A DNA stretch of 64,000 bases from Piper betle (Eukaryota; Streptophyta; Magnoliopsida; Piperales; Piperaceae), in the NCBI GenBank assembly GCA_033002965.1, contig JAURVB010003142.1:62001-126000 (forward strand), read 5' to 3'. Within the stretch, counting starts at the first letter, position 1, and every line of letters begins with the position of its first letter. Below, one piece after another: positions 1 through 64,000 of this stretch. The position numbers and the translations under genes were made by a program. Below the pieces are notes generated by a model. The model had not been told where the DNA came from. It searched no databases and worked only from the letters and a program-made list of their open reading frames with translations.

Positions 1-2149
1 CACCGGCAATGGTTGCCGGAAAACCACCGAAAGTCGCCGGAAAACCGCCAGCAACTGCCGGAAAACCGCCGGAAAATCGGAATTTCTGGAATTCGCCGGA
101 ATTCACCGGATCTTCCGCGGGGCTCACCCGGTGGAGCCCGATCGAGCTTTGGACGCCGAGGAGCGCCGAATTCGAGCTCCGAGGCGCGCGACGGAACCTT
201 AACCGTCGCCGATTGCCGACGACGTGAGGTATAATTACCTCCGATTGATTTCTTTAAAATTGATTATGATTGTTAGTATAACATGCTAGAATTAAATAAT
301 TGTCATGATAAACATATGAGTATGAGTGTAGTGATGATTGCATGATGCAATTAATTGAGAATGAATAGGGAGTGATTTAATGAGGTAGATCGAGTTGAGC
401 ATGATAATTGTGTGTGATGTGATTAATGACTAATTAGGGATGAAATGATAAGTTACATGATGAGATTAAGTGTGAATGAAGGTTCAGCGATCTAATGAGG
501 TAGGAGTCTCAGCATGATAAGTGATCAGGACGTAACTTTGAAAAACACAATAAAATTGGTATGACTAGGATGAGTTAGAATTATTTAAAATTATGATTAT
601 TTAACTATTGCTGGATGTTGATGATTGAATTGTGATTGATGTTCATTGTGTTTGATGCATCATTTAGTTAGCGGGCGTTAGTATTTAGTTTTGATGTGTA
701 GGTGCGGAGTAGGAGCTCGCCGCCTAGGCGCGATGACACGCTTGGAGCTTCTACCAGGTCCGTTTAGGACTCGTCTTGATTTAATCTTTTCTATTGTATG
801 TTTGATTTATTGTCTGCAGGACGGGTTAAGTGGTGTTTTATCGGATCCCACTTAACTCGGGCCATTTAATCGAACATTTTCCGGATTAATAACCCCTCGA
901 GGATGAGATCCCTCGAGGTTGATTTCGAAAACAAGATCCACCAAAAGTTGCCTTCGGGCCTATTATGTAACTCCCTACCCAAGCCTATATATATATAGTT
1001 TTCGTGTTTCTGTGAGACGAGAGATGGAGAAATCGACTGCACGTACCATGTAGAGGATGTCGTGACAGTCAAAGCGGGCTCTGGATTAGTGCCAGCGGAC
1101 TGTTCCATTCCCGAGGGATCCTGATAACTCCGCGTTTGAGTTCTTCACACCCGGAGAACGTGGAGGTTTACGGGTACTGTTTAGTACAGCGCATGTCCGG
1201 ACTTGTGGTTCAAAGGGTACTAAAGGCGACTGCCTGAGAGTACTCGGCCTTCGTGCTCAAGGCTAGGAGAAATATGGAGGTAAGGAGAGGGCTTAGGATA
1301 AAGTTTCACGAGAAGTACTGAAAAAGAAGTGCCGAGAGCGGCATAGTACCAGCAGCAGTAAGTTCGGGATGCTACCGGGTCTGCAGCCCAGTGGCTCCTC
1401 AGTAGTGCCCTTCAGAGTGTTCACGTGGAGTATGATGTTTTCTTTCATATGAGAGTTTGCTCTCATAGCCAGCTTGTTATAGTTATTTTATTTTTCGGAC
1501 CAGTAACACTTGTTACTGACGTATTTTTATACTATATGTAGGTAATAATCACGAGTTGGAGGAGCCAGCTTGGACGGAGGAGCAATGAGGTCTTGTACAC
1601 ACACATGTTAGATTTCTGAATGTTTAATATTGTATTATTATGTTATTATATTGTGAATGACATGATTAAATGTTTGAGCATGATGATATGATGTGAATGA
1701 AATGTTAAGACACGATAACAGAATGCAACATATGATCAGAGTTGAGCAGTGGAAGCGTAGTGGGTTGAGACCCAAGCTTCAGAATGAATTCATGATATGT
1801 TAGATTTTGTGTGAATGAAATCATGGATGCATGTGTATATATTTATATATATATATATATATTATTTTGACAGGGTGGGCCCATAATTGCACTTTTAGGG
1901 GAGACCCTGACGGTTTTATTTCAGGATTTTTACCGTAATTGTAATCGAGTGTGAAATTTAATTTGCATGTCATTCATGTAGTACCATGTTAGGGTTTTGT
2001 GCATGCATTCATTCATGACAAGATCGTATCTTCATCTTAAGACGCCGAGATTGGATCCGCACGAGTTAGGTTCGCGTTAGCCGACCTAACCGGGGCCTGG
2101 TAACATGCCGGTTTGGTTCACGAGTGTGAACCGGATTTGGGGTGTTACA
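1..2149 (+). mobile_element. Ty3/gypsy LTR, 3' portion (solo LTR or 3' LTR)
   Basis: The stretch aligns by eye, in order, with the 3' two-thirds of the LTR at 54608-57505. Shared blocks include the GC-rich segment ending in 'gacgaggtataattacctc', the segment around 'gatgagatccctcgagg', and the block from 'ttcccgagggatcctgata' to 'gagagtactcggcc'. It ends in ggggtgttaca at 2149, the same terminus as the 5' LTR at 57505. No tRNA-type primer site follows, so this is a 3' LTR or a solo LTR rather than a 5' LTR. Its left end lies outside the window, so the target duplication cannot be tested. The short ORFs in its GC-rich part have no recognisable protein. Confidence 0.85.
1842..1862. repeat. (AT)n microsatellite inside the LTR
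   Basis: A short run of alternating A and T inside the LTR remnant, with no other feature. Confidence 0.7.
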
Positions 2150-2332
2150 CCGGCGGCGTCGAAGGAAAGGGTCGTTAGATGGGGGGGGGGACCGCTCAGC
2201 TGGGGGAGGGGCGGCAACACTTAGCGGGCGGACGTGGGGGATTGAGAGCGGCTGGATTTCTATCCGGTGGCTGTCATCACCTGTGTGCTACCTACGCTGA
2301 AAAAATAGGCGGCGTACAAGAACATCTCCCTA

Positions 2333-2369
<37 letters not shown>

Positions 2370-4679
2370 TTAATTAATTAGTTAGTTAGTTAGTTTTGTA
2401 TGTTTTGCCTATAGCAGGAGTTCACGCTACAAAGGTATATTTCGAAGTCTATGTAACGGCACAAACCGGGTGGAATCGATTTTTATACAACTCGAGACGC
2501 GTCGGGAGCACATTTTCAAGTAACTGTTCGAAGATATGACCAAATGGACGGGCATACTTTTTCAGTTTTTCTACTTTTCAGATCCCTCTGCTACCCGGTC
2601 TAGAGTAAGACCATCACCTTCACCTTCCCTCTTTGAGAAGATCCTACTCGGGAACGGTTCTAGTTTTTCAAGTTAATCAGCATCATCTTCTTCCACGGAG
2701 GAACCACAGCGAAAATCCGAAGGTTTTCCAACCGAAATCATGCACAAACTGTGAACTCTTTACCCTCGCTAATATTTTTTTGTTTAAGTAGGAATCTTGG
2801 CTAAGACTTGTGGTTGACGTTCGGAGTTTGTTGATTGAAGAAATGCGTTTCGTTGTGAGTTTTGTAAAGTTTTTTTTTGATTCAGCAATTTAATCAAGTG
2901 GGAATTTATTGAATTGAAGTGGAGGACATGGATTTTCCGACATCATTAGCGGCTCTGGACCCTTTTCCAACTCCACCGGCAGCAACAAATTACTCCAGCA
3001 ACAACGTGAGGCAAGGCACAGCCAACAACTTCTAGCTCCCTTCATTAAAAAAAATGGCGCTTTATCATTTGATTTGTCTTGAAATTGTGATTTGTAAAGT
3101 GATGCAATTTTGTTTTTACTTGCATAATTGTTTCAAATTTGGATTTATCAAATACATTAATTCGATCTACATGCATGTGTTAATGCCATAATCGTATCTA
3201 TTCAATAGTTTGTGCATATAGATTAGCTCTCACTGTAGGACGCGAATTTCTATTGAATTCTTTTGGTAGCCTAGGACAAAATATTGAGATTGTTTATGAT
3301 ATATTATTTGAATTTCACTGTATGATGTGTTTATTATTTCTTTGTTTTACTTCTTACTTAGCATGGTTCCATTAGTTTGCTTACTTCTTCTTTAGCTTGA
3401 TCCTCAAAGTCAAGGCACTTTCTCGTGAAGATCTTGTTTTTTACTTGACGTCGATTGTGGAACCATTGGTTAGTAAAGGTAAATATTGTTTACATTGAAA
3501 CATAAAGAACTTTTAGTATTTTTAACTTGGCAAGTTACTTGCTTTACATCTTTTTTGTGTGAACATTAATCGTTCAGTAGGCTATTTGCACTATTAAAAG
3601 AGACATTTTGTGTCAATCAACTTCTTTGAAGGGTCTGAACTTAGACATACTGTTTAGAAAAATGCAGGGCAAGTCAGTTTCTCAAGTCCTGAAAGTAGAT
3701 GGTGAAGACGAAATTGGTTTTGTGCAAACTTGACAGGCACTATCACGTGAAGTTCACAACTAATGTATTATAGTTTATTTAGATTTATGTAAGCAAAAGA
3801 AAAGGAAACAATCAGGTAAAGATTAAATTGTATAGAAGATGAGCCTAGATTTGTGATGTTCCATAGGTTGTTAAACAAAAGATGGAGATGGCTTCAGTCT
3901 TGAGAGTTCAGAGGCTCACAGCCTATGCAGCCTTCACAACCTTCCACATAATGTCATGTATGATGCATCCATGGATCATTTAGATGTAGGTGAGGGGACA
4001 AGAAAAGGAAACAAACATACGAAGATTAAATTGTATAGTAGTTGACTAGATCATTTTTCCTTGATTTCTGAATCTGTGATGTTCACTGAAGGAGATGGCT
4101 TCACACTTCACGGCTTTTGGCCCTTCACTTCAAGGAGATGAAAATTTGCTTTGATTTTTTATGTCAAACGAAAGTTGCGTGTGAAAATGGGTTGCTTTAT
4201 CTGCGCATGATATTCTTCTGATGATGGTATTTTGAAATTTGGAATGTAATTAATAGTTTGGTAGTTGTATTGTTGTAATGGTATTTAGAAAGCAATTAAT
4301 ATTTTGGAGCGGTGGTATTGGTAATTGTTTTTGTAATAGTTGTCGATATATATAGGTAAATTTTGGTAATTGTAAGGAATGTGAAACGCTCTATGTACGT
4401 GTGTAAGTATGTAATGTTGGTATATATATTTCATATTAATAATTGACTAAAGTCGAGTTGATCTGATTAATGATCCTAATTGATTCACAGTCGATTTTCA
4501 AATGAACTGAGTTGGTTTGAGTTTTTTAAACTCAGGTTTGACTCATTAGACAATGATTTGATTCGGTTTATTTTATTTGATTTTTTGAGTCAAGCTATTT
4601 TATAAATAGTTCGATTTGAGTTGGTTCGATTTGTGAACAAACTTATCTAATGGTAACAATAAATTATATATATATATAA
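2150..4679. other. Unassigned AT-rich stretch, no supported gene
   Basis: No open frame here resembles a known protein. A G10 run lies near 2180. A (TA)n tract at about 2335-2366 is followed by TTAA and TTAG repeats. Two imperfect direct repeats lie at about 3795-3940 and 4000-4140, sharing 'aaaaggaaacaa', 'gattaaattgtatag' and 'ggagatggcttca'. An ATG at about 2929 opens a frame of about 35 codons (MDFPTSLAALDPFPTPP...) that I cannot connect to a family. Gene-fragment origin is possible but unproven. Confidence 0.4.
2335..2366. repeat. (TA)n microsatellite
   Basis: About 16 uninterrupted TA units followed by tandem TTAA and TTAG tetranucleotides. Confidence 0.85.
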
Positions 4680-4926
4680 GCAGTTATGGTGTGCTGTCCT
4701 TTTTGGCAATGCATGGTGTACTGTCAAATCTGGGCCGCTGGATTGAAATCCAGTGGACCAAATTTTACACCCACCCCACAGCTAGCGAGGACAGCGGCTG
4801 GCAAGGACCGCAGCAAGCGGGTGGGTCTAGGGCAAGTGTAAAATCTGGGCTGCTAGATTTTAATCCAGCGGCCCAGATTTGGTAGCGCACCATGCATTGC
4901 CAAAGGGGGCAGCGCACCATAGCTGC
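4680..4926. mobile_element. Foldback MITE in a TA microsatellite
   Basis: The two halves are near-perfect reverse complements. The left arm starts gcagttatggtgtgctg and continues through 'ggcaatgcatggtg' and 'aatctgggccgctggatt'. The right arm read backwards gives gcagctatggtgcgctg with the same following blocks in the same order. The centre is a short GC-rich loop around 4770-4820. The element of about 247 bp is bordered on both sides by TATATATA tracts, which could be the target or expanded target duplications. This layout fits a non-autonomous inverted-repeat DNA transposon. It has no coding capacity, and the superfamily is not determined. Confidence 0.75.
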
Positions 4927-4987
4927 CCCCTATATATATATATATACACCCAAAAATCCCATATGTTTCTCTAACGATATCAGAGCC

Positions 4988-7900
4988 TAGGGCTGGTCCC
5001 GTTCGAGTCAACTCGCGAGTTTTAAAAACTTTGCTCGACTCAACTCAAACTTGATGATAAAATAACCCTATTCGATAACCGAGAATTATCAAACCAACTC
5101 GACTCAGTTCCTATATGAGTTGGTCCCGAGTTTAATAAAACTCAATTCAAGTTGACTCGAGAGAAGTTCAACTCTTGAATCAAATTGCTTTGTAACTTGA
5201 CTTGATTCGATTCAGCATATACTCAGCACAACATGACGTTTACTATTCCCATACTAATATATAAAAATTATTTTAAGTTTTCAACCTGCATAATTATTAT
5301 GGTGTACATTCCCAATACACCTAATTAATATTTTCCAACCCATAATAATGATTAAATACACCCTTAATGGACATTTTTCAAACTCATAATAATGACTATA
5401 ATACAAATTACAAAACACTCTAGCAATACTACTTAGTATTGTTGCAGCCTGCAAACATTTGATGTAGAGGAGGGATAACGAGAAGAAGTCTTTGTCACTG
5501 GACTCATTGTTGTTTGAACTCATTCTAGTAGCACTCATTGGCATTGTTGTTCATGGGCATCTCTTTTCTCCTCCTTGGTCCTTACCTCTTTGATCTTTAG
5601 AAGACGTCCGACCATCTCTTTTCTCCTCCTTAATCCTTAGCTCTTTGATATCAAGAAGAAGTTAGTCCTATGAGCTCTTTATTTTATGGAATGATCTCTC
5701 CACACGAAGGAACCGAATTAGTGATTGAAGCTAGAGCAATGGGTAGGCCTATGAAAAAACAATTTACTTTAGTTGAAGAGCTTACTTTCATTGAAGCTAG
5801 AGTAGTGGGTGGTAAATAATACTTTTGCTATACAAATTGAACAACTTACTTTCATTGAAGCTAGAGCAGTGGTTGGTAAATAATCGCTTGGGCTTCCTTT
5901 CAAGTAATACACAGTATGACTATATGAGTTTTCATTCTCCAAGGTGGGGAGCCCTGTAGACATTGAAGAAGAAATCTTTTATCTTTGTGCCCTCTCTTGT
6001 TCACCTAAAGCTAAAAGGTAATTTATTGTTATCCTTTACTCTATTCAGTCCACTTTTCTACTGTTGTTCTTCCTCCTTTTCTATTTATTTGTAAGGAATG
6101 ATCAGATAGATGGATAAAATTGTAAAAGACATGACAATTGATGTCAGCAACAAGAATGAAAATTAGAATCATATAGTGCAATGAAATTAAAATACCTTGT
6201 TTTCAGCAATGACCTATACATTTTAGACACCATAATCTTGTAGTTCATCTCAATATAGAGCCTTTGTGAATTGTGGCCTTTTAGCTCTACCCAAGGCGAT
6301 GCCCATTTCTCATTATCTCAATGTGCCACTGCCCACCAGGATAATAGCTTGCATGTTAGCTGTCACCATATAGTATAAAATAAAACAATACTGTATGATA
6401 GAGAGTTGAGGAAAGTGAAAAACAAGTAGAAAAATAAAACAAGTAAAGTTTAGGACAGCACTATACTTTCTTTATCTCAATCTGCCACCCTCATTTCTCA
6501 TTACGTTTTGCTTGTTTGCAGTCACCATATAGTATATTTTATATGGCATATACCCATATCTGGAACATGAAAAAATAGAAGTTTTAATGTTAATATCAAT
6601 AGTTTGCTCAATAATCAATAAAGATAGAGAGTTTAAACTGATAATGTTTTGTAGAACCGATTTTCTTATCATCTTTCATTTTATCAATGATCTTTTCTTT
6701 AAGCAATATTGACATAAAACAACCACCTCGTATTGTATGGAGACCAGAGGTCTAGAATAGTCAAAAACATGGTGACTTGGTGATCCATATCACCTGCAAA
6801 ACAAAAAGGAAAAAAAGTTTATGCTATAAGTTTTGTCATTTTGGAACATGAGTGTGCTCCCTCCCAGAATAATTCAGACAAATGTTATTCATTAAACTAT
6901 GAAAAAAGTATTTACCGTGTTTTCACATTTGTTTATAGGCATGGCCGACAACAATGACATCTCTTCATGTCCAGAGATCCCTACAACCACAACACACGAG
7001 CTAGATATCATAGATACTTCAAATGATGATGCAACCAAAAACCAAACAAGAGTGAGATCAAAAGTTTGGGAGGAATTGAAAAAAATGAAATTACCTTCCG
7101 GAGAAACAAAAGTAGAATGTACCTACTTCAAAACTTTGTATAAGTTGTCAAAGACTGGTTCCACAAGTACCCTGAAAAGATATTTGAAAAGTTGTAAGAA
7201 GCATGTAAGAGCTAAGAAGGGGCAAAAAATAGATTAGTTTGGAGCTAATACCAAAAGAAGAGGGTAATGTTATAATTACCAACTTCAAGTATGATAGGGA
7301 AAAATCTAAGAAAGTTCTTACAAAGATGATTATAGTAGATGAGAAACCATTCAGGTTGTTGAAAGTAAGCTTTTCTATTTGTATGGAAAAACTCTTAACC
7401 ATGACATGATAAATGGTCTTGCCATGCTATTTGCAAAGAGTGCTTGAAGATATACCAAGAAGAAAATGTTAAAATCAAGAATGATTTGAAAGATGTTACC
7501 CTTGCTTGCCTCACAACAGACTATTGGATTTCAAGGAGGACAAAAGCTATGTGACTGCTCAATATGTAACAGAAAGTTGGAAGCTGCCGAAAAAAATATT
7601 AGCATTCTATCATTTTCCCCCTCCACACACAGGACAAGTAATGGTACATATTATAACTGAATTTATGAGAGAATGGAGTTTGAAAGGCAAAGTGTTCACA
7701 ATTACCATAGATAATGCTATTTCAAATGTTAGTATGATTAAGATATTGAAAGGGGGTTTTCTAAATAGTGGCACCTAACATCTTACAAGCATATTCCACA
7801 TGAGGTGCAGTGCACATGTTCTGAATTTGATCTTCCAATATGGTTTGAAGCATATAGAGGGGCTGATACATGTTGTGCAAGAAACATCCAAGTATGTTAA

Positions 7901-10331
7901 AAGTTCTTCAAACCAAAAGCTGGATTTTGAAACCTCCTTAGCACAATTCATCCTGATTGGGAAAAAAAGTTGATACTAGATGTGCAGACTAGGTGGAATT
8001 CAACTTATCTTATGTTGAAAGCAACAAAAGATGTCAGACCAGCCTTTGCACACTATAGAGATACAGACTCTAACTACAAATGGTGCCCTTCCAGTGAAGA
8101 TTGGAAAAAATATACAAATATTGAAGAACTATTAGAAAAGTTCTACCATGCAACTGAACTAATATCTTGATCTAAATTTCCAACATTTGATCTTTTCTTA
8201 CCTGTGATGTGGAGGATTAAGTGTGCATTAACTCGTAAACTTAAATCTAAACAAGCTTACATGGAGCCTATGATTGAAGCTATGCAAGAGAAATTTAAAA
8301 AATATTGGTCAAAATGCAACTTGGTGTTGGCAATTGTAACTATTTTGGATCCCAGATGAAAGCTAATGATGATTAAGTTTTCCTTTCCTCAAATCTACAA
8401 ATAAAGTGCAAAAGTAGAGCTCAAGAAAGTGATGGATGCTTTCAAGGATATTTATGATATGTATACAATTCGAAGTGATTTAGATGCAGCTGATTTAGGT
8501 AAAATGGATGTTGGGCTTGAAAATAATTGCTACAACATGTTTGATGATGATGCTGACAATAAATTTGTCTAAGAAGTTGAAAAAAATAAGGAGACATCAA
8601 AATCAAAATTAGATACTTATCTTGAAGATCCTATAGAAAAGGTTGCAAAAGAGGCTGAATTAGATACTCATTGGAAACACAATGCAGACAAGTATAAAAT
8701 ACTATCAGCCATGGCAAAAGACATTTTATCTATTCCACTTACAGCCATTGCCTCTGAATCCGCATTCAGCACAGATGAAAAGTTGATCAGCGAGCATAAA
8801 AGTAGTTTGAAATCCGAAACTATTGAAGCATTGATTTGTTCACAAGACTGGTTAAACCCAATGTACCTTGATTCTGATGAATCTAAAGAACAAGAAAAAT
8901 GAAAGTATAGTTAGCACACTTTGTATGACATCATTATGCTAGTACTTGTTTTGAGTATCATTATTTCATTTGAACTTAATTGTGGTTTGCTTTACATTTA
9001 TCTTGCTATTTTATTAGACTTACTATTTTGCTTTCATTGTAATTTGTGGTGCTTGATAATTTAGAGAGTAGTTATAGAAGTTTATACCCTAAGTAAATTG
9101 TAAAAAACAATTACATCCCTAAATTTTTTCACAATAACTGATAAATTTGGAAGTATTTAATAACATAACACATGCATAAAATTTGTAATGATTTAGTATA
9201 CTATATATAATAGCTACTTAGACACATGTTAACTATTTAGACTAAATAGTCAACATGTGTATAAGTAACTGTTATATATACTTTAATTAACTTATATATA
9301 ACAATTATAGTACTTGATAATTTAAAAAATTAGTAACAGCAATTAAAAAAAATTATATATGTTACCTAAGTTCATATAGAAACTTTTGCAAGAAAATATA
9401 TTGACAAGCAAGATTGTATACTTACATGCCTACAATCCTCTCCTTCATGAAGTCTAACTTCTTAGAGTCTTTCTAGTCCATGAACAATATAATGAACACT
9501 GTTAGAGTTTATTAGAAAAATAATCATAATTTGCTAGAAAAAATTAGGACACAGTAAAAATTGAGAAAAGGTAGTACCTTTCAAATTGATCTCTTCAATA
9601 AAAAATTTTAAAACCTTGACTTTATAATTGGCTTAAAAACAAACTTCATAGAAAGGAAAAAATGAAAATAATGAAATCCACACAAGATATAAGACAATAA
9701 TAAAGAGATTTATCACTTTTAAGAAAAAAAGTACAAAATTAAATAATAAGATAAAAGATATAAGATTATAAAAAGATATAGACAATTAAATTTGTACTAC
9801 TACTAGATTTAGGATAAAAAGGAAGATATTTATCATTTTTAAGGAAAAAAATGAACGACAAAAAAATGGTGGCCGACTAGTTCGTCGCTGCTCTTTCTCC
9901 CAAACACTACCTTATAACGAAAAGAATGGCGGCCGATTGGTTGTTGTCCATCGCCGCTCCTTCTCCCAAACCCTACCTTATCTCGAAAAGAATGGTAGTC
10001 GTCCCCGTTGCCACCTGTCTCTTGTTGCCCGTTGCCCATCGCCCGTTGCCGACCACTAGCCGCCACTACTTCTCCCAAACCCTATTGTATCACAATCCGC
10101 CATTGCCGTTACCACTCCTTCCCCCATACCCTAGCTCGAAGAAGCTCATACATTCCTTTTTATACGGGTTCGGTTTGATTTCCGTTCACTCATATTTTAG
10201 GAAACTTGACTCGAACTCACTTTTTTAAAAGCCTGATGTGAACCGAAGAAAACTCGAACTCGTTATAACCATGAATTAACCGCTCACAAGCTTTGAAAAA
10301 CCCAACTCGGACCGGCCCACAAACAGCCCTA
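4988..10331 (+). mobile_element. hAT-superfamily DNA transposon, degenerate
   Basis: The left end reads TAGGGCTG and the right end CAGCCCTA, a perfect 8-bp inverted repeat that extends imperfectly inward ('ggtcccgttcgag' on one side, 'ggccggtccgag' on the other strand). The flanks are TCAGAGCC at 4980-4987 and TTGGAGCC at 10332-10339, an 8-bp target duplication with 6 of 8 matches. Eight bases is the length expected for hAT. Subterminal regions are rich in short CGAGT/ACTCG words. A broken hAT transposase lies inside on the + strand. Local duplications occur at about 5780-5890 and between about 6305-6400 and 6470-6545. The imperfect target duplication and broken reading frame mark it as old and non-autonomous. 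Confidence 0.85.
6941..8902 (+). pseudogene. hAT transposase pseudogene (BED finger to hATC)
   Basis: The transposase is split among several frames. A BED-type zinc-finger region (about 7050-7230) has the expected order VWEELKK, C, then a C-terminal H/C pair, but the second cysteine of the first pair reads as phenylalanine (ECTYFKTLY). A catalytic-core piece at 7500-7778 contains TTDYW, then YVTAQYV and FTITIDNAISN, as in plant RICESLEEPER-like hAT transposases. A third piece at 7970-8170 has LDVQTRWNSTYLML. The C-terminal hATC dimerisation piece at 8711-8902 has IPLTAIASESAFS and ALICSQDWL. Frameshifts and stops separate the pieces, for example after 7237, near 7540 and after 8170. The ATG at 6941 (MADNND) is the likeliest original start. 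It is unlikely to make active protein. Confidence 0.88.
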
Positions 10332-10667
10332 TTGGAGCCACATTTACATTCAGCAAACAGCTCAGCACGCGTCAGGTGTCAGGCCTTGGTGACGATCGGC
10401 ATCCTAAGACCAGGCGTATGTAAAAATCACTCCAATTAAGATATGACTTTTGAATACAGTTGTAACCTTGTTGACAAGTACCTATTCAAATTAGCACGTC
10501 AAAAGATTACTTTTAAAAGTATTGTTGGAACTTGGAATAAATATTAGGAATACATATATATAATAAAGATTAGAAAACTAACATATACATCACACGCAAC
10601 ATTTCATGCACGTCCACTTAAAAAAGAACAACTTTGCATAATACATATTTTACAAAAAAACACACAC

Positions 10668-10718
<51 letters not shown>

Positions 10719-11161
10719 ACACGTTAGATAAGTATGATTGTAATTAAGCAACACAACAAACTTCTAGCTAATATCGATAATTATAATTATCCATCGGTGC
10801 CTACGATTGATGCTTTCCTTAATCTTTCTTGGAAAAAGTTGTTTATGTGCTTGGAAATTTTTAATATGCTACCAAGTTGTAAACACCCACTTTTAAGTAG
10901 GTACCCATTGCTCCCCGTATTGGTCAAATTATATTGAAAACTTCCGGCTACTTACTTCCAATATTTCATACATAAATAAAGTATGGTCTACAAATTTAAT
11001 ACACCAATTAATTAGTGAAAGGTGCAGCTTATATTATATATCATATACAATAATAATATCCACTACGATTAATTTCTTTTCGTCAGTTTTAAGAGTTCCA
11101 TGCACCATTATTTTAGGTGTTTAGTTAGCATAAAAAATAGAAATTTTATGAAATTTATTTA
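10332..11161. other. AT-rich spacer, no gene seen
   Basis: No open frame resembles a known protein. The only clear structure is the (AT)n tract at 10672-10715. The right limit is the tentative edge of the copia LTR. Confidence 0.5.
10672..10715. repeat. (AT)n microsatellite
   Basis: About 22 uninterrupted AT units directly after a short CA run. Confidence 0.9.
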
Positions 11162-11677
11162 TGTTAGCTGATCATGTTAGGAAAAACATTGATTTTCTGG
11201 TAAAAAATTATTTATTTTTACATCATTCACCGACTCCTTTCCACTAAGCCCAAATTCACTATGATTATTTAACAATTATAATCATAAAATCCTTGAAGAA
11301 CAAACCCCAAATTTAGATCAAACTAATAACCAATAAATTAAATGATTAATACAAGGAAAAAGAAACCTTCATAGTTGGTGAATGATGATTATGAAACAAC
11401 AAGTCGATGATCCAAATTAAACTTTGGACACCAATCTTCCACTCAACACCAAATTAACCATTCTCTTTTTCTCCTCCTTGTAGAATTTAGGCATCCATAC
11501 ACACCATATTTTCTCTCTCCACAAGAAACTCTTAACTTAGACATAAGTTACCATAAAACATGTCTAAACGGATTACACGCTTAAACAGGCCAAAACTAGG
11601 TTGGTTTGCACAACCCAATACCATAGCTCATGTTGGTTTTTCCTGACTTAAGATCATGGAGGAGGAAAATACCAACA
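11162..11677 (-). mobile_element. Ty1/copia 3' LTR (left edge tentative)
   Basis: Read on the minus strand, the copia coding end is followed by the purine-rich stretch AGTCAAGAAGGGGAGC and then TGTTGGTATTTTCC, which fits a polypurine tract followed by an LTR start at 11677. The other end is set at 11162 because the minus strand there ends in CTAACA, a plausible terminus. The matching 5' LTR is not preserved, so this left edge is a guess. Confidence 0.5.
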
Positions 11678-11729
11678 AAGCTCCCCTTCTTGACTCCATG
11701 CAGAAATCCTGTGGCCAACATGGGAAGCT

Positions 11730-12796
11730 TGCACCATACCTGCTCCATGCCTGCAATAACCACACTTCTCCTTCGTCACAACTTTGGATATTATATCTAA
11801 AATATTCTTGTTAGAGTGAACCTTGGCCAACTCAAGTGATTTGCTTTCTAGCACATCTCTCACTCAATGATATCTCAAATCAATATCCTTACTCCATAAA
11901 TGAAAACTATAATTCTTTCTCAAATGTATGACACTTTGGTTATCATAATATACCATATATCTATCTCGTTTGTAACCAAGCTCATTCAAGAGCCTCTTGA
12001 CCCACAGCATCTCCTTACAAGTATCAGTTGTGGCAATAAATTTAGCCTCCATAGTTGACAAAGCAACACACTTCTATAACCTTTGTAAGATACCTACTCA
12101 CTGCAACAACTGCATGCTATGTCTAGCCTAGTACAAACTATAGCATACATCAAACTACCAATTCGTTTCTTTTATTCCTTCTCATTCTCACTCAAATCAT
12201 TTTTGTTAGTTTGAAATTACTTCCAAGTGGAACACTCACCGGCTTCACATTCTTCATGTTGGATCGCTCAAGTACCTTCTCAATGTATTTTTCTTGTGAC
12301 ACCCAAAGCTTCCTAGCTCCTCTGTCATGGTGAATGGACATGCCCAAAATTTGTTTAGTTAGTCCTAAATTTTTCATTGCAAAGGACTTAGCCAAGTTAT
12401 TTATTAAACTTGTAATTCTAGCACTACCCTGTCCAACAATTAATATATCATCAACATAAAGTACCAAAACTATGAAATCATTCTTACCAAATCATTTGAT
12501 TAAGACACGGTGGTCCGAAACAGGCTTATTGTACCCTTGACTCACCGTAAAGGAATCACACTTCTTGGACCACTTGGAGCTTGTTTTAATCCATACAAGT
12601 TCTTCTTTAGCTTGCACACAACCTTCTCCTTTTCCTTGATTTCAAATCCTTTCAGTTGCTCTATGTAGATAGTCTCATCAAGATCACCATGCAAGAAAGT
12701 TATCTTCACATCTACTTATTCAATTTCTAGATTCAAACTAACATCTAAACCCAAAATAGTTCTAATATAAAACATCTTAACAATAGGAGAAAAAAT
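11730..12796 (-). pseudogene. Ty1/copia RT-RNase H fragment
   Basis: On the minus strand, 12796-12720 encodes the start of a copia reverse transcriptase (FSPIVKM). It continues with [15 protein letters not shown], the active-site motif YVDDILIVG (12467-12430) and LGMSIHHD. RNase H follows at 12061-11864, with STMEAKFIA, WVKRLLNELG and the DNQS motif, and ends in a degenerate VHSNKNILDIISK tail. Several in-frame stops and shifts interrupt it, for example near 12720 and between 12192 and 12061. The N-terminal half of the RT domain is missing where a gypsy LTR abuts at 12797. The motif set is that of an ordinary plant copia element, now inactive. Confidence 0.88.
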
Positions 12797-12939
12797 GTAG
12801 CACCCCAATTCCGGTTTACCTAAGAACCGAATAAAAATATTACGATCGAGTCGAGTCATGTCTAAATAATTAATCTGCAAGACTCGAACGAGAAAGCAGA
12901 TTGAAAAAATCCTCTTAGTGTCTTGAGAATGGAAGACAT

Positions 12940-12998
<59 letters not shown>

Positions 12999-14088
12999 CA
13001 CACACACACATATAGATAAAAGTACAAAAAAAACAACGGCACGTTGAGCACAAGTGTGTATAGCATTTATCTGTCCTTCCACCTAAACTGACCCAACATA
13101 GGAATACTAGACTTACATATATAATAAGAAAAATGTCATCAACGAATATTACTAGTCTAAAAATAACTAATACAAACATGCAAATGGAATTTGATATTCC
13201 ATGAGGAAGCAAAACCATATGTATATATTCTCTATGTGAATTATCCAATGACATCTATTGAGGAGCCATCAACTTATAAACTTGGCAGCATCCCGAACTG
13301 AACTAGTGATATGCCACTCTCTACAAATGCCTCTCTTGGCAATATCTAGTCTCACTCTCAGGAAAAAAGACATATCTTAGCCCTCTCCAAACCTCCATAT
13401 AATGCTTAGCCAAGAGAAGAATTGCTAAGTACTCTCAGATAGCCACCTTTAGCACCCTTTAATATGACAAGTCTAGACATGGACACTACATAACTGTCAT
13501 GTCTACTCCACACCTCTTCACATGTGAGGAAGCTTAAGACGTGGAAATGTTAGGATCCCTCAAGAATGAAACAGTCCTCCCACAAATCCAAGAGCCCATT
13601 ATGACTTGCATATGCACCCGCTCATGGTGTACGCAAGGTCAAATACACCAACTCTTAGCTCACTAAAAACTCAATAAAAAGTATATATAATGCTAGGAAG
13701 GGAATCATATAAATAGGCTCGAAGGCAATGTGAGGTAGAGATAAGCTCGAAAATAATTCAAAGGATCTAATCTTTCAGGGTTTTTAAACATAGAAGTAAA
13801 ATATGTCTAATTGACCTGTGTTAAGTGTAGTCCGATAAAACAACCACTTAACATGTTATAATATCTGAAAATCAAATCCTTATTAGAAAAAAGTGGTAAA
13901 TCTAAGAAGAGTTTTAATGGACCTATGGTCCAAGCTCCAAGTGTGTTGGCACATCTACGATAAGCTTGAACTCTGGAACCTATATCATAACCCATTGCTA
14001 AATAAAAGACTAACTCTACATAATGCATGGTCGTGGTGTGTGCTCACATCAAAATAACATCACAACAAGGGATAATGCTTGTAACACC
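12797..14088 (-). mobile_element. Ty3/gypsy LTR fragment, reverse, inside copia RT
   Basis: It begins TGTAGCACCCCAATTCCGG, the reverse complement of a gypsy LTR 3' terminus (...GGGGTGTTACA). It carries the same internal module as the other gypsy LTRs (about 13425-13575: 'agtactctcag', 'ggatccctcaag'). It abuts the copia RT exactly at 12796/12797. The 5' end of the LTR is missing, because another LTR terminus starts at 14089. An (AT)n-(CA)n compound microsatellite sits inside. Confidence 0.75.
12942..13010. repeat. Compound (AT)n-(CA)n microsatellite
   Basis: About 23 AT units followed by 10 CA units with a short interruption. Confidence 0.9.
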
Positions 14089-14785
14089 CCAAATTCGGGT
14101 CACGCTCGAGAACCAAACCGAAATGTCACGGATCTTGGTTCACGATGGCTAACTCCGAACCCAACCCTGTGGAGCTACTCTTGATGTCTCGAGATGGAAG
14201 AGTGTCTATCGCTATCATGGTTGCAAAAATTGGAATCGGAATCCGAATCGGTTTTTGAGGGAGTTGGAATCGGTCTAAATTGGATACGAATCGGTTCAGT
14301 TGAATCGACCTGAATCAGTCCTATACAAAAATTTTAACTTAGTCAAAATTGATGGGTTATTAGTATAGAATATGTCATTCTGATATAATTTTCATATTAT
14401 AATGTGTATTATATTTTATGATATTTTTCATATTTTTGGATTTTTAAAAATTATTTAGAGTTAGTTATTATTTTTGACTTGAGTCAGAGTCGAGTCAATT
14501 TTTAATTACAAGAATGCCACTTATATTTCATCCCTCACTCTCCCCCTGCAGGCGCCCATGTACCCTCCCCCGATCGCCGCCCCGCCCCGTTGCGCCCTCG
14601 CTGCCCTATCGCCCCTTCGCTCCCCTCCCCCTCTTGCCCCTTGTCCCGCCCAGTCGCCACCCCATTGCCTTGTTGCCCCCTCTCTCCTCGCCTCCCGCCC
14701 CGAAGCGCCCTCACAACTCTGTCGCCCCATCATCCCCCCCTCGCCCCGCCCCGACACCGCCGCAGCTTCCATGAATATATTTTTG
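14089..14785. mobile_element. Rearranged gypsy LTR mosaic
   Basis: 14089 starts a second reverse LTR terminus (TGTAACACCCCAAATTCGGG), which persists for only about 100 bp. From about 14340 the sequence resembles the gypsy LTR in the opposite (forward) orientation: 'gggttattagtatagaa', 'gtgtattatattttatg' and 'attacaagaatgccac' match the forward LTR around 54890-55025. A pyrimidine- and GC-rich stretch follows (14520-14770), the counterpart of the C-rich part of that LTR at 55040-55330. Its proline-rich reading frames are compositional. Both orientations side by side imply an inversion or two nested insertions. Confidence 0.6.
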
Positions 14786-15069
14786 AGGAGTTTCTTCTTC
14801 CTTTTCAGAGTCCCCAAAGGTTTGATCCTCTCTGAACACTACCTCCCCACTCTAATTGAGCTTTTTATTCTTTGGATCACATAGTCTATAACCAAACTTG
14901 CCATCACTATAACCCAAGAATATGCACTCAATCGCTTTCGAATCAAGCTTTGGCCTTTGCTCCTTCGGAATGCGCACAAAAACTTTGCACCCAAACACTT
15001 TCAAATGAGAGTAATTTACCTTCCTACTACTCCAAACATGTTGTAATACATCACCTTCCAATGTATATG
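14786..15069 (-). pseudogene. Ty1/copia integrase C-terminal fragment
   Basis: On the minus strand, 15060-14852 reads LEGDVLQHVW, YSHLKVFGCKVFVRIPKE, KLDSKAIECIFLGYSDGKFGYRLCDP and then, after one stop, VVFREDQTFGD. This is the end of a copia integrase core and its GKGGY-like C-terminal region. It belongs to the same element as the RT at 11730-12796. The insertion that begins at 15070 cuts it upstream. Confidence 0.88.
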
Positions 15070-15883
15070 TGTAACATCCCAAATCTGGTTTGCTATTGAT
15101 CGTACTGGAAATGTTACCAGGGCCCAAACCGATTCTCAAATTCGATTAATTCGGTCAACCCTAATTTAAGTGGAAGGGACCTACTCTGCGTCATAAGATG
15201 AAAAGCAAGCTACAATGAATGTATGAAATGCACAACCTAGTAGGACGCTGTGTGGATGATATGATGTATAAAAAATCACACACCAATCGATTAAATACAT
15301 ATAATAAAAATCTTGCAAATAATTGGATAGAGTTTCCCTAAAAGTGCAATGAGGGAAACACCATGTCCATCATTATATCAAACACAATATATATATATAT
15401 ATATATATATAAAAGAAAAGTAATAAGAAATACCACAACATCACATTCTGTCTTTACAATAGTTCTTGCTTGGATCTTGACCTACCTAACATTCACATTA
15501 TCATATAGTCAGAAGTTTGATAACTTCAAGATTTCCAACTTCATTCACAAAATGAGTCAACCATTGACTAAACATCGTCAAAATATTTATCAAAAGTTCT
15601 ACATATTCGCCAATATCACAATTAAGTGTCCTATCATAGAGGCATGTGTCTGTGCAAGGATGTCACTCTTCATTCGTCAAGTCCGGCATACTCAGTGATG
15701 TGTGATGCTCACCTACATATATAATAGAAAACTATCTGCAACGGTTGTCACTGGTCCAGAAAATAACTAATATCAAACTTTCTATGAGAGCTAACGCTCA
15801 TGAAAATAAAAACATGCATATACTCCAATAGAACTGTCATAAGGGTAACTACTGAAGAGCCATCGAGCTATAGTCTGGATGAC

Positions 15884-17031
15884 TGTTAAGTGTTTAAAAT
15901 ATATAATATTTACCCATGTTTTTAGTATGATTTTGTACTTCTCGGGTATAAACATTATTAATTTAGTGATATTTTTCATTATATTCTAGTTAATTAATAT
16001 TTTATTAGATATGCTTAATTTTGGTGTTTCAATGCAAAAAAGATGAATAAATTAAGCTTTGGATTTGATTGGTCATGACACTTGGCCCCTCCCAGATGGC
16101 TACAATTTATGGTGTTCAATAGAGTCGAACAGTTGGAAACTTGAAGGGACATTATAATTAATTAGACTACGTCGATTTGTGAACACTCTCTTCGAATTCT
16201 TGTATCTCCACTTCTATATAAAAGGGTGGTCATTTGTTGTTATCATATCTCATCTCTTGGCTTCGAAGTGTAGTGAAAGAAGTTGTTTTAGTTTTTGTAA
16301 TTTCTTTCTCTTTCATAGTAAAAATTAGTTTCTTTTTTATATTGTTTTCTACTTTTATTATGGAGTAGTCTTTTATTTCGTTCTAGAGAAGAGTGGAACT
16401 TAACATGATTTAATTGAATTTATTTCAAGCTTTTACTCTTTTATTCAATCGGAATGTTTGAATTATCATATTCTTAATGCTAAGAATAGATTGATCACCT
16501 ATTTCTTAGATCACGAGGTTTAATTAGATTTCGGGAGAAATTAATTAGATTAGTCATTGGTAATTCATCATACGACGAGTCTTTTGACTTGTTTGTCGTT
16601 GTGGTCGGAAGATACACAACACCGTATGCGATTGTAAGGCAATTTTTAATGCATTATTTTATTGATTAATCAATTATCACCGGGAGGTAGAAATTGAGGC
16701 AAAATAATAGAAGCATGAAGGAGCGGGAGCCACCATGTCATATAATTATCCTAGATCGACAATCCGAGGGAATAAAAGATAAGAGTAAGATTTGATGAAG
16801 ATTAAATTCATGTTAAGGTAAATTCGACTCTAGAACGAGTTTTATTTTTGACTTCATTTATTTAAGTTATTGCTTAGATTTAGTTAAGTCAGTTATTTTT
16901 GTTTTGCTCCTCATTTTATTTTCTTTAATTAATTATAGGAAATTCATCTCCCTGTGGGACGATACTCGATTTATCATTATATTACTTGTTTCGACCGTAT
17001 ATACTTGCATGTCATTGAAAATTTTCGAACA
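15884..17031 (+). mobile_element. Solo LTR, copy 1
   Basis: It starts TGTTAAGTGTTTAAA and ends TTTTCGAACA (TG...CA). Flanks are ATGAC (15879-15883) and ATGGC (17032-17036), a 5-bp target duplication with one mismatch. A TATA-like promoter word lies at 16215-16224. The 3' part reads 'ctccctgtgggacgatac', a motif common near the 3' end of plant gypsy LTRs. It is 1148 bp and closely similar along its length to the copy at 22603-23760. With no internal domain and one terminus pair, it is best explained as a solo LTR left by recombination. Confidence 0.85.
16215..16224 (+). promoter_or_regulatory. TATA box of solo LTR copy 1
   Basis: TATATAAAAG is followed by GGTGGTCAT and is conserved in the second copy at 22935. 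It is the probable core promoter of the LTR. Activity is not shown. Confidence 0.55.
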
Positions 17032-18437
17032 ATGGCATCCCAAACTAACTAGTTTGATGCCTCTCTCAGCATTTTTTCAATTTCTTCTAGTCCCTCGGGA
17101 CTACAAGTAATTCCAAAACCCTCTTTGGTCCCCCATATTTCTCCTGGCCTTGAGCATGAAGGCCGAGTACTCTCAGACAATCACCTTTAGTACCCTTTTA
17201 AGCACAAGTGTGAATGTGCGATGTACTAGACAGTACCCGTAAACCTCACGTTTCTCCGGGTGTGAGGAACTCAAAATGCGGGTTGTCAGGATCCCTCGGG
17301 AATGGAATAGCCCTCTCACTAATCCAGAGCCCGATGTGACTGGCACATACACCTGCTTAAGGTATGTGCGAATAGTTTTCTCCATCTCATTTCACTGAAA
17401 ACTAGATAAAATCATATATAGGCATGTGAAGGGATTTAACATTTTAGGCCTGAAGGAAACTTGCGATAGATCTTGATTTCGAAAGCAGACTCTAGTGATC
17501 TCATTATTGAGGGTTATTAATTCCGGAAATCGGTTCGCTAAAATGGCCCACGTTAAGTGGAGTTTGATAAAACACCACATAACATATCCTGTAACATACA
17601 ATCCAAAACAACAATAGAAGAGATTGATAATCAAGAATACGAGTCCTAAACGGACCTGGTAGAAGCTATAAATGGAGTATTACTCCTAGTGGCGAGCTTC
17701 TACACCTAACCTACACAACCAAGACTAAATTCTAAAGCCTATGTAAACCCATATGATGCATGAATGACATGATCGATAATTCAAATAACACTAGGACAAT
17801 CATACATACCCTAATCAACCCTAAATCGTCATAATCACATCATATAAATCTATATTCACTACAGTATGATCAATGCTAATATGTAATTTAAACATATCAA
17901 TTAACTAAATAAAGAACATAATTTTTGATAATCCAGCTAATACTCAATCATAACAATTTAATCTTTAGAACTAGATGCATAACCTATGAGTCTAAATATC
18001 TAACATTAAGTAATAGCAATATCGACAAGCACATATTTTTAATTAACTAATCTAGTAATTTTCATAATTACAACAATATAAATTTCAAAACCCTAAAATT
18101 AGCACACAATCAAATCTATGAATTTACCAAAATGATGCACATGCTAATGATGGTCAATCATATAAAAAATGAAATAAAAATTAAATCTTTATACCTAAGG
18201 GGCGATGCGCAACTGGCCTGGGGGGGGGGAGGAAGGGACTGTGTGGCCGGGGCAGTGCGCGACATGACTTTTCAACGGCGTATGCAAGCAGCAACTTTGA
18301 CTTTGACTTACACGTGGTTGTCGTGCATGTCATCACACGGGCCGAGGAATGGTCGGGAAGGATAAGGGGAGAGCTAGGGAGGCTCACCAGAGTTGGTGGT
18401 TAGGCGGCAACACATGCAGGCAGCGGTGGGCAACCGT

Positions 18438-21400
18438 CCCTGATTTTGGTTCACCTAAGAACCAAATGAGAAATGTTCACCCGATTGAGTCAAGTCATGT
18501 TGCAAGTTATTGGTTGATAAGACTTGATTGATAAAATAGAATCGAGGCAACCTTCATTGGCATCATGAGAATGAGAGACATTGTTAAAATAAACGTTCAA
18601 CTGAGTATTCTCACTATCCGAAGAAAACTTATGAGGCTTCAGAAGTGCCCTCTCACTGGGCGAAAAGCAATCATACTCAAACATGTGCATGAGCTAATAT
18701 TCATATTCAGACGTACAATGCTTAATGCCCTAAGGACATCAACCCTTGACCACACTCGCTACAGGTACTCGAGCGGCAGAAAGAACAGTTGAGTTGGGGC
18801 CAGCAAATTCAGAGTAGCATGCTATGGCTAAACGTACACCTCACACACCACGCTACCTTCAGGATTGAGAAGGAGTTACTAGTGTGGTCCATACTGTTTC
18901 CCATACTGCTCACTCATCTTATTCGTGACAATCCGTAAAAATGCGAGTTCTCTCTGTAATAATGGTTTTAGGAAGATTACTTGTATCATACTTGTTTCCC
19001 AAGAGCTTCACTTCCAAAAAACCAACACGGGATCTCACCCTTGTAATTTCATTAAATATGTGTACAAGAACATGGCCTTCGTGGCCTGACATCGGAGGCA
19101 TTCGATAAAATGCGGCCGATGTCGTCCTACTTCTAAAACATAGTTAAACTCGACACATAGGGGGAGTCAAGTAGAGATCAAGGAAAGGGGGAGTTCGACA
19201 TGACATGTGGTCCCAAGCTCTAAACATCAGAGATCTATGTCCGAGCTCAGGCTAGTATAACCTCCCCATTTCAAAACCCACTGCTAAGTAAAATACTGAT
19301 GTCTCTATATGATGCATACTTGTGGTGTGTGCTCGTATCATCAATACATGCTTAATAATGAAAACAGTGCTACCTGTCTTATAACTAAACTTGTGGCACT
19401 TCAAATCGAGGCATAATAATAATAAATAAATAAATAAATAAGAGAAATGTAGTCATCGATAATTAGATAAATAATAAATGCAAGAATATAAATAATACTC
19501 TAATCATAAAATAATAATATAACCATACTATATAAATGCACGGCTACGTATGAGTAAATATCACACATACTCGTGTTTAGCTTATGCTACTAAATAATTA
19601 AATAATTTAACCACAATAAATAAATGAAAAACCAACTTATTAATACTCATTGATCATGCAGTGACAATAATATCATAGTTATATAATACAAGAATACATA
19701 ATTAAATACAAATAAATAATAACAGTACAAGCGAACAAGTAAATAAGGCTGATATTAATAGGTTAACTCATCATTATTAATAATAAATAATCAATAAAAT
19801 TGCATTATAATCAATAGATACATGAATAAAGATATGAGTAATAATAAATAAAAGAAAAACAATCATAGCAACTTGACTTGTTGAATCATGTAAATATGAA
19901 TCCTAGAAAGCTAATATAAAGGTTCTCGAATTACTGAAAATGTAGTTGCAAAGAACGTGCGAAAACGGTCTGAAAATGAATGACTTGGGTCAACTATGAT
20001 GGGCCAAACCGAAAGTTGGGCCGAGTCGGCTTGGTACTGGGTTAAATAGATTGCTGGGTTGGGTCAGCTGGGCTGGTCTAGACTAATGGACACGAACAAG
20101 GAGCTCGAGACTCGCAGACTCAAACCACCACTAGACGGACGGCAGTAACCGTAGACAGGCAGGCACGAACACAGGCAAACGGGCACGAACATGGGCGGTC
20201 GTTGCCATTCACCATAAAAACCGCCAAACTGGCCACACGGTGGGGTCTCCGCCGGAGTCACGATGGGCGGCCATGGTTGCAAAGGATCATGTTGGTGGTG
20301 GTGATCGGCGAGGCTGGCCTGACTGGCTATCAGAAAAACCTCCGGAAGGAGGGTGGAATCGCCTCGAAGTGTGGCACCGCGCCAGTGGCGATCGCGCGCT
20401 CGCGCAGCGGTGGTCGTGGGTGGTCTCAAAATGGAGATCTTGGAATGATGAAGTTGTGTCGGTAGTCAAATAGACCAGGGGTGGCTCGACGGAGCTTGAA
20501 TATGGCCTGAAAAGGTGGTAGCGGCAGGCAGAAACCAGCTTTAAAAGCTCCCTCGCCGACGGCGATTGTGGCGGCGCCGATGGTTGTGAGTGGTACAAAT
20601 GGAAAGGCTGGCTATAAGGTGGTCAAAGTAATGGCGGTGGCGGCGTTAATGGTGGAAAACTCCATATACCAATGGCAATATTTGAAAATTTTCGAGGAGA
20701 AAACTATGGTTGGCATGTATGGCTCAGATCTTGCTACATAGCACAATCTGAACATCCGACAACTCATGGCCTAATGGGACCCACCTATGGTTATATACAA
20801 TATACATATAGACGGAAAGCTCGGATCGAGACTGTCCAAAGTCAAAATTGACTCGAGTCCTAAAAGTGACTATATGGGTAGGAATCGATGCAAGAAGGCT
20901 AAATGGGCCTTGAACCCTGAACTCAATCAAGCTGGGCCCACAGGGGCACAATCCGGTGATCTAAAATCCCTATGCTGCATGCAAATGAAATACCCTAAAA
21001 ATTTTAAATAGATACTAACTGCTGCAACGGCTAGATCTAGGCCTAAAACCTAACTAACCTATCAAAAATTCATTTGTATACCTTGTGTATGGCCATCTAG
21101 GCCCCATGCTCATATTCTGAAAATTAGTTTGGCTCAAGCTCGATCGAACCGACTCGAGACTGCCCCAAACTAGGCAAACCACAAGCGGGAAAAACCCTAA
21201 CCCTAAGCTGGGTTTTACAATCGTGGGTGGAAAACACGGAGAAAAGGAGGAAGAGAGAAAGGAAGAAGGGGGCAAGGGGATGAGGCGAACAACGACGGTG
21301 AGGGGGTCGGCCTGGGGGTGGTGGTGGTAAGTGGCGACGGGGTGACCCTGGCCGCGGAGCAAGGCAAGGAAACAAAAATAAGGCCGCAATGTTTGGAAGG

Positions 21401-21797
21401 GTCAGGGAGAAAGAAGAAGAGGGTTGAGGGCATTTTTGTAATTAAAACTTGACTCGCTCCGACTCGAATTAATAATAACATGTTCTAAACTTACCAACCC
21501 ACCCAAAATCCTATCTAGCACATCCTAAGATGATAAATGATCTTATTCTAATTTCTACGGTCTAATTCATAAAATAAAAAAATCCTAGCATATTGTCGTA
21601 TATTCGATAATCATTTTCCATCACTTGTGTTATTGGACGTTATCATCACAACACTCGGGTATACTTGAACCTCATGGCTCATAACACACGGCTGGCCTAA
21701 GCCTCCAGCGCATGTTTCTGACGAGCTCGACTCGGACCGACAGCTGAACAATTTGGTTCACAAGAATAAAACCCTAACTCGAGTCATAGGTTTCACA
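18438..21797 (-). mobile_element. Reverse Ty3/gypsy LTR (copy B) with internal extra terminus
   Basis: Its left part ('ttcacctaagaaccaaat', 'gagtcaagtcatg') matches the LTR at 12797, so the two belong to one subfamily. The right end is cgagtcataggtttcaca at 21797, the reverse complement of an LTR start. Another LTR-start-like end, 'gctgggttttaca', occurs at about 21210, so at least two copies are fused. GC-rich parts at 20080-20680 and 21220-21420 correspond to the LTR GC-rich block. Frames there (for example 20287-20598 and 21054-21389) are proline/serine-rich noise, with no protein I recognise. Confidence 0.6.
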
Positions 21798-22490
21798 ATA
21801 TAAGGGAGATCTATTAACCAAGTAACAAGTTGTATTCAAGGCTTCCACACAAAAACTCTTAAACAACTTTGCTCGAAGATAACATGTTTGAACCCTCTCA
21901 TTGAGGTCCTATTCATCCTCTCAGCCCACTCATGTTGTGTTGTGGAGTGGAGGAAGAGTCTTCTCATGTTTAATTTCATGTTAGCTACAATTCTCAACAA
22001 ATTCATTAGAGCAATACTCCACACCATTCACTTCTAAGACATTTCAAAGGCTTCACTTTCTCAACCATAACATGACAAATCTTAATGATGTCAAAGATAT
22101 TACTCTTCTTTTTCATTGTATAAACTCACATCTTCCTAGAAACATTATCAATGAAGGTTGCAAAATAAAGAAAACCTCTAAATAATTTTACCTCCTTAGG
22201 CCCATATACATCCGTATGTACCAACTCAAGAATTTCAGATTTCCTTAGAATTATGCTTGCAAAAGAAGTTCGATATTATTTTCCCACCAAATAATGGTCA
22301 GAAGGACTGATTGAAGTGTCCTTGAGATGTGGGAAGTAAATTCTTCTTCTTGAACTCCCCCAGTCTCTTCTCGCTCATGTGCCACAATTGACAGTGTCTC
22401 AAACTCACTCTTAAGTCTAGGATATGTCTCACATTTTTTAGCATAAAACTTATATTTGTTACCACATTCAAATTAACTTGCCCCACAATT
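21798..22490 (-). pseudogene. Ty1/copia GAG-pre-integrase and integrase N-terminal fragment
   Basis: On the minus strand, 22486-22298 contains LRHCQLWHMSEKRL, a GAG-pre-integrase zinc-binding type motif. Around 22200-22080 reads YFATFIDNVSRKMWVY, the integrase region with the first catalytic Asp, and then LKCLRS. The piece at 22027-21836 has QHEWAERMNRT, the third-acidic-residue region of copia integrases. Stops occur throughout. It continues into the integrase fragment at 14786-15069, from which it is separated by the 6.7-kb insertion, and the order on the minus strand is correct. Gag itself is not preserved: at about 22490 the sequence passes into a gypsy LTR fragment. Confidence 0.85.
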
Positions 22491-22597
22491 TAAAACGGGT
22501 CTGGCTCGAGCTCACTCGAACCAACTTGAGACAAGCCTGAATCAGGAAAAACTACAAGTGGGTAAAACTCTAACCTGGAGCTGGGATTTTACAAGGG
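22491..22597 (-). mobile_element. Short reverse gypsy LTR end
   Basis: 'ggtctggctcgagctcactcg' followed by 'ctgggattttaca' repeats the LTR end seen at about 21125-21213. It truncates the copia element. Confidence 0.55.
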
Positions 22598-22602
22598 GCA
22601 CT

Positions 22603-23760
22603 TGTTAAGTGTTTAAAGTATATAATATTTATTCATGTTTTTAATGTAATTTTGTACTTTCCGAGTATAAACATTATTAATTAAGTGATATTTTACTTTA
22701 TTTTTTAGTTAATTAATATTTTATTAGATATGCTTCATTTTGGTGTTTCAATGCAAAAAAGATGAAACAAATTAAGCTTTGGAATTGAATGGTCATGACA
22801 CTTAGCCTCACCCAATGGCTACAATTTATGGTGTTCAATGGAGTTGAGAAGTTGGAAACTTGAAGGGACATCATAATTAATTAGACTACGTCGATTTGTG
22901 ATCACCCTCTTCGAATTCTTGTATCTCCATCTTCTATATAAAGGGGTGGTCATTTTGTTGTTTGAGATATCACATGTCAACTCTTGGTTTAGGAGTTTAG
23001 TAGAAGAAATAGTTCTAGTTTTGTAATTCTTTTCTCTTTCATAATGAAAACTATTTTCTTTTTTATATTGTTTTCTATTTTTATTATGGAATAGTCTTTT
23101 ATTTCGTTCTAGAAAAATAGAACTTAACATGATTTAATCGAATTCATTTCAACCTCTTATTCTTTTATTCAATCGGATTGTTTGAATTATCATGTTTTAA
23201 ATGCTAAGAATAGATTGATCGTCTATTTCTTAGATCATGAGATTTAATTAGATTTCGGGAGAAATTAATTAGATTAGTCATTGATAATTCATCATACGAC
23301 AAGTTTTTGACTTTTTGTCGTCGTGGTCGGGAGATACACAACACCGTATGCGATTATAAGGCAAATTTTAATGCATTATTTTGTTGATTAATTAATTATC
23401 ACCGAGAGGTAGAAATTGAGGCAAAATAATAGAAGCGTGAAGGAGCGGGAGCCACCATGTCATAGAATTATCCTAGATCGACAATTCGAGGAAATAAAAG
23501 ATAAGAGTAAGATATGATGAAGATTAAATTCATATTAAGGGGAAATTCAACTCTAGAACGAGTTTTATCATTTTAACTTCTCATTTTATTTAAAGTTATT
23601 ATTTAGATTTAGTTAAGTCAATTATTTTTGTTTTCTCTTAATTTTATTTACTTTAATTAATTATAGGAAATTCATCTCCCTATGGGACGATACTTGAATT
23701 TATCATTATACTACTTGTTTCAGTCGTGTGTACTTGCATGATATTGAAATTATTCAAACA
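22603..23760 (+). mobile_element. Solo LTR, copy 2
   Basis: It starts TGTTAAGTGTTTAAA and ends TATTCAAACA. Flanks are GCACT (22598-22602) and GCACC (23761-23765), a 5-bp target duplication with one mismatch. It is 1158 bp and colinear with copy 1 at 15884-17031, including the TATA word at 22935 and the 'ctccctatgggacgatac' motif near the 3' end. Both copies inserted in the same orientation into reverse-oriented gypsy LTR sequence. Confidence 0.85.
22935..22944 (+). promoter_or_regulatory. TATA box of solo LTR copy 2
   Basis: TATATAAAGG occupies the same place as the TATA word in copy 1. Confidence 0.55.
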
Positions 23761-23765
23761 GCACC

Positions 23766-24290
23766 TCACGCCAGCCCACGGAGGAGACGGCGGCGATGGA
23801 TGGCAGCGTCTCGCTGGGTAGGTGGTGGTGGGCAAACTAGAAAGGGAGAGGATAGGGAAGTAGGAGAAGGGGGAAGCTGAAACCAGCGAGGGGCAGCGGC
23901 CTGCTGCTATCTAGCAGCCAAGTGGGTCGAGGGGAAGAGCAAGCAAGGGAGGAAGGGGGGAAGAAGAAGGGAAGGGGAGGAGAGGGAGAGGAGAGGAGAG
24001 GAAGGAGACTGAAGTGGCCAGGGACGATTGCAGGCAGGTAGTGATGGTAGGTGGGGAGGGGGAGATAGTGGTCGGAAAGGAGGTTAGGCAGGTGAAGTAG
24101 GGGAGAAGAAAGAAATAGAAGAGGGTATTTGTGTAAATAGAGGGGTTAGGTGTGGGTAGCTTAGGCATTACAAGTGTTTAGGTGGGCAAGTTAAGGTATT
24201 TGAGGGACGAGGTAGGTTGGGAAATGTAGGTGGAAAGATGAGACCTTTTGGGTAATTTTGGAAAATCATGGGGGTATTTTGAATTAGGTC
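23766..24290 (-). mobile_element. Purine-rich remnant of a gypsy LTR
   Basis: The + strand is almost pure A/G from about 23820 to 24080, with repeats of GGAAGG, GAGAGG and GAAGAAG. This is the reverse complement of the pyrimidine-rich block that follows 'acaagtttgccac' in the forward LTR at about 55020. 'attacaagtgtttaggtgggcaag' at 24170 fits the same boundary. No coding potential. Confidence 0.55.
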
Positions 24291-24550
24291 ACGACCTATC
24301 TATTCATTCTTATTTACATTTACATTTTTAGGTTGAGTCTTGACCCACCTGCTGAACATCATCAAAATCAAACATCTCTAGTAACAATGTATTATCGTAT
24401 CATTATTAACAATAGATATCATAACATAGTCATATTCTTTCATTTCATCACAACATCATAATTAAAACAAACATTCCATTGTCACACAGATGTGCATACA
24501 TAAGATGTTATTGCTCTTTCGTTCAAACTGGCATATTAGACTTTTGCTCT

Positions 24551-24605
<55 letters not shown>

Positions 24606-26883
24606 AATGTTCAGTAACAAGTTATTACTGCTCTAAAAATAACTATAACAAACCGGCAAATGAGAGCTGACTCTCATTTTGGAAAAACCATATACATCTT
24701 CTGTTGAACTCTCATAATGGCATTTACTGGAGCCATCGGGTCATGGACCCAACAACTCCCTTAACTAATTGGTCTACTGATGCCTCTCTAAGCATTTCTC
24801 TATTTCCTTTTCTGTCCCTTGGGACTACCAATATATCCTAAGCCCCTTCCTTTCCTCCACATATCTCATGGTCTCGAGCATGAAGGTTGAGTACTCTCAG
24901 GCAGCCACCTTCAGCACTCCTTGAACCACATGTCTGAACATGCGTTGTACTAAATAATACCCTCCACATTTCTCAGGTGTAAGGAACTCAAAATGTAAAG
25001 TTATCAGGATCCCTCAGGAATGGAACAACCTCTCACTAATCCAGAGCCCATTGTACGTGCGAGCTAGTTTCACCTTCTCTCATCTTACTAAAAACTCGAT
25101 AAAAATATTTATATACTTCTGAAAGGATATATATAATAGGCCCGATGGCAACTTACTGATGGATCTTATTTTCAAAATCAGACTCGAGGGATCTCATGTT
25201 TGAGGGTTATTAATCCGAAAAACTATTAGCCAATGCACAAGAGTTAAGTAGGATCGGCTAAATGACCAGAGTTAAGTGGGATCTAATAAAATACCACTTA
25301 ACCCGTCCTGCAAACGATAAATCAAATCTCTATAGATGAAGCGGTAAATTAGGGCCTAGTCGTAAACGAACATAGTAGAAGCTCCAAGCGAGACCACGTG
25401 CCTAGGCAACAAGCTCCTACTTCAGCACCTACACAATTAAATTAAATGCTAATGCCCAAGCTAGTTATATAATGCATAAATGAAATGGATGCATGGAAAT
25501 CATTACAAAATTAATTAATACTATTATTATACAAAATTAATTAATACTATTATCATACAAAATTAATTAATACTATTATTACTAACATCATTATAAGGCT
25601 ATCAACAAATAAATTAATTTAACAACTCAACAATTTAAAATCTTCTTATCATTACTTTTAACTAGTTGACTACATCACAATTTCTAACCTTATTGTCATA
25701 TCATATCAATTCTCATTTTGAATTAACTTCCTAATCAAATAATTAATTAACCTACACAATTATAACCCTAATACCTAACTTCCCAATTTTTTACCTCATC
25801 ATAACATATTTAATTTCCTAATCAAATAATTTGAAGTATCATTAATCATTATCAATTCTAAATTCATAACGTAATTTATTAATCAATAGACATATGAACA
25901 TATTCACAAAAATATGAATAATTCGTAAAAATTATGAATGATATACATAATAATCAAAATGCATCAAAATCTGAAATTTGAGAAGCTAAACACGTGTTCA
26001 CAATGATTCAGATTCGAATCTATGATGATGGCAGCAGCGTGCACAGATGTTGAACGGTGTCAAGGAGTGGATGTCATGGCTGGGATTTGGCCAATAAGGA
26101 AGGATGAGGGGGCTAGGTGGGTCTAGTAGTATGGCAAGGCCATTGACTGAAAATTGGTCGCTAGATGATGGTGTTGTCGACAGCCAAATTAGGGAAGCAG
26201 GGGTGCTAGTTAGAGGAGAGGGAAGGGGAAAGAGGGAAAGAAAGCTTGATTAGGGAGGGCCTCGCCAGACAGTGACTGACGATGGCAACCAACGGTGGCG
26301 AGACAAGGTAAGAGGAGGAAGAAGGGAAGGGCTATGGTGGGACGACAGCTGGTGACGACAGCTGGGTGACGACGGCATAGCCTAGCGGTAGCGGTGCGAC
26401 CGGTGGTGATAGTTGCTAGCTATGGGATGAGGTAGGGAGGCGTCAGGTAGAGGTGGATCATCGGGAGGAATGGAAGGATCAGGAAGAATAACGCGATGTC
26501 AAAAATAATAAATAAATTCAAAAAATAATAAAAATATTATAAAATAAAATACACTCAATAACCATAATATGACATGTTCTAAACCTATCAACCCACCCAA
26601 AATATTAACTAACGCGTCTTAACACGATAAATGACCAAATTCTAATTTTACGATCCACTAAAATAAAAAATTGGACATACTATCATATACTTTGATAACT
26701 CATTCTGCTGCTGCCTTATTGACGTTATCATTATATACTTGGATATACATGACCCTCATAATTCATAACATACAGTCGGCCTTAGTTCAAAACGCATATT
26801 CTGAAACTGACTCAACCAAAACAAACTGTCGAACCAACCACCATCTGACTAATAAACCCTCAACTCGAGTCGTAGGTTTTACA
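24291..26883 (-). mobile_element. Reverse Ty3/gypsy LTR remnant (copy C)
   Basis: The order of blocks matches copy A: 'acccacctgctgaac', a long (TA)n, 'gagctgactctcatttt', the conserved module at 24870-25040, and 'aacccgtcctgcaaacg'. It ends 'caactcgagtcgtaggttttaca' at 26883, the reverse complement of the LTR start TGTAAAACC. An ATTAATTAATACTATTAT triplication lies at about 25507-25580. The GC-rich part (about 26030-26480) is again non-coding. This is the last transposon sequence before the gene island. Confidence 0.7.
24552..24601. repeat. (TA)n microsatellite
   Basis: About 25 uninterrupted units inside LTR copy C. The same position in related LTRs (12942 and 15388) is also AT-repetitive. 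Confidence 0.9.
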
Positions 26884-27912
26884 TGCTAGATGCGGCAGTA
26901 GGCAGTAAACTTAGTCGTGATCTAGCTGACACAACCTAATCCAACCGCCAACGACGTCGAGGTGGGGGTAGGTTTTTTTCTTATATTTCTTTTAAGAAAA
27001 AAAGGATAGATTTAGGATGGCACAACCTCATCCGAATGCCGATGACATTGATTTGGGTAAGGCTTTTACTTAAAAAAAAGGATAGATCCTGTCTATCCTT
27101 ATAATCATACAACCAAGATTAAACTTTGGAATTTCCTGCCCAGGCTCACCTAAGCTTCTTTAAATATAAAGTATACCCGTTTATGTTTATACCCTGCTTG
27201 AATTCATTTAAATTTGAATAGTAATACTAACACTAATATGCTAAACTAAAGCTTGAAAGGTGAAGAAAATCCGTGCCGATTCATCCGATGAAACCGTCTA
27301 CATTAAAAAATTCCCGAGACAAACGAGCCCAATTATAGCAGGCAAAGTTGCCTAACTGTTTATTTATTTATTTTCTCGAACAATTAATTAATTAATTAAT
27401 TAATTAATTAATTAATAATATTGTAAAAGAAAAAAGAAAACTAACAAAAAAATAAACGCCCAAAAAGGGAGGGGGATGAGAGAAGAAAAGAGACGAAGGG
27501 GGGACTTGGGCAAATCACAAGCCAAGCCCAGGGAGGCCGTCGTCGTGACTGAGTTTGGCGCAGGCACCTCCTCTCCCCTCCCCAACCTTCCTCAAACGCA
27601 ACAACCTCCTCCATCATTCCGCCTTCTTCCGACCTTGATTCCATTGATTGGCTCTGATCCGTAGCAACCCCTCCCCAATTCCTCTCTCTCCTCGTCTTCT
27701 TTGTTCTCCTCCATCAATTTTATTGCTTCGTGCTACTGCTACTTGTTGTTGTGTTTCTGGGCTTGATTGCTCGATTGTGCGATTGAGCGATTGATTGCCA
27801 GCCAATGGGTTTGGAGTCGTCGGGAACGTAATCATCCCTTTTGATTTCTTCCCTTCCGTGGGCCCGTAGATTATTACTATTATTGTTGGTATTATTGTTA
27901 TTATTCGATTCC
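26884..27912 (+). promoter_or_regulatory. Upstream region and probable 5' UTR of the YAK1-like gene
   Basis: No gene is seen. 26925-26975 and 27015-27065 form a diverged tandem repeat ('cacaacct.atcc', 'ggatagatttaggatgg'). A (TTAA)n tract lies at 27384-27418. From about 27470 the sequence turns C/T-rich ('cctcctctcccctcccc', 'cctctctctcctcg'), typical of a plant 5' UTR. The exact transcription start cannot be read from the sequence. Confidence 0.4.
27384..27418. repeat. (TTAA)n microsatellite
   Basis: Eight or so tandem AATT units in the promoter region. Confidence 0.85.
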
Positions 27913-28057
27913 ATGGAAGAGGGGGTGTCGGGGGACGGCGATTCTCCAATTCCGTCGTCTTCCGACGGAGTCCGTTGTTGGAAGGGTGCTTTCCGTCCGT
28001 ATGCCAACTCCGCCCTCCACTTCCCCCGCCTCTCTCCGGGTCGTCGTCAAAAGACCT
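27913..28057 (+). other. Probable true N-terminus of YAK1-like gene, one base out of frame
   Basis: The frame from ATG 27913 reads MEEGVSGDGDS then [12 protein letters not shown], which resembles the acidic start and FxFRPY motif of plant YAK1 proteins. The exon end, however, needs the next frame ([11 protein letters not shown]) to join exon 2 ([10 protein letters not shown]). A one-base length change is needed between them. The C5 run at 28023-28027 is the likeliest place. If the sequence is correct, 27913 would be an out-of-frame upstream start and translation would begin at 28001. Confidence 0.6.
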
Positions 28058-31000
28058 GTAAGTGTTCTTGTGTATGTGTTTCTTGCCCGATTTGGTCTTT
28101 TGCCATGCAATGCTTATTTGTTCCTGGAAAACTCGATGTTGGCGACAAAAGGTTGGCTTGTTTAGGGATGCGTCTTCTAAGAGTTGGCTTTTTGTTTTTG
28201 TTGTATGTTGAGTGCGGTTTTTACTTCGAAAGTTCGGTTCTTTGTTGTTGTTTTTCTTAGTAAAAGAAGCAAATTTAAACGCTGATCTGAAAGGCGGTGG
28301 CTGACTAGTTAATGATGAGTGATGTCCCAGAGGGATTGGTTAATTGACTTGGTTGCAGCTTGAAAAACAAGTTTGGAACTGCCCGTTAGCTCCTGTGTAC
28401 AATTGTTGTGTGATCCTCCCGGACGGGGTGAAAAGCATTGTGCGCTCTGTCCAAACTTTCATTGCTGGGATGAAGTAAAAAATTGGGCTTGTTCATGTAC
28501 ATGCTTGAAGCCCTTTAGCAGCTTCTAGGATAAATCAGAATTGCAGTTTCAGTTAAAGGTGTTCAATGAGCTACCACATGATGCAATAATGCTTCTTCTT
28601 TCTCTTTTTCTTATCTCTTTGCTATCACTGATTGTCTTTAAATTTGTTTGCATCATTCTTTTTTTATAGCATCTGGTTCTCTTTGAATAGTTACAACTTC
28701 AAGGCCTCGTTTTTGTGCAGCTTTTGGCGAGATTGACGAAAGATATTGTTGAAACCTATACTACTTGTAATCCAGAATTCAAATATTCCGAAGCAAATAA
28801 CCCAAAAAGGTTTCTCACAAGTCCGTCCATTGGATTGAAAAATGAGGGCTGCGATAATGTGAATTCAGATCTCATCTTAAGTGTGAACTATGTTCTCATC
28901 AATGACTTCCAACAAAGGTAGGGTTTTATCTTGTCCTTTATTCATGTTTCATGAATTCAGAGTTAGATTCCTTATTGTATGTATTTTCTTTGTGTTATAT
29001 GGATAATTTTCGTAATAAAAAATATGACATGGTAAGAAAAAGGAGCCACATTTAAATCCAGTATTTTGAAGAGTTCATCTGAGTGGAGCGAAGGGGGAGG
29101 AAGGGGTTTGTTAAAATCTAATTGTCTGCCGATTTCAGCCCTATCAGATTTGTTGCTTCCCTATATTTTTGTGAAATTTTTAAAATGACTGCTGAGAGCA
29201 CATCTCTAATTGATGTTGCTGAGCCCCCTAATTCTTTCAAGGTTCTTTTTCATTACCTATATTTTTGTGGTAGTCCCCCAAATTCAGTCGTGTTGCTCAT
29301 GCAATGAGTTTCTCAGTATTTCATTATGTTTTGTTTATAAAATCATACATTGCATCACAGTTCAATGTAAACTATTAACTGCTTGACATATGAACGAATT
29401 TGAGAATCACCATTGTCCTTGACTCCCCCATGACACCTCTAACGTGTTCATGTCATGGACTTTGGACAACTGTCTTATTCTTCTTGTAATTAGCTGTCCA
29501 TGATATTACACATTAGACAAGAAAAACGCTCTCAATTGTAGTAGGCATTAATGGATCTGTTCCATCTCAACATGGCCACCATCTTTATGTTCTATTACTT
29601 GACTTGATTGGAAGAGAGTGATGGATGGTGAGGATAGGTGGAAATGCATTCCTGCTTTTATTATATTTATTTAAGTGGTTTTCTATTCTGTAACAAGTAA
29701 AACTGTCTTCACTCCCGACAGTGGAAATGGGAATGGACTCATGGGAGACCTTTGAGATTCTCAATGTAACAGGATAATTTGAATCATTTAATTTGTCTGT
29801 TTGGGATTGCATCTAGTAGAATGGTTGATATGGCTGACCATGTCAACTATTATATACCCCATAAATTTAATTAATTACCATCATGTGAAAAAATTAATAG
29901 GGCACTCACTTTGTTAAAATGTGGTGGTTGCATGATTAATTTAAACCATGAGGGGCTGCAAATGATATTTGTGTGAAAATATTTGAGCTGAGTACAGCTG
30001 GCTAGCACTCCCTTCCAATTGTCATACGTCACACGCTACTTAGGGACAGGCAGTGTGCCTTGCTTCTGAAGGTCATGCCTTACTTTTTACTTAACCATTC
30101 TTAAAGTGTTTTTGAAGGAGGTACTGAATGTATCTGCAAGTTCTGCTTTTAAATGTTGGGATGTGTGGGTATCAAGTCGATTTGACTTGCAAATGATGGC
30201 AGATCTATAAGTAACTGGAACAATGATGATAACTATCTTTGTATGTAATCAGGTATATTGTCAAGGATATTCTTGGCCAAGGGACATTTGGACAAGTTGC
30301 TAAGTGTCAGGTTTCAGAAACTGATAATTATGTTGCTGTCAAAATCATAAAAAATCAACTTGCGTATTACCAACAAGCAATTGTGGAAGTGATGATTCTG
30401 AATATGGTAAATGTGATTGCTGCTTTTTTTTATTTGTTATTCAAAAAGCTACCCTGAACTGAAAAGTGATTTTCAATCTGCAGCTGAACACAAAATTTGA
30501 CCCTGAAGACAAGAATCATATAGTTCGTGTTCTTGATTATTTTATGCATCAAAGTCACTTATGCATCACATTTGAAATGCTTGGATCAAATCTGTAAGTT
30601 GAATGCCTTCTTCATGATAATTTTATTTGAACTTCAAACAAATATTAGAATTTGATGGATGTAAAAGTTTTTTATGAGCTTCTTGTTATGTTTTACCCAG
30701 ATACGAACTTATACGGCATAATTCATTCAAAGGATTGCCGCTTAGCATCATCCGAGACTTCTCTAAGCAGGTTTCATCTAAAAATAGTGATGCTTCGTGC
30801 ATGCCCATTTTTTGTGGAACCACTGTCAGAGAAATATATATTGAAATATTATTTTCCTTCTGGTATTTAACTTGCTAGATTCTACGAGCATTAGTTGTAA
30901 TGAAAGAAGCAGGTGTAATCCATTGCGATCTCAAGCCAGAAAACATTCTAATGTCAACCAGGTTAGATGTTTGCCATTATTATCGACTGCTAGTGTTGCT

Positions 31001-34000
31001 TTTGTTCTTATGTAAGTTTGAAAGTTCTGGTCTCTGCCACACAGATTGAATCAGCCAGAAGTTAAGATTATTGATTTTGGGTCTGCTTGTTTGGAGAATC
31101 AAACAGTTTACTCCTATATTCAGGTTTGTCTTTGACAAGAGTTGTTATTTCATGAACTATACATGACATGACTCATTCTGACTCTGTTGATCATTCCTTT
31201 TCATTCCCCTGTTCTACAGAGCCGCTACTACAGGTCACCTGAAGTTCTTCTTGGTTACCCGTATCCTTGAGAATGTAATTTATAGTTGTTACCGTATGAA
31301 CTTTTTCTGCCTCCAATAGGGAATCTAGTTGTTCTGCTTGACCAAATTCACCAGATATACCACTGCCATTGATATGTGGTCTTTTGGATGTGTTGTTGCT
31401 GAGTTATATCTGGGGCTTCCATTGTTCCCAGGAGCTTCAGAGTATGATCTTCTTAAGAGAATGATTGACACTTTGGGGTATACATTTCTTACTCTTTAAT
31501 TATGAAGCTTTGTTGTAACTATGTAACTATTTTCCAGTCTAAAAGCATGCAAACACAATCTAACATTGAGTTAGTATTTGTGTCTTTCCACATTCTGCTT
31601 TCTGAATAGTCTCTTTATGTATCATCGGATAGGGAGCAGCCACCTGATCATATGTTGAGGGTTGCAAAAAATACTAATAAGTTTTTCAAGCATGTTGGTG
31701 GTTTCCATCACTTGGTCGAAGATGATGTAAGTAGGAGGGGAAGAAATGCCTATCAGCTACTATCTATAGAAGAATGTGAAGCTGTAAGTTTTCTTTCTCC
31801 AATGAAATTAGTAAAGGTATGAAGTGGTAATGTGTAAAATCTCACTTTATTCCTGGCCTTCTATTGCTAGAGAAACACAAAGAAACCAGTGATGGGAAAG
31901 CAATATTTCAATTTTGTGAAACTCAACGATATTGTGAAAAACTATCCTTATCGGAAGAATCTATCAGATGAGGAGATGTCAGAAGGTTTGTTTTCAACTA
32001 ATTGCTGTACTAATAGGGACTGGTTTTATATTCTATTAATCTGATGGAGGTGGACACTTTGTTGTTTCAGAAAACCGTAGTCGTTTGGCATTGATGGATT
32101 TTCTTAGGGGTCTTGTAGAATTTGACCCAATGAAGCGGTGGTCCCCTATGCAGGTAATTGTTTGATTATGTTGGGCATTATTTAAGATTACTTTTGTTAA
32201 TTTAATCAAAGTGATGCATCTATTGTATTTATGTTACACAGGCAGTGCAGCATCCTTTTGTCACTGGTGAACCTTTTATTTGCCCCTACAAACCTTCTCC
32301 TGAGACCCCTCGCATTGTAAGTATTATCATGTATGCCTGTTGTCAGTTTTTAATATCAATGCTTTAATCACTTTACCTCACTTTTGCTTATTATTCTCAA
32401 ACCAGTTTGATCAATTATGCTTCTATTTGAATGAAAGTCGTATGAAAGTTGCATTTTGATGATCTGAACTTTCTGTACTTAGCATATGGGTCAGAATGTT
32501 CTGGTGGACCACAATCCTGGGGGAGGTCACTGGTTTGCTGCGGGACTGTCTCCTCAGGTTGGTGTTTTTTTATGTTATTTGAACTATATTTCTGTTTCTA
32601 TTTGAATTTGTGTGGAGAAGGCATGCCGAATGATGGAGTTTCGATGGATATCATATAGACTGAACTAATGTAATAAATCCACAACCCAAATCCTATCTAG
32701 ATGGTCTAACCACTTGTCCCAAAAGCTCAAGCTATTAGGAAAGGGAACCACTAAATATTTACTTAAACACTCTCCCTCACGTGCAAGCAAACTTTTTAAG
32801 CTTAGCATGTGAACAAACACAAACACAGGGTATATAGTCCATTGGTAATAACATAGGGTAAAATAATATTTCTCCAATTATATATAGCCAAAGGGATTCA
32901 AACCTTAGATGGTCTAACCATGGGGTACTAGTACCATGTAAATTTTAGATAGTTTAACTATTTGTCCCAAAAACTCAAGTTATTAGGAAAGAGAACACTA
33001 AATATTTACTTCAACACTATCATTTAACTTTTTGCCCCCCATACCCAAACGTGAGCATTTACTAACCCGAATCGAGCCATTTAAATCCTATTAAACAATG
33101 AATAGCTGAGTATTTGGTTCCTCATTACTATTGGTACAACGGTGTAAATCATTTGAATGCCCACTTAACCAGCACATAACAATAAGATCTACTGGCTTTT
33201 TTGAAAGTGTATATTGTATGCTATAGAGAACCAAATGAGCAACTAACATGATCCATAACATCACAATGTATACAGTAATCTAACTTTTACTCCGGGCAGC
33301 TTAAATATATAACGAGATTCAACAACCAGCAACTAGAACCTAACCACAAAAAGAAAGTGCCGATAATGAGCATAATTATTTCAAAAATCGTCTAAAAAGA
33401 TACATTATAGATGAATATAAACTGTATAACATATTTTAGAGCAACGGGGATACTTTTTGGGAGTGGTTGACCAATGGTTCTTGGCAAAAGCTGTACACCA
33501 AACGCTTAAGAATGACGTGATCTCCAAAAGAAAGAGACAATGGTAAAATAAAGGACAGAGAGGTCATACTCCTCAAATGAGGTTCCAGTTGAATATAACT
33601 CTGCAAAAGGAGCTTCATAGTCAAACTGAAACCTTCACTTCACATCTTTTATGATGGTCGTTGTCAACAAGGCAAAGTTGTCATAGACGGAGCAGAGCAT
33701 GAGAAGGGAAGAAGTGACAGAGTAGGGGAAAGATTCTACACGTAGTCAGGATAGCAACAGACAGCAATGGTGCGCTCAACAGTGGAGATGCTGTTAAAAA
33801 CAGTCTGTTTTATAAAATATCCTTGGCGTGACTTTTATGAGCTCTTCCAATTTAATGGTATGGTCCTGTGTTGATATTGTGTGTGCTTGTGAAATGATAA
33901 GAATTGCTCTTCCTGATTAGTTAGAGAAAACCCAAAAAAGTGTAGAAAATATTGACTCACGGCCACTATCTTAGACAATGCTATGTCATGTTAAAATATG

Positions 34001-36083
34001 CAATTTCTGAAAATCCCCTTCGTGGTGATGGTTGCGTCCATCTGAAATAGAGTTTGCTCCCCTGTTCATAATCTCCAAGCTGAAGGTTGGTTTTATTACA
34101 AGCTGATAAAGCCGAGCTCAAGCTGTGTAGAACTCTGCAGAACTTGGCTTCTTGGCACCCAGAGAGAAATTTGGGAAAGGCTTCACAAAGAAGCTTTAGA
34201 TACTATATGCTTTGATGCTCATTGCAACTTGTGCTATCACATGGCATGTTACCGATTTTAATGTTTTATTTTTGACATCTATGTACCTCCATTTTCAGTT
34301 TTACACCATTTTGAGCAGGTTTTTGTTTTGTAACCTGCTTAGGTTGCGAAAGTTAGCAAAGGCTATGTGCAAAACAGTTCTCAGTATCAGATGACCCCTG
34401 CTTGTCATGCTAGCAGTTATGGAAGTTTAGGAAGCTATGGAAGCTACAGTGAAGGACTTGGCCTTGGAGGAAGCTGTGGAAGTTATGGTGATAGTGGATT
34501 TTACGGATGCCATTCATCCTTTCTTGGTCATTCTGGTATGAGCATTCACCATCCTGGCGTGTCAGTCTTAGGTGTGAGTCCGGATGCTGCAAGGTGGAGA
34601 AATCAGCACATACCTCTTGGCAATGGCTTTGGTCCAAGTCCAGCTGGTGGATCTGTTCTTTGTTCAATGTCCCTTGGAGCTAGTCCTTCACAATATACTC
34701 CACCCAACTCTCAAATACAATTTTCAACTGGTTCTCCAGGGAAGTATTCGTCACCATCTTCTCCTGCAAGAAGCAGTGTAACTGGTATTCAAGGCTCACC
34801 CCTAGCCAAGGGAGCTACATCAAGCCACTTTCATGGAAGAAGGAACTTGGGATATAATCAAGGGGCTTCATTTATGCAACATCAAGAAGATAACCTCATC
34901 ATTCAACATTTTCATGGGCATAAACTTGATGCCACTAAGTGGAGTCATCTCCCTGATGGAAATGCTCATGGTGGGCATGTGACTTCTCCTCGAAGCGTGC
35001 AGCCAGCAAACCCTATGAGTCAGAGCTGGAGGCCACAGAAGGGTGGAAAAGGTGCTTCTGCAGGGTTATCTGTATGCCTTCATCACCAAGACAATAACCC
35101 ATTGTCCATTACTCATGACTCTCAGGGCACTTCATCCTCGGAGCATTCAGATAAATTGGAGAATAATTCCTCTCCACCAGATCCAGGGGATTGGGATCCC
35201 AATTACAGGCACATCTCGAGTCCTTGACCAATTTCTACCTGCTACCTTTTAAGTCTATGCAGCATAATTTTAATAAGACTTACAAATTTGTTTATTTTGA
35301 TCCAGTGATGAACTACTATTGCAAGATTTGTGTGTGGATGTGAACCATCTTACATCTGGCATTGTAAATGGCTTGCATCTTGGTCAACCTTCAAACTCCT
35401 TTTCTCAAGCAAGTGGAGGAGCAAGATATGATCATGGAAGCATCCGCACACGGGCTGAGTCAAGCACTTCAGCTTCAAATCGAAGGTGGCATGCATTTAC
35501 CATCCAATGCTTTATAGTCATTTTTTAAGCCTCCCCCAACCTAAAATAATGATAGCTTTAAAAATAAATAAATAATTACAAACCGTACTATGAAAATATC
35601 TATATTGACATGAATAAAGATAAGAATGTATGTATTGGTGGATTGCCAGGACAAGTATGGGGATGTCACTGTATCCACAATCTACTCCCAATATGTTATA
35701 TGAGACAAGTACTTGCCATACTTCACGACCTAGTGCAAATCAGCCTTCAGTGTCACATTTTGTGACACATGTCTTGCCACAAAATTTGCCAAGTCGTTTC
35801 AGTCAGCCGCAGCAGCAATCAACTAACCGATCACAGTTTGGCCATGATCATTCTTTAGTTAGCCGTGGTCAGACTGCTACATCTGGTTGTAGCTCCACTG
35901 GCCCTACACATGCAACCGCACGCAGTGCGTTTACTGGTGGTGGCATGTATTGGGGTAAGTTTTCAATTAACATTTGTGGTTCAAATTCATGTGTTTTAGC
36001 TGGTGTATTTTCTTTTTTTTTCATATTTGGAACCTATATTATTTTCTGGTTTTGAAATGGCAATTACAGGGAAGAGAAGATAG
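28001..36083 (+). CDS. YAK1: YAK1-like dual-specificity (DYRK-family) protein kinase
   Basis: Eighteen exons encode about 925 residues, similar in length to plant YAK1, a DYRK-family regulator acting with TOR and ABA signalling. Exons: 28001-28057, 28721-28917, 30253-30406, 30484-30593, 30701-30770, 30879-30961, 31045-31123, 31220-31260, 31355-31477, 31633-31783, 31871-31985, 32071-32153, 32242-32316, 32483-32557, 34343-35208, 35306-35485, 35650-35954, 36070-36083. Exon phases agree throughout. Kinase motifs: GQGTFGQV (about 92-99), AVK lysine (114), HCDLKPEN (211-218), DFG (234-236) and the DYRK activation-loop YSY (246-248), then SRYYRSPEV. The C-terminal half is Ser/Gly/Tyr/Gln-rich, starting [11 protein letters not shown], and contains DPGDWDPNY. 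The first exon is odd: an FRPY-containing frame from ATG 27913 resembles the YAK1 N-terminus but is one base out of register with SLRVVVKRP. The in-frame ATG is 28001. Intron 15 has a GC donor. Intron 14 is 1.8 kb. The terminal mini-exon is the least certain part. Confidence 0.93.
32558..34342 (+). other. Long intron 14 of the YAK1-like gene
   Basis: The intron has GT and AG ends. It holds two diverged copies of a block, 'acttgtcccaaaagctcaag...ctaaatatttact', at about 32690-32780 and 32925-33025. This is a type of sequence that looks repeat-derived. No coding region is seen. Confidence 0.6.
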
Positions 36084-38029
36084 GATGAAAGAGTGCACAA
36101 AACCATAGTTAGAAGATACATATACTAGAATGCAGAAGTGGGGCTTTCCTTATGACAGGTAATCACAAGAGGACCGGTTTCCTCAATTTACTTTATCACT
36201 CTTTCATCATCGTCATCATCATCATTGCCAGAATCTTTATATATCCATCATCTGGGATTTAGATCGCCAATTGTTTGTTTTCATAATCTTGATCTTCACA
36301 AGAATATGGAAGTACTCCAACTGTGCTTTATAAAGGCAAATAACTGCATGTAAAGCATGTTGCATGATCTTACCTTGGTTCTATGAGTTATTTAGTACAT
36401 TGAGGCAATCCACATGACACTATTTTGTGTTTTAGGTTTTGCGAGTAGGATGACAACGTCCTCAGAATGGAACTCATTGCCTATGGTTCTTAACCCAAAT
36501 GTGGGGAGTGTCTTGTCATGTTGCATTTTTGAGGGTTCTTTTGATGCTTCTTATATGTGTGCCTCTTGTTTCTTTCAAAACAACAATACCGTTCAAAAGG
36601 AGAAAGGGATGTCCACACCTTATAACTGCCAGTATGTCGTCGCCTGATTAAGGCGGAGACTTTGGAAATTAGAAGGATTGCTTTACGTCACTATGCCTAC
36701 AGATGAGCTTTCGGTGCATTGCATTCTTGGAAATGAGAGTTGCAGTAGATAGTACATTTCCATGCTTGATGAAATGTCTTTTTCTTTGTTGGGCCATTGA
36801 TGGCAAACTACCTTTTAACGATGATTGCAGTGGTGCAGTCATTGTTATTGTGCTTCTTAATTATTTATTATTTGATAATACCTCCAAAGTTGCCATTTCT
36901 TTTGAATTTGTATGATTGATAGATTTAGGTTCACCACATTGCCATCTGTGTTTTTCTTGCTAACTCTTTCAAGTAAATCAATGGAAGTGGGTGATAGCTC
37001 TTGCCATATTATCACGCTAGAGTTGTTCAACAGTTCAAGTTTGGCTGGTTTGTCTACAATTTTAAATCGAGCTTATTGATATACGAGCTGATTTGAGTTT
37101 TGAGTAGAATTGGAGATTTAGTTTATACTAACCAATATTTCTGCTTTGTATAATCTTTATATATATACACGTATGAAACAAATGTTCACTCTTCTATTTT
37201 TAGATAAAACGTTCCCATTATTTCTCAGGAGTTACTAAAAAATACTAATATTTTAATCATCCGCTCTTAAAAAAAATCGTAAAAGATTTGGTATTAATAG
37301 CTAGAGAGATTTTTCATTGCCGTTCACACGAGCCCTCAGCAGAAAAACTCAAGATAAGTGATTTAAGTTAGGATTAATAGGTATTGATGAATAAAAGAGT
37401 TTTTGTTCGAATAATTTAATTATGAACTAAAATAAAATCCCCAGGCTAAGTAAAAGAAAAAACATGTGAGCATTTTTGGAGTATTATGCATAAATTCACA
37501 TGGTGCAGTATAACAAGGGCGTGGGTTGCAAACACCAAACATCATTGTAAAAAAGTACACCAGCGGCGAATAAATTCATCTGAATACGATGCCATAAGGT
37601 GCATGATCTAGCATTATTCTTTCGCTGGTGCCCATTTCAATTACATCAATTACCTCCGAACTCTTCCATACAAAATATTTCAGAACACTTTAAAAGCCAG
37701 ATTACTTGGTACTAGCTCAACTTTTCATAAGAATATCAGCTTAAAACGCAGACAAACACAAAAGTATGCATTTAATACAATTATCAGAGCTGACAATTTA
37801 ATGCAGAATATCCATGCAGAAGTAACATCCAGAAGAAATAGCAAACACAGAATCGATACAGATGGACGGCTGTTAATTCCTCAATCCACTATCTGTTTAA
37901 AACATCTTTTATTGATTTGGCATCACATTATGACATTTGATCCACTGGTATATCTCCTACAGAAAGAGAAGTGGCTTTTCTAAGCAACAGACACAAAGAA
38001 CAACACGAGTTTGGCAAAATGCATACAAC
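36084..38029. other. Convergent intergenic region, 3' UTRs
   Basis: The first few hundred bases probably hold the 3' UTR of the YAK1-like gene and the last few hundred that of the amylase-like gene. The small frames here (36414-36647, 36703-36915, 37801-37983) have no recognisable protein. About 36990-37130 contains 'gagctgatttgagttttgag', similar in style to hAT subterminal sequence, but it is too short to call. Confidence 0.5.
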
Positions 38030-41000
38030 TTAAAGAAGATGCGTACCGTGCATGCATTTGACAAAGTAGTCGAATGCAGGAATGCACATCCCTTTCTGCA
38101 TCATGCCAGGGGAATGCTGTTGATATGCGAAAAAAGATAAGTAGCGTTTGTCAGGATGATTTTTGGGCTTCGCCATCTCCACCATCTTGCTGAAACTTTC
38201 CCTGTCATAGCAAGGAAGGACATTCTGACCAGCTATACTCAAACCCCGGTCCCATGCACAATTGATCACCTGACCAGAAGAGGAAAAGGATTTGAGAACA
38301 ATTGTTGCTACATTAAATGCAACTGAGGACAGCAGTAGATATCACCTGCCAACACAAAGCTTCTAAATCAGCCGATGCCTTGATTTCAGAAAACGACATA
38401 GGCAATCCTGAGCACACAAACTTAACAGTGGCTGAATACTTCTGAATTACATCAAAAATTGGAGAATAGCCATCGTGATTTACAGGATTATAAATTCCAG
38501 CTGTGAGTTCTGCTGCATGGCTACAAGTTTGATACCACCAGAAAACTGCAGGAATCTGCACAAGCAAAACGCAATTTACTCTCCTCCAAACTATACAAAC
38601 TAAAAACTGCCTATATGACCTCAAAATACAGAATGATATTAATATATCCATCATAATACTCTACATCCTTCAAGACGAGCAATATAAGATGTTACAGGTT
38701 TCCTGTTGTAATTATACACTTTCCCTGTTGGCCTTTCGTGGCACCACACTATCCAACAGAATATGTTGTCTATGTTTCACTCTACTACAAGCAAAATGAC
38801 TTCTCAGATCTACCAAACCTGCAAGATCTACACTAATCTTGTCAAAAAATGCCATTCCTTTTCTAGACAGAATTACCTTTCACAATCCTTTAATGGCTAG
38901 GTTGTCACTAAGATCACCTTGAGAAACCAAAATTTATCATTCATTTAAAAGACACAACCAAGGGCATCCGGCCATCTAAAATTTTGTCATTTGTAATTGC
39001 ATAAATCTTAGTTTATGATCCATGCTCCCAACACTCTTTGGGAAAGGAGGAGGAGGGAGGAGATTTAAAAGACACAACCAGTACCTATTATAACTAATCC
39101 TGTTGGATACATGAGAAGAAAGAACAACCTCGACAAATAAATGAACAATGAGAAAAAAAGAAGACATTTAATAATTCAATACAAAGGGGCGACCACTGCA
39201 ATTCACAAACCAAGAGCCATCACTGATTAAATCAGACGTACAAGATAATGTATTCCATCACCATGATGAATCAATAACCCTTCTGCACAATACTTAAACC
39301 ACCATCAATAATCGTTCTACACAAAATTCTTGATAAACACTGTAACAATCACATCCCTGGAAACTAACAACATGCAAGCTATGTAAGGAAAAAATAAGAC
39401 TGACAATGGACATGTACGATATCCAACACTTACCATGCTGCTTGAATAATCAAAGAACACACTGAAGGAACTTGTAGTCATCTAAAATGTTAATGGACAA
39501 CACATTATGAATGCCTTAACATGCAGTTCATCCACTTTCTCACTGTCTACCAGCCAATATTTAACACCCAAAGCCGGGTTCTGTTAGTCACTACCCACTG
39601 GCACTCACCTTTCCATTAAGGCACGTAATCTCAAATCAAAACATCAACTAGGCTACATAAACCAAAAAATGTTGTCATAAATTATCTAGGTTGTTCAGCT
39701 GAACACTACGCACTCAAATGCTCTCACAAGTTTTTCCAAAACAGAGCATATGAAGGGGGAAAAAACACAAACGTTCAAGACATACCTTAACAACTATTTC
39801 TATATCTTCAAATGCAAGGGTTGCAAGAGATAAAACATGATCAGCATGGTCTATAAGAGTTCTTGTATACCAACTAAGGAAGAAGCGCCCATAGTAACTG
39901 TCATAGTCAACCCCGATTACAAAAATCCAGTCTCATCAGGCATTGAATTATACTGTCCAGCATTATCTGGCCCTCGAGCCCAGAATGTGTGGCCACGTAA
40001 CTTTGCTGCTCTTCGAAGAGTTTGTTGCATATATTTGTCATAGCACTGACAAAGACATCATTGGTCAAAAATTAAAAGAAGCACTTTGAAAGCACTTTCT
40101 CCATATAGAACATCCAATCTCGATCCATTTATATCTTTTGATCATGCTATTTAATATCAGAAATAAAAGTACCTGGAACTCACCAACGCCAGGGTATCTC
40201 CATCCCATCCTTTCAGGAAAAGATGGGTACTTCAGCTCACCAGAAGGGCCCAAACCAATTTCAACTGCAGATATAAGGCCCTCAGCAAATAAGTCATCAA
40301 ATTCTGACCGGAAGCTTCTCATAAAGTCAAAGCACGCCTTCAAATTACATCCACATAATAATGAGAAACAAATAGGGCGGTATAAAATATAACAAGAATG
40401 AGTCATTAGACCCCACCTCTATTCCCGTTCTCCCCTTGAGAGCCCTTTCTTTGTCAATACCCCATGACAAGCATTCTGTATTTCTCCTACCTTCACGATC
40501 TGTGAAAAGATATCCTGATTCTCATTTCCAATGTCCAAAATCCACTTTGGAAGTGATATTATAGGTTCACCAGATTGATGTTGTTGGCACTCATGAAAAG
40601 CCATTACCACCTTAAACATATGCAAACAAGATGAAAATGTATTGATCATAAGATGTAAAATACATTTCCGCCAAAATATCAACAATCAATTGACCATAGA
40701 ATTGCTATAAGATAATCAGATAACACTTTAATAGTTCTAAAGGAATACTTTGAATGGGAAATTACAAATTCCCTTATCTGCCTTTCATGACCTGACAACT
40801 TCTATGTTAGCACAGATGTTTAACTTTGTTATAAATATAAATAAAATAATTCAGAGCAGATGAGTTAGATTGGAATAAGTTTATCTGAATTGCCAGGAGG
40901 CCCTGGCCTCAATTCAGCTAATTTGACCAGGTTTATCACTCAGAAGACAAGCATCTATAACACATAAATTAAATAAGGGCACCCGATGCACAAAGAGTCC

Positions 41001-43706
41001 CACATGTGCAAGGTCTAGGGAGGGGTCAGACCATAGAGGGTATTGTAGCAGCCTTACCATGCATTTTTGCACAAGGCTGGTTCCTCAACTCAAACCCGTG
41101 ACCTCTCGATCACGCACGCCAACAACTCTTACTGGTTGCTTTAAGGCTCCCCTCAACATATACATGTATCCCTCAAAAAATTTAGTTTCAAGCAGGAATT
41201 TACTTTTAGGAGGATATAAATTCTTAAAAAATTTGGATCTCTGTAATCCAAGATATAAAGACCAACATTAAGCCGATAGTGACTATCAAGAGAATTCCAC
41301 TCCTAATTAAAGTAATCAGACCTTGAAAAATCCTCATCATCGATTTCGTTTATATGTTCTCCACCAACAATTGTCATCAAACGTGCAATAAAGACACCAA
41401 ATACTAATCATAGAGTATAGACACAAGAAAACTAAATACATACAAACATTTGACAATTGATAAATAAAACAATAACATAATAAGAGTAACTATCAAGATA
41501 TTTCCAAACATTCACCTGGATTCTGAGCTTTGACTGTCTAATGATAGTAAATAGATCTCTGTATCCAGACCACAAATATTTTTGGGGACTCCAGTTTTCT
41601 ACAATACCCCACCAACAATTAACAACAACTCCATCCACATTCAAAGATTTAAGATGACTTAGCTCCTGGTTCAAGCCTTCAGGGTCAACCAACTGGCAAA
41701 AATTGTTGATAGTGCCAGCCTGCAAAAAACGAAATAATTTAAGTGGATAAACAATTAAAAGAAAGTACACTTAAGAACCTGGAGAATAAAAGACACAAGG
41801 ATATACAATTTATTGCTGCATTACAAGAATTCATATATTTCTCAACAAAAATTTACTCTGATTGATAAAGTGCACCCGACCAAATTCACCCAAGGCAAAA
41901 GAAATGTTGCAATCTTGTGAAATATCAGATAGAAGTAAAAAGACGTACCAAAGTGAAAACAACTTACAGGAAGCATCACATATACTGGTATGTGAGGGCT
42001 ACTTGAAAAGATATTATCATTCTCCCCTGATTGAACATCCGACATGAGCTGCATCCCCCAGTAAAAGAGACTATTAATAGGAAGCTCGGTCCTATGTTTA
42101 GAAATAGGGAAAACATGGTCCAACTAATAAAATCTTGCTGTTGAAGAGAACTCCACAAATATGGGAATGCCATACTCTTATTATCAAGAGGCATGAAGTA
42201 AACTCAGTTGTTGTTTTTTTAAAAAAACACCTACTTTGCATCTTAAATACGCCTACAAACCTCATTTTACATAGTCTCTCCTTTGGACACGTGCCATCCG
42301 ACCATCTTCCAAATAAAATTAGACAGTTAGACACGAAGTACAAGTAAAAAGCAACACAAAATCGTGTATTCTATTCTAAGGTATGACCATTGAACGGTGA
42401 ATTACCCAAAATTGCAAAATGTCGGTTAGAGTGGTTACCAAGTTTGTTTGTTTTTTAAAAAATACAAGTTCAATCCTTACAAGGTGAAAAAATAATATAC
42501 TACATAAGATGTTCAACCATAGCTTACTAAACGAAAGAAAACTACGTACTTGAACTGGCGGCCTCTGAATGTGCACAAAGTCAATAGGAAATTAGAATTC
42601 CCAATACGAAATCTTCTAATCCCTGCACTAATTACAGTTCCTAGTTGGAGAGTTTGCATAAATCCTAATCTAACTAACAATTTCAACGAGCCCTTAGTTC
42701 TGAAAACCGCAATTAGTAAGAAAAAAACTGAATTAGGTTGCAATCATTATTTTCCTTGCGAATCCTAATGGCAAACGAACGATCATGTGAAAGCGACAGG
42801 ATAATAATCCAACAACAAGTGAAGGAACGATTGGCAATTGTGAAGAAGAGCCTCACCGGATCGGATTCTAGACAGTCCGGGGAGTCGAGCAGAGCGGCAC
42901 TCACATACTTGTCCTTGGCATCTCTATCCGAAACAACAACGGAATCAAGAGATGCCGGCGACAAGGTGTCATCAACAACCCTGTGAACAGCTGCATCAGA
43001 ATCGAACGAAGTTCTGATGGATGGCGGTACGGCAGAAGAGAGAGGATTCTCCACAGATCTAACCGGGAACTGCGCCTGCTGAGATGCACAACATGCCATA
43101 CATGTATAACATGTTAATGGGAAAAATGGGGAGGAAGATTGGCGAGAGAGGGAAGATTGGCGAACCAGTAGCGGGGAAGGGGAAGGGCGGTAGGTGGTGC
43201 CGTCGGGGTCGACGGACCAGCCGGCCTCGCGGGCGAGGGCGGCGAGGACGTCGTTCATGTCGGCGCGGGCGGGGAGGTTGAAGTTGCCGTACTGGCGAAG
43301 GCCGGCGAGCATGCGGCTGGTGATGGCGCGCCGGTGGCGCTCGCGGAGCTTGGTCCGCTCCTTCTCCTTCTCGCGCTCCTTGCGGCCGGGCTTGGCGGAG
43401 GCGGCGGCGGCGGCGAAGCCGCGGGGGCGGCGCTGGGGGGAGGGGGTGGGGGAGGAAGGCGGGGGAGTCGAGGTGGTGGGGGGCGAGGGCGTGGTCGTCG
43501 GCGTCGTTGATGATGCAGGTGATGGCGTCGACGGAAGCGTCTTCTTCGTCTTGACCGTCTTCGGCAGCGGCGGCGGCGGCGGCCATGGCCATGCCGATGG
43601 GGAGTAGGGCGTTGGGATGGTCGGTGGTGGTGCTGCTGTTGTTGTTGTGGTTGTAGGCGGCGGTGGTGGTGATGTAGTGGGATGCAGAGTGGCCGCCCAT
43701 CTCCAT
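38030..43706 (-). CDS. BZR1-BAM protein (beta-amylase-like transcription factor, BAM7/BAM8 type)
   Basis: Nine exons (minus strand): 43706-43166, 43078-42857, 42048-41968, 41719-41516, 40610-40417, 40337-40173, 40045-39786, 38555-38346, 38269-38030. Exon 1 has a poly-Ala/Asn/His leader, then the BZR1 DNA-binding domain ([47 protein letters not shown]). Later exons encode a glycosyl hydrolase 14 domain ([79 protein letters not shown]). In plants such proteins are nuclear regulators linked to brassinosteroid-controlled growth. The first catalytic Glu (GELKYP) is present, but the second (active enzymes have CLEM) is replaced in VKFVCSGLP, so catalysis is unlikely. Three exons need a one-base correction: exon 1 in a C-run, exon 5 at A4 40505-40508 and exon 7 at A5 39921-39925. 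Corrected length is about 705 residues. It is either a recent pseudogene or affected by sequence errors. Confidence 0.92.
43079..43165 (-). other. Intron 1 of the BZR1-BAM gene (87 nt, frame-preserving)
   Basis: The donor GTTCGC is weak and the acceptor ATCTCAG is good. Removal joins [11 protein letters not shown] to [13 protein letters not shown], the expected BAM7-like junction. The intron is 87 nt with no stop, so retention would add 29 in-frame residues. Confidence 0.6.
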
Positions 43707-45298
43707 CTCCCAATCCCCCACCCCCCCCCAAACTAAACTTCAGTTGCCCTTTTTTGCTTTTTTTCTTTGCTTTTCAGAGTTAAAAGGGCCATTTTTCATC
43801 TTAATCTATTATAAATAAAATTCCACTCGGTAAATAAATCTAACCTATCTTTTATCTTTCTGGGGCCACAAATTTATAAATTAACGTGTAATCTAATTAC
43901 TAGACTTAAAGAAAGAGCATCTCAGTCGTATTTTGGATACCCTTTAAAGCGACGAATTCTTCAAATAGAAGGTAATAAAAATTATATAAACATGATTTAT
44001 ATTTTAAAAAATTATCTCGTTAACTCATTAATTGAAATTAACAACTTATATTCTCGTAAGTTCCACTTTGATCTAGGGAGAAGCCTAAAACGTCTCATAT
44101 GCGTGAAATAAAACTATTAAAAGAGATAACTAAAATAACTATTTTTTGTACTTGTCAATACAATACGTGGGGAAAAATTAAACTTGATCATTTGGGCAGT
44201 TGTGAAGCTCGCTCCGCTCACCCGGGGGAGGTGGACTCGTTAATTAAAAGATTCTGATTGCATGCCGAGTTTGGATCGTCTGACATGCCTTTTAATAATT
44301 ACTTATTATTAACTATAAATTATAAAAATATCCGTCTCACTATAAATTATACGATTTAATGCATGACCCGACAAAATCATACGTTAAAGATTTGATCAAA
44401 AGTATTTTTTATTATTACTATATATTATGTTTTGCACTTTTACATTGTAATATCTACTTGTAATGGCAAAAAGAAAAATTCCTAAAATATTATTTACAAA
44501 GTATTGATAAGATAATGAAAATGTATTGATTTATGTACTCATTGTTTTTATTTTGCTTTGGACTAAGATGGCTTTTTTGAACTACTTTGAATGTTGTTTT
44601 TTGTATATTAATTTTTTTTCTTTATCCTCAATTTATAAATATTTTTTTAAAATAAAACAATTGGATACAATATTAATCGTTGTACCGAACAATGTGTTTT
44701 GGCGAGCATTTAATTGGAATATGACTCATTCTGCTTTTAAAAGTTTAAATTATTAATATTTGTAATATTAATTATTCATTTTTAAATGCAAAATATTAGG
44801 AATAACAGTATGTAACTACTTGATTTTGCAAGTATTTAAAATGCCCGTTAGTGCCTAATTTTACTATAAAATATTTTTTAAAAATTTTCAAAAGTTTAAA
44901 AGATCTAAAAAATATCAGCACTTACAAACGTATTATTCTATTTTAGGATTGGTTTTCAGTTTAGGGTCTGTTTGGTTAATATAAAAATAGTATACATAAA
45001 AAAATAATTTATAAGAAATATAAATATAATGAGATGAAAAGACATAAAAATTTTAAATATTTTGTTTACATGTTTGAATAATAAGAAAATAAAATAAAAA
45101 TAAAATATTTTTTTCTAGTTTTGTTACCCAAAATTTCTCTTAATTTTTTTGTTTTCCACGAAAAAATATTACTTTGTAAAATATTTGACTGGAAATAAAA
45201 TTTCCTTTGATTAATTTTTTGGACAACCAAACACAATTGAATTTTATGTTTCCACATTTTAAATATCATTTATTTAATTTTAAAACAACTAAATAAAC
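43707..45298. other. AT-rich divergent intergenic region
   Basis: This is the upstream region of the BZR1-BAM gene. The first 100 bases or so are probably its 5' UTR and core promoter. The rest is very AT-rich with no recognisable gene. The small frame at 44526-44756 is compositional. Confidence 0.45.
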
Positions 45299-45672
45299 TG
45301 TAAAACCTGTAATTCGAGTCAGAGTTTTAGGTTATCGAACTAGTCAAGTTAACTATTAGTTCGAGTCGAGTCAGTTTCATGAACCATATACTGAGTCAAG
45401 GCCAGCCGTGAGTTATGAGCGATGAGAGTCAGGTGTATCTGAATATATGATAATAATGTCAAAAAAATTGTGAGAAATGAGTTATCAGAATATATGAAAG
45501 TATGAAATATTTTTCTTTTTATACGTTTAATCATATAAATAGTTTTAAGCCGAATAACGCATTAAGACGCGTTAGATCATATTCGGGTTTCGGTCGCCAG
45601 TGACATTTCTAGTTTCAGACGCCAGTGACATTTTTGGGTCAGTTCATGTGTGAGCCAAAATGGGGTGTTACA
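45299..45672 (+). mobile_element. Internally deleted gypsy solo LTR (374 bp)
   Basis: It starts TGTAAAACCTGTAATTCGAG, like the LTR start at 54608, and ends TGGGGTGTTACA, like the end at 57505. The two ends are joined by a deletion: 'taagacgcgttagatcatattcggg' passes directly into 'tcggtcgccagtgacattt'. Flanks are TAAAC (45294-45298) and CAAAC (45673-45677), a 5-bp target duplication with one mismatch. About 2.5 kb of the 2.9-kb LTR is missing. The piece 'cgccagtgacatttctagtttcag' is followed by a second 'cgccagtgacattt'. Confidence 0.85.
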
Positions 45673-46637
45673 CAAACCCTATATTTTCTTTACCATGATC
45701 TTCCTGACCTTTTATTGTCATTTTGTTGATGTGTAAGCCGTATTTTTTCTTTCCAAGGTTTACTCTTTAAAAATAAGTATATATTATAATACAAGTTTGC
45801 AAATAAATATTTTGATAAAAGGTTTTAATTATAATATGCTATATTTTAAACTAAATTACTTGAGAAGCAAAGTATAATAATAATAATAAATACACAAATA
45901 TTATATAATATCGCACGACAGCTAGTTTTAAAATTAAATATAACTATACTATAAGGTGAGAATTTAAAAATATAATTTTGTATTTTTAAATTAAATGTAA
46001 AAATAAATAGATAAATTTACAAAAAAAGGGTATATTATCTAAATTTTATGATTTTAAGGGACTATTATATGTGTTCATATTTTAGGGTAATAAATTTGAT
46101 GAAATCATCTTTACCCTTGATCCTCAATTTTCATTTGTTTTTGTATACCATTGTTTAAAATCATTTTTAATAAAAAATTGAGGCAAGGTTGTTATTTTCA
46201 AATTTATTCACTTAAAAAATCGTAATATGGATAACAATCCCTGAACAGTAAATTTTAGAAATGAATGCCCTTTTTTCGTAAACTTTTCAAATAAATATTT
46301 ACAACGAAATTTATGAACTGTAAAACTAATCTTCTGCAACGTGCGACAAATAGGATCTACTTCGTGACAAGCTCATAAAAGATGGGAGAAACAAACAATG
46401 TTGTGGATGCTTGTCATTGAACAATCTAAAAGACCATTGTCTCTTTTGGTTTCGAAAGGCCATTTTTTGGTGTGTCAATGTTTATGTGTAATCTCATTCG
46501 TCAAACCTACCATCAATCACCTCTTTTGTGTTATCATCATTAATCAATAATCGTTGTGTGTATGTGCATAGCAATAAGATCAAGGGAAGAAGGTGATAGG
46601 ACCTGACGAGAAGATCATATACCGTAATCAGGTTGCG
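45673..46637 (+). other. Upstream region of the TLDc gene
   Basis: AT-rich sequence without a gene. The last ~100 bases before 46638 are probably the 5' UTR. No clear promoter word was picked out. Confidence 0.4.
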
Positions 46638-47882
46638 ATGGGCAACGCCCAGGCATCGCACCCCGACGACGCGGGCTTCGCCTCCGCCACCCGCAACTTC
46701 GCCGCCGCCGAGATCGAAGCCCTCGAAACCCTCTTCGCCTCCCTCGCCGCCCAGTCGGGATCGGCTGACGCCGTCTCCTCCACTACCCTCAACTCCTACT
46801 TCCGCATCCGCGGCCCCCTCGCCGATAAGCTGTTCGATGAGATCACCCAGGGGCGGCCCGACCGCCGCCTCACCTTCCGCGACTTCTTGCTCGCCAAGTC
46901 GGCCCTCGAGAAGGCCAGCCCCGCCGAGATCGACGAGTTCGTCTACCGCCTCCTCGACGTCGACGGCGATCGCCTCGTAGGCAGGTCCGACCTCCAGGCC
47001 GCTCTCGCCTCCGTCCTCGTTTCCCTCTTTCCCAACGCCGACGCGTCGGCGGCGTCCGCGGCGGCGTTCGTCGACGCCGCGGCACTTTCGGAGGCCGCCC
47101 GAGGAGGGGAGCCGGTTCTGGGTTTTGAAGATTTCAAGAGCTGGTGCCGTCTCCTACCTTCTCTGAGGAAGTTCCTTGGGAGCATGTTGGCGGTGCCGGA
47201 TTCGGGGAGGCCGGGATTCCAAGTGCCGCATCTGCTCCATCCCGACCATGTCGACCCGGACTCGCTTCTCATGAAAAAGGAGTTCGCTTGGCACATCGCC
47301 GGAGCCCTCCCGTCGGAGCGGACGGGACAGTGGGAACTGCTCTACAACAGCTCCGTGAACGGCCTGAGCTTCAACACCTTCTTGGGCTGCGTGGGGCAAG
47401 CGCCGACGGTCCTGCTCATCAAGGACCGGCAAGGGTGGGTGTACGGCGGGTACGCATCGCAGCCGTGGGAGAAGCACGGGGACTTCTACGGCGACGTCAA
47501 GTGCTTCCTCTTCCAGCTGTACCCGCGGGCATCCTTGTACCGGGCGACGGGGTTGAACGGCAACTACCAGTGGTGCGCCGCGAATTTTAGCTCCGAGAGC
47601 ATTCCCAATGGGATCGGGTTCGGGGGGAGGGTGGGCCATTTTGGGCTGTTCGTTGCTGGGAGCTTTGATCAGGGGCACTCGTTTGTGTGCACCACCTTCA
47701 ACAGCCCTTGTCTCGGGGAGAGTAGCAGGATATGGCCGGAGGTGGTCGAGTGCTGGGGAGTGGAAGCGGTGAAGGAGAAGGATGATCTTCATCCTCCTCA
47801 TCTGAAAGGAACCGTGCTCGAGAGGTTCAAGGAGGATCGTCATATGCTTAATATGGTTGGACTTGCCAATTCTAGTGAGTGA
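46638..47882 (+). CDS. TLDc-domain protein with EF-hand-like N-terminal part
   Basis: One intact, very GC-rich exon of 414 residues. The first ATG in frame is 46638 in a good context (GCGATGG). The upstream extension of the frame has no ATG. The protein begins MGNAQAS, a good N-myristoylation signal, so membrane attachment is likely. Residues about 20-170 are helical, with an EF-hand-like loop DVDGDRLVGRSD at 107-118. The calcium ligands at loop positions 1, 3 and 5 are Asp, and position 12 is Asp rather than Glu. The TLDc domain spans about 209-376, with AWHIAGALPS, WELLYNSSVNGLSF, PTVLLIKDRQGWVYGGY, GDFYGDVKCFLFQL, NGIGFGGRVGHFGLFV and TFNSPCLG in the family order. TLDc proteins elsewhere protect against oxidative stress or regulate V-ATPase. 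The role in plants is little known, so no specific function is claimed. Confidence 0.93.
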   Translation: MGNAQASHPDDAGFASATRNFAAAEIEALETLFASLAAQSGSADAVSSTTLNSYFRIRGPLADKLFDEITQGRPDRRLTFRDFLLAKSALEKASPAEIDEFVYRLLDVDGDRLVGRSDLQAALASVLVSLFPNADASAASAAAFVDAAALSEAARGGEPVLGFEDFKSWCRLLPSLRKFLGSMLAVPDSGRPGFQVPHLLHPDHVDPDSLLMKKEFAWHIAGALPSERTGQWELLYNSSVNGLSFNTFLGCVGQAPTVLLIKDRQGWVYGGYASQPWEKHGDFYGDVKCFLFQLYPRASLYRATGLNGNYQWCAANFSSESIPNGIGFGGRVGHFGLFVAGSFDQGHSFVCTTFNSPCLGESSRIWPEVVECWGVEAVKEKDDLHPPHLKGTVLERFKEDRHMLNMVGLANSSE

Positions 47883-48597
47883 TTATTATTGTCTCGACGG
47901 CAATGGTTCCCTGTGGTATATATAATTCGATGACATTCTCTGTGAATTACTTGTTTACATTGTTCATTCTTCTGTGATAATTGAATCTTATTACATTTCA
48001 ATGTGTAAAAGATTGCCTATATTGAGACGTGCATCACTTCATTTATGTTGAGTTTGTTTACAAAATTAGATGATTCAAGCTTAGTTTAGTATTGAAAACA
48101 ATTTGAGATCGAAACTTGTGTTTCATCGATGTGTTTTGTTGAAGTATTTATATAAGAGTTTGGGGATCAAACACTACATTAGTGCTAGTAAAAAGGGCTA
48201 AATATTCAACAACTAATTACTAGTCTATAGCTTGTTGCAGGGGAGACAACAAAATACCGAACATAGACATGATTTTAGTATTCACCATTTTAGGGTCTAT
48301 ATTTGGGAATGAGAAAAGAGGGAAAAAACTGTGAAAGAAGTTTTTATTTTTTTCAACTTTTTTGATTTACATAAAAATATATGAAAACTGTTATTTAGTC
48401 GAAGAGAAAATCCTTTTAGATGCAGATTATATTTACACCTTCCAAGCTGCCGAGTCGCCATCCTCGCTTATTAAAGATATTATCATCCCCAAAACATTAG
48501 TGCTGATAATAATAAGCGGAGATTAGGACAAGATGCATAAGAGAGTCGGTTTTAGTATTTTCCAACGGTCACATACAGCAATGCCAAAAGAGCGTGA
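47883..48597 (+). other. Intergenic region between the TLDc gene and the next gene
   Basis: It probably contains the TLDc 3' UTR and the promoter of the following gene. No further gene or repeat is seen. Confidence 0.45.
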
Positions 48598-49332
48598 ATG
48601 GAATGCGAAACGCCTCCTCTTCTAAACAACCCCCGCTCGCTCTTCCCTTCCGACCTCCCATTCACCTCTCCAATGGCGGACTCCGACTCCTGCTTCTCGC
48701 CGTTGAGCTCTGACGCCCACTCCGACGTCGAAAACCTTCTTGCCCAAGCAGCCGACCTCCACGCTCTGGAGCAGATCGCCGCTCTCAACACTTGCCACTT
48801 GCCGGACACCGCCCTCCCCTCCCACCTGGAGTCCCGCTTCCTCCGCCTCAAATCCCTACCCACCCCTCTCTTCCCGGCCGTCCATGGCGATGCCGAAGCC
48901 GACGACATCGTCCGCCGTCATTCATTCGGCAGCGAGGAGGTGAAAGTCGCGGTGATGGATAGCCCTGCTCCCCCAGTATCGTCCAAGGACGAAAAGTGCC
49001 AGAACTCGTTCTCAGCGAGTGGTGCTTCGAGTCCGGCAGTTTTGTCTCCCCCTCCTCGAAGTTCTCGACGTGACCGGTGGATGGGCCGCTTTTGGTGCTT
49101 CCCGACTAGAAGTTGTAAGAAGAAAGATGTTAAAGATTGCGAGCAAGACCTGGCTCTCGATCTTGATCATGATCGCGGCTACTGGGCCATGGGCGGCCAT
49201 ATTATATCCGGCTTTGATCAACTCTCTGTGGAAGACCAGCGCAGGAGGTTGAAGATGGTCATGAAAGAGGTAAAGAAGTCCAAACGGGAAGCCAAGAACA
49301 TCATCAAATCTGTACTGAGGGAGTATAAGTGA
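48598..49332 (+). CDS. Plant protein of unknown function, single exon
   Basis: An intact frame of 244 residues. ATG 48598 gives the longest protein. A second ATG at 48673 (MADSDSC) would give 219 residues and could be the true start. The first ~110 residues are Ser/Leu-rich with LENLLAQ-like helices (DVENLLAQAADLHALEQIAAL). The middle part is Ser/Pro-rich, followed by a Cys/Trp patch, RWMGRFWCFPTRSCKKK. The last 38 residues form a basic helix, DQLSVEDQRRRLKMVMKE then KREAKNIIKSVL. That C-terminal helix with a preceding 'CF/CFP...KKK' patch resembles a small family of uncharacterised plant proteins (Arabidopsis At1g53180/At3g15115 type), from memory and with moderate confidence. No catalytic motif, signal peptide or membrane segment is visible. 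Confidence 0.8.
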   Translation: MECETPPLLNNPRSLFPSDLPFTSPMADSDSCFSPLSSDAHSDVENLLAQAADLHALEQIAALNTCHLPDTALPSHLESRFLRLKSLPTPLFPAVHGDAEADDIVRRHSFGSEEVKVAVMDSPAPPVSSKDEKCQNSFSASGASSPAVLSPPPRSSRRDRWMGRFWCFPTRSCKKKDVKDCEQDLALDLDHDRGYWAMGGHIISGFDQLSVEDQRRRLKMVMKEVKKSKREAKNIIKSVLREYK

Positions 49333-50071
49333 AGAGGTGGATGAGTTTTTTTTCTAACAGTTAAACATACACATAAAAAAAAGACGCATACCCATTTCAG
49401 TTTTTTTGAGCTTTCAACCGGGGTTTGCATGTTACTTCTCAAGAAAAGAAATTATTGAAGAAAACATGTTTTATTTTAAGTTTTATTTGTACCATTTATC
49501 AGAAGGATAGGAGATTACATTTCTGCAACCAAGTAATCCGACATAAAGCGCATATGATCAATACAGCTCATAGTTAGCATGCCACCTCTTAGACAACAAC
49601 TGCATAAAATAATATAAATTAAACAATAAAGGAAATTGTAAAGGTTCACAATATAAGCTCTAATATACAAGAACATACGTAACAAACGAATCTCAATGCT
49701 GCATAAACAGATTGGTTCTGCATATTTACTATATATTGTCATTTGCAGTACCAGTATACGTCTATTCAAATAAATTATACATACGAGTTTGTCTAGTTTT
49801 GATCCGAGCCAGAATACGCCCATTTGAAACAATGAGAATGAAGCTCATCATTTTCTTTATTCACTCAGTGTATTTCGCTTCCCCTTACCACAAATAATAA
49901 TAGATTTTGAATTTCGGGTATATTAGAGGATCAAGCATCCAACAGCTATAACAAAAATATGAAACCAGCACACTGCTGCCTTCTCCTTGAACCATTCATT
50001 GTTTTATGCCATCAATGATAAAAAATAATTAAATAATCATGGAGGTTATTCATTCTCCATTCTTCAAACCA
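49333..50071. other. Convergent intergenic region, 3' UTRs
   Basis: The region lies between the ends of two convergent genes. It is AT-rich, with no supported coding frame. It should contain both polyadenylation regions. Confidence 0.45.
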
Positions 50072-53000
50072 TTAATTTGCAGACTTTCCTCGTCCATGGG
50101 CTTGCGCCAAAAGTGAACAAACAAAAGATAGCGTGCAATCCCACACTTCCTGCATCCGTCCTTTATTCGATTTCTGCATTTCGCAAATCAACCACTTGTA
50201 GTCTGAATTTGCTTGGTTAGAAAGGGGTTCTAAGAACTCGCACTTGGCTAAAATATCCAATGGAGGGACACCAGCTTCAAGATTTGTTTCCAGTTTAGGT
50301 TTTCCTTGTGATGATCTAAATGGTCCACATTCTACCTGTGAACCTACGATCGCAAATGGAGAAGCACCTGGTATGACTCCCTCCTGGAAAGGCAGCGCTC
50401 TAGCAGCTTGTAAGCAAAATTCGATCCACTGGTCAATAAGGGGTGATGGCCCCCTAACACGCCCACCAATCTTATTGGTGTTAACCTTATTCGCAGCAGG
50501 AACAACCTGCAGACAGAACAAGGAGAGACTTAAGGGGCTGTATTTGTACACCTGCAAACAGGCCTTATATACAACAGTACAAAGGCCTGTAGTTGTGAAA
50601 AAAATTTTCTGGAAATTACATATAATTCAAAGTAAAATAAGTATAATTTTCTCTTTGAATGGTGGAAAAAACCATTTTCTGTGTAATAACTTAGGATGAG
50701 CTCAAATAATGTGCAGACTATGTAAAGATGTTAAAATTCATGATATGCAAGAATGATTTTGGCACGTCACTTATCACAAAGCCATAAAGTGTAGCAGTGA
50801 CACAATACCTACCCAAAGATCTGCCCACAGACTAGATCCAGACTTTGGAACCACTACAACAACGTTGGACATGCGTTTGGCAGCAGGAAGCACATCGCTG
50901 CTCCAGCCAACGGCAACCCAAGCATCCCCTACTCCAAATGACTTGAGATAGTTCACGCTGTCAAATAGCCGAACCTAAAGAACAAAGCATTAAGATGTGT
51001 ATCGCATTCAAGAAATGTACTGATCCACTGTTTTCACTGAAACTTGTCAATCGTCATGCATTCGAATCATTCAAAAAAATTGTAAATACTCTATCATTGC
51101 TGGCATGATTCAAACCATCAAGAGATTGTTTGCAAATTTATGAAGACGACAATAAACCATACAGAAAAAAGGTGTCAAGATTTTAACAAGGATGCCTTTC
51201 CTCGGCAACCATCAAAAAAGTTTTCATCATCAACAACAGACACCTAGCCAAACTTACGCAAATTGATATATTTTTTGCTGAAGCTATTAATGCAATAAGC
51301 CAAGAAGCAAATCTAGAAGTACCAAGGCAAATCCCTTAGAAACTTATACCTGCCTCTGAAGCTTTTTCAACATCTCGATTGCAGACTTTTTCCCCCAGGA
51401 ACCTCATTATCAATATCCCTCGTGTTGTATGATGCCCCCATATGTTTCAGAACAGCACCAACAATTTCTCTGGGAGAATCAACCATGGAAATTTTTCCAG
51501 CAAGCTCTGGCCTCCATAAATCACACCAGTCCTGTTACAGTTAATTTATTTCCATTAGACATAAAAGACTGTTGGAGAAATAAGTAGCCCATTCACATAA
51601 AAAGGCAAAGAAATTTGAAGCCTTACAATGATAAGAGCATTTACAATTCAAAAAAACACAAGGCTTATGTGCATGATTCTTCATTTAATGTTTTATATTA
51701 CCTCTACTGGGGCCAAATTATGTTCTCTAAATTTGTTTTTCTTGTAGGCAATAACCATGCATCCCCAACGATATGGAACACCCCAAATTTTTCCATCTGA
51801 CTCCAAATTTCCACTATGATTCCTGCGCAAATGAACCTAAGAGAGATTTAAATAGCATCAAATAAGTTATAAGATAAGGTGGGCAGTTTATGGAACACAG
51901 AATGAAGACTAATTATACATTTTTGAAAGTACCAGTGGTCAAGTGATACATAAAAATACAATTTGAAAAAGTATCTTCTCAGAAGAATTTGAAAACATAC
52001 AAATTGCATCATTATCTTATCATTGATAACAAAAATTTTCCCTTCAATCATAAAGCCTACGAAAAAAAGACCTTTCAAATTCAATTTAACAATATATGCT
52101 GTCATGCTCTAGTCAAAACAATAGTTTGGATGGAACAACAGTAAAACTATCTCAAATGTAAAACACACATATGCTCATCATCTTACTTTTGCATTGCTTA
52201 GTTTCGAGAATAGCGTATTTACAATAGAACATGTCAACCACATAGCTGGTCATATGCAGTCACATACATATCTGCCTCATAATTGGCATCCACATTTCTC
52301 AATATTAAATCATACATGTATAGTCCGTTATTCATAAAAGAGCGTGAAAATATTAAAAAGTACCTTATCTCCTATAACAATAACAAAAAAAAAAGATGTT
52401 TACCTTCCACCTATCATTCAATCTCTTGAACCACTCTAACTCTTCGGCACCTTCAATTGGTTCAATCAGACCCCTGCTCAAAGCCAAACTGAGCCAAGAA
52501 TCACCAATTGTGACAAGATCCGCCGCCATGGCAGATTTGGGCATCAAGCTGCTATTTTTCAAAGCCAGAGACAGCTCAGAGAAAACACTTTCAAGCGTAG
52601 CACGGAACTCGACGTGCAGCTTCATTCTCCTCCCTTGCACTTGAGTAAACTCCTAATGATTCAAAAAGGTAATAAATTTGGCGGGGGGGGTGGGGGGTGG
52701 GGAGGGGGGTGGAAACAAAACCTATCACACTATTTTGTTAGCAAACAAACAATGAAAGAAAAAAAAGACCTTGATCCATGAGGGTGGGATTGAGCCGCGC
52801 AGGGAGACGATACGGAGAGGAACGGTTAAAGCGAAAGACTTGGACTTCCACTTCTCGAAAGCGGCCTTCATCTCTTCATCGTCTTCACCGACCAGAGACA
52901 TCGGCGCATCAGTTCCAGCCCTCGTTTGCTCACCAGCAGCATTATCTGCATCAAGTCCGGGTAACATCCAATACTCAAAATCGCGAGAACGCCCGCCGGC

Positions 53001-53210
53001 AATTGAGAGAAGAAAGGTGGATGAGGTAGGCGCGTACCGGTGGGAACGAGAGGAGGCAGGGCTGGCGGGGCATTAGTAGACGCGCGGGCGGTGCCGACGG
53101 CGAGGAAGAAGACGCCGGCGGCAGCGAGGCTGGAAAGGGACGGTGCCGGTGGGAAGGCGGGTTGTTTGGGGAGAAAGCCGAAGGGGCGGGGCAGCAGGCG
53201 CGGCGGCCAT
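50072..53210 (-). CDS. Chloroplast PotD-like putrescine/spermidine-binding protein homologue
   Basis: Seven exons (minus strand): about 53210-53038, 52945-52770, 52652-52404, 51836-51702, 51531-51350, 50974-50813, 50506-50072, giving about 500 residues. The product resembles the plant homologue of bacterial PotD/PotF substrate-binding proteins (Arabidopsis At1g31410). Exon 1 encodes a Pro/Ser/Arg-rich transit-peptide-like stretch, then a hydrophobic segment ending ARA (AAAGVFFLAVGTARA), as in lumen-targeted proteins. Later motifs are FALTVPLRIVSLRGSIPPSW, TIGDSWLSLALSRGLIEP, GVPYRWGCMVIAYKKNK, DWCDLWRPELAGKISMVDSP, GASYNTRDI, GDAWVAVGWSSDVLP and RVRGPSPLIDQWIEFCLQ. Its own ligand is unproven. 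All splice phases fit, but exon 5 (182 nt) lacks one base at the T5/C5 run 51387-51396, which introduces a stop. In exon 1 the only nearby good ATG (53210) is one base out of register. The start is therefore uncertain. Confidence 0.88.
52683..52712 (+). other. G-quadruplex-capable tract in intron 2 of the PotD-like gene
   Basis: G8, T, G6, T, G4, A, G6, T, GG on the + strand: four G-runs of four or more with single-base loops. The transcript of this minus-strand gene carries the C-rich complement. Run lengths may be unreliable given the other homopolymer problems in the window. Confidence 0.65.
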
Positions 53211-54607
53211 GGCGGGGGCGGCGTGTGGATTTGGAGTACAATCGACGGGAAGAAGGAGCGGCGTGGGGGCAAGGAGAAGGAGGAGTGATGGGGGAGGGAG
53301 GAGGGAGGGAGGAGAGGGGAAGTGGTAGCACCACCCACATATTCTCCGGCCGGCCGCCAAGAGGGCGGCGCCGAACAACCCGGGGGTGTTGAGCGTAGTA
53401 TATTAAAAAAAGGATAAATTTAAGAGTAAAAAAAGAAAAAAACCTTTTTAAAAGAATTTTTTTAAAAGTATATTTTATCAAAAAAGATATTTTTTATATT
53501 TCCCGACGAAGGAAAATTTAGGTGTAATTATTGAAAAAAAGAAAATTTTATTCTAATGATAAAACTACCACTTATTTTAAAAAATAATTTTTTAAAATAA
53601 CCTAACTGTCCGGTGGCTAGCTTGGGTTGTTGCTTCAAGGGTTTTGATCAAATTATATAAAATTCCTACGAGTCGTATTTACGTTAAAGAATTGAGAAAT
53701 TGAAAGTCAAATTAAAGGACAAAAAATAAAAAAAATGATAAAGACCTTTTTCAATTCAATGATCAAAAACACCATAAAAAATTGATAGAGATCGGTAGAT
53801 TGATCGGATAATGGATCAAAAACTAATCTTTGTAACTAGATTCATCAAGTGACCGGTGGCTCAAAAAATTCTTTTACATTTCCTTCCAGGACGTTGCCTA
53901 ATGAGTGTAAAGTTTATTTCCTCTATAAATAGTCGTGAAACACTTGAAAAAATTATTAAGAGTGTCATGTTAAACTTCTACATCATTTTGCTCTTGAAAC
54001 AAGTTATCTTAATTCATAATGTAATTGATCAACTAAGAGTGCTTAAAGTGCGTACGCTTTATTGAGAGAAGCTTGTGGCTCTAAGTGACATCCCCTCTTC
54101 AACATCAAAAGAAAAGTTTATGCTTATAAATGAATTTCTCTCTACAACATTAAAGGAAGAAGTGTACACTTAAGTAAATTAGTAAACCCCTATTCTTCCT
54201 GGAATAGAAGAGTGGAGTAAATTTAGGAAGCACTTAAAAATTATTTGTGTTATTCTTTGTTTGGTTTTTGGTTTTTAATTTTTATTATTCAATACCTTCG
54301 GTTTGATATATTAGCTTCGAGCTCCGGAATTAGGAATTAGATTAATAATACTTATTCAAGTTCAATTTGAAATAATTGTTTCACTTGAATTAAACACTCA
54401 TTCAATTTTAATTAATTATTTTATTATGTGTCGAATTCAACTTGATGTGTTCATTTCGTTCCATTTGTGAATTACTTCAATATTTCTATTCTAAGTTGTT
54501 TATCCATAATTATTCAATCTTATAAAATCTATATTAAATACTTGTTTAATTAAATTTGTTATTTTGAAGGAACACCTAAACTTATCACAGAACATATTTG
54601 GCCATAG
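53211..54607. other. Upstream region of the PotD-like gene and AT-rich spacer
   Basis: 53211-53400 is GC-rich and probably 5' UTR or promoter of the PotD-like gene. The rest is AT-rich with no recognisable gene. It ends at the gypsy element whose flanking bases are CATAG (54603-54607). Confidence 0.45.
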
Positions 54608-57505
54608 TGTAAAACTCGTAACTCGAGTCAAAGTTTTACTGCAGTGAACCAATCAAGTTAACCGTCAATTTGAATTGAGTCTGTTTCATGAATCGCATGT
54701 TGAGTCGAGGCCAACCGTGAGTTATGAGCGATGAGGGTCAAGTGTACCTGAATATACGATGATAATGTGAAAATAGTGAGAAATGAGTTATTAGAATATA
54801 TAAAAGTATTTTTTTATGTATTTGATCGTATAAATAGTCTTAGGCCGAATAACACAGTAAGACGCGTTATAAGGCAGTTTGGGTGGGTTATTAGTTATAG
54901 AACAGGTTATTGTGATGTTATGGTGTGTGTTATATTTTATGGGATTTTCCCCTATTTTTAGATTTTTTTAGGATTTATTACGAGGTAGTTATTATTTAAT
55001 CAAGTTTTATTTACAAGTTTGCCACTGAACAACCTTACATCATTTCTTCCCCACACATCCCCACCCCCCACCCCCGACACTTCTCTTCTTCACCCCCAAA
55101 CCCTCGTCGTAGTCGCTGACGCCACCCCGCCACCAATCGATGCCGCTCTGAATTGCCGTGCCGTTGCCTTGCCGCTCGGACCAACCCCACCACCGTCTAG
55201 CCACCACGACGCCGGAATCGCCCTAGGAACGATTTACATTCCCCGAGTTGATTCGTCATAGTCTGGGCCACGCCGCCACAACCGTGACGCTGACGAGCAC
55301 TCCCTCATTCCCCCCTCTCCCCCGACAATTTCCCCCTCCCTAGAGCCGCTGAGGCCGGTCGTAGAGCCAGATCAGAGTGACCGACCACCCCAACCAAACT
55401 CGTCATCGCTACCACTACCATCCTCACCGTCACCACCATTCGGCCGAGCTCACCGAGCCGGTGCCAACGGTACCCCATACCACTACCATCCCGTCGATCG
55501 CCAAAAAACTGCCAGGAAGCTGCTGCCAAAAAACTGGATTCGCTGGAATTCACTGAATCTTCCCCGAGTTCGTCCAGTCAAACTTGATTGAACTTCAGAC
55601 GCCGGCGAGCTCTGGATCCGAACTCCGAGACGCGCAATGAAACCCTAACTGTCATGGATTGCCGACGACGCGAGGTATAATTACCTCAATTTAATTATTT
55701 AAAATTGATATTTATTGGCACAGCATGCTATGATTCATTAATTATTGTGTTGAATGCCTAATTATAGTTGAAGTGATGATTTGCTTGATTTGGTTGATAG
55801 TGAATGACTATTAGTGATCTAATTAAGTAAATTAAATCTGAGCATGCTAACTGGCTACAAAATAACTTAGAAAATATAATAAAATTGGTATGAATAGGAT
55901 GAGTTAGAGTTATTTTTACACTGATAATTGTTTGATTGTTGATGGATGTTGTTTGCATTGTGAGTGTGTTGATCATGATGAGTTTGATGCATCATTCAGT
56001 TGGTAAGCATTAGCTTCTAGATTTGATGTGGATGTGTGAGTACAAGCTTACCACAGAGATATGCAACCACAATTGGAGTTTCTACTAGGTCTGTTTAGGA
56101 CTCGCTCTCGATTTATTGTCTCATTCTATCGTGTCTTCTTTAGAACAGGAAAGAGGATGTGTCGAGTGGTGGATTTATCTTATCCCACTTCACACGGGCC
56201 ATTTATCCGATTGTATTTTCAGATTAATAACCCTCAAGGATGAGATCCCTCAAGTTTGTTTTCGAAACTCAGATCTAGCTCATGATGCCTTCGGGCCTAT
56301 TATATAAATCCCTACCCAGACCTATATACATGTAGTTTTCGAGGTATTAGTGAGAAATAGAATGAGGAAAATTTGACAATCGTGCTATGCGAGCGGGCAC
56401 ATGCCAGTCAAAACTGGAAATACCGACAACCGTGCTACCCGAGTGGGCATGTGCCAGTCGATAGAGGGTTTGGAATTGGTGAGTGTCCACTCCATTCCCA
56501 TGGGATCCTGACAACTCCACCTTTGAGTTCCTCAAACCTGGAGAAGTGTGAAGGTTTACGGGTACTGTTGTGCAACGCATGTCTAGATTTGTAGTGTAAA
56601 AGGGTACTGAAGGCGCATGCCTGAGAGTACTCGGCCCTTGTAATTAGTGTCAGGAGTAATATGAAGGACGTAGAGGGCTGAGATGAATGAGAATGATTTT
56701 TACGTGCAAAGGGATGTTTAAATGGCCAAGGAAAGAGAATGTGATAGAAAGAGAATAATATGGAAAAGGGATGCTACCGCTCGAGGTCGACCGCTCCCAT
56801 TATTGCCCTTATGAGAGTTTTTGAGGAAGTATATGAGGTTTTTATTCAACAAGAGGGTTAGCTCTCCTGTGTCAGATTGTTATTAGTTATTTTTCGGGGC
56901 CTGTAACACTTGTTACTAATAGTTTTTCATATTTATGTAGGTGAGAATAGCGATGAATGAAAGTTGTTGAGACTACGGAGGAGTAGCACGGAATCGTGCA
57001 CACATGTACCTGCCATGTGTAAATAATGGTAATCATGTTGTGATATGTCTTGATAAACTGTTTATAAAACGAATAGATAAATGTGAATAAATAGGGAGCC
57101 TTGGAGCTTAGACTCGGCTCAGATGAATACGAAAGTGATAATGACTGAATATCATGATAGATTATTATGTTTTATATTATTTTGATAAAATATTTATATA
57201 TCTCTATTGTGGACAGGTTGGCCTTATTACATTTTTAGGGGGAATTCTATCTTTTTTTTATAGAAATAGATATTTTTCTTTGGATTTTTCATTTATTGCT
57301 ATTGTTCTATTTTTTATTGCATGTCATGGCATGCATGTAGGACTGCGTTAGAACCCAATTATTCCATCTATGCTTTGCATATCACATCTCCATCTAAATA
57401 CCAAACACTCCTACAGCTTAACCGAATTTAATAGATTAGCAAACAGTTCGGTGGCTGGTGACATTTTTGGGTCAGTTCACGGGTGAATCGAAACGGGGTG
57501 TTACA
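54608..57505 (+). mobile_element. 5' LTR of a Ty3/gypsy chromovirus
   Basis: It starts TGTAAAACTCGTAACTCGAG and ends CGGGGTGTTACA, giving 2898 bp. A tRNA-iMet-like primer site follows at 57510. It contains a C-rich block (55040-55330) and the internal module shared with other LTRs in the window (about 56492-56660). The LTR resembles the fragment at 1-2149 along its 3' two-thirds. Short frames inside have no recognisable protein. LTRs of nearly 3 kb with an iMet primer site and a chromodomain integrase suggest the Tekay/Del group, which is an inference. Confidence 0.9.
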
Positions 57506-57509
57506 AGAG

Positions 57510-57521
57510 TGGTATGAGAGC
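57510..57521 (+). other. tRNA-iMet primer-binding site
   Basis: TGGTATGAGAGC, four bases after the LTR end, differs at one base from TGGTATCAGAGC, the standard plant initiator-methionine primer site. Confidence 0.85.
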
Positions 57522-57690
57522 TAACTCTTGGTTGATTAAGATGGTAGATGCATTACATTTTACATGTGTGCGAAAGCTGCTCCGAACTTATCGACAGATA
57601 TTTTTCTGTCTTAATGTTTTTGCTTTGTTGATTTTCTTACCAAATAGTGGTGTGACAGGGTGATCAGATTAGATTAGGGAGTACCAGGAA

Positions 57691-59400
57691 GATGGTGAAC
57701 CAGAATCATAGGACACAGATCAGGGCCTCATCCCCTCCATTGCTTAGACAAGATAGTCTCGATCATGGTCACAATGACACAACATCTAGTCAATCGAGGA
57801 CCACCATGCCACCAGTAGCGGACCAATATGCCAATTTCAGCTAGTCGATGTAGTGAGAGCCGTCACCTAGATAGTCACCATAGCAGAAGTAGTCGGCAGG
57901 AGAGAGATGCAGCAATTGCCAGATTGGCTAAGGTACAAATACAGATGTAGTAGAATCAAGAGGAATTCAAGAGAGAGCGCATACAGATATCCCTCTCAGT
58001 AGGTAGAGCTAACAGGAAACCAGCAGTGGATAAAGATGCACGAGGAGAGCCAGCAGTTCCCAGGGCCCTCCACTGCCTCCTCCTCCACCGCTGTAATAGA
58101 GGGCTACTCCAACAATGGCTCCTCTAATTGACCCACTTCAGGCAAGGATGAGACCAGACGTCGGTGGACTCACAGTAGCAGGTAGTGGCCAGATTGCAAG
58201 TGGAAGTAGAGCTGCAGGATTTGATAGTGTACCAGCTAGTACATAACCACAGTTTTCATAGAACGAAGGAGGAGAAGGATCGAAAAGATCAGTGGAGGCA
58301 AAGAATCTAGAACTGTGGAAGTACGAAAGGTTCGTGAAGAATGGTGGATGACCTTTCTTTAGGAAGTTGGATGCAGAGGAGGTTCCTGTGGATATCGTCA
58401 GCCATAGGAGTGTTTGGTAGTATAGGATGCCCAATGGAGCCTAGAGTACGCATCATTATAGGGGCATTCCAGGATGAAGCTAGAGTATCATGGGATTCAG
58501 TGCAGAATTCCATATTTGCTCACCCGCTTGGGAGGAATTCAGAGCGAAATTCAATGAAAAGTACTTTTCGCCAAACGTAAGGAAAAGGAAGGAGCAGGAA
58601 TTCCAGAGCTTGAGGCAAGGTCCCATGACAGTGGTGCAATACGAGACTAGGTTTAGAGCTTTGGAGAGATGTGCACCGGATTTAGTCCTTGGTCCCCACC
58701 GAAGGAAGAAGGATAGAATGATTTTATGAAGGCCTCCATCACGAGATCAAGATGGCCTATTTAGAGAGGAAGTTTGTTACCTTCGGTGATGTTGTAAGAG
58801 CTACAGGCAAGGTAGAACGAGTTCACCGAGATTTTGATCAGAAGTAGCAACACCCTAGACCGTATCAGCCAGAGCAAGGAGCACAACAGAGACGTCGAAC
58901 AGATGTGTCAATCGCTATGAGGGCTATGGATGGCCAAGTTCAGGACAACATATCAATGTTCTAACAGAACTGCAAACGTCATCATGGAGGTGAGTACATA
59001 GCAGGCACATATGCATGCTACAGACGTTTTCAGCTAGGACATAGAGCCGCAAAGTCCAGAGTAGGCACTAGGGTATACTATAGTTGCGGTCAACCAAGGC
59101 ATAGAGCCATAACTTGTCCAATCGGCCAGACCCAACAGGTGATGCTCCTAGTGCCTCCCAGAGACTTGCACTCCCAGCTCCCCTGTAGCAACCATAGCAG
59201 AGAGGCAAATAGGGCCAAGGTCAAGGCCAAGAGGCGGAGACCAATAGCCATAGAGACAGCAGCAGAGGGATAGAACTAGAGAGAGTACGTGGCTGCAGGA
59301 CAGGCTAGATAGCAGAGGGAAGACGACACGTACCGCCAGCTCAGGTTCAGAGGGAATAGAATCAGGCAGTACCACCAATAGTACCTCCTGCCCCAACACA
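57691..59400 (+). pseudogene. Gypsy gag pseudogene
   Basis: It starts at ATG 57691 (MVNQNHRTQIRASSPP). The capsid region near 58480-58730 reads WDSVQNSIFAHP in one frame and, after a shift, EFRAKFNEKYFSPNVRKRKEQEF then GPMTVVQYETRFRALERCAPD, a retrotransposon gag pattern. Two degenerate zinc knuckles follow: ACYRRFQLGHRAAKS (about 59016-59060) and YYSCGQPRHRAITCP (about 59078-59122). Many in-frame stops are TAG where Gln or Arg codons are expected, for example the cluster at 57840-57900. Inactive. Confidence 0.85.
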
Positions 59401-62400
59401 TCAGCATCCAGCAAGGATGTATGGTGCCACTGTGGTTGAGGTACTTGAGGACAATACAGTCATGACAGGTATGCTTCCAATAGGCTTTGTACATGCACGC
59501 GTCTTATTTGATTCTGGTTGCATGCACTCCTTTATTTTGTATATGCACACAGGTAGAATTGGAGTAAGATAGAAGAGTTAGGACATTCACTATTAGTATC
59601 CACTCCTGCCAGTAGTGTGATAGCTTCGGGCGAGTGTGTGCATAATGTTCCTATTGAGATTCAACATCAACAACTTGTAGCCGATTTAATATTGTTCAAG
59701 CTATAAGAATTTAATGTGATATTTGGGATGAACTGGATTTCCAAGCAAGGAGCTGTGATAGATTGTGGGAAAAAGACGGTAACTTTCTGCCTCGAAAGAC
59801 GCCACTTTTTCTTCCAAGGTTAGGGCAGAGATAGTGAACAAGGATGGATATCCTATCAGAATGCAATGAGACAGCTGGACAGAGGCAGTGAGCTGATAAT
59901 GACAACATTAATTTTGGCTGAATAGAATGGTGCAGGAGACAAGCCGAGCATTGAGAAGATTCCAGTGGTCAGAGAATTCACTAATGTATTCCCCAAAGAG
60001 GTTATTGGATTGCCGCCAGACAAAGAGGTAAACCCTGCCATCGAGTTGATGTCAGGCACAACACAAATCTCGAGAGCTCCATACATGATGGCACCTCTTA
60101 AACTCAAGGAACTCAAGGAATAGTTACAGACACTATTGGATCAAGGATTCATCAGACCAACTGTTTCCCCATGGGGTGCACCAGTGTTATTCATGAGGAA
60201 GAAGGATGGAAGCATGCATTTATGCATTGATTACAAGATGCTAAACCATGCAACCATTAAGAATAGATACCATCTGCCTCATATTGATGATCTATTTGAT
60301 CAGTTGAGTTTAGCAGTTATCTTTTTGAAGATTAATTTGAGGTCATGATACTACCAGTTGAAGATTATAGTAGAAGACAATCCGAAGACGGTATTCAGGA
60401 CGAGATATGGACACTACGAGTTTTTGGTCATACCTTTTGATTTGACCAATGCCCCAGCTGTATTTATGGACTTGATAAACAGCATGTTCAGTCCATACCT
60501 GGACCAGCTTGTGATCATCTTCATGGACGACATACTAGTATATTCTTCGTCTAGGGAAGAGCATGGGCAGCATCTGAGGATGGTGTTCAGACACTGAGAG
60601 AGCATAGATTGTACAGGAAGTTTTTGAAGTGCAGCTTTTGGTTGTCAGAAGTGCACTTTCTCTGCCATATCATCTCAGCAACAGGCATTTCAGTAGACCC
60701 AACCAAGATAGAAGTAGTAGTGCAGTGGGAACAACCAAAGAGACCTACAGATGTTTGGAGTTTCATAGGCCTACCTAGATACTACAAATGGTTTATTTAG
60801 GATTTCTTTTCCATAGCAGCCCCTCTTACATAGCTGACTAGGAAGGAGGAACAGTTCAAATGGATAATGAGTGTGAGCGGAGTTTTAAGACGCTGAAAGA
60901 GAGATTGACTTTGCCGCCTATCCTCACATTGCCTAAGGGACATGAGGATTTCGTAGTTTACACAGATGCCTTAGGGATTGGCTTAAGTTGTGTTTTTGAT
61001 GTAAAAGGATAAGGTTATTCCCTATGCATCTCACTAGCTCAAGGTGCATGAGCGTAATTATCCTACACATGACCTAGAGCTTGCAGCAGTTATATTCACT
61101 ATCAGAATATGGAGGCACTACTTGTATGGAACATCTTTCAAACTTTTGATAGATCATCAAAGTATGAAATATATCTTCACACAGAAGGATTTGAACAACA
61201 GACAGAGAACATGGTTAGAAATGTTAGCAGATTATAATATTGACATAGCATACCACGAGGGCAAAGCGAATGCGGTAGCAAATGCGTTCAGCAGGAAGCC
61301 AGGAGATTTCTACTTTGCAAGATTGGCAACAGTGTTAGTGACTCAGTTCACTACAAACCAGAAATAATTTGGTTGGAATGATGGCATAACTGACCATTTA
61401 GCCGAGTGTACTTGATCAGATCAGGATTGCACAGGAAATAGATCCACAATTGAGGCAATGGTTGGAACAGAGAACACATCCGGAATTGACCAGAAATGCA
61501 GATGGGTTAGTTAGACTTAGAAGTTGAGTGTCCAAGACTTCGACGTACAATTCTTCACGAAGCTCACACGTCGAGATTCCCAGTGCATCCAGGTGGAGTG
61601 AAGATGTACCATGATGTCTGATGAACATATTGGTGGCCAGGAATGAAGAGAGGTATACAACATAGTTGCCAGATGTTTGGTGTGCCAGCAAGTGAAAACT
61701 AAGCACGTACGCCCAGGTGGAATGTTACAGCCATTGGAAACGCAAGAGCGGAAATGGGAGAGTATAACATACGACTTTGTAGTCAGTTTACCTAAGACTA
61801 CCAATAGAAGGATGCAATATGGGTTATAGTAGATCGACTCACAAAGAGCGCACATTTCATACAAATCAGGATGGATTACCCACTAACCACTTTGGCCACG
61901 TTATATAGAGACCAGATAGTCAGGCTACATGGAGTACCACAGGAGATCATATCATATAGCGATCTAAGGTTCACGTCTCAATTTTGGAAGGCTTTCTAGG
62001 AAGCTATGGGCACTGAATCAAGATTCAACATCACCTTTCATCCACAGAAAAAGGGCAGACCAGAGAGGACCATACAGATCCTAGAGGATTTTCTTCGAGC
62101 AGTGTATTTTGAATTTTGGAGGAAGTTGGGAAGAACACCTACCTCTAGTGGAGTTCTCCTACAACAACAGCTATCAGGCTACGATAGAGATGGCACCATA
62201 CGAAGCACTATATGGCATACCATGTCGATCCCCGGTATGTTGGGTACAGGATAGCGAGCCAGTAGTAGTTGGGCCAGAGATGATCCAACAGACACAAGAA
62301 GTGGTGATGCGGATAGGAGGAGAATGAGAGCAGCTCAAGATAGGCAGAAAAGTAATGTTGATTAGAGCAGACGTGAGGTTCATTTCACGTTAGGAAATCA

Positions 62401-62861
62401 CATTCTCCTGATGGTCTCCCGACTAAGGGAAACACGAGATTCGGGACATGAGGGAAACTCAATCTGCGATATGTTGGACTGTTTGACGTGATTGAGCGCA
62501 TTAGATTAGTGGCGTACAGGCTAGCATTGCCCCTCACCTATCAGCTATGCACGATGTCTTCCATGTGTCGATGCTGAAGAAATACCATCCAGCCAACTCT
62601 CATGTTGTTAGCTTCAGAGAGATAGAGCTACAACCAGACCTGACATATCCAAAAGATGCAATTCGGATTGTGGATCGCAGAGTGAAGATTCTCCGAAGAA
62701 AAGAATTCCCCCTAGTGCGAGCGCAGTGGACTCGAAGAGGAATTGAAGAATCTACATGGGAACACGAGGATGAGATGAAGAAGAGATACCCAGAGATATT
62801 CAAGCAACCAGCTTCAAAACCAAGTACCTTTCTAGAGATTTCTTTTTCAGATTATATGTGA
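59401..62861 (+). pseudogene. Gypsy pol pseudogene (PR-RT-RH-INT-chromodomain)
   Basis: Domains lie in order on the + strand. Protease at about 59470-59540 has LFDSGCMHSF. RT at 60130-60597 has [28 protein letters not shown], and [10 protein letters not shown] at the active site. RNase H at about 60940-61330 has VVYTDALG and later LLIDHQSMKYIFTQKDLN. Integrase at about 61500-62330 has WVIVDRLTKSAHFI (first catalytic Asp), SYSDLRFTSQFW (second) and RPERTIQ (third, Glu), then VEFSYNNSYQATIEMAPYEALYG. The C-terminal chromodomain-like part at 62547-62861 has MHDVFHVSMLKKY, PVRAQW-like LVRAQWTRRGIEESTWE and the end ...KKRYPEIF. This order, with integrase after RNase H and a chromodomain, places it among Ty3/gypsy chromoviruses. 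Frameshifts and stops in every domain make it defective. Confidence 0.92.
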
Positions 62862-62906
62862 GTTGGAAACTTCCTTGGTTAAAATTTCGAGGTCAAAATT
62901 TTTCTA

Positions 62907-62918
62907 TGGAGGGAAGGT
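62907..62918 (+). other. Polypurine tract before the 3' LTR
   Basis: TGGAGGGAAGGT directly precedes the LTR start TGTAAAACCC. The same tract recurs at 63601-63612 before the second LTR start. Confidence 0.8.
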
Positions 62919-64000
62919 TGTAAAACCCGTGACTAGAGTCAAAGTTTTACTATAGCGAACCAGTCAATTCAACAGTTGGTTTAAGTCGAGTCAGAGTTTT
63001 ACTATGAGCAATGAGGGTCAAGTGTACCTGAATATATGATGATAACGTCGAAAAGATTGTGAGAAATGAGTTATCAAAATTTATGAAAGTATGTAGTATT
63101 TTTTATGTATTTGATCATAGAAATAGTCTTAGACTGAATAACGCATTAGGACGCATTATAGGGCAGTTTGGGTGGGCTATTAGTTATAGAACATGTCATT
63201 GTGATGTTATAGTGTGTGTTATATTTTATGGGATTTTCCCCTATTTTTTTGGATTTGTTTTAGGATTTATTACGAGTTAGTCCCACCCCCCCCCCTCCAC
63301 ACACACACACACTTCTCTTCCTCACCCCAAACCCTCACCCCCTGTGTTCATCGTTGTAGCCATCGCCGATGCCACCCCGACGCCAATCGACGTCGCCCCA
63401 GCGTGCCATCATCGTGCTGCCCCGACCAGGGTTGGCCACTGTCCAACAGCCACGATGCTGAAGTCGCCCGCGAACGTGTGACTATCACCGAGTTGATTGG
63501 CCACCGTGCTGAACCGGACCGCTACCACTATGACGCCGACGACCACTCCCTCGACCCCCCCCCCTCCGACGACCACTCCTTCGAGGTCAAAAGTTTTCTA
63601 AGGAGGGAAGGTTGTAAAACCCGTGATTAGAGTCAAAGTTTTACTACATCGAAACAGTCAATTCAACCGTTGGTTTGAGTCGAGTCAGTTTCATGAACTG
63701 CATCCTGAGTCAAGGCTAGCCGTAAGTTATGAGCGATGAGGGTTAAGTGTATCTAAATATATGATGATAACGTCGAAAAGATTGCGAGAAATGAGTTATC
63801 AAAATTTATGAAAGTATGTAGTATTTTTTATGTATTTAATCGTAGAAATAGTCTTAGACCAAATAACGCATTAGGATGCATTATGGGGCAGTTTAGGTGG
63901 GCTATTAGTTATAGAACATGTCATTGTGATGTTATGGTGTGTGTTATATTTTATGGGATTTTCCCCTATTTTTTGGATTTGTTTTAGGATTTATTACGAG
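62919..64000 (+). mobile_element. 3' LTR start with a tandem duplication of PPT plus LTR 5' end
   Basis: The LTR starts at 62919 (TGTAAAACCCGTGACTAG), runs to about 63575 in the C-rich block, then jumps back to TTCGAGGTCAAAA, the polypurine tract and a second LTR start at 63613. The repeat unit is 694 bp. The second copy runs off the window. Differences between the two copies are mostly transitions, plus one short deletion in the first copy near 62990. Confidence 0.85.

Follow-up and report, generated by a model that had tools for sequence, protein, structure and literature searches.

Three neighbouring multi-exon genes, for a YAK1-type kinase, a BZR1-BAM protein and a PotD-like protein, carry frame slips in a 64,000-nt window of Piper betle plant nuclear DNA (the window being the whole stretch analysed; Table 1). 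These shifts are most probably small indel errors of the assembly consensus in three genes that are themselves intact, in a plant related to Aristolochia, and the frame slips as such are most likely no biological feature. Homopolymers and C-rich first exons would be the main sites of error, and one error process, such as an unpolished long-read consensus, may stand behind all of the shifts, in which case the frames of the three genes would be unbroken in the living plant. Consensus error is the preferred explanation because the indels come without matching substitutions, stop codons or splice site losses. A preceding sequence-only reading had likewise set a single consensus-error process above pseudogenisation, a preference that is partly supported by the lack of stops, splice losses or an excess of changes at near-invariant residues, and by a gene order that recurs in other plants, with support that is moderate.

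Table 1. Genes, exons and frame changes in the Piper betle window (+, forward strand; -, reverse strand)
Feature	Position	Strand	Description
YAK1-type kinase gene	27913 to about 36 kb	+	Frame slip in exon 1
Kinase exon 1	27913..28057	+	145 nt, ATG to donor; frame change between 28003 and 28030
Kinase exons 2-17	28721..35955	+	One open frame as modelled
BZR1-BAM (BAM8-type) gene	38030..43706	-	Nine exons modelled, 8/8 introns GT-AG; 3' end of last exon provisional
BAM exon 1	43166..43706	-	541 nt; frame change in C-rich stretch at about 43433-43470
BAM exon 5	40610-40417	-	194 nt
BAM exon 5 shift	40505..40508	-	T4 on coding strand; one base short relative to frame of homologues
BAM exon 7	40045-39786	-	260 nt
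BAM exon 7 first shift	39921..39925	-	T5 on coding strand; two bases short
BAM exon 7 second shift	39909..39910	-	One extra base, 10 bases downstream of first shift
TLDc-domain gene	46638..47882	+	Single exon, 414 aa, open; 17 homopolymers of 4 or more
244-aa ORF	48598..49332	+	Single exon, open; 9 homopolymers of 4 or more
PotD-like gene	50072..53340	-	Seven exons, 6/6 introns GT-AG
PotD-like exon 1 suspect stretch	53275..53325	-	C/T-rich; candidate frame change, unlocalised
PotD-like 92-nt intron	Donor 53037, acceptor 52946	-	GT-AG
PotD-like exon 5	51531-51350	-	182 nt
PotD-like exon 5 shift	51387..51396	-	G5A5 on coding strand; one base short relative to frame of homologues

The BZR1-BAM gene is of the BAM8 type, with a BZR1/BES1 DNA-binding domain fused to a GH14 domain. 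The listed homologues carry both PF05687 and PF01373, the window exons align over both regions, and the piece encoded by exon 6 gives a Pfam match to GH14. The Arabidopsis BAM7 and BAM8 proteins are described as catalytically inactive BZR1 fusions that are kept in most flowering plants (PMC6394054). The reading frame of the gene is not continuous, with breaks in exons 1, 5 and 7. The frame change proposed for exon 5, an exon of 194 nt with an A4 run on the assembled strand, was recovered at that run by tblastn with three homologues. It splits the motif DIFFTDREG, of which the F residue at the cut position is present in 115 of the 120 homologues. For exon 7, the 260-nt length, the A5 run and a frame change there by tblastn all stood, while the single one-base loss that had been read from them did not; two shifts are present, with two bases lost in the run and one gained in a T2 beside a G4, outside any long run, leaving the exon a net one base short. 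The coding strand reads GGA TTT TT followed by GTAATCGGGGTTGAC, and the homologues share the motif GFFC[ED]RGDYD (C in 117/120, R in 113/120 and G in 120/120). Between the two shifts C-N-R-G is read in a third frame, and the conserved reading resumes after the second. Two shifts of opposite sign are thus called because the third frame reads the near-invariant C-x-R-G, which a single one-base loss, rejected here, would swap for four unrelated residues. Elsewhere in this gene, an N replaces the D of the Magnolia and Cinnamomum homologues within 41516-41719 (-), and the sequence QQHQSGE replaces their loop starting with GG within 40417-40610 (-).

The PotD-like (spermidine/putrescine-binding-like) protein matches its family over the mature protein; identity to a homologue from Aristolochia californica is 67%, with 88% of the query aligned. 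In exon 5, EVPGGK is read in one frame and KKLQRQVRLFD in the next, and tblastn with three homologues changes frame at the adjoining runs (T5/C5 on the assembled strand) where the shift had been placed in this 182-nt exon. A strict pattern of the EVxGG[RK]...LQRQVRLFD type fits 41 of the 120 homologues, 40 of them with one and the same length and one with an additional residue. Conserved motifs on both sides of the frame changes, as previously proposed, are accordingly supported by tblastn and by 120 homologues per gene for BAM and for PotD-like exon 5.

In the three first exons, a gain of one base and a loss of two are indistinguishable by frame arithmetic. For the kinase, the frame opened by the ATG reads GAFRPY (ending at 28002), while SLRVVVKRP is read in another frame (starting at 28031). 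Alignment by tblastn of two homologues gave a weak signal for the SLRVVVKRP part (E-values of 1.0 and 5.3) and no hit for the GAFRPY part, and the shift was judged by eye against the N-termini of homologues. Motifs like both lie within one frame in the Aristolochia homologue, again by eye, and a pattern requiring both in one frame fits 49 of the 120 homologues. The claimed shift of kinase exon 1 therefore holds as a change between two frames whose motifs are co-framed in homologues, but it was called by eye and is not assignable to a single run. An ATG at 28001-28003 (+) shares the frame of the kinase body, and translation from it could yield a kinase that is slightly shorter, despite the exon 1 shift.

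Homology to the BZR1 domain in BAM exon 1 is found in the second frame only, which has no ATG upstream. The third-position GC of the ATG frame is 0.85-1.0 over most of the sequence before the C-rich stretch, apart from windows with starts at 43608-43560, where it falls to 0.65-0.75, and that of the next frame is 0.95-1.0 for about 200 bases past the stretch. The GC switch and the homology in the second frame bear out the shift previously claimed for this exon, while the run in which it lies cannot be singled out.

In the PotD-like gene, no ATG lies in frame with the transit-like segment LAAAGVFFLAVGTARA; a start similar to those of the homologues, MxVLPLPLSS, sits in a different frame. On the basis of these start and transit frames and of third-position GC, a frame change in exon 1 is weakly suspected; the start-like and transit segments do fall in different frames, as a shift would require, but no localised run emerges. 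A 441-nt form of exon 1 was rejected in favour of a 92-nt GT-AG intron, across which the transit segment runs on into the conserved part free of any shift. As this intron explains the downstream region, only the upstream part of exon 1 is in question. Of the exon 1 shifts, proposed to lie in C-rich runs, that of BAM falls in a C-rich stretch and that suspected in the PotD-like gene in a C/T-rich one; none of the three shifts can be assigned to one run.

These first exons bear on the highly unlikely mixed explanation that their shifts stem from faulty gene models or from real turnover of the N-termini, and that the shifts in exons 5 and 7 are errors or decay. The poor conservation of the N-termini, the in-frame kinase ATG at 28001 and the indirect nature of the evidence on PotD-like exon 1 are consistent with such a mixture. 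The kinase, however, keeps GAFRPY in the frame of the upstream ATG and the third-position GC of BAM exon 1 switches between frames, so coding shifts are likely in at least two of the first exons.

Outside the shifts, the three genes have the appearance of intact coding sequences. The kinase domain is read in one frame with a YAK1-like tail, and the protein shares 59% amino acid identity with a YAK1 homologue of Aristolochia californica over the full query. The tail of exon 1 spliced to exons 2-17 contains no stop in 912 codons and is matched by homologue alignments, and an additional last exon beyond exon 17 is likely. Together with the BAM (690 codons) and PotD-like (424 codons) genes, no premature stop is found outside the shifts in 2,026 codons read in pieces. 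The kinase introns comprise 15 of 16 tested with GT-AG borders and one with GC-AG, while those of the BAM (8/8) and PotD-like (6/6) genes are all GT-AG, so that 29 of the 30 introns tested are GT-AG, one is GC-AG and no splice pair is lost. The earlier statement that splice phases are clean elsewhere is confirmed over these 30 introns. The GC-AG intron of the kinase lies at 35209-35305 (+), and its DWDPNY and SDELLLQ flanks match the homologues. Neither stops nor lost splice sites, which would mark a pseudogene, thus accompany the indels in any of the three genes.

Near-invariant residues, defined as those shared by at least 97% of the other sequences, are changed at 2/201 positions in BAM (rank 29 of 121), 0/111 in the PotD-like protein (rank 80 of 121) and 2/225 in the kinase (rank 31 of 121). 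The total of 4/537, made up of V to A, L to I, I to V and F to Y, is within the range of the homologues.

Three of the four closely placed shifts lie in runs of at least four bases; such runs account for 6-8% of the exonic bases. The shifts thus show the homopolymer concentration expected of long-read errors, and they do so without accompanying substitutions, stops or splice losses, a combination whose discriminating power is moderate. The TLDc-domain gene and the 244-aa ORF between the BAM and PotD-like genes are uninterrupted from start to stop and serve as controls; a Pfam scan of the 244-aa ORF gave no match. Runs of four or more bases number 108 in the three genes and 26 in the two open ORFs. 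The 26 unbroken runs of the controls count against error, while zero breaks in them fits the same event rate, which comes to about 0.8 per kb for 8.6 kb of coding sequence, with the controls and the weak PotD-like exon 1 event counted. Run lengths give mixed signs as to compression: no A or T run in the window exceeds 10 bases, four runs of 10 C or G are present, and AT repeats of 22-24 units survive. As these long C/G runs and AT repeats persist, a general shortening of runs is not visible.

Two further observations count against error. The two shifts of BAM exon 7 are only 10 bases apart, which would be rare from independent errors, and at least one of the shifts is a gain, while Nanopore errors are mostly losses. 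These observations touch on the unlikely explanation that the indels are real and recent, and that the three genes include at least one young pseudogene, for example in the homoeologous block of a polyploid of which the second copy is kept. Natural indels also favour runs, and the neighbouring shifts of BAM exon 7 could represent one complex mutation. Loss by decay would, however, require separate hits in three neighbours with the two ORFs between BAM and PotD-like left open, and it is countered by the absence of stops outside the shifts, the 30 introns without splice loss and the usual number of near-invariant changes.

Neutral decay was simulated with an indel:substitution ratio of 0.116, derived from 29 gap openings and 250 mismatches in five repeat pairs of the window, some of which share sequence. 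A sixth pair (161 bases at 80% identity or more, with 23 mismatches and 1 gap opening) stands outside the simulation; its inclusion would bring the ratio to 0.110. At 0.116, seven indels would be accompanied by about 69 substitutions. The joint probability under neutral decay of at most four near-invariant changes together with no stop is 0.016 for seven indels at this ratio, 0.0002 at 0.05, 0.10 at 0.2 and 0.25 at 0.3, while five indels at 0.116 give 0.056 and BAM alone, with four indels, gives 0.038. The values at ratios of 0.2 and 0.3, and that for five indels, count against error. The background changes seen in intact homologues were not added to the simulation, which is therefore lenient to decay. 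The simulation favours error, moderately and short of proof. Use of the repeat pairs as a meter of indel error was rejected for want of power, as natural indels swamp the expected number.

Among the matches listed, the top-ranked homologues share 71% (BAM), 67% (PotD-like) and 59% (kinase) identity with the window proteins, and the highest identity among the 120 matches listed per gene is 74%, reached by a BAM match that covers 67% of the query. Closely related species are thus absent among the 120 matches listed for each of the three genes. In trees of hand-picked sequences, the kinase groups with Aristolochia (18 sequences; support 100), BAM does so weakly (23 sequences; support 47), and the PotD-like protein adjoins Acorus (20 sequences; support 90), a placement that is perhaps due to long-branch attraction. 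The terminal branch of BAM (0.321) is the longest of the 23 sequences in its tree, which speaks against error and, together with the four of the seven shifts that this gene carries, for a young pseudogene. The branches of the kinase (0.382, second of 18) and the PotD-like protein (0.399, third of 20) are also long, so the length in BAM is partly a property of the lineage; branch lengths are moreover blind to very recent decay.

Polyploidy in the Piperales is consistent with a homoeologous origin of such a pseudogene, as Houttuynia cordata is described as a decaploid with a duplication dated to 3.3 million years ago (PMC11415239), although this species serves as an example only. Aristolochia fimbriata is described as having had no further whole-genome duplications (PMC8445822). 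It is quite unlikely that the three neighbours underwent a real and near-simultaneous loss by frameshift, before substitutions accrued, in the early fractionation of a homoeologous block in a polyploid.

The order of the genes in the window is probably ancestral, as the families co-locate in other plants by locus tags and contigs. The kinase and BAM8 locus tags are two apart in Aristolochia fimbriata, Macleaya and Magnolia sinica each have all three families on one contig, and in Bauhinia and Acacia one contig carries both BAM8 and PotD. The BAM8 gene listed for Aristolochia californica is on a different contig from the kinase and PotD homologues, and the Magnolia BAM8 closest to that of the window (71%) differs from the contig-sharing Magnolia copy (67%); both observations count against an ancestral order. 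The window also holds a decayed Ty3/gypsy-like element at 58484-62861 (+), with gag, protease, reverse transcriptase and RNase H matches and, by eye, an in-frame stop at 60346-60348 and a frame change near 60555-60597. This element carries a stop, while the three genes have none outside their shifts. A Ty1/copia-like reverse transcriptase fragment (Pfam RVT_2) is found at 12192-12491 (-), and the copies of a repeat pair of about 1.16 kb (22603-23760 and 15884-17031) share 89% identity and differ by 103 mismatches and 15 gap openings. Rfam and tRNA scans of the window gave no matches.

If the shifts are errors and about 0.8 per kb is typical of the assembly, many genes would be absent from its gene predictions or cut short in them, and pseudogenes and gene losses would be overcounted. 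Real shifts would make the locus a snapshot of gene loss at an early stage. Young unitary or homoeologous pseudogenes resemble this locus in showing frameshifts in a conserved gene within a conserved order, but the three genes differ from them in being free of stops outside the shifts, splice losses and an excess of near-invariant changes. The label 'LOW QUALITY PROTEIN' marks models over frame-breaking bases, and NCBI models so labelled exist in two of the same families, for a beta-amylase 8 of Tarenaya hassleriana and a PotD-like protein of Glycine max, which belong to other species and are compared here by name only. Indel errors in unpolished long-read assemblies were reportedly treated by Watson and Warr in 2019. 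In an unpolished Nanopore assembly of a bacterium, homopolymer indels are given as the main error, and 664 of 2116 aligned genes contained indels (PMC8306402); homopolymer indel errors in unpolished long-read assemblies are also described in the report on Polypolish (PMC8812927). Such cases are bacterial tests with reads, whereas the present locus is known from assembled sequence alone and, unlike them, has at least one gain beside its losses. It shares with unpolished long-read assemblies the small, run-biased indels that break the frames of otherwise intact genes.
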